Source of the DNA: Clostridia bacterium
Lineage (GTDB): Bacteria; Bacillota; Clostridia; UBA1381; UBA9506
Length of the DNA: 64,000 bases
Direction of reading: 5' to 3'
Assembly: GCA_017416855.1 (NCBI GenBank)
Contig: JAFQAZ010000030.1
Span: 1 to 64,000 of the forward strand
Shown here: positions 1 through 64,000 of the stretch, in pieces
Layout of the letters: every line of letters begins with the position of its first letter
Position numbering within the stretch: the stretch's first letter is position 1
Notes under the pieces: model-generated
Told to the model about the DNA's origin: nothing
Database searches by the model: none
What the model saw: the letters and a program-made list of their open reading frames with translations, nothing else
Translations under genes and position numbers: made by a program

Positions 1-75
1 ATTCCGACTGTGTATTCGTTTCTGATATACAAAAATAAAAAATAAATTTTTAAAAAGCATTATATTCTATATGGA

Positions 76-102
76 TAAAAAGGCACGGATTTTCTCCGTG
101 CC
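76..102 (-). terminator. Intrinsic terminator, leftward
   Basis: GGCACGGA (82-89) pairs with TCCGTGCC (95-102) around a 5-base loop. Read on the minus strand the hairpin is followed by a run of T (plus-strand A at 77-81). It would end leftward transcription. The plus-strand side lacks a good T-run. Confidence 0.6.
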
Positions 103-113
103 GTAACTTTTAA

Positions 114-251
114 ATGTGTCAAATTTTAATATACAGTAACCAAAGAAAAGCAGAATTGTATTTGGACAAAAAATATCTGCGAGAATTAAAAAATATTCTT
201 GCAGAATTGTTCTCTACAGGCGAAATTGATAGAATTGACGAAATCAAGTGA
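114..251 (+). pseudogene. 45-codon ORF, probable gene remnant
   Basis: An open frame of 45 codons starts at ATG 114 and stops at TGA 249. The predicted peptide is rich in K, E and L and looks coding, with a helical run ending in GEIDRIDEIK. There is no clear ribosome site and no recognisable family. A second protein-like stretch in another frame (about 269-365, ending RHNYLKHKTMRRH) suggests both are pieces of one decayed gene. This is inference from composition only. Confidence 0.25.
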
Positions 252-440
252 TGCTAAAATGATGATGTAGCAGACGGAATCGTTAGAAACGGATACAACC
301 GTACGCGAAATTGATGCTCATTTCAGGCATAATTATTTGAAACACAAGACCATGCGCCGTCATTAGAAATATAATCTAAAATTACTAAAATTTGCTATTG
401 ATGCTCAAAAAAGTGAAGATTGCCGCTCTCGAATTTTGAC
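252..440. other. Non-coding or decayed stretch
   Basis: Between the 45-codon ORF and the tRNA terminator I see no intact gene. Short protein-like fragments in shifted frames are the only structure, consistent with a degraded coding sequence. Confidence 0.4.
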
Positions 441-473
441 AATAAAAAATGGCTCAAACCCAGTGTTTGAGCC
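441..473 (-). terminator. Terminator of the tRNA-Trp transcript
   Basis: GGCTCAAAC (451-459) and GTTTGAGCC (465-473) form a perfect 9-bp stem with a 5-base loop. On the minus strand it is followed by ATTTTTTATT (plus 441-450). It sits 8 bases beyond the CCA end of the tRNA gene, so it is the natural end of that transcript. Confidence 0.8.
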
Positions 474-481
474 AAATATAT

Positions 482-555
482 TGGCAGGGGTAGAAGGACT
501 CGAACCCTCAAGAACGGTTTTGGAGACCGGCATGTTACCATTACATCATACCCCT
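482..555 (-). tRNA. tRNA-Trp (anticodon CCA)
   Basis: Read on the minus strand, the acceptor 5' strand AGGGGTA (549-555) pairs fully with TACCCCT next to discriminator G and an encoded CCA (482-484). The D arm is ATGT/ACAT. The anticodon loop is CTCCAAA, giving anticodon CCA for tryptophan. The T arm is GAGGG/CCTTC around TTCGAGT. The outermost anticodon-stem pair (C27-T43) is mismatched, but the rest folds well. A promoter lies upstream at 678-706 and a terminator downstream at 441-473. Confidence 0.93.
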
Positions 556-605
556 AAAGAGCGCCATATTAAGTTTTATTATGCAGTATTTGCAACATAG
601 GGACA

Positions 606-647
606 CGGCTTTGGAGACCGGCATGTTACCATTACATCATACCCCTA
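606..647 (-). repeat. Duplicated 5' half of tRNA-Trp
   Basis: Positions 606-647 repeat 515-556 with one mismatch, at an offset of 91 bp. The copy holds the acceptor 5' strand, D arm and anticodon arm up to the anticodon loop, then diverges, so it cannot fold as a complete tRNA. It lies between the tRNA promoter and the full gene and would be transcribed first. Possible origins are a failed tandem duplication, an old integration footprint or an assembly artefact. Confidence 0.8.
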
Positions 648-677
648 TGATATGTGCTTGCTTTTTCACAATAAAAT

Positions 678-706
678 ATTATACACAACGACAGGTCATT
701 TGTCAA
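678..706 (-). promoter_or_regulatory. Consensus promoter of the tRNA-Trp transcript
   Basis: On the minus strand, TTGACA (plus 701-706) and TATAAT (plus 678-683) are separated by exactly 17 bp. Transcription would run through the tRNA half-copy and then the complete tRNA-Trp. Confidence 0.8.
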
Positions 707-749
707 GTGTTATCTGAAAAATAAAATAGAAAAAATCTTAAAAAATATG

Positions 750-778
750 TTGACAGAATGAATAAGGGATGATAAGAT
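750..778 (+). promoter_or_regulatory. Promoter of the epimerase-serine dehydratase operon
   Basis: TTGACA (750-755) and TAAGAT (773-778) with a 17-bp spacer lie 75 bp before the first gene. It is divergent from the tRNA-Trp promoter. The AT-rich leader ends in the ribosome site GGAGGG next to the start at 853. Confidence 0.7.
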
Positions 779-791
779 AACTATATAGTTA
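778..791. promoter_or_regulatory. 14-bp palindrome, candidate operator
   Basis: TAACTATATAGTTA is a perfect palindrome overlapping the last base of the -10 box, at the expected transcription start. Its place suggests a repressor site. The only repressor-type gene in the operon is the TetR-family protein at 4466-5080, and TetR proteins usually bind palindromes of this size. The pairing is inference. Confidence 0.45.
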
Positions 792-852
792 CTTACTTGG
801 ATTTTGTATCGCAAATACACTGTAAAAAAATTAATTTATGGAGGGAATTTGA

Positions 853-1869
853 ATGTGGACTGAGGAAAAACTGGATCAACTGTTAACAACCCCGTCTGAT
901 GCTTTGGTTGAGGACATGAAAAAAATTAAAGGCGATATTATGGTACTGGGTGCCGGCGGCAAAATGGGTCCCACCCTGTGTTTGTTAGCCAAAAATGCTA
1001 TCGAAAAGGCCGGCATTGAAAAGCGTGTGATTGCAGTATCCCGCTTCAGCGACCCCATTGCAACAGAACTGCTTCATAAAAATAATGTAGAAACCATCAG
1101 CTGCGACCTGTTGGATACCGAGAAACTGCGTCAGCTGCCGGAAGTGGAAAATGTTATTTATATGGCCGGCCGTAAATTCGGAACTGACGGTTCTGAATGG
1201 CAGACCTGGGCAATGAATGCCACCCTGCCTGCATTTGTGGCAGAAAAGTTCCAGAAGTCGAACATTGTTGTGTTCTCTTCCGGTAACATTTATCCTATTG
1301 TACCTATTCATACAGCAGGATGCTTAGAAAGTGACAAGACGGGCCCCGTTGGTGAATATACCATGAGCTGCCTGGCTCGTGAACGTGCCTTTGAATATGC
1401 GGCAAATCACTATGGCACCAAAATCTTTATGTACCGTTTGAACTATGCTGTTGACCTGCGTTACGGTGTGCTATATGATATGGCAGACAGAATTATGAAG
1501 GGCGAACCCATCAGCCTGACCACCCCTTGTTTAAACTGCATCTGGCAGGGTAGTGCCAACGAAATGGCTATCCGCGGTTTGCTCCATGCTTCTGCACCGG
1601 CTAAGATTATGAATGTAACCGGTCCTGAAACTGTTTCCATTAAAAAGGCGGCTACACTTTTGGGCGAATTCTTAGGCAAAGAACCTATTTTTGAAGGTGA
1701 ACCCAGCAATGATGCTTACTTAAGTGATGCATCTGAAGCTATGGAAGTTTTCGGTTATCCTGCTGTGCCCGTAAGAACCTTAATCCGTTGGCAGGCAGAA
1801 TGGGTGCTGGCTGGTGGTCGTGCTTTAGGCAAACCCACCCATTTTGAAGAAAGAAAAGGCAGTTATTAA
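853..1869 (+). CDS. NAD-dependent epimerase/dehydratase-like SDR protein
   Basis: 338 residues. A Rossmann fold begins near residue 28 with the dinucleotide motif GAGGKMG (33-39), and VFSSGNIYP near 140 matches the strand carrying the catalytic Ser of extended SDR epimerases. The catalytic Tyr is present (Tyr169), but the YxxxK lysine is replaced by Cys173, so classical hydride transfer may be altered or the protein may mainly bind nucleotide. The start has GGAGGG 6-11 bases upstream. It is first in an operon with a DapA-like aldolase, both serine dehydratase subunits, a TetR regulator and a Gfo/Idh/MocA oxidoreductase. That suggests catabolism of a sugar acid or amino-acid derivative to pyruvate; the substrate is unknown. 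Confidence 0.75.
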   Translation: MWTEEKLDQLLTTPSDALVEDMKKIKGDIMVLGAGGKMGPTLCLLAKNAIEKAGIEKRVIAVSRFSDPIATELLHKNNVETISCDLLDTEKLRQLPEVENVIYMAGRKFGTDGSEWQTWAMNATLPAFVAEKFQKSNIVVFSSGNIYPIVPIHTAGCLESDKTGPVGEYTMSCLARERAFEYAANHYGTKIFMYRLNYAVDLRYGVLYDMADRIMKGEPISLTTPCLNCIWQGSANEMAIRGLLHASAPAKIMNVTGPETVSIKKAATLLGEFLGKEPIFEGEPSNDAYLSDASEAMEVFGYPAVPVRTLIRWQAEWVLAGGRALGKPTHFEERKGSY

Positions 1870-1894
1870 TTCATATTATAAAGGAGAATTTACC

Positions 1895-2947
1895 ATGGAC
1901 AGACATGAAAAAGCTTTAGCTATATTAAAAGCCGGTACCGTTATTCCGGCAACCCCTTTGGCACTCACAGAAAACAGACAATTTGATGAAAAACAGCAGC
2001 GGTTTTTAACCCGTTATTATTTAGAAGCAGGTTCCGGTGGTATTGCAACAGCTGTACACAGCACTCAGTTTGAAATCCGTGACCCTGAGGTTAATCTGTT
2101 TGAAACAGTTATTGCAACTGTTTCCGATGAAATTGACCGTTATGAAGCAGAAACCGGCAAGACCATTGTTAAAATCTGCGGTGTTTGTGGCAAGGTAGAG
2201 CAGGCTCTTTCAGAAGTGGCTGTTGCTAAAAAATACGGTTACGATGCTGTGCTCTTATCCCCCGGCGGCTTAAAGGATTTAACCGAAGATGAAATGATTG
2301 AGCGTACCCGTAAGGTTGCCGCAGAAATGCCCGTTATCGGTTTCTATCTGCAGCCTTCTGTTGGTGGCCGTTTGTTCTCCTATTCTTATTGGGAACAGCT
2401 TTGTGAAATCCCCAATGTGGTGGCGATTAAGTGTGCACCCTTCAACCGTTATTTAACCAACGATGTGGTTCGTGCTTGTGCACTTTCTTCCCGTTGCGAT
2501 GAAATTACGTTATATACCGGTAACGATGACAACATTGTGGTTGACCTTTTGACTGATTACACATTTACCAAAAATGGCAAAACTGTAACCAAGCGTTTTA
2601 TGGGCGGTCTGTTGGGTCATTGGTGTGTATGGACACAGAAGGTAGTGGAAATGTTCCCCAAACTGCAGGGACAGAAGGCAACGCCGGAACTGCTTACCCT
2701 GGCAGCTGAAATTACCGATGCCAATGGTGTTGTATTCGACTTTGCCAATGGCTTTGCCGGATGTATTCCCGGCATCCACGAAATTCTGCGCCGTCAGGGG
2801 CTTTTAAAGGGCATCTGGTGCCTGAACCCCAACGAAGTGTTATCTCCCGGTCAGGCAGAAGAGATTGATAGAATTTATGAAATGTATCCTCACTTAACTG
2901 ACGATGCGTTTGTTAAGGAGTATATTAAACGTCATGAATGTGTTTGA
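1895..2947 (+). CDS. Dihydrodipicolinate synthase-family aldolase (DapA-like)
   Basis: 350 residues from ATG 1895, chosen because AAGGAG lies 9 bases upstream; a longer frame from 1844 would overlap the previous gene. The class I aldolase barrel shows the Schiff-base lysine in VVAIK (Lys179) and the conserved Tyr in FYLQPSVGG (Tyr151). It lacks the exact substrate-site residues expected of true DHDPS, and at 350 residues it is longer than the usual 290-300. It is more likely a catabolic aldolase or lyase of the N-acetylneuraminate lyase/keto-acid aldolase superfamily. Its end overlaps the sdaAB start by 14 bases, showing translational coupling. Product pyruvate or a keto acid is inference from context. 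Confidence 0.75.
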   Translation: MDRHEKALAILKAGTVIPATPLALTENRQFDEKQQRFLTRYYLEAGSGGIATAVHSTQFEIRDPEVNLFETVIATVSDEIDRYEAETGKTIVKICGVCGKVEQALSEVAVAKKYGYDAVLLSPGGLKDLTEDEMIERTRKVAAEMPVIGFYLQPSVGGRLFSYSYWEQLCEIPNVVAIKCAPFNRYLTNDVVRACALSSRCDEITLYTGNDDNIVVDLLTDYTFTKNGKTVTKRFMGGLLGHWCVWTQKVVEMFPKLQGQKATPELLTLAAEITDANGVVFDFANGFAGCIPGIHEILRRQGLLKGIWCLNPNEVLSPGQAEEIDRIYEMYPHLTDDAFVKEYIKRHECV

Positions 2948-3599
2948 TATTATAGGTCCTTCAATGATTGGTCCGTCCAGTTCCCACACGGCCGGTGCTT
3001 CGCGCGCCGGCCTTGTGGCAAGACGGCTTTTGGGCGCTGAACCTGTCCGGGCACATATTACCTTATATGGTTCTTTTGCGCAGACTTATGCCGGTCACGG
3101 GGCTGATCGCGCCATCATTGGCGGTCTTTTAGGATTTTCTTTAGATGATGCCCGCCTGCGCGACAGTTTTTCATACGCCGAAAAAGCCGGTCTTAGCTTT
3201 GTATTTGAAACCTCCGACGAAGAAATGGGTCATCCCAACACCTCTAAAATTGAACTGTGGGATGCAGAAAACGGTCACGTTTGCGTGGTGGTTCGTTCTG
3301 TGGGCGGCGGAGTGGTAAATGTTGTGGAGATTAACGGCGGAGAAGTTATGTTTTCTGCCGAGTATGACACAACGGTTATTTTTAATGCCGATAAGCCCGG
3401 CACCGTTGCACAGATTTCGGCTGTTTTTGCAGAAAATGAAATTAACATTGCCTTTATGCGTGTTTTCAGAAAATTTGAAGGAAAGGACGCGATTATGGTG
3501 ATTGAAACCGACCAGAAGGTGAACAAGGCGGTGCTGGATAAGCTCCGGTCTTCCAAAAATATTCTCAAGGTCATCACCATACCGCCACTAAGCGTATGA
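2934..3599 (+). CDS. sdaAB: L-serine dehydratase, iron-sulfur-dependent, beta subunit
   Basis: 221 residues from ATG 2934, placed behind AAGGAG at 2915-2920 inside the end of the preceding gene. The N-terminal signature IGPSSSHTAGA (12-22) is typical of the beta chain of two-subunit [4Fe-4S] L-serine deaminases. The C-terminal 70 residues form an ACT-type regulatory domain (start near FNADKPGTVAQI). With the alpha chain it converts L-serine to pyruvate and ammonia in the cytoplasm. The stop overlaps the sdaAA start (ATGA at 3596), so both chains are made together. Confidence 0.93.
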   Translation: MNVFDIIGPSMIGPSSSHTAGASRAGLVARRLLGAEPVRAHITLYGSFAQTYAGHGADRAIIGGLLGFSLDDARLRDSFSYAEKAGLSFVFETSDEEMGHPNTSKIELWDAENGHVCVVVRSVGGGVVNVVEINGGEVMFSAEYDTTVIFNADKPGTVAQISAVFAENEINIAFMRVFRKFEGKDAIMVIETDQKVNKAVLDKLRSSKNILKVITIPPLSV

Positions 3600-4465
3600 T
3601 AGAAGAATTAAAATCTTTAGATGAACTGGTGGCCGAAGCAGAAAAGCAAGGAAAAACGATTTCTGCGTTAACCTTGGAATTGCAGGCGGCTTCAATGAAA
3701 ACCACCCAAGAGGCATTAACCCAAAAAATGCACGAAACTCTTTTGATTATGCGGCAGTCGGCGGAAAATGGCATGCTGGAGACAGCATCCCCCAGTGGAC
3801 TTTCCGGTGGTGTGGCAAAGAAGATGGCAGAAAGCCAAGCCGGCTTGTTGGGCGATGTGGCACAAAAAGCCGTTACCTATGCTTTGGCTATTGCGGAGCA
3901 TAATGCCTGCATGGGTAAGATTATTGCAGCACCCACGGCAGGTTCCTGCGGTATTTTGCCTGGTATTTTGCTGGCCTTAGGTGAATGTAAAGACCTTTCA
4001 GATGATGAACTGGTTCGGGGTCTTTTTAATGCCGGTGCTGTGGGTATGGTCATTGCTCAGAACGCCAGTCTTTCCGGTGCACAGGGCGGTTGTGCCGCCG
4101 AGTGCGGCAGTGCCGGTGCTATGGCAGCCTGTGCTGTGACGGAACTGCTGGGAGGAACACCCACACAGTGTGCACACGCTTGTGCTATTGCCATTAAAGC
4201 TATTATGGGGCTTGTGTGTGATCCGGTGGCCGGTTTGGTGGAGGTGCCTTGTGTGAAGCGCAATGCTACTGGTGCTGCCATTGCATTAACAGCAGCAGAA
4301 ATGGCACTAGCCGGTATTGAAAGTGCACTTCCGGCTGATCAGGTGATTGGCGCTATGAAAAGTGTTGGCTGTATGATGCATGAATCTCTGCGCGAAACCT
4401 CACAAGGGGGATTAGCGGCCACCAAAACGGCCCGTGAGATTGAAAAGCGGTTAAGGAGCAAGTAA
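3596..4465 (+). CDS. sdaAA: L-serine dehydratase, iron-sulfur-dependent, alpha subunit
   Basis: 289 residues, normal for the alpha chain. It holds the cluster and active-site region: AAPTAGSCGILPG near 120, a glycine- and cysteine-rich segment (GGCAAECGSAGAMAAC) near 165, and CDPVAGLVEVPC near 210. These cysteines are expected ligands of the oxygen-sensitive [4Fe-4S] cluster. It acts with SdaAB to deaminate serine to pyruvate. In this operon it may serve the last step of a pathway that releases serine, or act on a related hydroxy-amino acid. It ends directly against the TetR start (TAA then ATG at 4466). Confidence 0.93.
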   Translation: MIEELKSLDELVAEAEKQGKTISALTLELQAASMKTTQEALTQKMHETLLIMRQSAENGMLETASPSGLSGGVAKKMAESQAGLLGDVAQKAVTYALAIAEHNACMGKIIAAPTAGSCGILPGILLALGECKDLSDDELVRGLFNAGAVGMVIAQNASLSGAQGGCAAECGSAGAMAACAVTELLGGTPTQCAHACAIAIKAIMGLVCDPVAGLVEVPCVKRNATGAAIALTAAEMALAGIESALPADQVIGAMKSVGCMMHESLRETSQGGLAATKTAREIEKRLRSK

Positions 4466-5080
4466 ATGAAACGTTCGGAAATTACCAAACAAAAAATATT
4501 AGCAGCAGCGGAAAAAGCCTTTGCCGAAAAAGGTCTTTATGGTGCCCGGGTAGATGATATTGCAGAGCAATCTGGTGCCAACAAGCGGATGATTTATGCT
4601 TATTTCGGTAGTAAAGAAAAGCTTTATGTAGCGGTTTTGGAGCGGGTATACAGCCGTATAGCCGAAAGTGAAAAAGAACTGTTAAACAAAGAAACCGATT
4701 GCGTGGAGGCTATTCGCCGCATTATCCGTCATTCCTTTGACTTTTTATATGAAGACCCCAGTTTTGTGAAAATGGTTATGTGGGAAAATTTAAATCAGGG
4801 TCAGTTTTTAAAGGAATCGGAAGCACCGCAGGCTAAAGGCATCTCTGTTGAACTGCTCAGAAAGGTGCTTCGGCAGGGCATAGAGCAGGGGATATTCCGC
4901 GAGAGTGTGGATATAGAGGAGCTGATTGTGTCTATTAATATGTTCTGCTTTTCTTATTTTTCAAATATTTATACCATGGGGCAGATTATGCAGACGGAAT
5001 TTTCCGGCCGCGCAGAGTTGGATAAGCGCTGCGAACATATAACAGATATTATTTTGCAATACATTGTGAAGGAGCAATAA
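4466..5080 (+). CDS. TetR/AcrR-family transcriptional regulator
   Basis: 204 residues. The N-terminal helix-turn-helix spans about residues 8-50 (KILAAAEKAFAEKGLYGARV through MIYAYFGSKEKLY), the classical TetR_N signature. The remaining helices would bind a ligand and dimerise. The gene starts with no gap after sdaAA, so it is made as part of the operon it probably controls. A palindrome at the operon promoter (778-791) is a candidate operator. The inducer is unknown. Confidence 0.88.
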   Translation: MKRSEITKQKILAAAEKAFAEKGLYGARVDDIAEQSGANKRMIYAYFGSKEKLYVAVLERVYSRIAESEKELLNKETDCVEAIRRIIRHSFDFLYEDPSFVKMVMWENLNQGQFLKESEAPQAKGISVELLRKVLRQGIEQGIFRESVDIEELIVSINMFCFSYFSNIYTMGQIMQTEFSGRAELDKRCEHITDIILQYIVKEQ

Positions 5081-5081
5081 T

Positions 5082-5942
5082 ATGATTCGTATTGGTATGA
5101 TTGGTTCAGATGGCGGTGTACAGTCCGGACACGCTATTGGATTGTGCCGCATTTTAAATAATGGGAATCACCCGGATGTAACCATTACCGGCATTTTTGG
5201 TGATAATGAAGAGGAAACCCGCGCCATAGCCGAGGAACAAAACATTCCTTTTATTGCCAAAACACCGGAAGAGCTTGTGGGTAAAGTGGATGCGGTGATG
5301 ATTATGCCCCGAGATGGTGGCAAGCATTTGGCTTATGCAAAGCCTTTTTTAGAGGCGGGCATCCCTATGTTTGTGGATAAGCCCTTTACCTGTTCGGTAC
5401 ATGATGCTGAGGAATTTGTGGCTTTGGCTCAAAAAAGCGGTTCCCTCCTTTGCGGAGGCAGTTATGTAAAATACGCCTCGGTGCTTGCTGAAATCAGGGA
5501 GCAGGTGGATACAACAGAGGAAATGATTATGTCCGGCTATGTTTCCTTTCCCATTCAACTGCAAAGTCCTCACGGTGGAATGCATTTTTATTCCCATCAC
5601 ATCATCGGCTGTATGTTAAAAGCCTTTGGTCACGATGTTGAAGCTGTTTCCGCTTCTTTGGTTAACGGCAAGCTGGTAGCTATTGCCCATTATAAAAAGT
5701 TCCCAGTGATTATGAACTATGCTTCATCTTATAGCGGTTTGCATGCCGGCGTTTATTTTGACATCAGCCCGGCCATTATGAAGCCGTTGGACTATGAAGG
5801 TTATGACGAAAAACAATGTGACTTGTTTTTGGATATGGTTCGCACCGGCAAGGGTGATGAAACAGAAGAGCTTTTGCTTTCGGTTAAAATCAGTTGTGCG
5901 GTGGAAGAGGCAATGAAGACAGGAAAAACAATAAGGTTATAA
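5082..5942 (+). CDS. Gfo/Idh/MocA-family oxidoreductase
   Basis: 286 residues. The N-terminal Rossmann fold starts with IRIGMIGSDGG (2-12), and FVDKPF near residue 98 matches the conserved (E/D)KP nucleotide-binding motif of this family. The C-terminal alpha/beta domain carries the substrate; SPHGGMHFYSHH near residue 166 may hold catalytic histidines. At 286 residues it is shorter than the usual 330-380. It starts 2 bases after the TetR stop and is the last gene before a strong terminator, so it is the sixth member of the operon. The likely role is NAD(P)-dependent oxidation of the pathway's substrate or an intermediate. Confidence 0.82.
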   Translation: MIRIGMIGSDGGVQSGHAIGLCRILNNGNHPDVTITGIFGDNEEETRAIAEEQNIPFIAKTPEELVGKVDAVMIMPRDGGKHLAYAKPFLEAGIPMFVDKPFTCSVHDAEEFVALAQKSGSLLCGGSYVKYASVLAEIREQVDTTEEMIMSGYVSFPIQLQSPHGGMHFYSHHIIGCMLKAFGHDVEAVSASLVNGKLVAIAHYKKFPVIMNYASSYSGLHAGVYFDISPAIMKPLDYEGYDEKQCDLFLDMVRTGKGDETEELLLSVKISCAVEEAMKTGKTIRL

Positions 5943-5945
5943 TAT

Positions 5946-5976
5946 AAAACCCGTTATGCAATGCATAACGGGTTTT
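5946..5976. terminator. Bidirectional terminator
   Basis: AAAACCCGTTAT and ATAACGGGTTTT form a perfect 12-bp stem with a 7-base loop. A/T runs on both sides suit it to both the rightward operon and the convergent XRE gene. Confidence 0.88.
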
Positions 5977-5989
5977 ATATTATAACAAA

Positions 5990-6247
5990 CTATTCATCTT
6001 CCTTTTGGTCGGGGAACAGAGAATCAATACTGACATTCAGAATTTTTGCAGCGGCAAAAACTTCTTTATCTGTGGCAATACGGATTTGCCCCTCTAATTT
6101 TGAATAACTGGTGGGGTTGATGTTGCAACCCATGATTTGCATTCTGGATATAAATTCATTTTGTTTGATGCCTTTTTCTAATCTTAATTTTTCAATGGTT
6201 TTGCCAACAATGTTACAATTTCCATATTCTTTTTTTCTAATTTTCAT
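5990..6247 (-). CDS. XRE-family (Cro/CI-type) HTH regulator
   Basis: 85 residues from ATG 6247; an in-frame ATG at 6268 gives 92 residues but has no ribosome site, while AAAGG lies 12 bases before 6247. A helix-turn-helix of the HTH_3 type spans roughly residues 10-65 (TIEKLRLEKGIKQNEF, then TSYSKLEG). It binds DNA as a dimer. Two near-identical inverted repeats sit just upstream (6271-6287 and 6311-6327), the arrangement of an autoregulated repressor. No partner gene is adjacent, so it may act only on itself or elsewhere. Confidence 0.82.
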   Translation of the reverse strand: MKIRKKEYGNCNIVGKTIEKLRLEKGIKQNEFISRMQIMGCNINPTSYSKLEGQIRIATDKEVFAAAKILNVSIDSLFPDQKEDE

Positions 6248-6270
6248 AACGATCAAATACCTTTGCATAA

Positions 6271-6287
6271 AATTCTATATTAGAATT
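6271..6287. promoter_or_regulatory. Operator 1 of the XRE gene
   Basis: AATTCTA, 3 bases, TAGAATT: a perfect inverted repeat immediately upstream of the XRE coding region. It overlaps a minus-strand TATAAT-like box (plus 6285-6290). Confidence 0.65.
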
Positions 6288-6310
6288 ATATGCAATTTTA
6301 CTATTGACAT

Positions 6311-6327
6311 AATTCTGTAAAAGAATT
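6311..6327. promoter_or_regulatory. Operator 2 of the XRE gene
   Basis: AATTCT, 5 bases, AGAATT, with outer arms identical to operator 1 and a centre-to-centre distance of 40 bp. Two operators on about the same face of the helix suggest cooperative repression. Confidence 0.6.
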
Positions 6328-6420
6328 AAAATTAAATTAATTACAATATATACGAAGATGCTGCAGAGACTTTTTGCGTTTTATGATTGAGAAATATATT
6401 GTATACTAAATGCGTGGAAA

Positions 6421-6835
6421 ATCGCCGTTGCGTTTCAAATTCCAATAAAATCCCCGCGAAAGTTTTGCAAAATCATCGTAAAACAAGCTGTTTCAGTTTC
6501 CTTTGCTGACAGCTTGTTTTAGCGCTCTGGAGGCATAAGTTGCCGACTGTGCGCGACGATAAGATTTTGCAAAAATAAGCGGTTGGATTTTTAGAATTTA
6601 AACGCCTGGCGCGGCAGGGGATTCGTAAAGGGGATGAGCGGTCATCCCCTTTACATAAAAGCCAATAAGATTAAGAGAGGCTTTAACTTTCTGCCTAACC
6701 GCAACATTTATTATCTATGTCCTGCCGGACGGGCCTACTTTTGATTGCAAAAGTAGCAAAACGAAGGGGGGATTTCGATTTCCCCCCTTCAACCCCCTTA
6801 AATCGACACAGGGGCTCTGCCCCTGGACCCCACGA
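6421..6835. repeat. Composite palindromic repeat region
   Basis: This gene-free stretch holds at least five strong hairpins: 6480-6520 (12-bp stem), 6625-6654 (13 bp, loop GCGG), 6735-6756 (9 bp), 6763-6790 (10 bp, G6/C6) and 6809-6825 (7 bp). In addition, 6430-6480 and 6550-6605 are imperfect inverted copies of each other (TTTTGCAAAATCATCG against CGATAAGATTTTGCAAAA, with further matches outside), giving a long stem of about 180 bp. No ORF is convincing. It may be a MITE-like or REP-like dispersed repeat, or a structured RNA. Confidence 0.6.
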
Positions 6836-6897
6836 TTGCCGGAAGGATAATGATTGCATCAAAATCGCTATGAATCTATGTTACTTAGGAGGCGCTT

Positions 6898-7281
6898 ATG
6901 TTATTTGGTAAACAGAAAGAAACGCTCAAGGTTGTTATTGGCGGTTGTCGGGACTTTTATGATTATGAGTTTTTTAAGGTGAAAGTGGATGCATATTTAG
7001 AAACGGTGAAAGATAAAGAGATTACCATTCTTTCCGGTCATTGCTCCGGTGTTGATCAAATGGCAGAGCGTTATGCCAAAGAACGACATATAAAGCTGCT
7101 TATTTTTCCGGCTGAATGGAATCTGTACGGTCGCTCTGCCGGCCCCATACGAAATGAAAAGATGGTTCAGCAGTCAGATGCGGTGATTGCCTTCTGGGAT
7201 GGAAAATCCAGAGGCACCAAGAGCCTGATTTCTTTAGCAACCAAACACGACAGAAATTTAGAGGTTGTGCCTATACAGTAA
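6898..7281 (+). CDS. DUF2493-like (SLOG superfamily) protein
   Basis: 127 residues. Conserved blocks are VIGGCRDFYDY (near 15), SGHCSGVDQMAERYA (near 47), FPAEWNLYGRSAGPIRNEKM (near 75) and WDGKSRGTKS (near 100). These match the YspA/DUF2493 group of Rossmann-like SLOG domains, thought to bind nucleotides or nucleotide-derived ligands; the function is not established. TTAGGAGG lies 7 bases before the ATG. Nothing neighbouring suggests a pathway. It stands between the palindromic repeat and the pot leader RNA. Confidence 0.78.
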   Translation: MLFGKQKETLKVVIGGCRDFYDYEFFKVKVDAYLETVKDKEITILSGHCSGVDQMAERYAKERHIKLLIFPAEWNLYGRSAGPIRNEKMVQQSDAVIAFWDGKSRGTKSLISLATKHDRNLEVVPIQ

Positions 7282-7292
7282 GGCAAAAACAC

Positions 7293-7321
7293 TTGACAAA
7301 GAGTGAAAAGTGTGCTATAAT
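7293..7321 (+). promoter_or_regulatory. Perfect consensus promoter with extended -10
   Basis: TTGACA (7293-7298), a 17-bp spacer and TATAAT (7316-7321), with TG one base before the -10. It should be among the strongest promoters in the window and drives the leader RNA ahead of potA. Confidence 0.88.
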
Positions 7322-7327
7322 TTGTCA

Positions 7328-7690
7328 CATCTCAATCGGAAAGAGTTTTCCGAAGCAAGATAATGACCGCCGATGAATTTTTGCATCGGCCAAGGCCATA
7401 CGGACAGCCGGGTCAAATGCCGAAAACCGCTTTGGCGGTTGGCAACTTCTGTTGCCTTATTGATTGAGTTAAAAGCTCAAGTTTTATAAGTTGGTGACTA
7501 TAAACCGATGCCTTGCGGCATAGAACTTGTGAAATGGTCAATAAGAGTGGTAAAAGTAATCTTTGCTATATAGACTCTGAACCCATTGGGATACAATAAC
7601 ACTTGGTTATGCTTTGCTCTTAACCGGTGTTTTATCATCTCGTATTCTGCAAGTAGTATGCTGCAACAGCGGCGTACTGCTTTTTTTATT
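7328..7690 (+). ncRNA. Structured leader RNA or small RNA upstream of potABCD
   Basis: About 360 nt lie between a perfect promoter and a strong terminator with no plausible ORF. CTCAATC (7331-7337) pairs with GATTGAG (7462-7468), closing a multibranched domain. Inside are hairpins CGGAAA/TTTCCG (7337-7352), GCCGATG/CATCGGC (7369-7390), AACCGC/GCGGTT and GGCAAC-TTCT-GTTGCC (about 7441-7456). A second structured part follows, then the terminator at 7652-7687. This is the build of an aptamer plus expression platform controlling the polyamine transporter, or of an independent small RNA. I could not match it to SAM, guanidine, glycine, ZTP, T-box, RNase P, tmRNA or SRP consensus. Confidence 0.6.
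7652..7687 (+). terminator. Terminator inside the potABCD leader
   Basis: A 13-bp stem (7652-7664 with 7669-7681, loop AACA, three G-T pairs) is followed by seven T. It lies 50 bases before potA, so transport genes require read-through, antitermination or another promoter. Confidence 0.85.
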
Positions 7691-7738
7691 GTCGAGAACT
7701 GACTTATAATGAAATTTATCCGGCAGAGGGAGAACGTT

Positions 7739-8857
7739 ATGAAAAAGATTATTGAACTGAAAAACATTTCCAAGGCTTTTGACGGCGAAACTGTTTTAGA
7801 TGACATCAGTTTAGATATTTATGATAATGAATTTATCACCCTTCTGGGTCCTTCCGGTTGTGGTAAAACCACCTTGCTCAGAATGATTGGCGGCTTTGAA
7901 CAACCTGACCAAGGGGATATTCTCTTTATGGGTGAGCGGATTAACAACACCCCGCCTCATAAGCGGAATGTCAACACTGTTTTTCAGAAATATGCCTTAT
8001 TCCCTCATTTGAATGTGTTTGAAAATGTGGCTTTTCCTTTGCGTGAACGGAAAGTGCCCAAGGATGAAATTAATCAAAAAGTTAATGAGATGCTGTCTTT
8101 GGTTATGCTTTCTAACTTTGCAAAACGAAGTGTAACCAGCTTGTCCGGCGGTCAGCAACAGCGTGTGGCCATTGCCCGTGCGCTGATTAACCACCCCAAA
8201 GTGCTCCTTTTGGATGAGCCTTTAGGCGCTCTGGATTTAAAACTGAGAAAAGATATGCAGCAGGAGCTGAAAAAGATTCAGAAAAGCACCGGTATCACCT
8301 TCGTGTTTGTTACCCATGACCAGGAAGAGGCTCTCAGTATGTCTGATACCATTGTGGTTTTAAGTGAAGGTAAAATTCAGCAGATTGGCGCCCCTAGTGA
8401 TATTTATAACGAACCTAAGAATGCGTTTGTTGCTGATTTTATTGGCGAAAGTAATATCATTGATGGCGTTATGCAGGCTGATTATCAGGCTAAGTTTTCC
8501 GGCCACACCTTTCAATGTCTGGATACAGGCTTTGCACCGAATGAGCCGGTTGATGTGGTTATCCGTCCGGAGGATGTGGATATTGTGCCGGTGGAGCAGG
8601 GTATGCTCTCCGGTGTGGTAACCCAGGTGACCTTCATGGGTGTCCATAATGAAATTATTGTGGATGTAAACGGCTTTAAGTGGATGATTCAGACCACAGA
8701 TTCGGTGAACGAAGACGAAAAAATCGGTATATATTTAGAGCCGGATGCCATTCATATTATGAAAAAATCCAAGTATTCCGGCATGTTTGGCGACTATTCC
8801 TCTTACTCTAACGAACTGGATGAGCTTTCTGATCCGGGAGGGGAGGATGAGGCATGA
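7739..8857 (+). CDS. potA: Spermidine/putrescine ABC transporter, ATP-binding protein
   Basis: 372 residues from ATG 7739, behind GAGGGAG; a frame open from 7709 has no ribosome site. Walker [10 protein letters not shown] (37-45), the ABC signature LSGGQQQR, Walker B LLLDEP followed by LGALD, and the switch His in VFVTHDQ are all intact. The C-terminal 110 residues form a TOBE-type regulatory domain. It powers polyamine import with PotB, PotC and PotD. The operon order potA-B-C-D with tight overlaps is the standard one. Expression probably depends on the leader RNA upstream. Confidence 0.92.
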
Positions 8858-9735
8858 CAAAAGTTGAAAAAAAGAGCGGACAAAGCGCTGGGGTTGCCTT
8901 GCTGCCTTATTCCCTGTGGTCGCTTCTGTTTATTCTGGTTCCCCTTGTTTTTACGGCATATTATGCCTTTACGGATAATAACTTTGCTTTTACAACAGAG
9001 AACATCACCCGTTTTTTCACGGCAACCAGTGAAATGAGAGGGGATGACGGAGTTATCCGTGAGGTGCGCACCTATCTTGTTATTTTTATGCGGTCTTTAA
9101 AGCTGGCGGCTATTTCCACCCTGGTGTGCTTAGTTTTAGGCTATCCTATGGCTTATATTATGGCACGGGCCAAGGAAAGAACACAGAAAACCATGGTTAC
9201 CCTGATTATGATTCCTATGTGGATGAACTTCTTAATCCGCACCTATGCCTGGATGACCATTCTGCAGGACACAGGGATTCTGAATGGATTATTAGGCAAA
9301 CTGGGGTTGGGACCTATACATATCATCGGTACGGAGACTGCCGTAGTGATTGGTATGGTGTATGACTATTTTCCTTATATGATTCTGCCCATTTATTCAA
9401 TTATGGCTAAAATGGATTTAAAGCTTTTAGAAGCGGCAAGAGATTTGGGCTGTAACAGCTTTTCGGTGTTGAAACGGGTTATTTTTCCTTTAAGCTTGCC
9501 GGGTGTTGTGTCCGGCGTTACTATGGTGTTGATTCCTTCTGTGAGTACATTTTACATTTCGCAGAAGTTAGGTAACGGCAAGTTTTTCTTGATTGGTGAC
9601 GCTATTGAAGGGCAGTATATCAATCAGGATTTACACTTTGCGGCGGCCATTGCCTTTATTTTAATGGTGATTTTACTTGTTTGTATGGCCCTGGTGAAAT
9701 ATTTTACCGCGCGCCTGGTTCGTGGGGGTGAGTAA
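8854..9735 (+). CDS. potB: Spermidine/putrescine ABC transporter permease
   Basis: 293 residues starting in an ATGA overlap with potA. Six hydrophobic membrane segments begin with [18 protein letters not shown]. The EAA loop is visible as [26 protein letters not shown] (about residues 190-215, quoted in part: EAARDLG, then FPLSLPG), which docks onto PotA. It forms the membrane channel with PotC. A long extracytoplasmic segment follows the first membrane helix. Confidence 0.9.
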
Positions 9736-9736
9736 A

Positions 9737-10564
9737 ATGAAAATTTCTTCTAAAATTTATACAACCTTAATTTTCGTTTTCCTCTTTGCGCCCATTGTCG
9801 TTTTGTTGGTGTTTTCTTTTAATGAAGCTAAAAGCCTTTCTGTATTTTCAACTTTTTCATTCAAATGGTATGAAGAGTTGTTTAATGACAGGAACACCTT
9901 GGAATCGGTTAAGAATACGCTGATTTTAGCAACGGTGGCTACCGTTATTTCAACGGTTATGGGCACAGCGGCGGCAGTGGGCATCCACAGAATTCGCAGA
10001 CACTGGTACCGGACACTGATTAATACAGTGACCAACATTCCCATGATTAATCCGGATATTATTACAGGTATTTCCATGATGCTGGTGTTTGTGTTTGTAG
10101 GCCGTTTGTGGGGGGCATCTAACAGTCTGAATTTCTGGACCATGCTCATTGCTCATGTTACCTTCTGCCTGCCATATGTTATTTTTCAGGTGCTTCCTAA
10201 GCTACAGCAGATGGAACGAGACATGGTGGAGGCGGCTATGGATTTAGGCTGTACACCCTTCAGAGCGTTTTTTAAGGTGACAATGCCGGAAATTCTGCCA
10301 GGTGTGATTACCGGTGCTATTATGGCATTTACCCTTTCGCTGGATGACTTTGTTATCAGTTATTTTACCACCGGTAATGATTTTCAAACCCTGCCCATTC
10401 GTATTTACGGAATGACAAAGAAAACCGTTACACCGAAAATGTATGCTTTGGCTACCATTATTTTCTTTGTGACTATGGCACTTTTGCTCCTCAGCAACTT
10501 TGTGGATAATGAAGATAACCGTCGTTTACGGGACAAAAGAAAACAATTGAAAAAGAAGAAATAG
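9737..10564 (+). CDS. potC: Spermidine/putrescine ABC transporter permease
   Basis: 275 residues from ATG 9737, two bases after the potB stop, with GGGGGTGAG upstream; a GTG at 9722 is an alternative. Multiple membrane helices and the EAA loop (EAAMDLGCTPFRAFFKV) are present. SLDDFVISYF near residue 205 is a hallmark of PotC-type permeases. The C-terminal tail is very basic (RRLRDKRKQLKKKK). It pairs with PotB. Confidence 0.9.
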   Translation: MKISSKIYTTLIFVFLFAPIVVLLVFSFNEAKSLSVFSTFSFKWYEELFNDRNTLESVKNTLILATVATVISTVMGTAAAVGIHRIRRHWYRTLINTVTNIPMINPDIITGISMMLVFVFVGRLWGASNSLNFWTMLIAHVTFCLPYVIFQVLPKLQQMERDMVEAAMDLGCTPFRAFFKVTMPEILPGVITGAIMAFTLSLDDFVISYFTTGNDFQTLPIRIYGMTKKTVTPKMYALATIIFFVTMALLLLSNFVDNEDNRRLRDKRKQLKKKK

Positions 10565-10576
10565 GGAGGAAGGAAA

Positions 10577-11692
10577 ATGAGAAAAAAGCTTTTAACACTA
10601 AGTCTGGTTTTCGGCTTGCTGGTTTGTTGCCTTTGCTTTGCAGGATGTGCGGGCGGCGACACGCTTACCCTGAATGTGTATAACTGGGGTGAATATATTT
10701 CCGACGGTAGTGAAGGAACGTTTGATACCGTGAAAGAATTTGAAAAGTGGTATGAAGAAACCTATAATCAGAAGGTAAAAGTAAACTACACCACCTTTGC
10801 ATCCAATGAAGATATGTACAGCAAATTATCCAGCGGTGCAGTGAGCTATGACGTGGTGATTCCTTCTGACTATATGATTGCCAGAATGTCAGCAGAAAAT
10901 ATGCTGCAGCCTTTGAATTTTGACAATATTCCCAATTATGAGCATATTTATGAAGAATTTAAAGGATTGTATTATGATCCTGAGAATTTATATACTGTAC
11001 CTTACGCTTATGGCATTATCGGTGTTATTTACAATGCCAATGTGGTGGATGCTGAGGATGCAGGCAACTGGGATTTGTTGTGGAACGAAAAATATGCCGA
11101 AAAAATCCTGCAATTCAATAACTCACGGGATGCCTTTGGCATGGCAATGTATAAAAAAGGCCTGGATGTAAACACCGCCGATCAGAGTGTATGGGATGCG
11201 GCTTATGAGGAACTCATTACCCAGCGCCCGTTGGTTTACAGCTATGTAATGGATGAAATTTATAATATGATGGAATCCGGCGAAGCCTCTGTGGGTGCTT
11301 ATTACGCTGGTGACTACTTCACAATGAAAAATGCTCAGGCAGAAGATGTGGATTTGCAGTTCTATTATCCTGATAACACGAACTATTATATTGATGCGAT
11401 GTGTATTCCTACCTGCTGTCAGAACAAGGAACTGGCAGAACGGTTTATTAACTTTATGCTTTCAGAAGAAGCTGCTATTGCCAATGCAGAATATACCTAT
11501 TATGCATCCCCGAATCAGCTGGTGTATACCAATGAAGGATACATTGAAAATATGGGTGAGGATGCAATGGAAATTTTGTACCGGAATGCAGATGGCTTCA
11601 GAGAAGCATATAACAAAAATGCATACCGCAATCTGCCGGCAGAAACCTTAAGCTACATTAACACATTATGGGAAACTGTTAAAATAAATTAG
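10577..11692 (+). CDS. potD: Spermidine/putrescine-binding lipoprotein
   Basis: 371 residues. The signal peptide has a basic start (MRKK), a hydrophobic core and a lipobox LCFAGC with the lipidated Cys at 24. The mature protein begins with LNVYNWGEYIS, the classic start of PotD-type receptors, and contains DVVIPSDYMIARM and PYAYGIIGVIYN typical of the family. It captures polyamines outside the membrane and delivers them to PotBC. It is the last gene of the operon, followed by a terminator at 11703-11731. Confidence 0.92.
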   Translation: MRKKLLTLSLVFGLLVCCLCFAGCAGGDTLTLNVYNWGEYISDGSEGTFDTVKEFEKWYEETYNQKVKVNYTTFASNEDMYSKLSSGAVSYDVVIPSDYMIARMSAENMLQPLNFDNIPNYEHIYEEFKGLYYDPENLYTVPYAYGIIGVIYNANVVDAEDAGNWDLLWNEKYAEKILQFNNSRDAFGMAMYKKGLDVNTADQSVWDAAYEELITQRPLVYSYVMDEIYNMMESGEASVGAYYAGDYFTMKNAQAEDVDLQFYYPDNTNYYIDAMCIPTCCQNKELAERFINFMLSEEAAIANAEYTYYASPNQLVYTNEGYIENMGEDAMEILYRNADGFREAYNKNAYRNLPAETLSYINTLWETVKIN

Positions 11693-11702
11693 TGCACAAA
11701 AG

Positions 11703-11731
11703 AGAGCTGTCGCGGAATGTGACAGCTCTTT
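11703..11731 (+). terminator. Terminator of potABCD
   Basis: AGAGCTGTC pairs with GACAGCTCT around a 9-base loop, followed by a short T-run. Confidence 0.8.
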
Positions 11732-11891
11732 TGAGCATATGGATTAATTGAAAGGAGCCTTTGTTATTCAATAGTGGTCCATTCACAAAGGAAGTGCTAG
11801 AGTTATTTGCAAAGGCTTTGATGGCATATATTTTTTGGGTGAAGAAGCAGAGAATATAGCAAAATGTGAAAGTATTAAAAAAGGAGAGTCT

Positions 11892-12419
11892 ATGAACGCG
11901 ATTGTTATTTATAAAACCAAATACGGTTCCACAAAAACCTATGCTGAATGGATAGCAGAGGAGTTGGGTTGTGAGGCAATAGATGCTAAAGAAATTAAAG
12001 CTGAGGATTTGCTCAACTACGATACCATTATTTATGGGGGTGGGCTATACGCTGAAGTCATTAATGGTGTTGCACTGATTAGCAAGAACATAGAAAAACT
12101 GTCAGAGAAGAAAATTATTGTGTATACAACGGGTATTACACCCCTTGATTGCCGTGAGTATTATGATAATCTGGTGCTCCAAAGGAATTTTAAAAATGGG
12201 GTGCCGGAGAATGTGAAAATATATAATTTTTTAGGGAAAATGGTTCTGGAAGAACTGTCTGTTGTTCACAGAACAGCCTTGAAAACCTTGAAAAAGATTA
12301 TGTCCGGGAAAGAAAATCCAACAGAGATGGAAAAATTATTGGTAGAATTATGCGATGCGGACGGCGATTTTTGCAATCGGGACGATATTTTTGAACTGGT
12401 GCAATATGCTAAAAAATAA
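11892..12419 (+). CDS. Flavodoxin-domain protein
   Basis: 175 residues from ATG 11892, behind AAAGGAG; the longer frame from 11835 has no ribosome site. The N-terminus IVIYKTKYGSTKTYAEWIAE is the FMN phosphate-binding loop of flavodoxins of the Flavodoxin_5/HemG-like type. IYGGGLYAEVINGV (near 48) is the second FMN loop. The C-terminal part is helical and charged. It probably works as a small electron carrier or FMN-dependent reductase; the partner is not visible here. A short protein-like fragment in the upstream gap (11764-11859) has no ribosome site and looks like debris. Confidence 0.8.
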   Translation: MNAIVIYKTKYGSTKTYAEWIAEELGCEAIDAKEIKAEDLLNYDTIIYGGGLYAEVINGVALISKNIEKLSEKKIIVYTTGITPLDCREYYDNLVLQRNFKNGVPENVKIYNFLGKMVLEELSVVHRTALKTLKKIMSGKENPTEMEKLLVELCDADGDFCNRDDIFELVQYAKK

Positions 12420-12440
12420 AAAGCTTTTTCAATATAGCTC

Positions 12441-12469
12441 TTTACCTTTTCAGCAAAATGTGGTATAAT
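12441..12469 (+). promoter_or_regulatory. Promoter of the PPi-phosphofructokinase gene
   Basis: TTTACC (12441-12446), a 17-bp spacer and TATAAT (12464-12469) with an extended -10 TGG. It lies 42 bp before the start codon. Confidence 0.65.
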
Positions 12470-12510
12470 AACATCAAATTGACAAAAATTAAGGAATAAG
12501 GAGAATTATT

Positions 12511-14169
12511 ATGGGAATTTCATCATTACAAAAAGCAAGATATGAATATCAACCGAAACTGCCGCAAATGCTCCGTGGTGGTATTGCTGAAATCAGCGTT
12601 TCAGAAGGTGCAGAAACCAAGAGCGTTGCCGATTGTGAAAAAATTCAGGCGTTGTTCCCCAATACCTATGGTAAAAAGGAAATTGTATTTAAAAAAGGTG
12701 AAAACACCTCTGCGGCTAAAAAGCAGATTGTTGGCGTTATTCTTTCCGGTGGTCAGGCTCCCGGTGGCCACAATGTTATCTGTGGTTTATATGATGCCTT
12801 AAAGTCTACTAACCCTGAAAATGAACTCTATGGCTTCAAAAACGGCCCCATTGGTTTGATTGAAGATAATTATATCATCTTTGATGACAAATATATTGAT
12901 GAATACAGAAATACAGGTGGTTTTGATATCATCGGTTCCGGCAGAACCAAGCTTGAAACCAATGAGCAGTTTGCCATTGTTGCAGAAGTTTGCAAAAAGC
13001 ATGGCATTACGGCTGTTGTTATCATTGGTGGTGACGATTCTAACACCAATGCTGCTGTTTTGGCGGAATATTTTGCTGCTAACAATACCGGAGTGCAGGT
13101 TATCGGTTGTCCCAAAACTATTGACGGCGACTTAAAGAATGAAGATATTGAATGTTCCTTTGGTTTTGATACTGCTACCAAGACATATAGTGAACTCATT
13201 GGTAACATAGGAAGAGACGCTAACTCCGCTAAAAAATACTGGCACTTTGTAAAGGTTATGGGTCGTTCTGCTTCTCACGTTGCACTGGAGTGTGCTCTGG
13301 AAACTCAGCCGAACATCTGCCTGATTTCCGAAGAAGTAGCAGCAAAGAAGATGTCCCTTTCTCAGATTGCAGATTACATTGCTGATTCTGTTGCAACAAG
13401 AGCTGCTAACGGCATGAACTTCGGCGTAGCTATAATCCCCGAAGGTGTTGTAGAATTTGTTCCTGAATTTTCTGTGCTGATTGCTGAAATCAATGAACTG
13501 TTAGCAGGCAGCAAGGCTGATGAGTTTAATGCACTGCCTACTTGGGAAGATAAGTATGCATTCATTGAAAACGGCTTAACAAAAGAATCTATGGCCGTAT
13601 TTGCTATTCTGCCCCAGGGTATTCAGCAGCAGCTGTTCTTAGAAAGAGACCCCCATGGTAACGTACAGGTTTCGTTAATTGAATCTGAAAAACTGTTCTC
13701 AGCTCTGGTTGCAGACAAGCTGGCTGCCAGAAAGAAAGCAGGCACCTATAACGGTAAATTCTCTCCCATTCATCATTTCTTCGGTTATGAAGGCCGTTGC
13801 GCATTCCCCTCAAACTTTGATGCGGATTATTGTTATTCTTTGGGGTATAATGCATTTATGCTGATTCAGTATGGTTATAATGGCTATTTATCCAAAATTT
13901 CCAATCTGTCAAAACCTGCTACTGAATGGGTGGCAGGTGGTATGCCTATCACCAAGATGATGAACATTGAAAGAAGACACGGTGAGGACAAGCCGGTTAT
14001 TAAAAAGGCTCTGGTTGAACTGGATGGCAAGCCCTTTAAGTTCTTTGAAACAAACAGAGAAAAATGGGCGGTTGAAACCTCTTATGTATATCCCGGTGCG
14101 ATTCAGTACTATGGTCCTGCAGAAGTTTGCGACATCACAACTAAAACCCTGGCTTTAGAGCAGGAATAA
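12511..14169 (+). CDS. pfp: Diphosphate--fructose-6-phosphate 1-phosphotransferase
   Basis: 552 residues, the length of the long PPi-dependent phosphofructokinase class. [10 protein letters not shown] (near 80) binds the phosphoryl donor. GGDDSNTNA (near 172) carries the second Asp characteristic of pyrophosphate rather than ATP use. [10 protein letters not shown] (near 202) supplies the catalytic Asp, and [14 protein letters not shown] is the fructose-6-phosphate site. It interconverts fructose-6-phosphate and fructose-1,6-bisphosphate reversibly, the main glycolytic PFK step in many Clostridia. It has its own promoter and terminator, so it is monocistronic. Confidence 0.93.
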
Positions 14170-14185
14170 AATATTGAATATAAGG

Positions 14186-14216
14186 AAAAGCGACTGCCTT
14201 TTGGCAGTCGCTTTTT
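14186..14216. terminator. Terminator of pfp and of cotJC (C-terminal side)
   Basis: AAAAGCGACTGCC and GGCAGTCGCTTTT form a perfect 13-bp stem with a TTTT loop. It serves pfp from the left and, on the minus strand, would also end the reconstituted cotJ operon, whose stop codon is only 8 bases away. Confidence 0.88.
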
Positions 14217-14223
14217 AGTGCTT

Positions 14224-14418
14224 TCAGCAGGGTCGGTTTGGCAGCTTATCCAGCATCTTTTTACCATGCTTGGCCTGAATACGGTCTAGTGCTTCACCGA
14301 AGCGCTGGAAGTGAACAATTTCTCTTTGACGTAAATAAGCAATAACACGGTTAACATCCGGGTCGTTGGAAAGCCTTAAAATGTTATCATATGTTACTCT
14401 GGCTTTTTGTTCGGGTGC
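14224..14418 (-). pseudogene. cotJC: Spore coat protein CotJC, C-terminal part (split gene)
   Basis: Read on the minus strand from 14418, the frame gives A-PEQKARVTYDNILRL and onward through REIVHFQRFGEAL to a TGA at 14224: 64 codons including a shared Ala. This is the C-terminal helix pair of CotJC, a manganese-catalase-like coat protein, including its second ExxH metal motif (EIVH). It has no start codon of its own; upstream bases belong to the inserted element. The N-terminal 142 codons are at 60851-61276 on the same strand. Joining them at the shared GCAC restores a 205-residue protein in frame. Separately it is not expressed. Confidence 0.9.
14415..14418. other. Left junction (att core) of the element
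   Basis: GTGC on the plus strand (GCAC in the cotJC sense) is shared with 60850-60853. Left of it the sequence is cotJC C-terminal code; right of it homology ends. Just inside (14422-14435) lies CGTATATGCACAAC, a near-inverse of the right junction GTTGTGCATACG (60847-60858), which may be part of the recombinase recognition sequence. Confidence 0.75.
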
Positions 14419-14494
14419 TATCGTATATGCACAACAAATTAAGGAAAAAACGGACAAACATTCCGCTGCACAAAAACCGAGAAAACGCCGTAAT

Positions 14495-14518
14495 GACGCC
14501 CTTTGCGGCGTCTTTTTT
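14495..14518 (+). terminator. Terminator at the left end of the element
   Basis: GACGCC (14495-14500) pairs with GGCGTC (14507-14512), followed by six T. It insulates the first element gene from outside transcription. Confidence 0.7.
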
Positions 14519-14566
14519 GTTGTTTTTAAACTGTAAGAAAATGTAAAAATCAGGAGGAATGTAAAA

Positions 14567-15232
14567 ATGGTAGAATTTTTAGTTACAAAAGGAAATTTGG
14601 TAGTAAGAAATGGTGAGCCACTCATCGTGGTCGATGGTGAAGAGAAAGCACTTTCAAAAAGTGAATTCATTTTGTGGACAAGTCTTAATTGGAAAATCTT
14701 AAATAAAGAATCACTTGAAAAAGAATTTGACAGAAGAATGAAAAAGTATGGAATTGATAGCGAGATGTCATTTGAGCAGACTCTTTATCGCTTAAAGACC
14801 AGAGGGCTTGTTGCATCAAAGTCAGATTATCTTGCCGCAGACGCACTTTATAATCTTTTAAAGGATTTATATGTGGTGCCGCTTGGAGCAGTAAGCGCTT
14901 TCAAGAAAGCAATGATATTTGGATTTATGCTTATTGATGGAGTGCCTATTGATAAGTGCAGAGAGGCAATGGCAGATTTTGACCTTAAAGGCATTGAAAA
15001 ACAAATTGTCTGCTTTTCTAAAAGGCTTAAGGTTTCAGGAGCAGAGCTTATCCGTATCAGTGATAAAGGCTTGTGGGATATAAAGTCTGAAGAAGATATT
15101 GTTCCGCTTGCCTATGAGGAACACGAAGACATAGACTCTCTCGGAAACTATGCAAGATTTTCAAAAGATAAAACAAAAGTACTTGAGGCAATAGTGAATC
15201 TGTACTTAAAGAAACAAATTGTATTTGAATAA
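14567..15232 (+). CDS. Element-encoded protein of unknown function, 221 aa
   Basis: Not recognised. It starts behind CAGGAGG and is the first gene of the element. No signal peptide or membrane segment is evident. The N-terminal third is short strands with a helix (SKSEFILWTSLNWKIL), and the middle SFEQTLYRLKTRGLVASKSDY has the look of a winged-helix DNA-binding unit. The C-terminal half is helical. It is followed by a gene whose own start lies 16 bases after its stop, so the two form an operon. A regulatory or replication-accessory role for the element is inference from position. Confidence 0.55.
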   Translation: MVEFLVTKGNLVVRNGEPLIVVDGEEKALSKSEFILWTSLNWKILNKESLEKEFDRRMKKYGIDSEMSFEQTLYRLKTRGLVASKSDYLAADALYNLLKDLYVVPLGAVSAFKKAMIFGFMLIDGVPIDKCREAMADFDLKGIEKQIVCFSKRLKVSGAELIRISDKGLWDIKSEEDIVPLAYEEHEDIDSLGNYARFSKDKTKVLEAIVNLYLKKQIVFE

Positions 15233-15248
15233 TGAGGAGAAAGTTAAT

Positions 15249-15920
15249 ATGATCTATAGAAAAATTGATACAAGTAAAGTAAACCCCGAATTGGATTTTG
15301 AACAGATTCAAAACGACCTGGCGAAATTCAAAAAGCACACATCTATGCCACAAGATGATGTCAAAACGCTTATGAATTATGTTGGCAAGTTTGAGCGCCT
15401 GATAGCAGACGAAGATTATCACGAGCTTGAATACAGTGCAGAATGTTTTATATGTAATCTACGCGACATTCTGGCGAACTTAAAACGTGAACCGCGAAAT
15501 GAAGTAATATGCAAATGTGCCGACAGTATGGGTATAACAGTACAGAAAACGAATGGCGTTCTGGAAGTAACCCTGCCGATGATTTTGCCAACCAAAAAGA
15601 AAGCCAAATCGGAATATTTATTTGAACCGTTATTCTTTGCAATGGATAAAGCATCAAAGAAAGAAAACTTCTTTCTAAAAGAAAAAGCAATGATGTGTAT
15701 CGAATTTATTTACGACAAAAATAACAAAACCATTCCCCGTGGTGACCATGACAATAAGGAAGTAAAACAGGTAATTGATGCAATCGCTCCCTTTGTGGTC
15801 AGGGATGACCGTGACGATTATTTGAGTCTTTGTCAGATTTCGTCCGAAGGAGATTTAAATTACACAAAGGTTTATGTAATGCCCGAAAAGCGCTTTGCAG
15901 AATTCTTTTTAAACCATTAA
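15249..15920 (+). CDS. Element-encoded protein of unknown function, 223 aa
   Basis: Not recognised with certainty. The start at ATG 15249 follows GAGGAG; an in-frame alternative at 15219 lies inside the previous gene. The first 90 residues are charged helices, and the C-terminal part (from about residue 95) is a mixed alpha/beta domain with VTLPMILPTKKKAK and a late VYVMPEKRFAEFF. It is soluble and probably cytoplasmic. It may be one of the uncharacterised families common next to replication genes in Clostridial integrative elements. A strong terminator follows directly. Confidence 0.55.
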   Translation: MIYRKIDTSKVNPELDFEQIQNDLAKFKKHTSMPQDDVKTLMNYVGKFERLIADEDYHELEYSAECFICNLRDILANLKREPRNEVICKCADSMGITVQKTNGVLEVTLPMILPTKKKAKSEYLFEPLFFAMDKASKKENFFLKEKAMMCIEFIYDKNNKTIPRGDHDNKEVKQVIDAIAPFVVRDDRDDYLSLCQISSEGDLNYTKVYVMPEKRFAEFFLNH

Positions 15921-15929
15921 AACAGCATG

Positions 15930-15980
15930 AAAATGCCGCAAAAACCGTGTCACAAAACGGTCATTTTGCGGCATTTTTTT
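15930..15980 (+). terminator. Terminator with inner hairpin
   Basis: AAAATGCCGCAAAA and TTTTGCGGCATTTT form a 14-bp stem. The loop holds a second small stem (ACCGT/ACGGT). Seven T follow. Confidence 0.85.
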
Positions 15981-16093
15981 TGTGACATGGGAAAAACAGC
16001 GTAATATCGGGCTTTTTACGGCTTTTTCTTCAAAAAAATTAGACCGTAAATAAGAAGATTGGATAAAAATAAGTAGAAGGAGTAAAAACAGAT

Positions 16094-17230
16094 ATGATTA
16101 AAAAGCAGACAATAGAATATAAAATAGTAAGCATAATAGGATTAGCAGGAGAGATACAGACAGAAGAAATATATAAATTAAGATATGGAAAAGAGTATAT
16201 AAGAAAAACAATAAGTAAGTTAATAACAAAGAAATGTATTAAAGTATATAAGTTTGATAATAAGAAATATTTAAGATTAACAGTAGCTTGTAAAAAGTAC
16301 TTATTGGAAAATTATCCTGAAAGATTTGAAAGCTTATTTAAAGGTGCAAACAGAACCAATAAAATACGAAATGAAGAACACAGACGAACGAGGTATCACA
16401 GACTTGGAGAGCTTTTAATTCTTTTAGACCTTGCAGACGTAAAAATATTCTCTGATGAAAAAACTCTTTGGAAAAAGACTCATGGATTTCAGGAAGCAGA
16501 CGGCACAGACTTTACAGACTATTCATCGGATAAAAAGACTGCGGAGTTCTATACCGGGGCAGAATTAAAATCATTCGGACTTTTAGGTAACGCAAGAACA
16601 TCAAGAGCAATGGGAATTATATATTCTCATCCTGATGTTTTTGTGTTATATTACTTTACCGATGAATTCCCGAAATTAGAATATAAGACGGAGCATAGTT
16701 TTTGTTTTGACGCCGGTTATCAAATTCACCATTATTTAAGACTTGATTATTATAGCCGGTCAAAAATTATTTTTATCGGGGACAGTATGAAAATATTTAA
16801 TGGTATTTTGAGAGATAAAAGAAAATCCACGGAAAAAATTGTTAGGATGAGTGACTATGATGACAGTGTTATGTTTTTAGATAAATCACACTATGGACCG
16901 GCCCAACTTAAATATTTTATCAGTGAAAGAAAACGCGAGGAACGGAAGAAAAACACTTATGACAGCTTTGGAGCAAAAGATCCCGGAAGATTTACGGCAT
17001 ATATACCCGGAAAGAGAACTAAAGTTGCAGATTGCACCACGTGTCATCCGTATGGGATTTATCTTCTTAAATCTTTAAGTACGGGGTTAAGACCTGATGT
17101 TGATAATCTCTATGTTGTTTGTTTTGACTTTCAGCTGGCTTGTATAAAGAAATACCTTGGCGATGCAGATAACATCACATACTACACATATAATTCCGAA
17201 AAAGCATTTGAAACGGAGGATTCAAGATGA
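16094..17230 (+). CDS. Mobile-element wHTH protein, replication-relaxation-like
   Basis: 378 residues behind AAGGAG. The N-terminal 75 residues look like a winged helix (IGLAGEIQTEEIYKL, then TISKLITKKCIKVYKF). The rest is alpha/beta with several conserved-looking acidic positions (DLADVKIFSDE, GAELKSFG) and a C-terminal segment with CTTCHPYG. This matches the general build of 'replication-relaxation' proteins of Firmicute plasmids and ICEs, but I cannot confirm the family. Its stop overlaps the next start (ATGA at 17227), tying it to the putative initiator. The role is likely element replication or copy control. Confidence 0.5.
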   Translation: MIKKQTIEYKIVSIIGLAGEIQTEEIYKLRYGKEYIRKTISKLITKKCIKVYKFDNKKYLRLTVACKKYLLENYPERFESLFKGANRTNKIRNEEHRRTRYHRLGELLILLDLADVKIFSDEKTLWKKTHGFQEADGTDFTDYSSDKKTAEFYTGAELKSFGLLGNARTSRAMGIIYSHPDVFVLYYFTDEFPKLEYKTEHSFCFDAGYQIHHYLRLDYYSRSKIIFIGDSMKIFNGILRDKRKSTEKIVRMSDYDDSVMFLDKSHYGPAQLKYFISERKREERKKNTYDSFGAKDPGRFTAYIPGKRTKVADCTTCHPYGIYLLKSLSTGLRPDVDNLYVVCFDFQLACIKKYLGDADNITYYTYNSEKAFETEDSR

Positions 17231-18171
17231 AAAAATATATAACTAAAAAAGAAAAAGGGTTTGTGCAGATATCAAATAGCATTCTGTCGGATCCTAATAT
17301 AAGCTTGAAAGCTAAGACTGTGCTTGCGATTATGTTATCACTTCCTGATAACTGGGATTTCAGCATAGAAGGAATTGCAGGTAAATGCAAAGAGAGCAAA
17401 GATTGTATTGCTAAAGCAATTAATGAACTTATTGATGCGGGCTATGTGAAAAGAACTAAAACCCGTGGAGAAGATGGCAGAATAATAAAATGGGATTACG
17501 AGGTTTTTGAAGAACCTTATAAAACAAATGAACAGAGTGACAAAGAGTCGTGTGAGGAAAAACCTGACACGGCTCTTTCATATCAGGAAAAACCATCTCA
17601 GGATACTTCTGATAAGGAATATCCTGAAGAGGTAAATCCAGAACAGGTTTTTCCGGAACTGGATAATCCAACAGAGGAAATTCCTGATGAGGAAACCAAG
17701 GGTACATATAATACTATAATAAACAAAAAAGAAAATAATAATATTTTATTTAGTAATACTCAATCCAATCCTATCCAATCCAAACATAAGATTAGTTTTA
17801 ATATGTCTGAGATAGAATTGAAAGAATGTATGGTTAAAGACAACATCGAATATGATATCCTTCTGCAAAAATTTCCGGGTAAACGCGCTATGATTGATGA
17901 AATCGTAGAACTTATGGTCGAGGTACTCTGTTCAAAAAGAGAAACGATGACTATCGCAAGTGATACACACCCGATAGAACAGGTCAAGGAACGCTTTAAG
18001 TCTATTGATGATGGGCATATAGAATACATACTTGAGTGTCTTGATAAAAACACAACCGAAATTCATAACATCAAGCAATACTTGTTATCTGTTATTTACA
18101 ACGCACCTCAGACTATGGATAACTATTATACCGTAGCTGTAAACTATGATTTGTGTGGGCAATTGAAGTAG
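17227..18171 (+). CDS. Replication initiator-like protein (helix-turn-helix plus DUF6017-like)
   Basis: 314 residues. The N-terminal wHTH (about residues 10-85: ISNSILSDPNISLKAKTVLAI, quoted in part as SLKAKTVL, then WDFSIEGIAGKC) resembles the DNA-binding domain of RepA_N/DnaD-type initiators. A low-complexity acidic, proline-rich linker follows (about 95-160). The C-terminal 110 residues, with EIVELMVEVLCSKRET, HIEYILECLDKNTTEIHNIK and a final YYTVAVNYD, match the DUF6017 region seen in Tn1549-type ICE initiators. It probably starts replication of the excised circle. Four 9-bp iteron-like repeats lie 70 bp downstream (18240-18274). Confidence 0.68.
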   Translation: MKKYITKKEKGFVQISNSILSDPNISLKAKTVLAIMLSLPDNWDFSIEGIAGKCKESKDCIAKAINELIDAGYVKRTKTRGEDGRIIKWDYEVFEEPYKTNEQSDKESCEEKPDTALSYQEKPSQDTSDKEYPEEVNPEQVFPELDNPTEEIPDEETKGTYNTIINKKENNNILFSNTQSNPIQSKHKISFNMSEIELKECMVKDNIEYDILLQKFPGKRAMIDEIVELMVEVLCSKRETMTIASDTHPIEQVKERFKSIDDGHIEYILECLDKNTTEIHNIKQYLLSVIYNAPQTMDNYYTVAVNYDLCGQLK

Positions 18172-18239
18172 TCGTTTACAACAGTTTTCGGATAGAAAAT
18201 ATATTTTCCGCGAATTCCATATGATTTTCCGGTTTTTTT

Positions 18240-18274
18240 GTGGAAAAAGTGGAAAAAGTGGAAAAAGTGGAAAA
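18240..18274. repeat. Four tandem 9-bp repeats (GTGGAAAAA), iteron-like
   Basis: Three exact copies of GTGGAAAAA and a fourth lacking the last base run head to tail. They lie just downstream of the initiator-like gene and directly before a consensus promoter. TTTTCC-containing inverted partners lie at 18203-18232. The arrangement fits iterons of a replication origin or operator repeats for the downstream regulator. Confidence 0.6.
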
Positions 18275-18277
18275 TCT

Positions 18278-18306
18278 CTTGACGATTCCCCGACTTTTGT
18301 ATATAA
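18278..18306 (+). promoter_or_regulatory. Promoter of the AlbA_2-domain gene
   Basis: TTGACG (18278-18283), a 17-bp spacer and TATAAT, immediately after the 9-bp repeats. Because the promoter lies here, translation of the following gene must begin downstream of it. Confidence 0.72.
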
Positions 18307-18332
18307 TATCAGGTGAAAGGAGTGTTGTTGTA

Positions 18333-19631
18333 GTGATAGAAAGTGAAAGAAACGAGTTCAAAAGAGAATATACAGATAACATCCTGAAAACGGTAATTGC
18401 TTTTGCAAATACTGCGGGTGGAAAAATTCTGATTGGTGTTGATGACAACGGTACCCCGATAGGAATAAACGATATGGATGGCTGTTATACAAAAGTGACC
18501 AATGCTGTAAGAGACAGTATCTCTCCTGATGTTACCATGTTTACAAAATACACTTTACATGAGAATGATAAAACGATTGAAATTATGGTGTCGGAGGGCA
18601 CAAATAAACCATACTTTTTGAAAACAAAAGGGATGCGACCGGAGGGCGTGTATATCCGTCATGGCGCATCTTCAGCACCTGCCTCTGTTGATAAAATAAG
18701 ACAAATGATAAAGTTATCAGAAAAAGAAACCTTCGAAAGTGGTCGTGCATTAAATCAGGAGCTTCATTTTACAGAAGCGGCAAAGGAGTTTTCCATAAAA
18801 AAAATAGATTTTGGCAAGGAAAAATATGTTTCTCTGGGAATCGTCAATCCCGATGACGAGTTGTATACAAACCTTGCAACACTTTTATCAGACGAATGTG
18901 AGCATACGATAAAGGTTGCCATCTTCGATGGCAATGATAAGAAAACCTTTAAGGACCGAAAAGAATTTACGGGTTCATTATTTAAACAGTTGCGTACTTG
19001 TTATGAATATCTGGAGCTTTGTAATCACACTGCTGCCACATTTAAAGGTCTTGACAGAATCGACAGAGAGGATTATCCAGCATCGGCATTAAGAGAAGCA
19101 TTATTAAACGCACTTGTTCACCGTGACTATGCTTTCAGTGGGAGCATAATGGTCAACATTTTTGACGACAGGATAGAATTTGTTTCCCTTGGCGGCTTGG
19201 TGAACGGATTATCAAAAGAAGATATCTTAAGAGGAGTATCACAAACCCGAAACCAAAATCTTGCCAATGTTTTATACAGATTAAAACACATCGAAGCATA
19301 CGGAACGGGTATCCAAAGAATCTTTGATTTATATGCAGAGGATACTGTTAAACCAGAGATTATTATTACAGATAACACCTTTACTATGGTACTTCCTAAT
19401 CGAAATGCAGAAAATGACAGCAAAAAAGATGTTGTATCTGTTCTTGCTACACAACAAGAACAGCTCATTATTGATTACATTAAAGATAACGGTAGCATTA
19501 CAGATGATGAAATTCAAACTATGTTAGAGATAAAAAAATCAAGAGCCTATGTCATTGTAAAATCAATGAAAGACAAAGGCATCCTTATCACCAAGGGTAG
19601 GGGTAATGATAAAAAGCACTATTTAAAATAA
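18333..19631 (+). CDS. AlbA_2 (Schlafen-type) / HATPase_c_4 domain protein
   Basis: 432 residues from GTG 18333, with AAAGGAG 10 bases upstream; a longer open frame from 18240 contains the promoter and is rejected. The N-terminal domain (about 1-120) with ESERNEFKREYT, AFANTAGGKILIGVDDNG and GVYIRHGASSAPAS is the AlbA_2 nucleic-acid-associated fold. The middle ALREALLNALVHRDYAFSG and GTGIQRIF segment is the GHKL-like HATPase_c_4 domain. The C-terminal 60 residues form a winged helix (GSITDDEIQTML). Such proteins are usually transcription regulators or defence-related. In this place it may control element functions. Confidence 0.8.
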   Translation: MIESERNEFKREYTDNILKTVIAFANTAGGKILIGVDDNGTPIGINDMDGCYTKVTNAVRDSISPDVTMFTKYTLHENDKTIEIMVSEGTNKPYFLKTKGMRPEGVYIRHGASSAPASVDKIRQMIKLSEKETFESGRALNQELHFTEAAKEFSIKKIDFGKEKYVSLGIVNPDDELYTNLATLLSDECEHTIKVAIFDGNDKKTFKDRKEFTGSLFKQLRTCYEYLELCNHTAATFKGLDRIDREDYPASALREALLNALVHRDYAFSGSIMVNIFDDRIEFVSLGGLVNGLSKEDILRGVSQTRNQNLANVLYRLKHIEAYGTGIQRIFDLYAEDTVKPEIIITDNTFTMVLPNRNAENDSKKDVVSVLATQQEQLIIDYIKDNGSITDDEIQTMLEIKKSRAYVIVKSMKDKGILITKGRGNDKKHYLK

Positions 19632-19787
19632 CTACACGTAAACGCACAGGGAGTCATCCACTTAAAAACTAAGGCAGTGTGAGAATATTTCTGTAAATTC
19701 AATTTTTCTATGATAAAATATTCGTTTTTAGGGGCAGGAACAGCCAGATTATGGCTTTCCTGCCTTAGCTGTAATATAGCACGGATT

Positions 19788-20660
19788 TTACGCCATGTCA
19801 AGGGAGGTCTCGTAATTTACAATAAAAACAAGTAATTTGGCAGGGGTATTGTTCCTCTTCCGTTTCCATTTTGCCAGTTTTTTTAAATTCATTGTTGCAA
19901 ACTTAAGCCTTACCCAGTTTGTTACCTGTGCAAGACCTGTGTATGGAGTATATGTCATTGCGTGCTTTTCTTTAGCATCTGCAAATACTCTCTCAATTTT
20001 CTCTTTTCGCAGTTTATATAAATCAGCATATTTAGGCGTATAACGAATATCTTCTGCAAGATCTATGTAATCTGACCATATATGTTTAGTGACTGTCTTT
20101 ATGCAATCCTTTGATTCTGTGCATAAGTGCCTTGTAGGGCAATTTTTACATATTTCAGGATTGCTTTTATATTCTCTGCAGCCATCACGATTTGTAGTTC
20201 TGTAATCTAACACTTGGTATTCAGGACAAATAATGCAATCATAATATTCGTCATATACATATTTCCACCACTCATGATTGCCTTTCTTTGTCATCGGTCT
20301 TTTATAGACTGTGGATAACACTCTGCCGTCATCAAATATCTTTTTACAAATATGGGGCGTTTCCTCTGTTAAGCTATAGCCTAAAAACCAACGGTAAGCA
20401 ATATTTAAAGATACCTCATCAGCAGTCCTGCGTAACGATGGTAATCCATACAAATGTTGAATTAAGACCATTTTAAAAAGAACAACAGGGTCTATACTGG
20501 GTCTGCCATTATCATCGCAATACAGTTCTTCCACAAACTCATATATTTTTGAAAAATCTACTGCACTACTTATTTGTCTTAACAAATGGTCTTGTGGTAC
20601 TAAATCTTCTATGCTTATCATTTCGACTTGATATATGTTTTCATAGCCTTTTTGCATCAT
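19788..20660 (-). pseudogene. IS1182-family transposase, internally deleted
   Basis: 290 residues. The N-terminal 95 residues (VPQDHLLRQISSAVDFSKIY, GRPSIDPVVLFKMVLIQHLY) are the DUF772 region, and the C-terminal 150 residues (CPEYQVLDYRTTNRDGCREY through ERVFADAKEKHAM and KFATMNLKKLA) are the end of the DDE_Tnp_1 domain. IS1182 transposases are about 440-500 residues; the central part that should hold the first catalytic Asp is missing after KKIFDDGR. The frame stays open across the deletion, but the product should be inactive. It separates the replication-type module from the carbohydrate cargo. Confidence 0.82.
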
Positions 20661-20713
20661 CTTGCATCACCATATTTATTATACCACAAAACGAAGAAAA
20701 AGCCCAGAGTTTT

Positions 20714-20734
20714 CTGGACTTTTTCGACAGTCTG
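20714..20734. repeat. Probable right terminal repeat of the IS1182-like element
   Basis: GGACTTTTTCGACAGTC matches the general form of IS1182-family ends and lies 54 bp outside the transposase start. I could not find a good inverted match on the left side (19632-19787), so the other end may be lost. Confidence 0.4.
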
Positions 20735-20763
20735 AAACCACAGCAGAGATGCTGTGGTTTTTT
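20735..20763. terminator. Strong hairpin terminator
   Basis: AAACCACAGCA pairs with TGCTGTGGTTT around GAGA in a perfect 11-bp stem with T and A tracts on both sides. The 170 bp that follow to the next gene hold nothing further that I can name. Confidence 0.75.
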
Positions 20764-20935
20764 GTATCATTTATCCTCTGATAATTATAAAAGGAAAAGG
20801 CATATTAAATATTTAAGCTTACTGTATTTTGAAATCAAATTATCATAATATTTTTTCTATAATAATGTATTTTCCTTCCGGGTTCACGAAAAATTCTTTA
20901 AAGTTATAGTTGGTTATTATATTATCGTAAGAGAC

Positions 20936-22720
20936 TTAATTAAAATCAAATGAAATTACAGGAATTTTTTGTTTGTCTCCCCAACTGTCAAGAAGAATTA
21001 AACTTAATTTCTCCAATGGTTGATTGATACTTAAATGGTATGAACGTTTACGGTTATTTTTAATGTGCAATAATTCAAAAATTTTTCCATTTAATTCCCC
21101 TACAAGTTTAAATTCTTTGCATAAAGTTTTAGGCATACACATTTGGGGGCTGTCTAGACGTTGGTTTGAACGAGTTAAGAGGTTACGTTCGTTATCTGAA
21201 CCGGGAAGAGTATATCGGTTTAAATCGCTACAGAATACAATGTGAATAGCGGAGACAATTTCTGTATCGAGTGTATAGCTGAGTGTTTCTCCGGCTTTTG
21301 CTATATAAGAACAGTTATCTTCGTTGGTTCCGTACAGTCTGTGTGCTCTGTCTTGACCATTCCTGATGATGTCATTTTTTATGTTTAATTTGGCTTTTTT
21401 ACACACTGTTGAGATACTTCTGACTTTTGATGGCAAGAAGCAGTCTTCGTTCATAAGCAATTCTTGGAGATGTAGGATTTTGTTCAGATAAACCTCGTGC
21501 GGAGTACATTGGTTTTTAACGGCTATAGATGCAGCTTTGCCTACAGCCTCGCCTAACAAAGCACAGGTTGCCATAACTCTAATACTGCTTAAAGCTACGT
21601 GGGTCATACTGATATTCCTTCCTGCAAAAAACAGATTTTCTACATTTTTTGAATATAAACAACGGTAGGGTATAGAGTAGGGCGAAGGTGTCCCAAAAGT
21701 GGTATTGGATTTTCCTTTATGATAAAATCCGTCAGGAAAATGGTCATCAAGTACCCAACCGCCGTATGCAATTTCATCGTCAAAAACCGTATTATCGCTA
21801 ATATCCTTTTGGGTAATCATATATTCGCCGCACATTCTTCGGGATTCCCGTTTTCCGGGCAAAAATCCCAAGAAATCTAAATCCCACTTTTCAGAATTAA
21901 AATTTCCTGAATTTTTTATATAATTCCAAGTGCCCGTTGCAAGTGCCAATAGCTCATCACGCAATATTTCCGTATCATCAATAGTGTTACGGTCTCCGCC
22001 TAATTCAAGATACCAGAAGTTTACACCGTCTTCGTGGATATCTACATACCTGCCTTTAAAGTTTTCTTCGTTAAGTGAGGCACTCCAAACAGGGGGGATG
22101 TATTTTATGTTTTGAAGGGTTTCTCGTCCCTGGATGAGACAAGACATACCCATTGTCATCTCATCGGCTGTTTTTCTTGCGGTAGCTTCACCAAATTCAC
22201 TGCCTGCTTCCCGTCCGATACGAAATTCTGCATCGCAAAGTGGGGCAAGAATACTATCGCCGGAGCAGTCACAAAAAAATTTGGATTTAACTTCATAATA
22301 ACATTGCGTTGTCATTTGATAGCCTGTAACTGTTCTGATTTTAGTATTTCTGTTATGCGAAAATGCACCCTTTTCAATTTTTGCATCCAAACAGGTACAA
22401 TTTAACAGTAATGTAATGTTCTTTTCACGGCGAACGAAATCATATAAAACAGTATCCCAAATGGCATAACTTTTTGTTGGGTTTCGATATAAATTTTCCA
22501 AGGCTATTTCCTCTAAAATGCCCGTTTCACGGTTGTTTTCTCCATTGGCACCGCAGATCCACATGCGAATTTCTGATGATGCGTTGCCTCCTAAGACAGG
22601 GCGCTCGTGCATAAGTACTACTTTGATACCTTCTCTTGCAGCAGCAATTGCGGCAACAAGTCCTGCCATACCGCCTCCGATAACACATAAATCACAATCA
22701 ATATAGTTTTTCTTAAGCAA
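20936..22720 (-). CDS. FAD-dependent oxidoreductase (FAD_oxidored type)
   Basis: 594 residues. It starts at TTG 22720, the only codon correctly spaced from a strong GGGAGG; a GTG nearby runs into a stop. The FAD-binding motif CVIGGGMAGLVAAIAAAREG (12-31) is followed by LGGNASSEIRMW, typical of the large FAD oxidoreductase family (PF12831) often found in carbohydrate loci. Middle motifs include FFCDCSGDSILAPL and FFAGRNISMTHVALSSIRVM. The C-terminal 130 residues are a beta-rich extension. No signal peptide. It may oxidise a sugar or uronic-acid derivative released by the island; the substrate is unknown. Confidence 0.83.
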   Translation of the reverse strand: MLKKNYIDCDLCVIGGGMAGLVAAIAAAREGIKVVLMHERPVLGGNASSEIRMWICGANGENNRETGILEEIALENLYRNPTKSYAIWDTVLYDFVRREKNITLLLNCTCLDAKIEKGAFSHNRNTKIRTVTGYQMTTQCYYEVKSKFFCDCSGDSILAPLCDAEFRIGREAGSEFGEATARKTADEMTMGMSCLIQGRETLQNIKYIPPVWSASLNEENFKGRYVDIHEDGVNFWYLELGGDRNTIDDTEILRDELLALATGTWNYIKNSGNFNSEKWDLDFLGFLPGKRESRRMCGEYMITQKDISDNTVFDDEIAYGGWVLDDHFPDGFYHKGKSNTTFGTPSPYSIPYRCLYSKNVENLFFAGRNISMTHVALSSIRVMATCALLGEAVGKAASIAVKNQCTPHEVYLNKILHLQELLMNEDCFLPSKVRSISTVCKKAKLNIKNDIIRNGQDRAHRLYGTNEDNCSYIAKAGETLSYTLDTEIVSAIHIVFCSDLNRYTLPGSDNERNLLTRSNQRLDSPQMCMPKTLCKEFKLVGELNGKIFELLHIKNNRKRSYHLSINQPLEKLSLILLDSWGDKQKIPVISFDFN

Positions 22721-22738
22721 AGAAAAACACCTCCCACA

Positions 22739-22766
22739 TTGACAAGAACTATTTTTGTGCTATAAT
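22739..22766 (+). promoter_or_regulatory. Promoter of the PocR/AraC regulator gene
   Basis: TTGACA (22739-22744), a 16-bp spacer and TATAAT (22761-22766), in the divergent gap between the FAD oxidoreductase and the regulator. Unlike the other island promoters it has a consensus -35 and no GTGAC-type sites, so this regulator is probably made constitutively. Confidence 0.75.
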
Positions 22767-22833
22767 TATATTATATTTTGATTGGTGTTTCTATGAAAAT
22801 CATGCAGAAAAATATAAAGAAAGTGCAAAGGAT

Positions 22834-23670
22834 ATGGAAAAATTAGTAAATGATATTATTTCGTTTTTAAAATATTTAAATGACGAGTGTAAGTTGTATG
22901 TTTCTTTTCATCTTAATCAGGAAGTTCACAATTGTTTACCGCATCATATTAATACGATGATTTTATCTTATAATTGTCATAGAAATGCGTATTGTATCAA
23001 GGTTAAAGTTAAAAACAAAGCCTTATGTCTTATGAATCAAGAGAAAATATTACAAAAATCAAAACCCAGGGAAGCGTTTTGTAATACCTGTCATTGTGGT
23101 GTCTGTGAATACATATATCCTATTGGTAAGGAAGAGAGAGTTGTAGGCTTTGTAGCGGTCAGTGGATATAGGAGGGCTATGGAAAAAGAACATCAAATTG
23201 TTGATTCTTATTTATGGGAAAATAATCTGTCGGCAGAAATGCCTATCAAATTGTGCGATGCTGTTATTCCTCCGCTTGTCGTTATGTTAGAACAAATGCT
23301 TATAAAATATTCTACGGAAACCGAAAATGAATATAATTCCATTTTACGTTTTTTAAGTGAATATCACACGAAAATAACTCTTTCGGATTTGGCTTCGCAT
23401 TTTAAAAGAAGCAAATCCCACATCAGTCATCTGTTCAAAACAAAAAGTGGAATAAGTATCAGGGCATATTGTAACGATTTGAAATTACACGATGCATTAC
23501 ATTTTCTTATCACGACGGATCTTCCTATTACGGAAATTGCATTTAATGTAGGTTTTGACGATACAAGTTATTTTATCTGTCTTTTTAAGAAAAAATTTGG
23601 TATGTCACCTCTTAAATATAGAAAATTAAAACAAAATAACTTTATTTTGCATAATAATATAAGAAATTAG
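22834..23670 (+). CDS. AraC-family regulator with PocR-type sensory domain
   Basis: 278 residues. The first 160 residues hold a cysteine-rich block, CNTCHCGVCEYIYPI, and GFVAVSGYR, typical of the PocR ligand-binding domain. The C-terminal 100 residues contain two helix-turn-helix units (LASHFKRSKSHISHLFK and ITEIAFNVGFDDTSYFICLFKKKFG, quoted in part: ITEIAFNVGF, SPLKYRKLK). The protein is cytoplasmic and could sense a small ligand or metal. Its ribosome site (AAAGGA) is very close to the start, so translation may be weak. It is one of two candidate activators for the four GTGAC-type promoters of the island. Confidence 0.85.
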   Translation: MEKLVNDIISFLKYLNDECKLYVSFHLNQEVHNCLPHHINTMILSYNCHRNAYCIKVKVKNKALCLMNQEKILQKSKPREAFCNTCHCGVCEYIYPIGKEERVVGFVAVSGYRRAMEKEHQIVDSYLWENNLSAEMPIKLCDAVIPPLVVMLEQMLIKYSTETENEYNSILRFLSEYHTKITLSDLASHFKRSKSHISHLFKTKSGISIRAYCNDLKLHDALHFLITTDLPITEIAFNVGFDDTSYFICLFKKKFGMSPLKYRKLKQNNFILHNNIRN

Positions 23671-23764
23671 AATTTATTTAAAAGTATTTAAAATTTTATG
23701 ATTTATGATAAAATTAATTTAGAGGTGCGTTAATAAGATTAAACTTGCATTGTTGCTAAAACAT

Positions 23765-23817
23765 GTGACTTTTCATAAAAATAGTCTCTTTTAATTATTA
23801 TGTAGTCATGTTAGTAT
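23765..23817 (+). promoter_or_regulatory. Island promoter A: GTGAC-type tandem sites plus -10
   Basis: Half-site GTGACTT at 23765, second half-site GTCTCTT at 23784 (19 bp apart) and -10 TAGTAT at 23812 (28 bp further). The same spacing recurs at 26217, 31881 and 50888. It lies before the sensor-regulator gene, implying autoregulation. Confidence 0.72.
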
Positions 23818-23851
23818 TATTATAGGAGATTGTATAATTAGAGGGAGAAGT

Positions 23852-26119
23852 ATGCGTAAAATAAAAAATGAATTCCGGTATTTGTTTTCGTATAAATATA
23901 ATAGCATATATGTCCGCACATTGTTGACATTTGTACTCATTCTTTTGGTTGTTATATTTGCAATTGAAGGTGTTGTTTTTAGTCGTTCCTCAAGTATCAT
24001 TAGTGATAAAGTAAAAAATACAAATCAGCAAAATCTTAGACATATAAAACAGGGAATCGATTTTTCAATGGAAAAAATTGAAAAAATATCATATAGCATG
24101 GTCAATGATTCCCATCTTCAAAAAGAATATGACGCTTTATCCACAGATGAGCGTTTTTATATGATGCAGCATTTCTTTTCGCAGTTTTTCTTTGAAGATT
24201 ACATTGAATCTATTTATATTTATTATGAGGATAGTCAAAAAGTTATCACAACGGATGATGGTATTATAGATGTTCATTTGTTAGAGAATTTAGATTGGCT
24301 TTTATTTTACAATGATAAAAGACCTTTAGGTTATAGGACTGAAGTTTTTACAAGTAAATCTAATGATGACTGTATTACGTTTATGCGTGGATTTCCTTAC
24401 GGTGCAATGAATGAGTTGGGTACAGTCATTATAAACATAAACAAGGATAGATTTTTTAATAGTTTAGATAATGGTGATGATCAAAATGAGGAAATATTTG
24501 TATTAAATGATAAGGGCGAGTTACTCTATGGAAATAATGCATCATATGAAAATTTTAAAACAAATGATGATTTTACAAAAGGTTTAGAACAAAAGAAGAA
24601 CCATGTGTCAATTAAAATCGGCGGAGAAAAAACACAGGTGGCACTTGCTTATTCGGATGCGAGAAACTGGATATACATAAAAGCACAAGATGTAAGTTTG
24701 TTAAACAAAGAAATTGAGGAGAATTTTAAGTACATCAATTTAATTACAGTTATCAGTTTGTTGCTTGGCATTGTTTTGTCGTTTATACGTATGAACAAGT
24801 TATACAGACCCATTATGGATTTGATTGAAATAGCTGAAAAAAATCAGGATGCAATGGATGAAAATAAAGAGAGAAATATCCGGAATGAAATTGAATTATT
24901 GAAGCATTTGCTTGAAAAAATTATTATCAGCCGGGAAGATTTAAAAAATTTTTATGTAAAAAGCCAAAATGCGGTGTTGCAGAAATCTTTGTTGGATTTA
25001 TGTTATGGTGATGTTGATAATGAAGAAAGTATACTTCAATATTTGAAGGATGCAGATTTTCCAGTGGCAGGGCGTAATTTTGTTGCTATGGTTATTCAGT
25101 TTGAAAAGGATAATGACAGTTTAACATCTTCTATTAAAAGAGATATTATATCGGATAATACGTCCATTCATTATGATCTTATTATTACTTGTATGCAACA
25201 GGATAAAATCGTTTGTCTTGTGAGTCTTAAAAGTGATTTTGACAGTAAAATTTATGAAATAGCGGCCGAAATCAAAAATGTCATTAAATATGAGTTTGAT
25301 GCTGAATGCTCTATAGGGATTGGTAATGCCTATCAGGGCTTAATGCAATTTCAACTCTCTTTTAATGAGGCATTAGATGCACTCAAATATAAAGGTTTTT
25401 TAGAAAACAATTCTATTATTCATATTAACAGCTTTATAGGAAAAAGTTACGATAACAAGTATTATTATTCCATATCAAAAGAAGAAGAACTAATTGATGC
25501 AATTAAACAGATTGATAAAATAAGCGCTTTGAAAATTATAGATGAAGTTTATAAAAGTATTCTTCAATCGACCAATGAAATCAAAATGGTGTCCTTGTTG
25601 CTTTGGCAGCTGACAAATGGTATTGTTCGTTGTATTACCTCTATGGGGTTTTTATACACTGATATTATGGGAACAACATTCTACCAGGATATTACGGAAT
25701 ATAATAACATTGATAGTCCAGATGTGATGCTTGAGTTTGTTAAGAATAAAGCAGCTATAGTTATTGACCATTTAAACGAAAAAAGGAATTATCATAATGA
25801 AAATGTAATCAAAAAAATAAAGGATTATATTGAGGAACACTTGGATGAAGATTTGTCATTGGAAATATTTGCATCAATGACAATGCTGAGCGCTACTTAT
25901 ATTTCTAGCATATTCAAAGCTATATCAGGAGAAGGGTTGCGTGATTATATTATTCGTGTGAGAATGGAAAAAGCAAAAGAATTGCTGAGCAACAGTGATA
26001 AAAATATAGAGTTGATTTCAAAATGTGTAGGCTATGAAAATGTTCGAAGTTTCACCAGAACATTTAAATCCTTCTGTGGATTAACACCAGGGGAATACCG
26101 AAAAAATCCGCGTATATAA
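23852..26119 (+). CDS. Membrane sensor AraC-family regulator (YesN-like)
   Basis: 755 residues. A first membrane helix lies near residues 24-46 (LLTFVLILLVVIFAIEGVVF), an extracytoplasmic sensor region of about 245 residues follows, and a second helix is at about 292-312. The cytoplasmic linker is coiled and charged. The C-terminal 100 residues are a double AraC HTH (LEIFASMTMLSATYISSIFK, then SFCGLTPGEYRKNP). Proteins of this build sense extracellular oligosaccharide and activate adjacent transport and hydrolase genes. Its own promoter carries the shared GTGAC-type sites, so it is the better candidate to bind all four. Confidence 0.88.
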   Translation: MRKIKNEFRYLFSYKYNSIYVRTLLTFVLILLVVIFAIEGVVFSRSSSIISDKVKNTNQQNLRHIKQGIDFSMEKIEKISYSMVNDSHLQKEYDALSTDERFYMMQHFFSQFFFEDYIESIYIYYEDSQKVITTDDGIIDVHLLENLDWLLFYNDKRPLGYRTEVFTSKSNDDCITFMRGFPYGAMNELGTVIININKDRFFNSLDNGDDQNEEIFVLNDKGELLYGNNASYENFKTNDDFTKGLEQKKNHVSIKIGGEKTQVALAYSDARNWIYIKAQDVSLLNKEIEENFKYINLITVISLLLGIVLSFIRMNKLYRPIMDLIEIAEKNQDAMDENKERNIRNEIELLKHLLEKIIISREDLKNFYVKSQNAVLQKSLLDLCYGDVDNEESILQYLKDADFPVAGRNFVAMVIQFEKDNDSLTSSIKRDIISDNTSIHYDLIITCMQQDKIVCLVSLKSDFDSKIYEIAAEIKNVIKYEFDAECSIGIGNAYQGLMQFQLSFNEALDALKYKGFLENNSIIHINSFIGKSYDNKYYYSISKEEELIDAIKQIDKISALKIIDEVYKSILQSTNEIKMVSLLLWQLTNGIVRCITSMGFLYTDIMGTTFYQDITEYNNIDSPDVMLEFVKNKAAIVIDHLNEKRNYHNENVIKKIKDYIEEHLDEDLSLEIFASMTMLSATYISSIFKAISGEGLRDYIIRVRMEKAKELLSNSDKNIELISKCVGYENVRSFTRTFKSFCGLTPGEYRKNPRI

Positions 26120-26141
26120 TTTTATCTTTAAAAAGTCAGAC

Positions 26142-26199
26142 AATACTTACCACATACAAGAATTTGACGGAAATGATTGTATGGGTAAGTATTTTTTTT
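26142..26199 (+). terminator. Terminator after the sensor regulator
   Basis: AATACTTACC and GGTAAGTATT, extended by CATACAA/TTGTATG across a single bulge, form a long stem followed by eight T. Confidence 0.85.
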
Positions 26200-26216
26200 G
26201 TCTGTGTTTAAAAAAG

Positions 26217-26269
26217 GTGACTTAATATAAAAAATGTCGCTTTATCGAAAGCGAAGTATTTGTTATTAT
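26217..26269 (+). promoter_or_regulatory. Island promoter B: GTGAC-type tandem sites plus -10
   Basis: GTGACTT at 26217, GTCGCTT at 26236 and TATTAT at 26264, with the same 19 and 28 bp spacings as the other three. It drives the amidohydrolase and the first giant beta-helix protein. Confidence 0.75.
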
Positions 26270-26304
26270 TAATATGAGAAATTATATAAAGGAAGATGAT
26301 TCTT

Positions 26305-27102
26305 ATGAAAATTATTGCAAACCATGCACATTTGTTTCAACCTGAAGTAAGAGAAGTTGGAACTATGCAGGCATTAGAAAGTCTTATGGAAGAGTGTCAT
26401 ATAGATCAGGCAGTTTGTTTTGCGCCCTTTACGGCTAACTATAAAGATACAGGTATCAACCAAAACCGGTGGTTGTATGAACAGATAAAAAATAAAGACA
26501 AATTTTTCGGTTTTGGAACCATTGATTTTTCTAAAGATAATTTAAAAGAACAGACAGAAGAAATTTATCAGTTAGGGTTAAACGGCATTAAAATGCATCC
26601 GGCTTTTCAAAAATTTAAGGTGGATGGAGACAGAGCTTGTCAGGTTTATGAAGTTGCAGAGAAGTACGGATTGCCGATTTCGTTCCATACTGGTGTTCAT
26701 TGGTACAGAATTTCCCATTACAATACGCTATTATACGATGAAGTAGCTTATCGTTTTCCGGAACTGAAAATCTGTATGGAACACGTTGGCGGGTATTCTT
26801 TCTTTAATGAGGCACTTGCGGTTATGTGTAATAATCCTGGAAGAATATATGCAGGACTAACCAGCGTTTTTACAAAAGATTATAATATAATCTGGTATCT
26901 TGGAAAGGAAAAAGTAAAAGATTTACTTTGGCTTACGGGTGTAGAACAATCTGTTTTTGGATTGGATTTTCCGTATAATGATGCCCAAAAAACAAAAGTT
27001 TCGATTAAGGAACTGAATGACTGTATAGATGAAATGCAGTTGGGAGAAGAGGCGAAAGAAAAAGTATTTGGTGGGAATTTATTATCTATGATTAAGAGAT
27101 AA
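26305..27102 (+). CDS. Amidohydrolase-family TIM-barrel protein
   Basis: 265 residues from ATG 26305, behind AAAGGAAG; the ATG at 26296 is too close to it. The first strand carries NHAHLF, giving the metal-binding HxH pair. Later strands show IKMHPAFQKF, FHTGVHW, MEHVGGYSF and FGLDFPYND, where His and the final Asp fit the amidohydrolase_2 metal centre. It is cytoplasmic, with no signal. Members act as hydrolases, decarboxylases or lactonases; in a sugar island a lactonase or deacylase is plausible. It is co-transcribed with the 1,577-residue beta-helix protein 39 bp downstream. Confidence 0.8.
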   Translation: MKIIANHAHLFQPEVREVGTMQALESLMEECHIDQAVCFAPFTANYKDTGINQNRWLYEQIKNKDKFFGFGTIDFSKDNLKEQTEEIYQLGLNGIKMHPAFQKFKVDGDRACQVYEVAEKYGLPISFHTGVHWYRISHYNTLLYDEVAYRFPELKICMEHVGGYSFFNEALAVMCNNPGRIYAGLTSVFTKDYNIIWYLGKEKVKDLLWLTGVEQSVFGLDFPYNDAQKTKVSIKELNDCIDEMQLGEEAKEKVFGGNLLSMIKR

Positions 27103-27141
27103 TTTTTTGAAAAAAGGAGTTTTTAAAGGAGTATGCTAAAC

Positions 27142-30100
27142 ATGAAAAAGAGCTTGATAAGCGTTTTAATGATAGCGATTGTTTGTTTTGCTAATGCTGG
27201 ATTACCGGTTTTTTCGATGGAATTGCCACAATTGATGATGGCGCAAAGCGAAAGTGGTATTATAAGTGGGGCAAAGAAGGTTGTAGCAAATGAAAAATAT
27301 GTTTTTTTGGCGAGTACTAACGAAATATTTATATACAATAAAAATGATATAAAAACGCCGATTACAACAATCTGCAGATATATTTCTTCAAATTCTGATG
27401 TTAAAATGCCTGTTGAAAATATAGTATTAAAAGATGAAAAGCTGATTGTTAATTTCACGCTTGCATCAGGGGGTAACGGTCAACCGGCTATTAATATTTA
27501 TAATGTGAACGAGATTGAAGATGGTGAGAATATGGATTTGCTCATTACAGGGTGGGTTGCACCTGGTGCAGGAACTTCTGTAGTGGCATATGAAAACTAC
27601 TTGATTGCGAAAATACGCAGTAATAGTACTTTGCGTACAGATATTTATGAATTGAGTGAATTTATACAGCAGGCCAGACCACAGCCAATGGTTATACGAG
27701 AAGGTTTTGCACCACGATATGTTTATGCAAGCGGAGGATATTTGTTTGCAAGAGAAGCTGAATCAGATGCGGTAAACATTTACAAAATTTCTGATTTAGC
27801 AGATGCTACAAAAGAAACAAAAGTGTTATGTAATTTAAGCATAGATAGTGCTTTGCCGGTAAATGCTGTGTGTGCGGATGAACAATATGTCTTTTTATCA
27901 ACGGATAGTGCAGAAAACCTTAGGGCAAATAAAATTTTCGTGTATGATATTTCGACTATAGAGTCATTAAACCCATCGGCACCTTTAGTTCAACAATATA
28001 ATGCAAATGGTAGGGTAACCTCTCTTACGTTGAATGGTAATGTATTGCTTATAAGTGCTCAGGATGAAAATACAGTTAAGATACTGGATGTAAGTGATGT
28101 TAATGATATTCAGGTATTAACCACTCTGGCCCCTGAAGGAAGCGATGGAAGAGGATTTCAATTTTGCATTGAAGATGAGATTTTATATATTTGTAATTAT
28201 GGAGCGGGGCTTTCTGCCTACCAACTTCCGCAAAGAACACTAATGCTAAGTGCCATTAAAGGAGAAATGCCACTTGGTGCATTATCCCCCGGTAGCTTTC
28301 AGACTAAATTATCATATGAGAATTTCTTTGATATTGAGGGAGCAAAGGGAAAAGTTATTATTGCTAAGTATAAGGGAAATCAACTTGATGAACTGACATC
28401 TCAAGATGTTCAGATTATGCCGGGCGAAGGCATTGGAGAAATAAATATTGAATCAATTAGTGTTGAGAATGAGGATAATCGCACGATTCAAATGTTTTTT
28501 TTCGATGGTTTTGACAATTTGATACCCTTGACGGAAAAATTAAACTTAGAGAGAGCAGATTTTACCCATAGGAATGAATTTTATGTTGATGCCCAGACAG
28601 GTAGTGATCATAATAATGGTGAAAAAGAGACACCATTTAAAACCATACATCGTGCCAGAGAGGAAGTAAGACGGATAAACCGCAGAATGACAACAGATAT
28701 CTATGTGTATCTAAAGAATGGTACATATTATTTAGAGGATACACTTTGTTTCGAAGAAAAAGATAGTGGCTTTAATGGTTTTAATGTAATATATAAAGCC
28801 GCAGAAGGAGCCCAACCTGTCATTAGCGGAGGGACTCCCATAGAAGGATGGACCTTATTTGATGAGGAGAAGAATATTTATAAGGCATCAGCAAAGGGAG
28901 CAGATAACAGGCATCTTTATGTAGATGGAAAACGGGCAGTGCGTGCCAGAAGTGAAGGAAATGTTGGAAATTTTGTGAGTGATGGCGGTGTGGAGGGTTT
29001 CACCTGTTCCAATACTGAGTTTTTACAGTATAAAAATTTTGCAGATGTTGAATTTGTGTTTTTGCGTGGCTGGGTATCAAGACGTGCTCATCCTTTGAAC
29101 GTAGAAAGTGTAGATGCGGATACAGTCAAAGTGAATATACGAAATTGGGATAGGGTTAATGATGTAGATTATAAAAAACCTGAAAGCGTGTATTATTATG
29201 AAAATGCCTATGAGCTTTTGGATGAAGAAGGAGAATTTTATATTGATAAGCAGGCGGATACAGTTTACTATAAACCGATAACAGGAACCGATATACATTC
29301 TTCTGTTATCGTCGCTCCTAAGCTTGAGACAGTTATTTCAGTGTGTGGTGAGAGTGTTGTAAAACCAGCCCACAATATTGTTTTTTCGGGCATTACCTTT
29401 AAGGATTCCACTTGGTTATCTCCCAATCATCATGATTTTTTGGATACTCAAAATTTATACCCGGAACAACCGGAAGCGGCTGTGTTCTTAAAAAATGCCA
29501 ATCATATAAAAATTGAAAAATGTACAATTAAAAATTGTGGGGGAGATGGCTTAGGTGCTACCCGAACGGTACAGGATTGTACATTTTTAGGAAATAATAT
29601 TTATGATATATCGGCACGAGGGATACACCTTGGGGACTGGAATGGGCCTGAAGATTCACGGATTCAAACTGAAATTGCCAGTGGCTTTGTGATAGAAAAT
29701 AATTACATTCATGCGATTGGAGAGGAATATTATTCTGCTCCAGCGTTGTCAGGCGTTTTTATTGCCGATACCCAAATTCGGCACAATGAAATATTTGATG
29801 TACCCTACAGTGGAATGCATATTGGCTGGGGATGGGATTCCTATGAAAAAACCAGTGTGAAGAATTTGGATATTTCGTACAATTATATTCACGATTATAT
29901 GCATACCTGTGCAGATGGTGGTGCGGTCTATTTTCTTGGTGCAACGGGTGCATCTGCGGAGAACATGAATGAGGTATATCAAAATCACTTTAAAAATGCC
30001 GGAAGCGGAACAGAAGGGGTTATGTACTGCGATAGTGGCTCTAATTACTATCGTTTGTCAGAGAATGTAATAGACAACCATGAATCTGTTTGGAATGGGT

Positions 30101-31875
30101 ATTACGGTTTGGGTAGTTCTTATAATGAGTTTGTTGATAATTATACCACCTCAGAAATGTTTAATCTGGTTTCTGAAAACTCAGCCACACCTGTTGGTAC
30201 GAAGGTGTATGCTAATGGTAACTGGCCACAGGCAGCAAGAAATATCATCAACGATGCAGGTCTTGAGGACGAATATAAATATTTGTCGGCCGGTGATGGT
30301 GATGCGTTTGTACTTAAAGCCGTTCATGAGATGACTGGAGTATCAGGTGTTATGTGTGCAAATGATACGCTGGCATTTATCAAAAAGAGCGAAACGCAAG
30401 TCTCTGTCTATGATGTGACCGATATAGAAGTTCTTGCACAGACGGGAAAGATAGAATATGCGGCAAACGGTGAAACATATACCGTTGAAGCAATGGAAAT
30501 TAAGGAAAACCATCTGTTTGTTCATTTTTCTAAAGATTCAAATCATGTTGTCGTATTATATGATGTATCCAATGCAAAAAATGGAGTAATACAGAAAATA
30601 TCATCCCTTAATGTGCCGGAAAATATGACAATGCTTGTAAATAACAATTATCTTGTTATTGCCAAGGCAGGAAATTATTTAGATTTATATAATATCTCTG
30701 CTCTGGTGGAAAACGGCTTTTTGTCAGCAACATCTAATCCTTTTGAGTTTGCAAAAGAGATGTATATAGATGATGAGTATCTCTATGCCGTCAGAGACAA
30801 TATCGTAGATATTTATGTATTTGATGGTACAGAAATGGAAAGAAAGGGTGCGTGCCCTGTTACAGAGGCAGGTATTCAGTCAGTTATGCGGCAGGAAGAC
30901 AGACTGTATGTTACTACAAAATTACCAATGGGTAACAAAGGTAATCTGTATGTATATGACATGTCAAGCCTTTCACCTTCTGATACTGATGGTAGCGGAA
31001 TGCGGCTAATCAAAGAGTATGCACCGATTGAATATGAGGAAGTTATAGACGAACTGGAAAAGAGCAGAGTTGTAACCAGTGTACAGAATGAAAAATATAT
31101 TTTCGAAATTAATGCTGCCAATAAAACAAAAATTGATGTAAAGGATGCAGTAAGCGGCGATACAATCACAACGATTACTCATGCTATGAGTAATACGGAT
31201 TTAAATTACGTATTTGGTAGCATGTGCCTGCAGGGGGACAAATTGGTTGTAACCTGTAAGAGAAACGGCGGTAATGGTAATCCTGAAGTTGCGTTATATG
31301 ATGTCGGCAATGTTGTTGTGGGAGCGACTTTAGAACCTATAGATAACATCGGTATATATAATGCTGATAATGGGATTGTATTTAAAAATGACACCTATGT
31401 TTTTTTAAATGATATAACTTTAGGAACGCTGTATGTCTGCAGTTTAGATAATGAGGCCGACCCCTTTAAAAGAAGTGCAAAACTATATACGAAGTCTAAT
31501 AACATGTTTGCAGATAATCATTATTTATACGTGCATAACGAAACTGAAAATGTTGTGGAAATATACTCTTTAGAAGGATTACCCCATTCATTGAGTTCAT
31601 TACATCGCGTGGGAATTATTCCTCATAGCGTAGAGGACATTAACAATGTTTTATCTGGTTCTTATTATCCTGCAAGGTCGATATGTAAATCAGGAGATTT
31701 TATACTGACGGCAAATTCTATGTTGGTGAATATATCTGTAACCAATGGAGAAGAAGATATGCAGTTAAAGCTTTATGAGATTGGAAACCATGCGGTAGGA
31801 CTCTTTGCACATCAAAATTATGTCTATGCCATAGAAAAAGGAAAAAGGCTTTTGATTTATGAAAGAGTGAAATGA
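27142..31875 (+). CDS. Giant secreted beta-helix / beta-propeller protein
   Basis: 1,577 residues from ATG 27142 (AAAGGAG 10 bases upstream; ATG 27133 is too close). A signal peptide covers about 1-28. Residues 35-375 are a repeated beta-propeller-like (LVIVD-type) domain. Residues 478-1050 form a right-handed parallel beta-helix beginning EFYVDAQTGSDHNNG with TPFKTIHRAREEVR, the opening common to GH120-like and polysaccharide-lyase-like helices; N-rich turns such as IKIEKCTIKNCGGDGLG follow. Residues 1065-1577 are a second propeller. There is no SLH or LPXTG anchor, so it is likely free or held by partners. The beta-helix is homologous to that at 42098-46123. The likely role is binding or cleaving a polysaccharide; catalytic class is not certain. 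Confidence 0.82.
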   Translation: MKKSLISVLMIAIVCFANAGLPVFSMELPQLMMAQSESGIISGAKKVVANEKYVFLASTNEIFIYNKNDIKTPITTICRYISSNSDVKMPVENIVLKDEKLIVNFTLASGGNGQPAINIYNVNEIEDGENMDLLITGWVAPGAGTSVVAYENYLIAKIRSNSTLRTDIYELSEFIQQARPQPMVIREGFAPRYVYASGGYLFAREAESDAVNIYKISDLADATKETKVLCNLSIDSALPVNAVCADEQYVFLSTDSAENLRANKIFVYDISTIESLNPSAPLVQQYNANGRVTSLTLNGNVLLISAQDENTVKILDVSDVNDIQVLTTLAPEGSDGRGFQFCIEDEILYICNYGAGLSAYQLPQRTLMLSAIKGEMPLGALSPGSFQTKLSYENFFDIEGAKGKVIIAKYKGNQLDELTSQDVQIMPGEGIGEINIESISVENEDNRTIQMFFFDGFDNLIPLTEKLNLERADFTHRNEFYVDAQTGSDHNNGEKETPFKTIHRAREEVRRINRRMTTDIYVYLKNGTYYLEDTLCFEEKDSGFNGFNVIYKAAEGAQPVISGGTPIEGWTLFDEEKNIYKASAKGADNRHLYVDGKRAVRARSEGNVGNFVSDGGVEGFTCSNTEFLQYKNFADVEFVFLRGWVSRRAHPLNVESVDADTVKVNIRNWDRVNDVDYKKPESVYYYENAYELLDEEGEFYIDKQADTVYYKPITGTDIHSSVIVAPKLETVISVCGESVVKPAHNIVFSGITFKDSTWLSPNHHDFLDTQNLYPEQPEAAVFLKNANHIKIEKCTIKNCGGDGLGATRTVQDCTFLGNNIYDISARGIHLGDWNGPEDSRIQTEIASGFVIENNYIHAIGEEYYSAPALSGVFIADTQIRHNEIFDVPYSGMHIGWGWDSYEKTSVKNLDISYNYIHDYMHTCADGGAVYFLGATGASAENMNEVYQNHFKNAGSGTEGVMYCDSGSNYYRLSENVIDNHESVWNGYYGLGSSYNEFVDNYTTSEMFNLVSENSATPVGTKVYANGNWPQAARNIINDAGLEDEYKYLSAGDGDAFVLKAVHEMTGVSGVMCANDTLAFIKKSETQVSVYDVTDIEVLAQTGKIEYAANGETYTVEAMEIKENHLFVHFSKDSNHVVVLYDVSNAKNGVIQKISSLNVPENMTMLVNNNYLVIAKAGNYLDLYNISALVENGFLSATSNPFEFAKEMYIDDEYLYAVRDNIVDIYVFDGTEMERKGACPVTEAGIQSVMRQEDRLYVTTKLPMGNKGNLYVYDMSSLSPSDTDGSGMRLIKEYAPIEYEEVIDELEKSRVVTSVQNEKYIFEINAANKTKIDVKDAVSGDTITTITHAMSNTDLNYVFGSMCLQGDKLVVTCKRNGGNGNPEVALYDVGNVVVGATLEPIDNIGIYNADNGIVFKNDTYVFLNDITLGTLYVCSLDNEADPFKRSAKLYTKSNNMFADNHYLYVHNETENVVEIYSLEGLPHSLSSLHRVGIIPHSVEDINNVLSGSYYPARSICKSGDFILTANSMLVNISVTNGEEDMQLKLYEIGNHAVGLFAHQNYVYAIEKGKRLLIYERVK

Positions 31876-31880
31876 AAAGT

Positions 31881-31933
31881 GTGACCATTTAAAAGAAATG
31901 TGAATTTACAAAATAATTATAGGGTTTTACAAT
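31881..31933 (+). promoter_or_regulatory. Island promoter D: GTGAC-type tandem sites plus -10
   Basis: GTGACC at 31881, GTGAATT at 31900 and TACAAT at 31928. Spacings are 19 and 28 bp, identical to the other three promoters, though the second half-site is more diverged. It drives the lipoprotein-permease operon and probably the surface-protein genes that follow. Confidence 0.62.
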
Positions 31934-31973
31934 TAAATTAAGTTAAATTAAATTTTTATATGGAGGGAACAGT

Positions 31974-33581
31974 ATGAAATTCAAAAAAACTTTAGCCATT
32001 ATTTTAACCATTGCGAGTTTGACAACGCTTTTGGCAGGCTGCGGCGATAAGAAAGAAACCGGAGGCAGTGCGTCCGGAGAAAAAATGACAATTTCCTGGT
32101 TAGGATATCCTTATGGAAATTGTGAAGAAGGCACAATACCGCAACAGCTTTTAGAAGAGAAATTTAATATTGAAATTAACCCCGTATTTTTAGATGAAGA
32201 AGCCTACGTTAATAAAAAACCTCTTTTGATGGCAAGTGGAGAAATTCCTGACATCATATATGAACTGGATCCGGGCAATTTGCAGGCAGATGTGCGTCAG
32301 GGCTTTTTGATGGAACTGCCTTATGAAACCATTAAAAAATATGCACCCTCTGTGGTGGGAATGATTAACGAAGAGATTCCTGAACTTTGGCTCTATTCTT
32401 ACTGTGATGGAAAGAATTATGGTGTGCCGAATTTGTATTACAGCGGTGAAAATATCCGTGTCGGCTTATGGCGCAAGGATTGGCTCGATAATGTTGGTAT
32501 AACCAAGATTCCGGAAACCATTGATGAAATGCATGATGCTTTCGTTAAGTTTGTTAACGAAGATCCTGATGGAAATGGTAAAAAAGATACATATGGTTTA
32601 AGTGGTGATTTAAAATCAAGTTATATCTCTTTCTGTGAAATTTTTGGCGCCTATGGTGTACTTCCTTTTGATTGGATGGAAAAAGACGGAAAAATTGTTT
32701 ATGGTGGTGTTCAGCCTGAAACCAAAGAGGTTTTAAGCCTTTTAGCAGACTGGTATAAAGAAGGTATTATTGATCCTGAATTTATTACAGATGCAACCAA
32801 TAAGAGCATTAGTACTAAATTTAAGAATGGTATTCTTGGTTATATCAATAATTACGGCGCGGATTATGGCAACTTGGATGCTACGCAGGAAGAGAAGTTT
32901 TTAGGCATTATGAAGAAACTGAATCCTGAAGCAGAACTTGCAGTTGCTCCTCTTCCTAAGGGTCCTGAAGGAAAACAGGGTTCCTTTGTGTGGGGCAAAG
33001 GTGGTCACATTATTGCCTTAGGTAAACAGGTTGCAGAACAGCCTGAAAAACAACAGAGAATTTTGGAAATGATGGAAGTTATGAAGAATGATCAGGATTT
33101 CTCTCTGCAGTTGGTACTGGGTACGGAAGGCGTTTCATGGGAGAAGAATACATCTGAAGAAGGCGGCATTAATTGGATTGCCCCTTATGATACTACAGCA
33201 CAACGTGCTAAATTACTTGGTTCCTTGGAATTAAATGGTACATCATTTTATAATATCATTCCCATTAACAAGGAAACCAGAAATGCATATACACCGAAAG
33301 CACAGCGTGAACATAACGAAAAATATTTAGATCCAAGTCTTGGTATGAAGGATGCGTTGTTAAAGCCTGATGTAGTGCCTGAATCAGAAAAATATTTAAA
33401 AGATTTACAGAATAAACAGCTATTGTTATTTGCAAAAATTATTAAGGGCGAAAAAAGTGTAGCAGATTACGCAGAATTTGAAAAAGAATGGAATGAATTA
33501 GGCGGTAAGATATTGGAGGAAAATGCAAACTCACTTTACGGAGAGTTGCAAAAAATTTACGAACAGGTAGGCGTTCAGTAA
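31974..33581 (+). CDS. Sugar ABC transporter substrate-binding lipoprotein (LplA type)
   Basis: 535 residues. A signal peptide ends in the lipobox TLLAGC (Cys at about 23). The mature chain is of the long LplA/YtcQ type used for oligosaccharides, with ISWLGYPYGN, DIIYELDPGN, DGKNYGVPNLYY and WRKDWLDNVGI. It sits outside the membrane and feeds the two permeases that follow. No ATPase gene is in the island; transporters of this group normally share an MsmX-like ATPase encoded elsewhere. It is the first gene after promoter D. Confidence 0.9.
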   Translation: MKFKKTLAIILTIASLTTLLAGCGDKKETGGSASGEKMTISWLGYPYGNCEEGTIPQQLLEEKFNIEINPVFLDEEAYVNKKPLLMASGEIPDIIYELDPGNLQADVRQGFLMELPYETIKKYAPSVVGMINEEIPELWLYSYCDGKNYGVPNLYYSGENIRVGLWRKDWLDNVGITKIPETIDEMHDAFVKFVNEDPDGNGKKDTYGLSGDLKSSYISFCEIFGAYGVLPFDWMEKDGKIVYGGVQPETKEVLSLLADWYKEGIIDPEFITDATNKSISTKFKNGILGYINNYGADYGNLDATQEEKFLGIMKKLNPEAELAVAPLPKGPEGKQGSFVWGKGGHIIALGKQVAEQPEKQQRILEMMEVMKNDQDFSLQLVLGTEGVSWEKNTSEEGGINWIAPYDTTAQRAKLLGSLELNGTSFYNIIPINKETRNAYTPKAQREHNEKYLDPSLGMKDALLKPDVVPESEKYLKDLQNKQLLLFAKIIKGEKSVADYAEFEKEWNELGGKILEENANSLYGELQKIYEQVGVQ

Positions 33582-33629
33582 AACAATCTTTCTCCGATTG
33601 TTGGATTTTGCTTTAGTTTGGAGGAAAAA

Positions 33630-34601
33630 ATGAATTATAGCGGAATGAAAAGAAAAGAACAGAATACAGCTACAAAAAAAGGCTTATTTTGCAAAAATGA
33701 AACAATACGCAGTTGTATTAAACATTATGATTTATTATTAATGGTTTTACCGGGACTGTTATTATTACTCGTTTTTAGATATGGTCCAATATACGGTCTG
33801 ACGATTGCTTTTAAGGATTTTACCATGTCTAATGGTATTTGGGGCAGCGCGTGGAATGGTTTAGAAAACTTTAAGCGCCTGTTTGCCGGCAATGAATTTG
33901 GCAAAGTATTTAAAAATACAGTGGTCATTAGTTTGATTAAATTGTTATTTACATTGCCTGCACCTATTGTTTTGGCATTGCTTTTAAATGAACTGAAAGC
34001 TCTTAAAGTAAAAAAAGTTGTACAGACTTGTACATATATTCCATATTTTTTCTCTTGGATTGTCCTTTCAGGCATTATTACATCGGTATTTTCCGTCAGG
34101 GGACCGATTAATCTGTTGTTAAGCCTTATAGGCATAGAGAAACCCATTGAATTTTTTGGCAATGGTACTATGTTTATCTTAATGCTTGTAATCACGGAGA
34201 TATGGAAAAGCTGTGGTTGGAATTCGATTTTATATATTGCAACCATCAGCGGTATTGATGAGTCTTTGTATGAAGCAGCTAAAATAGATGGTGCAAACAG
34301 GTGGAGACAGACCTTAAGTATAACCATTCCTTCAATTATTCCAACAATAGTTACAGTTTTCATTCTGAATTTAGGCGGTGTTTTAAATGCCGGCTTTGAT
34401 CAGATATATAACTTATATAATCCCACAGTATATGATGTGTCGGATATTATTGATACCTATGTGCTGAGAAGAATGGAAGTTATGGACTATAGCTTAGGAA
34501 CAGCGGCCGGGTTATTTAAATCTGTTATTTCCCTTGTGCTTGTTGTTTTAAGTAACTGGTTTGTAAACTCAATCAGCAATAATGAACTCGGATTATGGTA
34601 G
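33630..34601 (+). CDS. Sugar ABC transporter permease (LplB type)
   Basis: 323 residues from ATG 33630, with GGAGG 5 bases upstream. It has a cytoplasmic N-terminal tail of about 35 residues and then six membrane helices starting LLLMVLPGLLLLLVFRYGP. The EAA loop is EAAKIDGANRWRQTLSITIPS. ABC sugar permeases of this group (PF00528) form the heterodimer channel with the next gene's product. The two genes lie close together, with the next start 18 bases downstream. Confidence 0.9.
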   Translation: MNYSGMKRKEQNTATKKGLFCKNETIRSCIKHYDLLLMVLPGLLLLLVFRYGPIYGLTIAFKDFTMSNGIWGSAWNGLENFKRLFAGNEFGKVFKNTVVISLIKLLFTLPAPIVLALLLNELKALKVKKVVQTCTYIPYFFSWIVLSGIITSVFSVRGPINLLLSLIGIEKPIEFFGNGTMFILMLVITEIWKSCGWNSILYIATISGIDESLYEAAKIDGANRWRQTLSITIPSIIPTIVTVFILNLGGVLNAGFDQIYNLYNPTVYDVSDIIDTYVLRRMEVMDYSLGTAAGLFKSVISLVLVVLSNWFVNSISNNELGLW

Positions 34602-34618
34602 AGGGGGGCAGAAGAAAA

Positions 34619-35494
34619 ATGATTAAATCGACTTTAGGAGAAAAAATATTTTCCTTTTTTAACACTATATTTTTAATTTTTGTTGCATTTGTATCTGTTT
34701 ATCCTCTGCTATATACCTTATCTATATCCTTAAGTTCAGCAGCGGAGGCTGCAAGAATGGGGTTCCACTTATATCCTCGGGAGATTTCGTTGTCAGCCTA
34801 TAAAATGGTGTTTGCAAATGAGGAATTATATCAGGCTTATGGTAATACGATTGCAAGAACGGTTTTGGGAACGGCGGGAGCTTTAATTGTAACATCTATG
34901 TTTGCGTATCCTATGTCTCGTTCCCATATGCCTCTTAAAAGACCTATTATGCTTATTCTCATTTTTGCGATGCTTTTTGATGGCGGCATTATTCCACTAT
35001 ACCTCCTTATTAAGAATTTTGGTTTGATAGATAATCGGCTCGTATACATTCTGCCCAGTCTGATCAGCGCATACAACTGCATTATTTTAATTAATAGCTT
35101 TAAAGCTCTTCCGGAAAGTTTAATGGAGTCAGCTAAACTGGACGGGGCATCGGAAATGACGATTTTATTTCGTATTATTATTCCTCTGTCTAAACCTGTT
35201 TTAGCCACCGTCGGATTATGGGCGGCAGTTGGACATTGGAACACCTGGATGGATGGTTTGCTCTATATTAACAGTAACGATAAACAGATTCTGCAGATTT
35301 TCTTGCAACGAATTGTAAAGCAAAGCCAGCTTTCTATGGAATCAGGACTGACCAATGTTGACGTTATGTCTTATACGTCAGAAACAATTACGTCGGCGAC
35401 GATTATGGTTACGATTTTACCAATTTTACTCGTATATCCTTATATCCAGAAATATTTTGTAAAAGGTATTATGCTGGGTTCAGTAAAAGGGTAA
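34619..35494 (+). CDS. Carbohydrate ABC transporter permease (YtcP/LplC type)
   Basis: 291 residues from ATG 34619, behind GAGGGGGG; an in-frame start at 34595 overlaps the previous gene. Six membrane helices are present, and ESAKLDGASEMTILFRIIIP is the EAA loop. GHWNTWMDGLLYINSNDKQI is typical of the LplC branch. The C-terminus ends in KGIMLGSVKG, also typical. It completes the oligosaccharide importer with the lipoprotein and the preceding permease. Confidence 0.9.
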   Translation: MIKSTLGEKIFSFFNTIFLIFVAFVSVYPLLYTLSISLSSAAEAARMGFHLYPREISLSAYKMVFANEELYQAYGNTIARTVLGTAGALIVTSMFAYPMSRSHMPLKRPIMLILIFAMLFDGGIIPLYLLIKNFGLIDNRLVYILPSLISAYNCIILINSFKALPESLMESAKLDGASEMTILFRIIIPLSKPVLATVGLWAAVGHWNTWMDGLLYINSNDKQILQIFLQRIVKQSQLSMESGLTNVDVMSYTSETITSATIMVTILPILLVYPYIQKYFVKGIMLGSVKG

Positions 35495-35540
35495 TTGTAA
35501 TATGAGTAAATCATAATGTTGTTTACAGGAGGATATGAAT

Positions 35541-38500
35541 ATGTTTAAGAAAATAATCAGCATTTGTTTGGTTTCGGTTTTGTTGATTGCAAGTGCTGTG
35601 CCCATGGTGATGGCAGCCGGAGAACCGGCATTGTCACTATCTCAGGTGGTTGCACCCAATATACAGAATGGGTCGGCAAATGTTTTATGTATGAATGATA
35701 ATTATATGTTTGTGGGTTACGGAACTTATATTGAGGTTTATAGCTATGACAAGGACGATTCTTCGGTTGTACCATCATATGTAACCAAGATAGAATACAC
35801 CAGTGAGCGAACAGCAGGCACAACCCAGTATTTAAAAACAATGACAGTAAAAGCAATGACAACGGTTGGGAATGATTATTTACTGATTGCGTTCTGCCGT
35901 CCTGATGCAGGGAATACGTATTATGCTTATCCTAAATTAGCTATATGTGATGTCCGTTCCCTGACAGCAGGAGAAAATGTCCCTTGTTTAACCCTTATTG
36001 ATTTGGAAGCTTTTACAATCGGAGCTTATTTACATGTTGAAGATAATATCGTGTATTTACTTGAAATGGGCGCAGGGGATGCCAAAGCATCTTACTTATG
36101 GAGTTTCGATTTAGATGAAGCATTACGAGTAGCGATCCCTTATAATTGGGAGATAGAAAAAGCTAAGCAAGACGGTCTTAAATCCAATAATATCAGCGGT
36201 TGTATCCGCCAGAAGGTTTCAGATTGTACCAATGCTGATGGTGGTTTAGTAACCTCAGCTTATAAGGATGGAAATTATCTTTATTTTGTGCAACAGAAGC
36301 GATTAACTGTATTGGATGTTTCTGACAGAACAGATGTTATCAGAAAAGGTATTACAACCATACAAGGAGAATATATCTATTCACGTAGTGTAGTAGCATC
36401 ATACGGTGATTATGTTTTTGTTGGTGTTAATAGTGCTTCTTTAGATGATAATTCTGGCGGTATTCATGTATTTAATGTAAGTGAAACAAAGGGAAGGGGA
36501 ACATCAGATAGCATTTATCAGGCAGAAGCAGAAGCGACGCTGGTAGCCCCGGAAGCTTGCGGAAGACTTTACTATCCGTGGCAGGGAGCAAACGGCGTGT
36601 GTAATGGTTTGATGATTAATGGGGATTATTTGTATGTTTCATGGCCAATGTCCCATAGAATAGCGGTTTATGATGTTTCTGACATGGCGAATTTTAATTA
36701 TATAAAAGAAAATTTACTGGATAAGGTGGTCATGGAACTGAATTTGCAATCCTTATTAGAGGACAGGCATGCTCAGAGTAAAGGTATAGGAGAATCTGCT
36801 GATGGTGTTGTTCTGTTTGAACAAGGCGGATTTCATAATATGATTTTAAAGGGCGGCAAATTATATTTTACTGATCTTTCTTACGGATTCAGAATTGCTG
36901 ATTTATCTCCTGCTGAAAAATTAGAAAACTTGTTGATTTCAAAAGGAAATGTAAGCTTAGAAAATTTAGAGCAGGGTGAGCTTACGGTAAGCTTTGATGC
37001 AGCCAATTATTCCGGTGACGACGCAGATTTGTGCGTGATTATGGCTCTTTATTATCAAGGTGAATTAGAAAAAATTGTGCTATCATCACAAACAGTACCT
37101 GCCGGTCAAGCGAAAGAAATCAGTTCCACAATTCAGGTTGAGCAAACGGAAGGGTATAGCCTCAAAGTTATGGTGTGGGATGATTTAGATAAAATGAATG
37201 TTAAGTCAGTGACATGGGATGCTGATGATGCAACTAAAGCACTTTCCACAAGTATAGACCTGTTACCGCTTGACTCTGCTATGACACCGGCATCATCAGC
37301 TCAGATAGCAGCCTCCGGCCTTGAAGTAAGTGAAATGGACGAAAAGGGCGTTATCACAGTTGCAGGCAATATCTCTTCGGGTGCCGATAAGCCCGTTTCG
37401 ATTTTAGTAGAAAATACGTCTGTTAATAGCGAAACAGACAGACTGTCCGGTGTTAGATTTTGTAGTGCAGCTGTTAGTGGAGAAGGCGGTGCCTATAGTT
37501 TTCAGTTTAAACCTATCGATGGTGGTATATATCGCATTAAGGTCAATGGCAATAATGGTGTAGATGAACTTTCTGAGACGGTGAATATCCCAAAAGCATC
37601 TTTATCCGTTGTTGACAACTATGACTCTCCCGGTGATGAATCCTACATGCAGGTCAATCTGGAAGCGGGCAGAGTTGTAGATACATTAGATTTTACACTA
37701 AGTTATGACCATAATACATTTTTAGTTGAAAATGTTGATGCAATCAATATTTCCGAACTGTTTACAGTTGTTTCTGCTGAGATTACTTCACCGGGGACAA
37801 TTACCTGTTCTTTAAAAAGAAAGGCGGAATTGACCAATAGCAAAGTGAATGTTTGTACCGTAGACTTAATGGTGAAAGAAGATGCACAAATTCAGGATTA
37901 TGCCATTGGACTTTCTGCTACATCGAAAGACAGATTACAAAATAGCGTGGATATGAATGTTTCTTCCGGTACATATCACATTATGGAGGTTTCTCCTAAG
38001 AAACAGGCTTTGGCTGATGCTATCACGGCTCTTCAAGGGGTAAAAGAAGCTACGTTGATTGACTATGCTAACTATACAGTAGAAAAGGCAACCGTAACCA
38101 ATGCAAAAAACAAAATGGAAGCAGCAGTTAATTTGGGCGTTAAGGAAAGTGATTTTTCACAAAACTTATTGGATAAATTAGCACGTGCAGAAGATAAGCT
38201 AAAAGAAATAGAGTATGGTCTCAATATCTTATCACAAATACAAAGTGCAACCACTTCTAATATTGATGAACTGATTAAAACTGAAAAGGCATTTTTGGGT
38301 GTGACTGAAGAAATGCTTTCTATTTATACAGACATTCCCGATCATACAGCCGTTCAAGAGGCAGTGGCAGGTAAAACCTTTATCAGCCAAACAGATGTAC
38401 AAGGAAAACTACATGAAAAAATGGCGTTGAGTGCTATTTATCAGCTTAAATGGACGGATATGCCCAATGTATTTTCTGTATTTAATTCTGTTTTGAATGT

Positions 38501-39302
38501 AAACCTGAATGGACCGTATGCACAACTTAATGATGTTGCAAAAGCAAATGTTTGCCAGGCATTAGTTAAGAATAATTATGCGACAGTTGCAGAGGTTCAG
38601 AATGCCTTTAATCTTGCAGTTTCTCAGGCGGCATCGTCAAGTGCTCCCGCTGGTGGTTATAGTGGAGGCGGTTCCTCTTATTCGGCAAGTGCAGGGTTGT
38701 CTGTACCGAATGTAGGCATGAATAATTCAGAAATTCCTGCTGATTACCAAACGATTGGAACCTTTACCGATCTTGATAGTGTAACTTGGGCAGCGGAAGG
38801 TATTAATTACTTGTTCTCAAAGGGCATTGTAAGCGGAAAAGCAAACAGAGTTTTTGCCCCGAATGATTTAATTACAAGAGAAGAGTTTGTCAAATTATTA
38901 GTTATGGCTTTTGAACTTGAAGAAACAAGTGAAGCAATATCCTTTGGTGATGTTAATGAAGATGCCTGGTATTATACATACATCAAAGCGGCCTGTCATG
39001 CAGGGGTAGTGAGCGGTTATGATGACGGAATCTTCGGTGTCGGTCAAACGATTACCAGAGAAGATATGGCGGTTATGGTCTGTCGTGTGGTGGATTATAA
39101 GGGCAAAACACTTGAAGCACTAAATGAACAGACAGCTTTCATCGATGCAAAAGAAATTTCTGATTATGCATTAGAAAGTGTAACTAGGATGCAGAAGGCC
39201 GGCATCATTAACGGAACAGGAGAGGGAATGTTTAGTCCGGATTTGGGCGCAACAAGAGCTATGGCTGCTAAGGTTGTGTATGAATTGATGCAGAAAATAA
39301 AC
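35541..39302 (+). CDS. Surface protein: beta-propeller, cohesin-like and three SLH domains
   Basis: 1,254 residues from ATG 35541, chosen because AGGAGG is 8 bases upstream (2 bases from the ATG at 35535). Signal peptide about 1-27. Residues 30-460 form a beta-propeller-like domain with repeated YLYVSWP, VYDVSDM and GGDYVFVG-type strands. A central beta-sandwich and, at about 683-800, a cohesin/dockerin-type fold (LDFTLSYDHNTFLVENV) follow, then helices. Three SLH motifs (1072-1254) with ITREEF, ITREDM and TRAMAAK anchor it to the cell-wall polymer. The propeller is paralogous to the protein at 46161. It is probably a surface glycan-binding or scaffold protein. Confidence 0.83.
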
Positions 39303-39322
39303 TAACGAAAGGAGCAGAAAAG

Positions 39323-42073
39323 ATGAAAAAAATAATCAGTTTGATACTTTTGTGCACCCTTTTGCCACTTCAGATTTCCTTTGCATCGGCAGAAGGTTCT
39401 GTTGAAAACAGTATTAATAAAAAAAGTTATCAACGGGCTGCTGATTTTCTGTCTATACTGGAGATAATGGATGTAAGTGAAACGGGTGAATATAAACCCG
39501 ATGAAAAGATAACCAGAGCAGATTTTTCAGTTGTTTTGAGCAGGGTTATGGGCTTTGATAATGTGTTAGCAGGTGGCTATAAAGGCAAGTTTTTAGATGT
39601 TGACAAAAGTCATAGTGCATTTTGTGCCATAGAATTTATGAGTGATATGGGAATCGTTAATGGTTTTGAAAATAATTATTTTTATCCTAATGAACCGATT
39701 CTGCTTGGTCATGCTCTAAAAATGCTTGTTGTAGCCCTTGGATATAATGCTTTGGCGGAGCATCGCGGAGGGTATCCTTCCGGCTATTTAATGGTTGCTC
39801 AGGATTTAGAACTGTTAAAGAATGTTGATATCACAGCACAAGACCCTATGCCTAATGCTATGGCAGCACAACTTATTTATAACAGTTTATTTGTTGATTT
39901 GGCACAGGTTGATGGTTTGGGTGAATATGCAACATACAAAATTGAAGAAGGTGTGAACTTCTTATCTGAAAATTTTGATGTTGTCAAATATAAAGGTCAG
40001 GTAACTGGAGCAAACGGTTATACCTTAATTGGCGATAGTATTAAGGAAGGCACGGTAAAAATTGATAATGCACTGTATGAGATGGGGGAAACTGATGCAG
40101 AGCAGTATTTAGGATACTATGTAGAAGCTTTTGTGCGTTATTATGATGGATTTTCTGAACCCGGAACGATTATTGAAATTGTCCCGGATGAAAAAAGAAA
40201 TGATGTCATAACGATAGATGCAAAGTATATCTATCCTGCAACAAACCAAAATCAATTAGTGTATGAGAATATAGATAATAAGAATAAAATGGAAACCCTG
40301 AATATTCAAAATGCTTTTGTTATCTATAACGGCCGAATGACGGGTGATTATACCGATGCAGACTTTAAACCGGCAAGCGGTCAGCTTGTGCTAATTGATA
40401 CAAACGGAGACAGACGGTATGACGTTGTTCATATAACTTCTTATGAAGTATGTATTGTTGACAGTGCATCCAATAGCGTTGTTACTTTTAAATATGGTAA
40501 GCAAAGAATCGAGTTAGATACTTATTCTGATGATTTTGATTGCACTTTCTTTAAAGATGGAAACGAGATAGCGGCATCTTCTCTTGAAGAATGGGATGTT
40601 TGTTCTGTTAAAAGAACCAAAGATAACGATAAATGTGAAGTATATGTTAACTCTACCAGAATAACAGGTTTGATTAACGAAATTTCTGAAGAATATGTTA
40701 AGATAGACGATACAAAATATGAATTGAGCAAAATCTATAACGACTACATTAATGATCCTATGGTATTTGTGCCGGAGGCACAAGTCGGCGGAGAATTTGC
40801 TTTATGCTTTGATATTTTTGGCTATGTTGTGGCAGTGAAAGACCCTGCAACAACAAATTATGGATATCTTATCAACGGCTTACAGACAACGGGATTAGAC
40901 GAAACCGTTCAGTTTAAAATCTTTACAGCCGAAGACAGCGGCATGATAAAGGTATTAGAGGGTGCGGATACAGTAAGAGTTAACGGAAACAAATTGGGAA
41001 AAATTGTAGATGAACCAACCCTTTATGACAGTGTGAAGAAAAAAATTAAGCCACAGCTTGTTATTTACAAAACGAATTCTGATGGTAAACTCATAGAGCT
41101 TAATACTGCGAAAGACAAATTTAATGAAACCATAAATGGAGTATCCAATCCTGACTATGTGTCAAACTACATTGGCTACAGTGAAGATGAATTTAGCCTT
41201 GACTTTGCGTTTACAGGTCAGATTGCTTACAGAGCCGGCGATATGCAAACTTTCGATGCAAATAAAACAAGAATTTCCGATACTTGTAAAGTATTTATTA
41301 TTCCCAATGTAGAGAATCCTTTAGATGATGAGTATAAACTTTACACAAAGTCGTATTTTTTGAATGATACCTATTATAAGAATCTCTCTTTTTATGATGT
41401 AACAACAGACTATGAAGCAAAGGCGATAGTATGCCTGTTAGGTGACGGCGAGGTTTCCGGTCAGGATTCCATAGCACCTGCTACTGCTCTTGCTGTTGTG
41501 GATAAAATAACACAATCAGTCAATCAGAGCGGTGAAGTGGTACCCACCTTTAATGGTTGGAGTGGAGGCTCTTATGTAAGTCTTGTTTCCTCCAAAGAGG
41601 AATTAAAGCATAGTACAACCCTTTACAATTCCCAATATTACGGAAAACAGTTAAAGGATTTACCCCAAGGCTCTGTTATTCAGTATGAAACAAATGGCCG
41701 GGGAGAAATTTCTCAAATCAGAATTTTGTTAATTCCTACAGAGGATGCCTTCTTCTTTGAAAGCCGTGGTGCTGTGCCGACTGCTACCAGTGAATATCAT
41801 GGTGCTCTTTATATGGGTTATGGTAAGGTGATTAAGCGCACAAAGAATGGCATTATTTATAATGCACATAGTGATGGGATAAATCAGGAACTTGATGGCA
41901 CAGACAGAGCCTGGGATAGACATATTTCTGTCAGAGACACCATCAATGTATATCTTTATGATACAACTTACAATAAGATTAAAAAGGTTAATAATATGGA
42001 ACTGCGGGATGAAGACATTGTTTTTGTACAAATGAATCATGCAAACTTGGTAAGTCTAGTCATTTACAGATAA
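39323..42073 (+). CDS. Secreted SLH-domain protein of unknown function, 916 aa
   Basis: AAAGGAG precedes the ATG. A signal peptide (MKKIISLILLCTLLPLQ and following, cleavage near residue 25) is followed by SLH-type repeats at about 35-190 (DEKITRADFSVVLSRVMGF, YFYPNEPILLGHALKMLV). The remaining 720 residues are a long, mostly beta-rich region with many repeated 50-70-residue units around phrases such as VVFVPEAQVGG and VYVNSTRITGLI. I do not recognise a catalytic family. Anchored to the wall through its N-terminus, it may display a binding platform or be an S-layer component. It lies 20 bp behind the previous surface gene and is probably co-transcribed. Confidence 0.78.
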   Translation: MKKIISLILLCTLLPLQISFASAEGSVENSINKKSYQRAADFLSILEIMDVSETGEYKPDEKITRADFSVVLSRVMGFDNVLAGGYKGKFLDVDKSHSAFCAIEFMSDMGIVNGFENNYFYPNEPILLGHALKMLVVALGYNALAEHRGGYPSGYLMVAQDLELLKNVDITAQDPMPNAMAAQLIYNSLFVDLAQVDGLGEYATYKIEEGVNFLSENFDVVKYKGQVTGANGYTLIGDSIKEGTVKIDNALYEMGETDAEQYLGYYVEAFVRYYDGFSEPGTIIEIVPDEKRNDVITIDAKYIYPATNQNQLVYENIDNKNKMETLNIQNAFVIYNGRMTGDYTDADFKPASGQLVLIDTNGDRRYDVVHITSYEVCIVDSASNSVVTFKYGKQRIELDTYSDDFDCTFFKDGNEIAASSLEEWDVCSVKRTKDNDKCEVYVNSTRITGLINEISEEYVKIDDTKYELSKIYNDYINDPMVFVPEAQVGGEFALCFDIFGYVVAVKDPATTNYGYLINGLQTTGLDETVQFKIFTAEDSGMIKVLEGADTVRVNGNKLGKIVDEPTLYDSVKKKIKPQLVIYKTNSDGKLIELNTAKDKFNETINGVSNPDYVSNYIGYSEDEFSLDFAFTGQIAYRAGDMQTFDANKTRISDTCKVFIIPNVENPLDDEYKLYTKSYFLNDTYYKNLSFYDVTTDYEAKAIVCLLGDGEVSGQDSIAPATALAVVDKITQSVNQSGEVVPTFNGWSGGSYVSLVSSKEELKHSTTLYNSQYYGKQLKDLPQGSVIQYETNGRGEISQIRILLIPTEDAFFFESRGAVPTATSEYHGALYMGYGKVIKRTKNGIIYNAHSDGINQELDGTDRAWDRHISVRDTINVYLYDTTYNKIKKVNNMELRDEDIVFVQMNHANLVSLVIYR

Positions 42074-42097
42074 TACAGGATAGGAGCGAAGATTATA

Positions 42098-45000
42098 ATG
42101 AAGATTACGAATCGAATCGTTTCACTTCTTATGGTGGCTCTTTTCCTCCAAATATTATTTGTAGTACCTATAGGTGCGGAAAATCTCATAGGAAATGGAG
42201 ATTTTGATGTGAATATAGGGGACTGGAAAGAAAACGGAGCTGTTATAAGCAGAGAAACAGAAAATGCCTTTGGTGGTAGTGGTGCTTCGGCCAAGGTAGA
42301 ACTCACAGAACCCCGCGGATATGTTTATCAAACTATTACCTTGAAAAAGGGAACGGAATATTGGTTCTCAGCCTATGCCAAACTGGCAAAAGGAACCAAA
42401 ACTGTTCAGTTTATTGTTGACAGAAACAAGGGTAATGAGGTATTGCAGGTTGATTATGTTGCTGTTGGCACCCAGGTTACTACAGACTGGACTAAAATTA
42501 TGGGAAGATATACCTATAATGGTGAAAACGAAGAAGAGGCCAAGATATATTTAAGATTTGGCGATGGTTTAGAGAAACTGACCTATTATTTTGATAATTT
42601 TATTATGGATAGCGAGGCTCCCAAGGAAATGGTACATCCTCTGACAGATGATGCAGAGTATCGGGATGTGGCAAGAAATCATTGGGCAAGAAATTACATT
42701 TTGGCGATGGATAAAAAAGGCATTGTTCATGGTGTGGGGGAAAATACATTCTTGCCGGAGGGTAATGTTACCAGAGCAGAATTTTTGGCTATGCTGGTAA
42801 GAGCTTTGCAGCTTAAAAGTAAAAGCTATGACGGTGTATATCAGGATGTAAAAGCTGAAGATTGGTATGCAGGCATTATTCAAACGGCAGTTTCTGATGA
42901 ACTGATTGATGAAGCTATGACGGCGGATAATAACTTTTTACCGAATCAGCCTATTACCCGTGAAGAAATTGCCTCTTTAGTTGTAAAGGCGTATCAGTAT
43001 TTAGAACTGGAGGAACCCGGTTTAAAAGAAGGAAATCATTCCTATGATGATGTGAGTTCATGGGCAAAAGATTATGTTCGTTTTGCAGAAAGTGTTGGTT
43101 TAATCCGTGGTGACAGCGAGGGTATGCGACCCAAGGATAAAACAACGAGAGCGGAAGCAACAGCCATCATACAAAGACTGCTGGAAAAGCAAAAGCAAAC
43201 CATTTATTATGTTGATAGTGAAACCGGTGATGATAAGGCGAAAGGAACAGAGTTTGAGCCGTTAAAAACCATAGAAGGTGTCAAAGCGCTTCTTCGCACG
43301 GTAAACCGGAACATGAAGCATGATATTTATGTTTATCTTTGCAATGATACATATACGCTGACAGAAACTTTAACCTTTGATGCTAAAGATTCAGGAACCA
43401 ATGGTTATAACATCATCTATATGGGTGCCAAGGGTAAGATGCCCGTTATCAGCGGTGGCGTGCAGGTTACAGATTGGACTCTTTATGATGCAGAGAAAAA
43501 TATTTATAGTGCAAAGGCAAATGGATTAGATACACGTCAGCTTTATATTAATGGTAAAAGAGGCGTCAGAGCCAGAAGTGAGGGTGGTCTCACCAATGCT
43601 GTCACCGACAAAGGTGTTAGAGGTTTGATTTCTGACGACACCTTCTTAGCGGATTTTGAACATCCTGAAGATATGGAGATGGTGTTCCACGGCGACTGGA
43701 CCCATCCCAGAGTAGGTGTTAAAGAAATTCTGGTCACAGATGGCAAGGCAGACATTGTGTTAAGACAGCCTGCCTGGTATAAGGCTTCTAACAAAGGTGC
43801 AACTTCAGTGCGCTTGCCCTGGTGGTATGAAAATGCTTATGAGCTTTTAGACAGCGAAGGAGAATGGTTTTTAGATAAACGCACAGACACCTTTTATTAT
43901 AAACCTTATGCTGATGAAGATATGGAAACGGCTGATGTTATAGCACCGGTTTTAGAACAGCTTATGGTCATTGAAGGCAGAGTAATCAGCGAACCGGTTC
44001 ATAATATAAGCTTTAAAAATTTAAAATTTGAGCACACGGGCTGGCTTGGCCCTAACACGGATTACGGACATGTTGATACTCAATGTAACTATTGGAATTA
44101 CACAGAAGTAACGGATATTCCTGATGGTCAAGCTTTACTGTTCCCCGGTGCTATTGAGATTCAACGAGGGAATAATATTAACTTCGTGGAGTGCGAGTTT
44201 TCAAAAATGGGCATCGGAGGCTTGCAGTACATTCGCGGTATGCAGGATTGTGTTGTAGTGGGTAATCATTTTTATGATATATCCGGTACGGCAGTACAAA
44301 TCGGTCACCCCGATGATTGGGATGTGGAAAATATTAATCCCACAGATTCTCGAATGGTGATGCGTGGTTTTACGGTAGATAATAATTATATTCACGATAT
44401 AGCGGTTGAGTATTATTCTGCGGTTGGCATTGCCATAGGCTATGTTGCGGATTCTACTTTTAACCACAACGAAATTTATAACGTCCCCTATTCTGGCTTT
44501 CATATTGGATATGGCTGGGACAGAATTAAAACCTCTGCTACTAAAAACGTAAGGGTGCAGTATAATTATGTTCACGAGGTTATGACCAAGCTTTTAGACG
44601 GAGGAGCCATTTATACAATTGGTGGTACCGGTGGTTCTGAAGATAATTATAATCTGATTACGGATAATTATTTAAAGAATCAGCATGATGCTTCCATGGT
44701 GCTTTATTCCGACTCCGGTTCAAGCTACTGGTGGTGGGAGAAAAACGTTGTCAGCTTAGAAGATAGCCGTTGGCCGAGAGGCAGTCAGACATGGGCAAAT
44801 GTCTATGACACCAACCCCCGCTATAGGAATTTTACACCAGTCACAAAAATGTATGGTGACGGTGATGCCAACCGTGACAAGCTTATTATGGATACCCAAG
44901 TATATCCGGATGAAAACTGGCCGGATGAGGCAATGGAAGTTATCCGTAATTCCGGTGTAGAGGATAAATATAAATATTTAGTACCCATTAATTATGATTT

Positions 45001-46123
45001 CGATAAGATTACCACAACAGCTTCCTTCGATATGCAGATTGGCGATCAAGGAGAGATGAACCTTAAGGCCTTTACCGACAGAGGTATGCCTTATGACATA
45101 AGCGGAGCTGAAATCTCTTATGTTTCAGAAAATCCGGAGGTTGTCAGCGTGGATGCAGAGGGTCATGTTGTGGCACTATCACAGGGTATGACCAATATCA
45201 TCACCACTTTTGTGTTAGGCGATATTACCAGAACGAGAACCACCACCGTGAAGGTGCAGGATGAATTTGACAAAATTTATCCGGAGAAAGAACTGACAAA
45301 CTATATGCTCGTTGGTGCATCTAAAACGGTGAAAATTGTTGGTGAAACCACCTTTGGCACTATGTTAGAGCTTGATTCTGTTGAGTTTACCTCTTCAAAT
45401 CCCTCGGTGCTGAGCGTTGTGAATAATGAAAAGATTATTGCAATGGAATACGGTGATGCAGAACTGACCGTTAAAGGAAAATACAACGGCGAGGAGAGGG
45501 AATTTAAGCACAATATCAGTGTTATTACTTATGGTGACGACAGTGCACTTGGTTATCCTGAATATCCTTTTAATGAGCTGAAAAATGGTACGGATGGTTG
45601 GTTTATTGCTGAGGGTGCATTGCTCCATAACATCACCAATGGCGTGAAGACAGAAACGCCCAAAGGTCAGGTATTATATACCGCTAAGAAATTTGGCGAT
45701 GAATTGCTTACTTTTGATATGAAGGTTAATTCAAAGGGTGGATGGTACGGCATTGTATTCAGGTCTCAGAACACCACAGGTTACGATGCGCCTGACCAGG
45801 CTTGTTATATGATAACCTTCGGCGATGGCGGTACCATAGATTTGACCCGATTTAATAACGGCAAACGAACTGGTATTTTTGAATCTTCGGTCAGCGATAA
45901 TAACATTGGTGGTATCGGACGGCAAAACGACTTTATTAAAATGGGTCAAACCCATAAAGTTCAGTTGGGTGCTGTTAATGAGGATGGCGGCGTCAGAATT
46001 ATTGTCAATGTTGACGGTGTGAATGTTTTTAACTATTTAGATACCACGGAAGGTCGTATAGAGAACCCGGGATATTTTGGTGTTTATAACAGAACTGGTA
46101 CCATTGATTTTACAGCGGAGTAA
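42098..46123 (+). CDS. Giant surface enzyme: CBM, three SLH, beta-helix, Big_2, C-terminal lectin-like domain
   Basis: 1,341 residues. Signal peptide about 1-28. Residues 29-175 look like a CBM4/9-type carbohydrate-binding module (NLIGNGDFDVNIGDW). Three SLH repeats cover 187-360 (VTRAEF, ITREEI, TTRAEA). A right-handed beta-helix spans 367-965, homologous to that at 27142-31875 (shared YVD-TG, PVISGG, RQLYINGKRGVRARSEGG). Two bacterial Ig-like (Big_2) units follow (about 970-1140), then a concanavalin-like beta-sandwich to the end. This is a wall-bound glycan-degrading or debranching enzyme; the beta-helix is the likely catalytic part but its class is not certain. Confidence 0.85.
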   Translation: MKITNRIVSLLMVALFLQILFVVPIGAENLIGNGDFDVNIGDWKENGAVISRETENAFGGSGASAKVELTEPRGYVYQTITLKKGTEYWFSAYAKLAKGTKTVQFIVDRNKGNEVLQVDYVAVGTQVTTDWTKIMGRYTYNGENEEEAKIYLRFGDGLEKLTYYFDNFIMDSEAPKEMVHPLTDDAEYRDVARNHWARNYILAMDKKGIVHGVGENTFLPEGNVTRAEFLAMLVRALQLKSKSYDGVYQDVKAEDWYAGIIQTAVSDELIDEAMTADNNFLPNQPITREEIASLVVKAYQYLELEEPGLKEGNHSYDDVSSWAKDYVRFAESVGLIRGDSEGMRPKDKTTRAEATAIIQRLLEKQKQTIYYVDSETGDDKAKGTEFEPLKTIEGVKALLRTVNRNMKHDIYVYLCNDTYTLTETLTFDAKDSGTNGYNIIYMGAKGKMPVISGGVQVTDWTLYDAEKNIYSAKANGLDTRQLYINGKRGVRARSEGGLTNAVTDKGVRGLISDDTFLADFEHPEDMEMVFHGDWTHPRVGVKEILVTDGKADIVLRQPAWYKASNKGATSVRLPWWYENAYELLDSEGEWFLDKRTDTFYYKPYADEDMETADVIAPVLEQLMVIEGRVISEPVHNISFKNLKFEHTGWLGPNTDYGHVDTQCNYWNYTEVTDIPDGQALLFPGAIEIQRGNNINFVECEFSKMGIGGLQYIRGMQDCVVVGNHFYDISGTAVQIGHPDDWDVENINPTDSRMVMRGFTVDNNYIHDIAVEYYSAVGIAIGYVADSTFNHNEIYNVPYSGFHIGYGWDRIKTSATKNVRVQYNYVHEVMTKLLDGGAIYTIGGTGGSEDNYNLITDNYLKNQHDASMVLYSDSGSSYWWWEKNVVSLEDSRWPRGSQTWANVYDTNPRYRNFTPVTKMYGDGDANRDKLIMDTQVYPDENWPDEAMEVIRNSGVEDKYKYLVPINYDFDKITTTASFDMQIGDQGEMNLKAFTDRGMPYDISGAEISYVSENPEVVSVDAEGHVVALSQGMTNIITTFVLGDITRTRTTTVKVQDEFDKIYPEKELTNYMLVGASKTVKIVGETTFGTMLELDSVEFTSSNPSVLSVVNNEKIIAMEYGDAELTVKGKYNGEEREFKHNISVITYGDDSALGYPEYPFNELKNGTDGWFIAEGALLHNITNGVKTETPKGQVLYTAKKFGDELLTFDMKVNSKGGWYGIVFRSQNTTGYDAPDQACYMITFGDGGTIDLTRFNNGKRTGIFESSVSDNNIGGIGRQNDFIKMGQTHKVQLGAVNEDGGVRIIVNVDGVNVFNYLDTTEGRIENPGYFGVYNRTGTIDFTAE

Positions 46124-46160
46124 TTATTTTATAATAAAAAATTATGTAGGAGGAAGAAAA

Positions 46161-47873
46161 ATGTTTAAAAGAATGATAGGTATTTTTCTAATTTCAATCA
46201 TGTTAATGGTGAGCGCAATGCCGGTTGTTATGGCGGCAGAAAATCCAACCCTGACATTAGAACAGTTGGTTGCACCTACCAATGAAGGGGGTACTGCGAG
46301 AGCTTTTTGCAAAAATGACAACTATATGTTTGTCAGCTACGGCACTTGGGTTGAGGTTTATAGTTATGACAAGGATGACCCAACGAAACAGCCTGAGTAT
46401 CTGACCAAAGTAACATATACCAGTAAGCGTGATAGCTTTGAAATTCCCATGATTGCTTATGATATAGAGACTGTTGGCAATGATTATCTGGCTATTGCTT
46501 TTTGCAGACCGGATGGAAAAGTTGACTACTACGGCTATTCCAGATTGGTTATATGTGATGTGAGAAGTATACAAAAAGATCAGGTTCTCACTTGTTCTGC
46601 TCTTGTAAAACTCAGAGACTTTACTGTTGGTTGTTATTTGAATGTTGTTGGTAATATGCTGTATATGTTAGAATGGCAGGATAGAACGGATAACGTTGAT
46701 GATTCAGCCTATCTCTGGAGTTTTGATGTGCGAGAAGCAGTTATTATTGCAAATAAAAATGGACAGAACTATAATTGGGAAATCGACAGAGATAAACAAA
46801 ATACAGCTCTTGACTACAATGTGATTACAGATTATGGGTATGGTAGGATTACTTATGGTACGGCTGCTGAAGGTGGAGAAGGTATAGCAGCCTATATGGA
46901 TGGCAATTACCTTTATTTTGTGCAGAAAGCTCGACTTTCGGTATATGATGTTACGGATAGAAAAAATGTGATCAAAAAGGGCTTTGTAGCGTTAGACGGA
47001 ACGAATAAATATAGCTTTGCCGATGTAGCAGCGAAGGATGATTATGTGTTTGTTGGTTTGGGCGATGCAAGTAAGGGTATTTTCGTGTTTGATGTCAGTC
47101 AGACAAAGGCACAAGGTACTTCCTCAGGCATGTATAGCGATACCATTGATACAGAAACTACCTTGGTGGCACCGACTTATATTGAAGATATATACGTTCC
47201 CTATGTGGGAGCTGCTAAGCTGTGTAACAAGGTTATGGTTAATGGTGACTACTTGTATGTTTCGTGGCCACAGATTCATCGGTTGATTGTGTATGATATT
47301 TCTGATATGTCTCAGTTTAACTTTACTCATGAAAACCTGTTGGACGGCATTGTTACAGAACTTGATCTCAAGGTGTTATTGGATGATAAACACGCAAATA
47401 GTGTTAGCGATGCAAATACGCAAGGTGCAGAAAAAGTTTTCAATGGCGGCGGTTTCCGTGATATGCTGTTAGATGGCGATGAGTTATATTTCACCGATAC
47501 TGCCTATGGCATCAGACGGGCAAAACTCTCTCCCTCTGAACAGCTGGGTGCTCTCTCTGTTACGGATGGAACAACAGCTTTGGAAGTTTTGGCAGACGGT
47601 AACTTGAAGAGTGAAATTACCATTACAAATTCCTCCTCAAAACCATATACCGGCGTGTTGATTCTTGCCTATTATAAGAATGGTGCACTGGAGGATGTTG
47701 AAACAACACCGATTAACATTCCTGCCGGCGAAATGGATTATAAAGTAACAACGGAAGAAGCTGTGGTAGTTTCCGGTGCAGTTAAGGGTGACTATGTGAA
47801 GGCTATGCTTTGGTCTGATGTTTCAAGTTCACTGATTCCTCTTGTTCAGGGTGTCACCATAGAAAAAAACTAA
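46161..47873 (+). CDS. Secreted beta-propeller protein without anchor, 570 aa
   Basis: Starts at ATG 46161, 7 bases after AGGAGG; an in-frame extension to 46077 would overlap the previous gene. A signal peptide (about 1-27) is followed by a propeller domain that is a clear paralogue of the N-terminal half of the protein at 35541, sharing VEVYSYDKDD, NDYLAIAFCRPD and GDYLYVSWP. The last 100 residues form a beta-sandwich. It has no SLH or cohesin part. It may be a soluble partner, a glycan-binding protein or a product of duplication followed by loss of the anchor. Confidence 0.8.
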   Translation: MFKRMIGIFLISIMLMVSAMPVVMAAENPTLTLEQLVAPTNEGGTARAFCKNDNYMFVSYGTWVEVYSYDKDDPTKQPEYLTKVTYTSKRDSFEIPMIAYDIETVGNDYLAIAFCRPDGKVDYYGYSRLVICDVRSIQKDQVLTCSALVKLRDFTVGCYLNVVGNMLYMLEWQDRTDNVDDSAYLWSFDVREAVIIANKNGQNYNWEIDRDKQNTALDYNVITDYGYGRITYGTAAEGGEGIAAYMDGNYLYFVQKARLSVYDVTDRKNVIKKGFVALDGTNKYSFADVAAKDDYVFVGLGDASKGIFVFDVSQTKAQGTSSGMYSDTIDTETTLVAPTYIEDIYVPYVGAAKLCNKVMVNGDYLYVSWPQIHRLIVYDISDMSQFNFTHENLLDGIVTELDLKVLLDDKHANSVSDANTQGAEKVFNGGGFRDMLLDGDELYFTDTAYGIRRAKLSPSEQLGALSVTDGTTALEVLADGNLKSEITITNSSSKPYTGVLILAYYKNGALEDVETTPINIPAGEMDYKVTTEEAVVVSGAVKGDYVKAMLWSDVSSSLIPLVQGVTIEKN

Positions 47874-47896
47874 GTTCTGACTAAGGAGTGAAAAAA

Positions 47897-48895
47897 ATGC
47901 TTTGGATACTGCATGTTATGCTGGGCGCCCAGGAGTGGGGTTGGGAGGATGAAGACCCAAGAACCATACAGTTTGATGATGAAGCCTGGGATATTATCAT
48001 AAAAGAATGCCATGAAAACGGCATTAATGCCATTTTGCTTGATGTAGGTGAAGGTGTTCAATATCCAAGTCACCCCGAGTTGGCACGGCCCGGTTCATGG
48101 CCTGTCGAAAGAGTACACAAAGAAGTCAAAAGACTGAAAGAATTAGGCATTGCGTTAATTCCCTTTGTGAACTTTTCGGCTACCCACCATCACTGGCTGG
48201 GTGATTATGCAAAAATGATGTCCACAGAGCCTTACTATAAGGTTTGTCGGGAACTAATTCAAGACACCTATGAGATGTTTGGCAAACCGCCCTACATCAT
48301 GCTGGGTATGGATGAAGAGGATAATACTTTCTGTTTGCGTAATATGAAAGGACTTGTATCCATGCGTCGTGGTAAGCTGTTCTGGCACGATTTGCAGTTT
48401 TTATGCGATTGTGTACGTGAAACAGGAGCATCACCCTGGATTGCTGCTGACCATTTAATTAAGTTTCCTGAAGAGTTCAGAAAAAATGTCAGCACAGAAG
48501 ATATTACCCTGATTCCCTGGCACTATATGGCTGTTAAAAAGGAACATTATTCGCGCATTGATTCCCTGCCTATGTATAAAGAGTTTTATAGTCAAGAACC
48601 CCTTTGCTATATGAACTTAACCTATGTTGAGGATGATGCCTACTTTGTGAATTTTATGAAGCAGGTTAAACCGGGTGCAGAATATGGGTATAATATGATT
48701 CCTATGGTTTCAACTTATAATAAGTGTGAATATTGTACCGATGACCATATGGACTATTTCTGGAATAACATACCAAGAGAACGGTTTAAGGGTTTTTCAA
48801 CAGCGCCCTGGGTATATACCACCATGGAATATGTAGATGAAATTGTGCGTAGCATTCATTTATTAAGAGAAGCACGGGAGAAATATTGTAAGTAG
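47897..48895 (+). CDS. Putative TIM-barrel glycoside hydrolase-like protein
   Basis: 332 residues from ATG 47897, behind TAAGGAG; an in-frame GTG at 47888 is less likely. No signal peptide, so probably cytoplasmic. The pattern of strands (GINAILLDVGEG, GIALIPFVNFSATHHHWLG, PYIMLGMDEED, SPWIAADHLI, DITLIPWHYM) is that of a (beta/alpha)8 barrel with conserved acidic residues at strand ends. I do not recognise the exact family. MDEED near residue 140 and the His-rich THHHW could be active-site parts. It could hydrolyse an imported oligosaccharide. Confidence 0.6.
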   Translation: MLWILHVMLGAQEWGWEDEDPRTIQFDDEAWDIIIKECHENGINAILLDVGEGVQYPSHPELARPGSWPVERVHKEVKRLKELGIALIPFVNFSATHHHWLGDYAKMMSTEPYYKVCRELIQDTYEMFGKPPYIMLGMDEEDNTFCLRNMKGLVSMRRGKLFWHDLQFLCDCVRETGASPWIAADHLIKFPEEFRKNVSTEDITLIPWHYMAVKKEHYSRIDSLPMYKEFYSQEPLCYMNLTYVEDDAYFVNFMKQVKPGAEYGYNMIPMVSTYNKCEYCTDDHMDYFWNNIPRERFKGFSTAPWVYTTMEYVDEIVRSIHLLREAREKYCK

Positions 48896-48925
48896 ATATT
48901 TAAAAGTTCATAGTTTCACTACATA

Positions 48926-48964
48926 GAGTGTTGTGGGGAGGTGCTTTTTCTGCGCATCCCCACA
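48926..48964 (+). other. Hairpin in the gap before the acyltransferase-like gene
   Basis: GTGGGGA and TCCCCAC, extended by GTGC/GCGC, form a stem. There is no T-run, so it is not a clear terminator. It may protect or attenuate the following transcript. Confidence 0.4.
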
Positions 48965-48988
48965 TTGCTTTAATAAGGAGAAAGAGTC

Positions 48989-49882
48989 ATGGAAAAGATT
49001 AAGAGTCTGATGAATAGGATAGGGGTAAGCGAAGAAGCACAGTCTGATGTTTTAAATTCATATCAATGTCTTTCTGAAAAAGGTGACATAAAAGAACTGA
49101 AAGAAACTTCTAAAAAAATAATGGAAGATTTTAACAAAGAAGAATATCTTTTGTTTTTAGGAAGAATTAATGCGGCGGATAATAAATCAAAGGTACACCC
49201 CTATATGGTTGCCTGCATTTTTATTTTGCTCTGTGCAACATATCTGGAAAATCTTTTTGTTAAAAGAGGCATAGATAAAAAAATATACATTGACAGCATC
49301 TCAGATATTTGGTGCAAAATGGAAGAGTGTAAAAAACTTTATAATGTATGGGGGATTTTTGCATCAACCTGGTTTTGGGGTCTTTTTGCTATGGAAATAT
49401 TTAAGCTTGGAAGACTTCAGTTTCAAACAGCGCATGTGTGGTTTGATGAATGTGAAACAATAAATGTGAAACAGGGCGACAACGCTCTTTTTATTCATAT
49501 ACCATCTGATGGTGCGCTTTCGCCTGAAGAGGTTGTTGCATCGCTTAAAGATGCATATGCTTTTTTTGAATGTAAAGGTAATGTGCCCTTTTTTCTGCAT
49601 TCGTGGCTTACGCAACCGGGGAATGAGAATATTTTTCCCAAAGGATCCAATTTAAGATGGCTTTATGAACAATTTACTATTTTTAAGTTTGAAGATGATA
49701 ATTTCAGAGATTGCTGGCGAATTTTCAATGTGGAGTATAACGGCAATCCCGATAGTTTGCCTCAAGAAACACGTTTACAAAAAAATATAGTATCCTATCT
49801 TAAAAACGGCGGAAGGATGGGATGCGGTTATGGGGTACTCTTATTTGACGGAAAAAATATTTTTAAACCGGAAATCTGCTAA
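48989..49882 (+). CDS. Acyltransferase-domain-like protein (DUF5596-like)
   Basis: 297 residues behind AAGGAG. The N-terminal half is helical, with two moderately hydrophobic segments (VACIFILLCATYL, FASTWFWGLFAMEIF). The C-terminal half has GRLQFQTAHVWF, ALFIHIPSDGALSPEEV and FFLHSWLTQPGN, which resemble the GNAT-like acyltransferase-domain families that carry HIPxxGPL-type motifs. The assignment is by resemblance only. It stands between hydrolase genes and a terminator, and may add or remove an acyl group on sugar intermediates. Confidence 0.5.
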   Translation: MEKIKSLMNRIGVSEEAQSDVLNSYQCLSEKGDIKELKETSKKIMEDFNKEEYLLFLGRINAADNKSKVHPYMVACIFILLCATYLENLFVKRGIDKKIYIDSISDIWCKMEECKKLYNVWGIFASTWFWGLFAMEIFKLGRLQFQTAHVWFDECETINVKQGDNALFIHIPSDGALSPEEVVASLKDAYAFFECKGNVPFFLHSWLTQPGNENIFPKGSNLRWLYEQFTIFKFEDDNFRDCWRIFNVEYNGNPDSLPQETRLQKNIVSYLKNGGRMGCGYGVLLFDGKNIFKPEIC

Positions 49883-49932
49883 TGTATATGACAAGACAGT
49901 TAAGGTTTTGCTTGTGTTGTAAATGGTAAAGA

Positions 49933-49962
49933 GAAGGCAGTAGCAAAGTTGCTACTGCCTTC
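49933..49962. terminator. Bidirectional terminator
   Basis: GAAGGCAGTAGCAA and TTGCTACTGCCTTC form a perfect 14-bp stem with a 2-base spacer (an effective tetraloop). It separates two convergent genes. Confidence 0.88.
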
Positions 49963-49976
49963 TTTAAGGGTTCGTT

Positions 49977-50774
49977 TCAATATTGTTTTAGTCTTTCAAA
50001 AGCCATTGCGGCTTCGATTTCGTTTATTTCTTCACAAATTACGGGAATATCCAGTTTATATTCTTTCATTTTATTGAAAATTAATTTATAATTCAATAAT
50101 CCCTTGCCGGGGTGGGCAGATTTTATTTCGTTATTTTCCACAATAAAGTCTTTTGCATGAATAACAGCAATTTTATTCGCCAATAGGTCAAATATAGTGT
50201 TAATCATTTCGTCTTGTTTGTTGTAATTCTCTACTGTAATTAAATTACAAGGGTCGAAAATAACTTTAATATGATCAGAGTGAATGTCCTGCATTAAACG
50301 TGCCATTATTTCCGGTGTGTTAATCACAAAGCAATGAACGCCTTCAATACCAATGGTCACATTGTATTTTTCTGCTTCAGCTACAAGGATTTTTATGGTA
50401 GCTAAAAGATGCTGATATGCTTCTTCAGAATGAGTTTTACCTTCTATGTAAGTCCCGGTTTCTGTTCCAATGACAAGTGGCTTTAAAATGCTTGCATATT
50501 GGATTTTTTCTAAAAATTTGTTTATATAGGTGCTTAAAAGAATTTCATCCGGTTCCGAGGGGTTAATATAACTGCCTAACACGGCAATTTTTGTCCCTGC
50601 TAACTCTTCTTTCAGCGAAATTGCATATTCTTCTGAAAACTGACCGTATTCATAATTTTCAATACTTTTTTCCAAAACAAGCTGAAGAAAATCAATTCCG
50701 ACTTCTTTGCAACGTAGGCTAATGTTTTTTAAACCTTGAGCCTGTACATCATGTCCGCGGATGCCTTTTTTCAT
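49977..50774 (-). CDS. Sugar phosphate isomerase/epimerase-like protein (xylose isomerase-type barrel)
   Basis: 265 residues. Strands of an AP-endonuclease-2/xylose isomerase-like TIM barrel are visible: IAVLGSYINP, IGIEGVHCF (Glu near 150), VIFDPCNLI (Asp), AVIHAKDFIV (His) and VICEEIN. These Glu, Asp and His residues form the usual divalent metal site. Cytoplasmic. Proteins of this group isomerise or epimerise sugars or inositols, suiting the last steps of the island's pathway. It is read opposite to the 50985 operon, and both start from the same intergenic region. Confidence 0.83.
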   Translation of the reverse strand: MKKGIRGHDVQAQGLKNISLRCKEVGIDFLQLVLEKSIENYEYGQFSEEYAISLKEELAGTKIAVLGSYINPSEPDEILLSTYINKFLEKIQYASILKPLVIGTETGTYIEGKTHSEEAYQHLLATIKILVAEAEKYNVTIGIEGVHCFVINTPEIMARLMQDIHSDHIKVIFDPCNLITVENYNKQDEMINTIFDLLANKIAVIHAKDFIVENNEIKSAHPGKGLLNYKLIFNKMKEYKLDIPVICEEINEIEAAMAFERLKQY

Positions 50775-50887
50775 TATCCTTTACCTCTTTGTATAATTTT
50801 TATATACTTATTATACTACAAATCATATATTAAGGCAATTTGTTATTTTCCTATAAAACTCTTTATATTAAAGATGATTTAAAAAAT

Positions 50888-50940
50888 GTGACTTACTGTA
50901 AAAACTGTCCCTTTAATGCGACTTAAGTCTCCGTTATAAT
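50888..50940 (+). promoter_or_regulatory. Island promoter C: GTGAC-type tandem sites plus -10
   Basis: GTGACTT at 50888, GTCCCTT at 50907 and a consensus TATAAT at 50935. Spacings are 19 and 28 bp as at the other three promoters. The -35 region (TTTAAT) is poor, as expected for an activator-dependent promoter. It drives the hydrolase operon beginning at 50985. Confidence 0.8.
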
Positions 50941-50984
50941 ATGTATAGTTTTAAAATTCTATTTCCAGGAAAAGGGGTCACCTC

Positions 50985-52655
50985 ATGCATGAAAAATTAG
51001 AAATAGCCTATCAAAATGCAATGAAATTTATTGAAGATTTATATGATTCTGAGTTTCATGCTATGCGTCAATTGGTTACAAGAACAGATAATAAAGGGCA
51101 GAAGGTTACGGTGTGGTTTCATCAAACGCGTCACTCTTTTGCATATGCAAATTTACTTTTAAAACACGGACAGACAGAAGAGGCTATTAAAATAATTGAA
51201 AAAAATCTTTTGCTTCAAGAAAAGGACAAGAACCATCCTTATTATGGTTTATGGCCTTATTTTCATGAAGAACCTCTTGATAAAATGAAAGTTGTTGATG
51301 AAAACTGGGCAGCTTTTTGTAGCAATCATCTATTGCAGAGCGTAATTAGATATGGTGAAAAATTGCCTGAAAGTTTACATACAAAAATTAAAGAGGCTAT
51401 TCGTGCGGCACTTGTTTCAATTGAAAAAAGGGATATAACCCCTGCTTACACCAATGTTTCTGTTCTTGATTTTACCGTTACACTGATTGCGGGTGAATAT
51501 TATGAATGGTGTCATGCCATAGAGTACGGCAAAGAGAAGTTGATAGAGGCTTGTGATTACTTAAAGAAAACAGGTGGTTTTTCTGAATATAACAGTTCGA
51601 ACTATATTAAGGTTGTTTTGGACGAACTGGATTTGTTATATGGCTTTACTAAAATTGAGGAAATTAAGCCGTATATTCTTGAAATGTTAGATTATGGTTG
51701 GAAAACAGTGGCAGAGCATTATCACAAAAAAACAAATCAATTCTGTGCTCCGCAAGCAAGAAGCTACACCACGATTCTAAAAAAGAGTCGCGCAGGGTGG
51801 TTGAAAATTGCTTCAGGCCGTGAGAATGATTTACATGAGAATGATTGGCTGACATTGCTGCATGTGGATGGAACATTGGATTCGACCTGTCCTGAAAAAT
51901 ATCTGGAATATTTTAAGAAACCAAGAACAGCTATGCACAGAGAGGTATTTTGTAAGGGGACGAATTGGCTCCCTAAGCAGGAGGCAAGCTGGTATATAAC
52001 ACCGGATTATTGCATAGGCTCCTTTTCGATGTCTGATTTGTGGTCCCAGAGACGGGCGTTAACAGCCTACTGGGGCACAGAGCAGGATATACGGTATTTG
52101 AATGTTAGAATGTTACTGAATGGAGAGGACTTTGCAAGTGGCCTAATTCATACAGTGCAGGAAGAAAATGCATTGATGGGTATCGCAAATTTTATGTATA
52201 ATGGTGGTAATACGCACATTGTCCTTGATCGTATTGATGGAAAAATTCATGTTAAGGATCTGCGTTTTAGATTTGAAATTCAAACAAATAATGCAGAATT
52301 AAAAGAAAATGAAGGTTGTTATACATATAATGATGAATATTTGTCACTAAGCCTCAACCTTTTAAAAGGGATGTTTGATGGGAAAAATGCAGAAACGAAA
52401 GTTACAAAAGCAGATGATAAAATATGTATTGATGTCATTTTTTATAGCGGTGATAAAGTACTGGATTTAAGAACCATTGAAGAAACTTTTTGTGCCTTTT
52501 CTCTTCACATCGGAGAGGGAGAAGCATTTAAAAACACTAATGTCATGGTTGATAACGACCATGTTAACCTTTCAGGGGCGTGGAAAGGCAAACAACATAC
52601 ACTTTCAGTAAGTAGCCGGCCGTGTTCAAAAGAACAGATTGGTATTATGTATTGA
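50985..52655 (+). CDS. Putative (alpha/alpha)n-toroid lyase or hydrolase, 556 aa
   Basis: Starts behind AAAAGGGG. No signal peptide, so probably cytoplasmic. Residues 1-310 are helical, with conserved aromatic and acidic positions (YYGLWPYFHEEPLDKM, DENWAAFCSNHLL, GEYYEWCHAIEYG); residues 320-556 are beta-rich (GSFSMSDLWSQRRALTAYWG and following, quoted in part). A helical toroid plus beta-sandwich is the layout of heparinase II/III-type and related polysaccharide lyases. The family is not recognised. It is followed at once by a GH105/GH88-type enzyme, which acts on products of lyases, strengthening a lyase assignment. Confidence 0.55.
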   Translation: MHEKLEIAYQNAMKFIEDLYDSEFHAMRQLVTRTDNKGQKVTVWFHQTRHSFAYANLLLKHGQTEEAIKIIEKNLLLQEKDKNHPYYGLWPYFHEEPLDKMKVVDENWAAFCSNHLLQSVIRYGEKLPESLHTKIKEAIRAALVSIEKRDITPAYTNVSVLDFTVTLIAGEYYEWCHAIEYGKEKLIEACDYLKKTGGFSEYNSSNYIKVVLDELDLLYGFTKIEEIKPYILEMLDYGWKTVAEHYHKKTNQFCAPQARSYTTILKKSRAGWLKIASGRENDLHENDWLTLLHVDGTLDSTCPEKYLEYFKKPRTAMHREVFCKGTNWLPKQEASWYITPDYCIGSFSMSDLWSQRRALTAYWGTEQDIRYLNVRMLLNGEDFASGLIHTVQEENALMGIANFMYNGGNTHIVLDRIDGKIHVKDLRFRFEIQTNNAELKENEGCYTYNDEYLSLSLNLLKGMFDGKNAETKVTKADDKICIDVIFYSGDKVLDLRTIEETFCAFSLHIGEGEAFKNTNVMVDNDHVNLSGAWKGKQHTLSVSSRPCSKEQIGIMY

Positions 52656-52703
52656 GTAAAACAGAAAGATAAATTTATTATAAAAAGGAAAGGAATGTTA
52701 AGG

Positions 52704-53765
52704 ATGAATAAACAGGAACTCTATGATTTAATTGACAAGGTTGCCGACTGCATGATGCATTTGGATGCAGGTGATTTTAAGGAGGTTTGTCCGGTCAGCA
52801 ACATTGATATTGACAAATGGGAATGGCCTCAGGGACTTGGTATGTATGCGTTATACCGCTACTATAAAATTAGCGGACGTGATGAGATTTTACAATGGCT
52901 TTTAGCTTGGTATGATCGCCATTTGGAAAAAGGATTACCGGCTAAAAATATTAATACAACCGTACCACTTTTAGCACTTAGTTATCTATATGAACACAAG
53001 CCGAATCCTAAATATTTGGAGGTTATTGGTGAGTGGGCAGAGGCTATTATGCATGAATTTCCCCGGACAGAAGAGGGCGGGTTTCAGCATTCCGGCAGTG
53101 GTATTGATTATCTGTATGGCCAGCTTTGGGATGATACGTTAGTAATGACCGGTTTGTTTTTGGGCAGAGCCGGTATGTTACTGAATAAAAAAGAGTATAT
53201 TGTTGAATGTGAACGACAGTTTTTAGTGCATGCCAAGTATTTGTGTAATGTGAAAAATGGTCTCTGGTACCATGGCTGGACTTTCGGCGGAAGACATAAC
53301 TTTTCAGAAGCTTTTTGGGGACGTGGAAATTGCTGGATTAGCTTTGCCATAGCTGATTTACTGGATTTTGAGGGTATCAGCGAGTCGGTCAGACTATATT
53401 TACAGGGTGTTTTATATGCTCAGGTTAAAACCTTAAAGGAATATCAAGCGGAAAATGGTATGTGGCATACGTTATTAGATGACCCAGACACATATGTAGA
53501 GTCATCAGCTACTGCTGGTATTGGCTATGGTATTTTAAAGGGTGTGCGTATGGGATATCTGCCTGAAGAATACAGAGAAGTTGGTAAAAAAGCCGTACAG
53601 GGCATTTGTGAAAGAATCACGGAAAAAGGCGCGGTTTTAGATGTTTCTTACGGTACGAATGTGGGTGAAAGCTTAGAGGATTATAAAGAGATTCCTCTTT
53701 GTGTCATGCCTTATGGTCAGGCTTTGACCATCTTGTTGCTTACCGAAGCAGAGTTTGTGCTTTGA
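52704..53765 (+). CDS. Unsaturated rhamnogalacturonyl/glucuronyl hydrolase-like (GH105/GH88)
   Basis: 353 residues from ATG 52704, 9 bases after AAAGGA; ATG 52695 is too close. The (alpha/alpha)6 barrel has motifs WPQGLGMYALYRYY, IDYLYGQLWDDTLVMTG, FWGRGNCWISFAI and MWHTLLDDPDTYVESSATA, typical of YteR-like GH105 and related GH88. The Asp residues in WDDT and in the DDP segment are candidate catalytic positions. It removes the 4,5-unsaturated uronic acid left by lyases. Cytoplasmic. It implies that the imported oligosaccharide comes from a lyase-cleaved, uronate-containing polymer. Confidence 0.87.
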   Translation: MNKQELYDLIDKVADCMMHLDAGDFKEVCPVSNIDIDKWEWPQGLGMYALYRYYKISGRDEILQWLLAWYDRHLEKGLPAKNINTTVPLLALSYLYEHKPNPKYLEVIGEWAEAIMHEFPRTEEGGFQHSGSGIDYLYGQLWDDTLVMTGLFLGRAGMLLNKKEYIVECERQFLVHAKYLCNVKNGLWYHGWTFGGRHNFSEAFWGRGNCWISFAIADLLDFEGISESVRLYLQGVLYAQVKTLKEYQAENGMWHTLLDDPDTYVESSATAGIGYGILKGVRMGYLPEEYREVGKKAVQGICERITEKGAVLDVSYGTNVGESLEDYKEIPLCVMPYGQALTILLLTEAEFVL

Positions 53766-53790
53766 ACGCATTGATGAAAGGTGATAGAAA

Positions 53791-54636
53791 ATGAAAATTA
53801 AATTTTTGGGAACAGCGGCGGCAGAAGGAATCCCCGGAATTTTTTGTGAATGTGAAACTTGTGAAATGGCAAGACAAAAGAAAGGACGTTTCATAAGAAC
53901 AAGAAGTCAAAGTATTATTGATGATAAAATTTTGATTGATTTTCCATCAGATACATATTATCACGTTCTTTCCCATGGTTTAGACTTGACAAAGGTTCAT
54001 ACGATGATTATTACGCACAATCATTTTGATCACCTGTATCCGGATGAACTCAATATGAGAAGCAGCGGTTATTCTTATCTGAAAGAAAAAAGTTCTCTTA
54101 ATATTTATGGAACTGATGCCACTTTGGATGCGATCAGAAATCGTTGCAGTGAAAATATTTTGCAAGCGATGCTTTCTGTAAACGATTTGACTTTAAACAG
54201 AATTGAAATGTTTACACCCTTTGAGGCAGAAGGATACAAAATAACAGCGTTAAAGGCTACGCATCGTGCTCCGGACTCTGTTTTTTACATGATTGAAAAA
54301 GACGGAAAAGCGATTCTGTATGCCCACGACACTAACTACTTTGATGAGTGCGTCTGGGATTATTTTGAGAAAAATAATGTATATTTTAATCTTGTTTCTT
54401 TAGATTGTACAGAAGCCAATATTGAAGAAATGGGTTATGTTGGTCATATGAATTTAAATGATAATCTTAAGGTGAAAGAAAGACTTAGCGCTATGAAATG
54501 TGCTGATGAAAAGACAATTTTCGTAAGTAACCACTTTTCTCATAGTGGTAAAGATGTTTCATATGATATATTTAAAAGCATTGCGGAAGAGAAGGGCTTT
54601 CTAACATCTTATGATGGTTTGGAAGTTAGTTTTTAG
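53791..54636 (+). CDS. MBL-fold metallo-hydrolase
   Basis: 281 residues behind GAAAGGTG. The metal-binding HxHxDH motif is THNHFDH (near 72), and later His/Asp ligands appear in YAHDTNYFDE and SNHFSHSG. MKIKFLGTAAAEGIPG is the first strand of PhnP/PqsE-like phosphodiesterases; CECETCEMARQKKGR carries Cys residues typical of PhnP-type zinc sites. Cytoplasmic. It may open a cyclic phosphate, lactone or ester of a sugar intermediate. It is the third gene of the promoter C operon. Confidence 0.82.
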   Translation: MKIKFLGTAAAEGIPGIFCECETCEMARQKKGRFIRTRSQSIIDDKILIDFPSDTYYHVLSHGLDLTKVHTMIITHNHFDHLYPDELNMRSSGYSYLKEKSSLNIYGTDATLDAIRNRCSENILQAMLSVNDLTLNRIEMFTPFEAEGYKITALKATHRAPDSVFYMIEKDGKAILYAHDTNYFDECVWDYFEKNNVYFNLVSLDCTEANIEEMGYVGHMNLNDNLKVKERLSAMKCADEKTIFVSNHFSHSGKDVSYDIFKSIAEEKGFLTSYDGLEVSF

Positions 54637-54695
54637 AGAAAAGGAGACAATGAGAATAATCACTAAACGTAAAATTGATTGTAAGGAGAATTCCC

Positions 54696-55838
54696 ATGAA
54701 AGCGATTATCAATGGTAACGTTGTGTTGGAAAACGGCATTATCTGGGATGGTATTATTGTTCTTGAAGGAAATAAAATTGTTTCTGCCGGTAAAAAGAAT
54801 GAAGTGTCAGTTCCAGACGGCGCAGAAATAATTGATGCTAAAGGTGCTTATGTGGGGCCGGGTTTCGTGGATATTCATGTTCATGGGGGCAACGGTTATC
54901 AAACCTATGAAAATCCAGTAGAAGCAGCAGACTTTTTTCTGCAGCACGGTACCACATCCTTGTTTGCAACACCATCGTATGGGATGAATTGCGAAAGTTT
55001 TTTACAGGCGTTTGTGGTAACAAAAGAAGCAATGAAAACTGTAAAAAACCTTAAAGGTCTGTATTGTGAAGGTCCTTATACCAATCCGAATTATGGTGCA
55101 GCGGCAGACTTAAATCCTTGGCGGCATCCCATTTGTGAAAAAGAATTTAAAGCATTGGTGGATGCCGGAGGGAAAGATGTAAAGGTTTGGGCTATTGCGC
55201 CGGAGCGGGAAGGGTTATTTCCGTTTTTAGAGTATGCCAGAAAAGTGAACCCTGATGTTATTTTTGCTCTGGGTCACAGCGAGGCGACGCCTATGCAGGT
55301 GCGTGCGTTGGGAAAATATAAGCCGACAATTATGACGCATGCCATGTGTGCCACCGGCAGACAAGCTGTTTTTGCCGGTACCCGTGGATATGGACCGGAT
55401 GAATATTGCTTCCGTGAGCCGGATATGTATGCAGAAGTGATATCGGATTCCTGCGGTATTCATGTGCATAGTGAAATGCAGCAGCTATTATTACATACCA
55501 AAGGCGTGCATCGTGTGATTCTGATTACAGACAGCACCAACAGTGATGAGCCGTCACCGGAAAATTTTGCCCATATTGATGACTTAAATTTTGACCATAA
55601 TGGCGGTCTTTCCGGCAGCAAGCTGACGATGGACATAGCTTGCCGTAATATTATGAGTCACACAAACTGCGGCATTGCACAGGCTTTCTTAATGGCTTCA
55701 ACAAATCCGGCTAAAGCTATGGGAATGGGTGATGAAATCGGTTCTATTGAAACCGGAAAAATTGCTGACCTTGTCTTTGTGGATGATCGGTTCAGAGTGA
55801 AACAAGTTATGCTTGACGGCGAAATTTGTAATTTTTAA
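54696..55838 (+). CDS. N-acetylglucosamine-6-phosphate deacetylase-like amidohydrolase
   Basis: 380 residues from ATG 54696, behind TAAGGAG. Motifs of the NagA branch are present: GFVDIHVHGGNGYQ (metal His pair), YCEGPYTNP with the metal Glu, ALGHSEATP (His), THAMCATGR (His) and ITDSTNSD (catalytic Asp). The usual HLFNAM is replaced by HAMCATG, and the loop around 125-140 differs, so the true substrate may not be GlcNAc-6-P. It probably removes an N- or O-acetyl group from a sugar of this polymer. Member of the promoter C operon. Confidence 0.78.
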   Translation: MKAIINGNVVLENGIIWDGIIVLEGNKIVSAGKKNEVSVPDGAEIIDAKGAYVGPGFVDIHVHGGNGYQTYENPVEAADFFLQHGTTSLFATPSYGMNCESFLQAFVVTKEAMKTVKNLKGLYCEGPYTNPNYGAAADLNPWRHPICEKEFKALVDAGGKDVKVWAIAPEREGLFPFLEYARKVNPDVIFALGHSEATPMQVRALGKYKPTIMTHAMCATGRQAVFAGTRGYGPDEYCFREPDMYAEVISDSCGIHVHSEMQQLLLHTKGVHRVILITDSTNSDEPSPENFAHIDDLNFDHNGGLSGSKLTMDIACRNIMSHTNCGIAQAFLMASTNPAKAMGMGDEIGSIETGKIADLVFVDDRFRVKQVMLDGEICNF

Positions 55839-55855
55839 TATGGGAGCGAAGAAAA

Positions 55856-57220
55856 ATGAGTCAATTTAGTGTTGGTTTTGCAAAAGTAAATGTAAATCCC
55901 CCTTTGGGCATCGGCGTAGCCGGCTATTACGTGCCCCGTTTTGCCAAAGGAATTTTAGATGATTTAGATGTGAGAGTACTGGCATTAACATTAGCAGAAA
56001 AGAAAATTTTGTTAATCAGCGTGCCGGTTTGCGGTGTGGATGACAAATTTATTACTTCCGCTTGCGAAAAAATTCAGCAAAAAACCGGTGTTACAGCAGA
56101 GAATACCTTTATTTCTGCAACTCATACCCATACGGGCGGTTTGTTGTGTCCCACTGAGGCTTTTGAGGCTGATGAAGAGGTTATCCGTACATATGCCGAT
56201 TTTATGGCAGAGCGAGTTGCTGATGCGGCAAAAATTGCATTAGAAGATGCAAAGCCTGCAAAAATGGGCTACATTACCGGTTGGGCACCGGAACGTGTGG
56301 CCTATATCAGACGGTATAAAATGAAGGACGGTTCTACCCTGACCTGTCCGCCTATTAACGACCCCAACATTGACCATCCTATAGGGGAACTTGATCAGAG
56401 AGTGCACGTGCTCCGCTTTGACAGAGAGGGTGGTGCAAGCATTGTGCTGGTGAACTACGGTCTCCACGCCGATACCATTAACGGTGATTTGCTGTCACCG
56501 GACTGGCCGGGTTGGATGTATAAAACCATTGAAAAGGCTCTGGATGGTACTGAATGTATCTTCTTTAACGGTGCTGAGGGTGATGTGGGCAGTACCCATG
56601 TGTTCCCTGAAGGCGGTGATATGAACGATACAGAAATCAGCTTCGATAATGAAATGAAAAGCCCCGGTATGGCTCGGTTTGTTGGTCGTGCCATTGCCGG
56701 AACCGTGCTTCAGGTTTATGATAAAGTGCATTATGTGGATGTGGATAAAATTAACATCATTAAAAAGCTTCTGCCGGTGGCAGCCAATGTGCCGGCGAAA
56801 GAAGATTTGCCCTTGGCTCACAAATATAAAGACCTTCACGATGCAGGCAAAGATGATGAAATCCCCTTCAAGGCTATGCAGCTCACCACGGTTGTGGCAG
56901 AGGCTTTGCGTATGGTTCGTTTGGAAAACGGCCCTGAAGTATTTAATCTTTGCTTAACCGGTGTACAAATCGGTCATGTGGCTATGGTTGGCATTCCAGG
57001 CGAACCCTTTACGGATATTGGCGTGGGCATTAAAGGGGCAGAGGGTTGGAGCATGATTATGCCCTGCGCGCTCACTAATGGCGATGCGGGTTATTTCCCC
57101 ATGCAATCTGCTTATGATGAGGGCGGTTATGAGGCCAGAACCTCACAGTATAAGGCCGGTGTGGCAGAAAAGATTATTGAAGGCGGCAAAGAGTTGTTAG
57201 AGGAGCTATCTTCCATTTAA
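55856..57220 (+). CDS. Neutral/alkaline ceramidase-like hydrolase
   Basis: 454 residues, about the length of the N-terminal catalytic domain of the neutral/alkaline ceramidase family (PF04734). FSVGFAKVNVNPP (start), ISATHTHTGG (zinc His pair, near 90) and FNGAEGDVGSTHVFPEG (near 235) match its conserved blocks. No signal peptide, so it is cytoplasmic, and ceramide is not the likely substrate. Proteins of this type in bacterial sugar loci probably cut amide or ester bonds on carbohydrates. Codon use is closer to the chromosome arms (more G+C) than to the AT-rich regulators of the island. Confidence 0.8.
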   Translation: MSQFSVGFAKVNVNPPLGIGVAGYYVPRFAKGILDDLDVRVLALTLAEKKILLISVPVCGVDDKFITSACEKIQQKTGVTAENTFISATHTHTGGLLCPTEAFEADEEVIRTYADFMAERVADAAKIALEDAKPAKMGYITGWAPERVAYIRRYKMKDGSTLTCPPINDPNIDHPIGELDQRVHVLRFDREGGASIVLVNYGLHADTINGDLLSPDWPGWMYKTIEKALDGTECIFFNGAEGDVGSTHVFPEGGDMNDTEISFDNEMKSPGMARFVGRAIAGTVLQVYDKVHYVDVDKINIIKKLLPVAANVPAKEDLPLAHKYKDLHDAGKDDEIPFKAMQLTTVVAEALRMVRLENGPEVFNLCLTGVQIGHVAMVGIPGEPFTDIGVGIKGAEGWSMIMPCALTNGDAGYFPMQSAYDEGGYEARTSQYKAGVAEKIIEGGKELLEELSSI

Positions 57221-57253
57221 AACATTAAAAAGTATAGTGATGTTGTGAACTAT

Positions 57254-57337
57254 ATGGAAGAAGAAAACAGCTATAAACACCATTTTACAGTAACATTTGA
57301 TGATTATAAAAATTTAGCTGGAACAAAGGCAAATTAA
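57254..57337 (+). pseudogene. Short ORF or gene fragment, 27 codons
   Basis: An open frame from ATG 57254 to TAA 57335 encodes a charged peptide (MEEENSYKHHFTVTFDDYK). The frame continues upstream without a start, suggesting the tail of a lost gene. Not recognised. Confidence 0.25.
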
Positions 57338-57360
57338 ATATTACAGAATGAGGTGTTACA

Positions 57361-57984
57361 ATGAAAATTTTATTTCAGGGAGATTCCATAACGGATATGC
57401 ATCGTTCGAGAGAAAACGACGAAATTTTTGGAATTGGCTATGCATTATTGGTTAAGGCGGCTTTAGGATTGGAAGCACCGGGGGAATACAAGTTTATTAA
57501 TAGAGGAAACGCCGGAAACAGAATCGATGATTTATATTCTCGTATTAAGAAGGATATTATTAATCATAGACCTGATGTTATGAGTATTTTAATAGGTGTT
57601 AATGATGTATGGCATGACTTTTATGATGAACCAAACGGCGTGAGTGCTGAAAGATATTATAAGATTTACGATATACTTATTGAAGAAGTGAAGAGTGCAT
57701 TGCCGAATATTAAGATTATGATTATGGAACCGTTTATTTTAAAAGCAAGTGCTACAGAAGATAATTGGGAATGCTTTAAAGAAGAACTTATAAAACGAGC
57801 GCGGATGGCAAAGAAAATTGCCGAAAAATATGACTTGCCGTTTATTGAATTGCAGGAGGGTTTTGATAGATTAGCAAAGATTATGCCGGCAAACTATTGG
57901 CTTGAAGATGGTGTTCATCCCACGGCAGCAGGGCATGAATACATTAAAAATCAATGGATTAAAACCTTTAAAACAATTCTTTAA
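57361..57984 (+). CDS. SGNH/GDSL hydrolase, carbohydrate esterase-like
   Basis: 207 residues, GAGGTG 5 bases upstream. Block I is FQGDSITD (Ser near 9), block III is IGVNDVWHDF (Asn near 80), and block V is EDGVHPTAAG (Asp and His near 183-186), so the complete Ser-Asp-His triad with the Gly and Asn oxyanion residues is present. No signal peptide. It resembles the small intracellular esterases that remove acetyl groups from xylan or pectin oligosaccharides. It is separated from the ceramidase-like gene by a short fragment, so it may be transcribed separately. Confidence 0.87.
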   Translation: MKILFQGDSITDMHRSRENDEIFGIGYALLVKAALGLEAPGEYKFINRGNAGNRIDDLYSRIKKDIINHRPDVMSILIGVNDVWHDFYDEPNGVSAERYYKIYDILIEEVKSALPNIKIMIMEPFILKASATEDNWECFKEELIKRARMAKKIAEKYDLPFIELQEGFDRLAKIMPANYWLEDGVHPTAAGHEYIKNQWIKTFKTIL

Positions 57985-58011
57985 AGAGCAATAAACAAGT
58001 AGCTGATGCCA

Positions 58012-58241
58012 TGGCAATAATAGATATGTCAGCAGTTGATGGATTGCTTAAGAAAGATACAGACAATCCTTCTATAGGCCTATTACTATGTGAGAGTTAA
58101 AACAATTTAGTGGCAGAATATTCTCTCAGAGATATGTCAAAGCCTATTGACATTAGCGAATATAAAATAACAAATAGTCTGCCAGAAGAACTGGAAAAAC
58201 AGTTACCGTCTGTAAAAGATATTCAAAAAAGAATAAAATAG
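58012..58241 (+). pseudogene. C-terminal remnant of a DUF1016 (YhcG-like PDDEXK) nuclease
   Basis: In one frame the sequence encodes AVDGLLKKDTDNPSIGLLLC, a stop (TAA 58098), then NNLVAEYSLRDMSKPI, ISEYKITNSLPEELEKQLPS and a final stop at 58239. These are the conserved last 75 residues of DUF1016/YhcG-type nuclease proteins, often linked to restriction-modification. The rest of the gene is absent and an in-frame stop interrupts it, so it is dead. It marks an earlier insertion or deletion near the element's right end. Confidence 0.72.
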
Positions 58242-58260
58242 CAGTTTAAAATATATATTG

Positions 58261-58304
58261 AAAACGCCCTTGGATAGAGATATCTCTTCCCAGGGTGTTT
58301 TTTT
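58261..58304 (+). terminator. Terminator downstream of the cargo
   Basis: AAACGCCCTTGG pairs with CCCAGGGTGTTT, with an inner AGAGATATCTCT stem, and is followed by seven T. It closes the cargo region before the recombinase unit. Confidence 0.72.
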
Positions 58305-58953
58305 GTCTTGGAAATAATAAAATTTACTTGACTATCATTGTAATCAGAGACAACATAACAAAAATTGCCGTAGCTGTCATTACGGTCAATAAAGCAGAAT
58401 TTTAATAGATTATAAATAAGCTGAAGATACAAGGAATAAAAAGAAATTTTTGGGAAACAAAAAGGAAACAAAAAAGTGACAAAAGTATACTGAAATTACC
58501 CTAAAAAGAAACTGTTCAGGGGTTGAAAGGAAATTTTGAACATGTTATAATGGTAGTATGAAAAATTGTATATAGCATTTACGGAAGCTTATCACTATGG
58601 TGATCGGGTTTCTTTTTTATTGTATAAAGAATAAGAAAATTTAATATTGCTTTTTGAGAAGCTTATCGTTTTGACGGTCAGCTTCTTATTTTATTATGTA
58701 GGAAATTATTACTTTTAAGTTGTAATTTCCGCAATAACAAGAAAATTTACCTTATAAAAAAGGTGAGCAAAGCGAGCATTTAATTGACGAAGTCAATTTT
58801 GTTCTATTCAAAACTATGAAAGGAGGTGAGAGGTATGAAGACATTCATATTAAAAGGAAGCTAAATGTTTCCCCAATATAAGATGTAATAAACATCCTGT
58901 CCCTGTTCATATTACTGTAATAGCATAATCCACTAAAAAGGAGGCTGACGGTT
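58305..58953 (+). promoter_or_regulatory. Long leader upstream of the recombinase unit
   Basis: A promoter with TTGAAA (58523-58528), a 17-bp spacer and TATAAT (58546-58551) precedes three hairpins: 58584-58618 followed by six T, 58656-58693 with a similar GAAGCTTATC start, and 58701-58730 (GGAAATTA/TAATTTCC). A further hairpin AATTGAC/GTCAATT lies at about 58781-58797. A ribosome site AAGGAGGTGAG (58822-58832) precedes a 9-codon ORF (58836-58865, MKTFILKGS). Nested terminators plus a tiny ORF suggest attenuation control. No longer gene is present. Confidence 0.55.
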
Positions 58954-59091
58954 ATGGACAAAAAGACAACTCAACAAGATTATACAAAGAACATTTTTAA
59001 AAATGGCGATGCTCCTGATAAGCGTCAGCTCTCCCAAAAGTGGGTTGAACTGATTAACAGACAGGAGAAAGCCAAGACTGCAAAAAGGTAG
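58954..59091 (+). CDS. Small basic protein of 45 aa upstream of the recombinase
   Basis: AAAAAGGAGG lies 9 bases before the ATG, and the frame ends at TAG 59089, 67 bp before the recombinase start. The peptide is highly charged (start MDKKTTQQDYTKNIF, end KAKTAKR) with one amphipathic helix around QLSQKWVELINRQEK. It is not recognised. Small basic proteins encoded next to large serine recombinases can be directionality factors that turn the enzyme towards excision. That role is inference from position and charge only. Confidence 0.6.
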   Translation: MDKKTTQQDYTKNIFKNGDAPDKRQLSQKWVELINRQEKAKTAKR

Positions 59092-59117
59092 ACATGAAGA
59101 GTATTTTATGGTATAAT
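59089..59117 (+). promoter_or_regulatory. Recombinase promoter, extended -10
   Basis: TAGACA (59089-59094), a 17-bp spacer and TATAAT (59112-59117) with TGG before it. It is a vegetative sigma-A-type promoter. I see no sigma-E or sigma-K type boxes here. Confidence 0.7.
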
Positions 59118-59158
59118 ATATATGCAGCGGTTTGTTCTGTCAAAAAGGAGAGATGACA

Positions 59159-60715
59159 ATGGCAAAAGTAGCAATTTATTGCCGCTTATCTGAAGAAGAC
59201 AAGGACAAACTGAACAAAACTGACGATTCTAACAGCATTCAGAATCAGAAGTCAATGCTTTTGCAGTATGCAATGAAACAGGAATGGGAAGTTTATAACA
59301 TTTACAGCGACGATGACTATGCCGGCGCTGACAGAAGGAGACCTGAATTCAACCGATTGCTCCAGGACGCCGAAGATGGAAAATTTGATATTGTGCTTTG
59401 TAAGACACAGTCACGATTCACTCGTGAACTTGAGCTTGTTGAAAAGTACATACATGGATTGTTCCCGCTTTGGGGTGTCAGGTTTGTTGGGTTGGTAGAT
59501 AATGCCGATACTGACAATAAGGGCAATAAAAAAGCAAGACAGATAAACGGTCTTGTTAATGAATGGTATCTTGAGGATATGTCGGAAAGTATCAAAAGCT
59601 CACTCACCATCAGACGACAGAATGGTCACCATATCGGAGCATTTGCCCTTTACGGGTATATGAAGGATCCTGACGAGAAAGGGCATCTCATCATTGACGA
59701 GGAAGCAGCAGAGGTTGTACGTGATGTATTCAGGATGTTTGCACAGGGGATGGGTAAAACTGCCATAGCCAAAAGGCTCAATGACAGAGGAATTCCAAAC
59801 CCTACCGAATACAAAAGACGTAAAGGACTCAGGTATAAGCAACCGCCTTCCAAAAATAGCACACTCTGGAAATACTCCGCTATATCGGATATGTTGATTA
59901 ATGAAATCTACATAGGCAATATGGTTCAGGGTAAATATGGCAGTGTTTCTTTTAAAACAAAAGAAAATAAGCCGCGCCCTAAAGACCAGTGGTACATAGT
60001 TGAAGGAACTCATGAACCGATTATCGAGCGTGAACTCTGGGACAGTGTGCAGATAATGGTGAAAAATCGTACCAAACCTTTTATTACGGGAGAACTCGGC
60101 ATATTTGCAGGTAAGGTACGTTGTGCCTGTTGTGGTTATACGATGCGTTCTTCCAAGAGTCGTGGAGAGCATCATCTGCAGTGTGCTACAAAGTATGTTG
60201 CAAAGGAAGCTTGCGAGGGAGCGTTCATTTCTGTAAAGAGGCTTGAAAGCATCGTGATTGATGAACTGAATCGTATGACGAGAGAATTTCTCGACAAGGA
60301 TGAAGTAGAACAGAAAATTGAGTTTGCCAAGAACCTGAAAGACCAGGTAAAAAAACTCAAAGCCGAGGTTGAAAAGTATAAGAAACTTCTCAGCAATGCA
60401 TCCCATGCGATTTCTGAATGCTATGTTGACAAGGCAAATGGCGAAATTGATATTGAAGAATACAATATAATCGTCAAGAACCTGAAGGCAGACAAGGCAA
60501 AATACGTTAAGGTTATAGAAGAAAACGAAAAGCTGATTGAAGAATTAAACAAACGTATTCTTGCCGGAGATAATCGTCGCGAATTGATCGAGCAGTATGT
60601 AGATATAGAAGAGCTTGATCGTGAAACAGTCGAGATTATGATCGACCATATTGTTGTCGGAAGACGTATTCCGGGAACAAAAAATTACCCTGTTGAAATC
60701 TACTGGAACTTCTGA
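59159..60715 (+). CDS. Large serine recombinase of the element
   Basis: 518 residues from ATG 59159, 8 bases after AAGGAG; ATG 59153 is too close. The resolvase catalytic domain (1-150) has VAIYCRLSEED, with the nucleophilic Ser in CRLS (residue 10), and the downstream Arg residues in SRFTREL. The recombinase domain (about 170-290, GHHIGAFALYGYMKDP, WKYSAISDMLINEIYIGNM) is followed by a zinc ribbon (CACCGYTM, then C-ATKY-KEAC, about 325-365) and a coiled coil (about 385-470). It cuts short att cores and joins them without copying DNA. It lies 135 bp from the right junction in cotJC and is the only integrase seen, so it probably inserted, and can excise, the 46-kb element. Confidence 0.92.
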   Translation: MAKVAIYCRLSEEDKDKLNKTDDSNSIQNQKSMLLQYAMKQEWEVYNIYSDDDYAGADRRRPEFNRLLQDAEDGKFDIVLCKTQSRFTRELELVEKYIHGLFPLWGVRFVGLVDNADTDNKGNKKARQINGLVNEWYLEDMSESIKSSLTIRRQNGHHIGAFALYGYMKDPDEKGHLIIDEEAAEVVRDVFRMFAQGMGKTAIAKRLNDRGIPNPTEYKRRKGLRYKQPPSKNSTLWKYSAISDMLINEIYIGNMVQGKYGSVSFKTKENKPRPKDQWYIVEGTHEPIIERELWDSVQIMVKNRTKPFITGELGIFAGKVRCACCGYTMRSSKSRGEHHLQCATKYVAKEACEGAFISVKRLESIVIDELNRMTREFLDKDEVEQKIEFAKNLKDQVKKLKAEVEKYKKLLSNASHAISECYVDKANGEIDIEEYNIIVKNLKADKAKYVKVIEENEKLIEELNKRILAGDNRRELIEQYVDIEELDRETVEIMIDHIVVGRRIPGTKNYPVEIYWNF

Positions 60716-60838
60716 GGCAAGACCAAAATTGCCGGTTTTTGCCTCATGTTGTTCTTACAGGTAGCAGGGTCAAAGAGACAAGAGCAACAATTTTACACGC
60801 TAAAAACCGCATAAAATAAGGGTTTTCGGCACTTCGGT

Positions 60839-61276
60839 TTACTCATGTTGTGCATACGAAATCGTGGCATCTGCTGCTAAGTCTTCTACTAGGTCTGCGA
60901 TGGGGTCACCTTTTACGGCAAAACTCATAGAAGTAAATGCCTGACCACCGGCTGAAACTGGCCATACACCTTTGGCGTGGTCTACATAATAAAGAGCCAG
61001 CGGGCTGTTTTCGATTTCGGAAGTGGTAGCATTCTTTGTCAACTGATGTACTAAAGTTGCTACCATTTCGAGGTGGGCGAGCTCTTCCGTGCCGATGTCT
61101 GTTAAAATTGCTTTTGCCACATCATCGTCCATAGAATAACGCTGAGACAGATACCGCATGGAAGCGCCCATTTCGCCATCTGGTCCACCATATTGGCTGA
61201 TAATGAAGTTAGCAAGTTTAGGGTTTGGTCGTTTTATATTGATAGGGAATTGTAACTTTTTTTCATATTGCCACAT
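60839..61276 (-). pseudogene. cotJC: Spore coat protein CotJC, N-terminal part (split gene)
   Basis: 145 codons from ATG 61276, behind AAAGGAGG. Residues 1-142 are CotJC: MWQYEKKLQFPINIKRPNPK, QYGGPDGEMGASMRYLSQRY and TEELAHLEMVATL with the first ExxH metal motif, then EDLAADATISYA. After Ala142 the frame runs into element DNA, adding only QHE before a stop. CotJC is a ferritin-like manganese-catalase relative of about 190-205 residues; the missing helix with EIVH lies at 14224-14418. As it stands the product lacks half of its metal site. Excision at GCAC would restore 205 residues. It is third in the cotJ operon, 15 bp after cotJB. Confidence 0.93.
60850..60853. other. Right junction (att core) of the element
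   Basis: GTGC on the plus strand, identical to 14415-14418. In the cotJC sense the codon GCA (Ala142) and the next C are shared by both halves. Right of it is cotJC N-terminal code; left of it is element DNA. The 12-mer GTTGTGCATACG spans it. Confidence 0.75.
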
Positions 61277-61291
61277 AATAACGGTCCTCCT

Positions 61292-61552
61292 TTAATTTTC
61301 CCAGGGCCATGGACTTTTAATCCATTCCCATTCGGTTTTAGACGTTACCTCTGCATTGGTTAAAGGACCGAAATTCTCTTTGTAGAATTTGCGAAGTTCT
61401 TTTAACTCTGCGGTTATCTCGCGGTATTTTGCCAGTGCTTTTTGGTTGTCGGGATGAGTATCCAAAAATAGCACCAGTTCGTTTTGTGTAAAAGAAAGCG
61501 CCATAATTTGTTTTAAAACGCGGTCTTTGTTTCTGTCATAACCTGTTAGCAT
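61292..61552 (-). CDS. cotJB: Spore coat protein CotJB
   Basis: 86 residues from ATG 61552, 6 bases after AAGGAGG; ATG 61555 gives one extra Met but is closer. Helical protein with LKQIMALSFTQNELVLFLDTHP and a C-terminal WEWIKSPWPWEN, the hallmark ending of CotJB. It is incorporated into the inner spore coat or near-cortex layers together with CotJA and CotJC. It lies between cotJA and cotJC with gaps of about 15 bp, so all three are one message. Confidence 0.93.
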   Translation of the reverse strand: MLTGYDRNKDRVLKQIMALSFTQNELVLFLDTHPDNQKALAKYREITAELKELRKFYKENFGPLTNAEVTSKTEWEWIKSPWPWEN

Positions 61553-61566
61553 CATGTTCCTCCTTC

Positions 61567-61728
61567 TTAACCGACCTTGGGGCCGTACACCGATATAGGC
61601 AAATCAAGTTCTACAAAGAGAGTACCTCTTTCTAAAGCCTCTTCCGGTGAATAGTGTTCGCTAAATTTCTGTACCGGCACATAAGCGTAGCCGGTACGCT
61701 CATATAATGGATAACGTTCTTCTGTCAT
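61567..61728 (-). CDS. cotJA: Spore coat-associated protein CotJA
   Basis: 53 residues from ATG 61728, 7 bases after AAAGGAT; the frame is open to an ATG at 61776, but that overlaps a sporulation-like -10 box. Motifs YVPVQKFSEHYSPEEALERGTLF (quoted in part: SPEEALERGTLF) and the short Pro-rich end are those of CotJA. It is somewhat shorter than the 70-80 residues common in Bacillus. It needs CotJC for assembly in known cases, so the split of cotJC should affect it. Confidence 0.85.
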   Translation of the reverse strand: MTEERYPLYERTGYAYVPVQKFSEHYSPEEALERGTLFVELDLPISVYGPKVG

Positions 61729-61774
61729 ATATTTCATCCTTTCTGAATTGATAATAGTGGGTCTTTCTATTTTC

Positions 61775-61799
61775 ATACTATGTAAAAAAAGTGAAAATG
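61775..61799 (-). promoter_or_regulatory. Sporulation-type promoter of the cotJ operon (candidate)
   Basis: On the minus strand CATAGTAT (plus 61775-61782) fits the -10 of mother-cell sigma-E (CATACANT) and sigma-K (CATANNNTA) promoters. An AC lies 16 bp upstream of it, as in sigma-K sites. It is 46 bp before the chosen cotJA start. Assignment by motif only. Confidence 0.45.
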
Positions 61800-61839
61800 T
61801 GCGTTATTATGGCGAAAAAAGGTTTTTTTGCTGTTGTTC

Positions 61840-61868
61840 TTGACAAAAAAATGCCCATGTGCTACAAT
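61840..61868 (+). promoter_or_regulatory. Promoter of the glycerol-3-phosphate dehydrogenase operon
   Basis: TTGACA (61840-61845), a 17-bp spacer and TACAAT (61863-61868) with an extended -10 TG. Transcription would start near 61875 and run into a leader terminator. Confidence 0.82.
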
Positions 61869-61891
61869 GTAGTTGATGCATTGATTTGGAG

Positions 61892-61936
61892 ACGCGTCAG
61901 AACAACACATGTGTGTTGTTTTGGCGCGTTTTTTTT
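61892..61936 (+). terminator. Leader terminator (attenuator) before the GlpO-type gene
   Basis: An 18-bp stem, from ACGCG (61892) with CGCGT (ending 61929), is followed by eight T, within the 5' leader. In Bacillus the glpD leader has a terminator bypassed by the antiterminator GlpP when glycerol-3-phosphate is present. The same logic probably applies here. Confidence 0.78.
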
Positions 61937-61966
61937 ATTTGTTTTTTTAGAAAGAAGGATGGAATT

Positions 61967-63403
61967 ATGTTTGATGTTGCCATTATAGGCGCCGGAGTGG
62001 TGGGCGGCATGATTGCCCGTGAATTGAGCCGATATAAGCTCTCAGTTTGTATTCTGGATAAGGAAAATGATGTGAGTATGGGGGCAAGCCGTGCCAATTC
62101 TGCCATCGTACATGCAGGCTTTGACGCAAAAGAGGGCAGTCTGAAGGCAAGATTCAACGTTAAAGGCGCTGAAATGATGCCGAAAGTATGTGAAGAATTA
62201 GGTGTACCGTATATAAACAATGGTTCTTTGGTTATCGGCTTTAACGATGAGGATAGAATAAATCTCAACGTCCTGTTAAAGCGCGGAAAAGTAAATGGTG
62301 TAAAAGAACTTCGGATTATGGAGCAAGAAGAATTGAGGAGTCTGGAGCCCAATGTTTCTGGTGATGCAATCTGCGCCTTATATGCTCCGACGGGTGCCAT
62401 TACGTGCCCTTACGAACTGACAATAGCCGCAATTGGCAATGCTATGGATAACGGCGCGGAACTGTATCTTAATTTTGAAGTGTCCAAGATTAGAAAAACA
62501 GATGTTGGGTTTACAATCTGTTCAAAAGAGAAAACGATAGAAAGTCGTCTTGTGGTGAATGCTGCCGGTGTTTATGCTGATAGCATTGCCGGAATGGTGG
62601 GGGATTCTTCTTTTACTATTCATCCGAGAAGGGGAGAGTATATTCTTTTGGATAAAGAGTGTGGCAATATTGTCAGTCATACTATTTTTAGAACACCAAG
62701 CCAAAAGGGCAAGGGCATCTTGGTTTCCCCTACAGTAGACGGCAATCTGTTGACAGGCCCCACGGCGGAGGATATAGAAGATAAAGAGGATCGTCAGGTT
62801 ACATCAAGTGGTTATAACTCGGTTTTGAGGCAAGCACAGGAAGATGTACAGGGAATTGTTTTTCAAAGGACAATTACATCTTTTTGCGGCCTCCGCGCTG
62901 TGGGCAATACAGGGGATTTCATCATCAATGTGCCGGTTAGTGGTTTTGTGAATGTAGCCGGTATTGAATCCCCAGGTCTTTCAGCTTCACCGGCTATTGC
63001 AGAGTATGTGGCGGAGCTGTTGCAAAACGAAGGTTTAACATTAAAAGAAAATCCAGATTTTAATCCTATCCGTAAACCATTTAATGCTTTTAAACGGGCG
63101 AGTCTGGAAGAAAGAAATGTCATGATTCAAAATAATAAGGCCTATGGCAAAATTGTCTGCCGTTGCGAAGGGATCACAGAGGGAGAAATTTTAGAAGCGT
63201 TGCGCACCAACCCGAAAGCCAGAGACTTAGATGGCGTAAAACGGCGGACAAGAGCGCAGATGGGGCGGTGCCAGGGCGGATTTTGTATGCCTTATATAGC
63301 GGAGATGATTGCTAAGGAACAAGGCATACCCTTTGAACAGGTTACTAAACGCGGTGGCGGGTCTTTTATGACGGTGGGAAAAACCAAGGAGGATGCAGAA
63401 TGA
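61967..63403 (+). CDS. FAD-dependent glycerol-3-phosphate dehydrogenase-type protein (GlpO/LhgO-like) with BFD domain
   Basis: 478 residues from ATG 61967, with AAGGATGG upstream; a longer frame from 61886 runs through the leader terminator. FAD motif DVAIIGAGVVGGMIARELSR (3-22, quoted in part: IIGAGVVGG), then SRANSAIVHAGFDA, GAITCPYELT and CGLRAVGNTGDF typical of the DAO/GlpO-L-2-hydroxyglutarate oxidase group. Residues 395-455 form a BFD-like [2Fe-2S] domain with CRCEGIT, CQGGFC. It oxidises glycerol-3-phosphate or a hydroxy acid. It overlaps the next gene by ATGA (63400). Confidence 0.88.
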   Translation: MFDVAIIGAGVVGGMIARELSRYKLSVCILDKENDVSMGASRANSAIVHAGFDAKEGSLKARFNVKGAEMMPKVCEELGVPYINNGSLVIGFNDEDRINLNVLLKRGKVNGVKELRIMEQEELRSLEPNVSGDAICALYAPTGAITCPYELTIAAIGNAMDNGAELYLNFEVSKIRKTDVGFTICSKEKTIESRLVVNAAGVYADSIAGMVGDSSFTIHPRRGEYILLDKECGNIVSHTIFRTPSQKGKGILVSPTVDGNLLTGPTAEDIEDKEDRQVTSSGYNSVLRQAQEDVQGIVFQRTITSFCGLRAVGNTGDFIINVPVSGFVNVAGIESPGLSASPAIAEYVAELLQNEGLTLKENPDFNPIRKPFNAFKRASLEERNVMIQNNKAYGKIVCRCEGITEGEILEALRTNPKARDLDGVKRRTRAQMGRCQGGFCMPYIAEMIAKEQGIPFEQVTKRGGGSFMTVGKTKEDAE

Positions 63404-64000
63404 AGGAACTGGTGATTATCGGTGGCGGCCCGGCAGGTCTTGCTGCGGCTATCGCTGCCTATGAAAACGGTGTACGGGATATTTTGATTTTAGAACGTGA
63501 CAAAGCATTAGGCGGCATTTTGCGGCAATGTATTCACAACGGTTTTGGTTTACATACCTTTGGCAAGGAACTGACGGGACCGGAATACGCCTGGGAATAT
63601 ATACAAAAAGTAGAAGAACTGGGGATTGAATATAAACTGAATACTATGGTTTTAGAGGTGACAGAAAGCAAAGAGATTGTGGCTACCAACGAGCAGGATG
63701 GTATCTTTATGCTGCAGGCAAAAGCAGTGATTCTGGCTATGGGTTGTCGCGAACGCCCCCGGGGCGCCTTGTCCATTGCTGGAGAAAGACCGGCAGGGAT
63801 TTACAGTGCCGGCACCGCACAAAAACTGGTGAATATGATGGGGTATCTACCGGGACGTGAAGTGGTGATTCTGGGTTCAGGGGATATCGGTTTGATTATG
63901 GCGCGGCGTATGACCTTAGAGGGCGCGAAAGTGCATGCCGTTTGCGAACTGATGCCCTATTCCGGTGGGTTGGCACGCAATATTGAGCAATGCCTGAATG
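63400..64000 (+). CDS. NAD(P)/FAD-dependent oxidoreductase, partial at window end
   Basis: The first 200 codons are visible; no stop is reached. AAGGAGG lies 7 bases upstream. VIIGGGPAGLAAAIAAYENG is the FAD motif, LGGILRQCIHNGFGLH matches the small-subunit partner of clostridial GlpO-type enzymes, and VVILGSGDIGLIMARR is the NAD(P) motif. It probably pairs with the preceding enzyme as an electron-transfer subunit, with a third small iron-sulfur protein often following. It is truncated by the window, not broken. Confidence 0.85.
   Translation, partial: MKELVIIGGGPAGLAAAIAAYENGVRDILILERDKALGGILRQCIHNGFGLHTFGKELTGPEYAWEYIQKVEELGIEYKLNTMVLEVTESKEIVATNEQDGIFMLQAKAVILAMGCRERPRGALSIAGERPAGIYSAGTAQKLVNMMGYLPGREVVILGSGDIGLIMARRMTLEGAKVHAVCELMPYSGGLARNIEQCLN

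Follow-up and report, generated by a model that had tools for sequence, protein, structure and literature searches.

A candidate regulon of a YesS/RhgR-like membrane AraC protein, confined to one glycan-use island of a Clostridia bacterium

RhgR, which corresponds to YesS, is a membrane AraC protein of the Cache type, and MtlR of Pseudomonas fluorescens is soluble. Regulators of the RhgR/YesS type, which serve rhamnogalacturonan use in Bacillales, preside over a local regulon of ABC importer and glycan-hydrolase genes. Control of this kind, by an AraC protein with a local regulon and a direct-repeat motif, is typical, and the motifs reported for the sugar-responsive AraC groups are direct repeats with a period of 21 bp (PMC3870299). 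In published cases, AraC-type sugar activators occupy direct repeats next to the -35 element; one of them is MtlR, an AraC/XylS-type protein whose target PmtlE, the one promoter studied, carries two repeat blocks upstream of the -35 (-72/-58 and -50/-36, a 22-bp period) and an A-tract by the first repeat (PMC4514859). In the Gram-positive polysaccharide utilisation loci (gpPULs), for example the mixed-linkage glucan locus of Blautia producta, an AraC-type gene likewise lies beside genes for an ABC importer and glycoside hydrolases, and the part of that description drawn on here gives no operator motif (PMC10318527).

The island considered here lies in a 64,000-nucleotide stretch of DNA from a Clostridia bacterium (the window, meaning the whole stretch analysed) and represents a known kind of circuit, small and self-contained sugar sensing, in the glycan-use island of a gut-type bacterium. 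It resembles PmtlE in its paired blocks upstream of the -35 and in its A-tract, but its period is 19 bp and the arrangement recurs at four promoters; unlike the gpPULs as far as described in that part of the source, it has one motif common to these four promoters. The likeness to YesS is one of architecture. The period differs from the 21 bp of AraC-type rhamnose regulators, and the gene content is also unlike that of the RhgR/YesS systems, with three SLH surface proteins, beta-helix proteins and a NagA-like deacetylase. The sequence is best read as a regulon private to the island, in which a transmembrane AraC activator resembling YesS/RhgR also activates its own gene. Its unusual detail is the 19-bp period, and the analysis had a useful by-product, a candidate operator of parallel design that is private to the locus of a paralogue in the same genome.

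Four sites with one spacing

An earlier note on this DNA had proposed an internal AraC-type regulon from four promoters in which a GTGAC-type half-site is followed after 19 bp by a second half-site and after a further 28 bp by a -10 box. The sites are indeed present at 23765, 26217, 31881 and 50888, with the exact 19/28 spacing in all four and with the -10 boxes TAGTAT, TATTAT, TACAAT and TATAAT, respectively. The distance from the end of the -10 box to the ATG is 34, 35, 40 and 44 bp, where 26305, an ATG with a properly spaced ribosome-binding site, is taken as the second gene start. Stacked without gaps, the four sites have in common GTGAC, an A-rich centre, GT at +19 and the -10 hexamer at +47. 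They occupy the promoters of four transcription units, all inside 27 kb: the sensor-regulator, an amidohydrolase/beta-helix pair, an importer with surface proteins, and a hydrolase operon. The features are as follows, mismatches being counted against the 22-base consensus GTGACTTnnnnTAAAAAnTGTCnCTTTA.

22834..23670, + strand: 278-aa soluble AraC protein with a weak PocR-like sensor, the alternative binder; no operator site of its own
23765..23792, + strand: candidate operator site 1, GTGACTTTTCATAAAAATAGTCTCTTTT, upstream of the sensor-regulator gene; 2 mismatches
23812..23817, + strand: -10 box TAGTAT with extended TGT
23852..26119, + strand: 755-aa transmembrane sensor-regulator, the proposed binder, behind site 1
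26217..26244, + strand: candidate operator site 2, GTGACTTAATATAAAAAATGTCGCTTTA, upstream of the amidohydrolase and beta-helix genes; 0 mismatches
26264..26269, + strand: -10 box TATTAT with extended TGT
26305..31875, + strand: predicted target operon; amidohydrolase and 1580-aa beta-helix/GH141-like protein
31881..31908, + strand: weak candidate operator site 3, GTGACCATTTAAAAGAAATGTGAATTTA, upstream of the solute-binding protein and permease genes; exact template spacing
31905..31933, + strand: promoter of site 3, TTTACA-17-TACAAT, with a near-consensus -35
31974..48895, + strand: predicted target operon, its extent judged from short gaps; solute-binding protein, two permeases, three SLH-domain surface proteins and others
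50888..50915, + strand: candidate operator site 4, GTGACTTACTGTAAAAACTGTCCCTTTA, in the divergent region between the hydrolase operon at 50985 and the minus-strand gene at 50774; 0 mismatches
50935..50940, + strand: -10 box TATAAT of site 4
50985..57220, + strand: predicted target operon; 556-aa protein, GH105-like unsaturated uronyl hydrolase, metallo-beta-lactamase-fold protein, NagA-like deacetylase and 454-aa protein

The other island gene starts with upstream gaps (22834, 48989 and 57361) carry no such site. Site 4 lies in the divergent intergenic region 50775-50984, across from the minus-strand sugar isomerase-like gene at 49977-50774, and may have an effect on this gene as well.

Repeat symmetry, rarity and the strength of single sites

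The claim that the sites are tandem direct repeats abutting the -35 held in part. The second half-site reaches the -35 position, 17 bp from the -10 box, in all four cases. Tandem symmetry itself is modestly supported: in the common register, a lag of 19 bp is best at every word length, and a clear excess over column-shuffled controls is seen for 7-mers only (1/100), which counts as modest support because several word lengths were tried. This lag is not the usual 21 bp of the AraC family, a period that is common among such regulators but not universal; at the paralogous locus C2, described below, the lag is 18 bp. The same elements can be read as an inverted repeat, GNGAC-N14-GTCNC, bound by some other regulator, possibly a repressor, with the AraC proteins using other sequences. 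Imperfect dyads can indeed be drawn for the three strong sites, two of which also give a score on the reverse strand, but inverted repeats never exceeded the column-shuffled controls, whatever the word length, on which comparison this layout was rejected, and 31881 does not fit the pattern. Moreover, the position over the -35, the adjoining AraC gene and the parallel at a paralogous locus favour an activator over a repressor. This alternative is highly improbable.

The literal template GTGAC-N14-GTS-N25-TANNNT occurs five times in the window, where shuffling predicts 0.02 occurrences by chance, and the 2.37-Mb genome likewise contains five matches, all on the same contig and on the + strand. 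The fifth match (47245-47297) falls inside the coding sequence of 46077-47873 and is regarded as a chance occurrence. Genome-wide rarity of the template is no argument in itself, since a reversed control pattern also gives five matches genome-wide; the significant part is the clustering and the promoter positions, with four of the five matches lying 34-44 bp before an ATG. Allowing up to 3 mismatches, the 22-base consensus finds only 23765, 26217 and 50888 in the genome, each with 0-2 mismatches, and a profile of the four sites recovers only these four, at 33-40 bits against 14 bits for the next best match, the training sites being included. Because the template and the consensus were derived from the sites themselves, there is some circularity in these counts, of which the leave-one-out and paralogue tests are free. 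Genome-wide statements rest on pattern and profile searches, and the position-matrix comparisons span 106 kb and about 207 kb.

With no further match to the consensus in 2.37 Mb and none to the four-site profile above 14 bits, the restriction of the sites to the island, as the earlier note had it, was borne out, and the sites are confined to the regulator's own locus, as in an island-private regulon. A motif scan of 20 genomes of the family gave a match only in the organism's own genome. A relaxed consensus run over GTDB species genomes gave one match in a Bacteroidales genome, which is read as chance because its surroundings, where the genes are unannotated, show nothing like a comparable locus. 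Weak profile matches in C13, C31 and C27 lay in or at coding sequence, one in C24 was intergenic with a low score, and a weak match in C1 between an AraC regulator and a solute-binding gene was dropped because it has no GTGAC.

The single sites differ in strength. A position matrix built from the sites performs well for 23765, 26217 and 50888, each of which, when left out of the matrix, outranks every non-site position in 106 kb, but not for 31881, whose score of 8.3 is exceeded at about 10 non-site positions; nor did a three-site profile (23765, 26217, 50888) recover 31881 in the genome. The observation that all four promoters have no good -35 is uncontradicted for the three strong sites, two of which (23765 and 26217) have an extended -10 (TGT), but fails for 31881, where TTTACA-17-TACAAT agrees with the consensus at 10 of 12 positions. 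Given this promoter, the agreement of 31881 with the other sites is partly promoter sequence (the TTTA and TA..AT columns), and an activator may be unnecessary here. It is possible, if doubtful, that only three sites are functional and that 31881 is a chance match, the importer/surface operon depending on its own sigma-A promoter. The failure in leave-one-out and the near-consensus promoter speak for this view; against it, 31881 fits the exact 53-bp template, as one of five matches in the genome, and is the sole such match before its operon. The three-site alternative is compatible with the best explanation for 23765, 26217 and 50888, and under that explanation 31881 is probably a weak candidate operator.

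The regulator and its paralogous loci

The 755-aa protein has two hydrophobic membrane segments (about 16-50 and 291-317), between which dCache_1 is matched at 50-274 (E 1.5e-8, at 34.9 bits below the Pfam gathering score of 45 bits), followed by a GGDEF_2-like domain and an AraC helix-turn-helix. Its C-terminal domain matches HTH_18 (2.4e-17) and HTH_AraC (2.7e-10), both over the cut-offs, and AraC, MarA and YesN domains in the PDB. The protein thus belongs to the AraC/XylS family, with two helix-turn-helix motifs, and has the transmembrane Cache-AraC architecture of YesS. No close relative of this regulator was found in the GTDB species genomes or in 95 genomes of the order, which precluded phylogenetic footprinting through orthologues.

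Within the same genome, the nearest paralogue is encoded at C10:10943-13219, with 25% identity overall and 43% in the helix-turn-helix (HTH) domain. One site precedes the gene of the paralogue itself and another that of a solute-binding protein; this pair, GTGMCATATTGGAAAANNTGARCACTAT, occurs nowhere else in the genome. Compared with each other, the C10 upstream regions yield this pair at 25/30 identical positions, where 200 shuffles reach at most 24. The pair shares the core of the window sites, with the -10 box at offset 48 in both of its members in comparison to 47 in the window. When a 21-bp matrix made from the four window sites alone is applied to 413,646 positions, the pair takes ranks 7 and 11, and both C10 sites were already among the top non-site matches of the first matrix scan (106 kb), before the pair comparison.

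These observations bear on which island regulator reads the sites. The 278-aa AraC protein is encoded 181 bp upstream of the sensor-regulator gene, with site 1 between both genes, and it could be the protein that activates the island operons together with the gene of the sensor-regulator, which would then act elsewhere or as a co-regulator. This is quite unlikely, as its own gene has no such site and C10 has the same operator design with a regulator of the 755-aa type; no second AraC was seen among those C10 neighbours that were domain-scanned, which are not all of them. The recognition helix and HTH identity also favour the 755-aa protein: in the second recognition helix, N-RSF-R-FK matches between it and the C10 paralogue, in comparison to DTSYFICLFKKKF in the 278-aa protein, and its HTH identity to the C10 paralogue is 43% against 31%. 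The C10 sites, matrix ranks, offset and recognition helix, taken together, make the 755-aa protein the likely binder, and the four sites are thus probably operators of the island's own membrane Cache/AraC sensor-regulator.

At a further locus, C2, a Cache/AraC regulator precedes two solute-binding-protein genes with a common promoter block, in which TGTTTG is repeated at lag 18, the second GTTTG lies 28 bp from TATAAT, and the -35 is TTGAAA. The block has two copies in the genome (in C2:45000-64000, upstream of 6492 and 8545, minus strand), which are near-identical with a diverged -35/-10 spacer, and its offset to the -10 agrees with that of the window sites. The regulator's own promoter has no such block. 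This locus is weaker evidence because the two solute-binding-protein genes may be recent duplicates, the regulator promoter is without the block and the half-sites were picked by eye. Both C10 and C2 resemble the island in that their AraC regulator is large and has two membrane segments as well as a GGDEF_2-like match, in the presence of a solute-binding protein, and in a private candidate operator at a fixed offset to the -10; they differ in operator sequence and in having two sites each as opposed to four. The two loci were picked from about 20 regions examined, and, besides them, nothing convincing came from comparing upstream regions for common motifs, either around regulator genes of related genomes or in four further regions of this genome. 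It is speculative and on balance unlikely that they mark a membrane Cache/AraC subclass with a period of 18-19 bp and a nearly fixed 27-29 bp offset, departing from the 21-bp rule, with a diverged, non-crossing copy at each glycan locus.

Target genes and the proposed circuit

The best named PDB relatives of the island solute-binding protein are AlgQ1/AlgQ2, and top-ranked entries given without a name are presumably glycosaminoglycan-type binders. Together with the GH105-like hydrolase, this AlgQ/glycosaminoglycan-type protein indicates uronic-acid glycans, and the target is likely a glycan containing uronic acid. One SLH surface protein (35535-39305) has a sub-threshold cohesin-like match (E 6.5e-5). 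The 556-aa protein (50985-52655) has no sequence match in Pfam, NCBIfam or the PDB; a single genome of the same family encodes three relatives (29-37%), of which one (G001:C4:90537-92108) lies near a Cache/AraC-type regulator gene at 93140-95440. The glycan genes are flanked on one side by genes for a DUF6017/HTH_36 protein, a Schlafen/AlbA_2 protein and a DDE transposase (17227-20660) and on the other by one for a large serine recombinase (59132-60715), which suggests an acquired segment.

The earlier proposal of an internal AraC-type regulon is supported by the common operator, the site at the regulator's own gene, the absence of sites elsewhere and the C10 parallel. Within it we infer binding, activation as opposed to repression, and the ligand as follows. 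An extracellular glycan fragment would bind the Cache domain of the 755-aa protein. A dimer of this protein would then bind both half-sites through its cytoplasmic AraC domains; the half-site GTGAC... lies at about -59, and TGTC/TGTG... at about -40. As the downstream half-site overlaps a poor -35, the bound protein would recruit RNA polymerase to the -10. The four promoters, of the regulator, the amidohydrolase/beta-helix pair, the importer with surface proteins and the uronyl-hydrolase operon, would respond jointly, with site 1 before the regulator's own gene providing positive feedback. At 31881, a degenerate operator would sit on a promoter with a near-consensus -35, so that the importer and surface proteins are probably expressed basally, letting the cell sense the glycan.

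Read in this way, the sites would delimit the island genes that answer to one glycan signal, and an operator is proposed for a membrane sensor-regulator family for which few described binding sites were found. Furthermore, the parallel loci suggest that one genome is sometimes enough to recognise such operators, if the promoter of the regulator gene is set beside that of the importer next to it.
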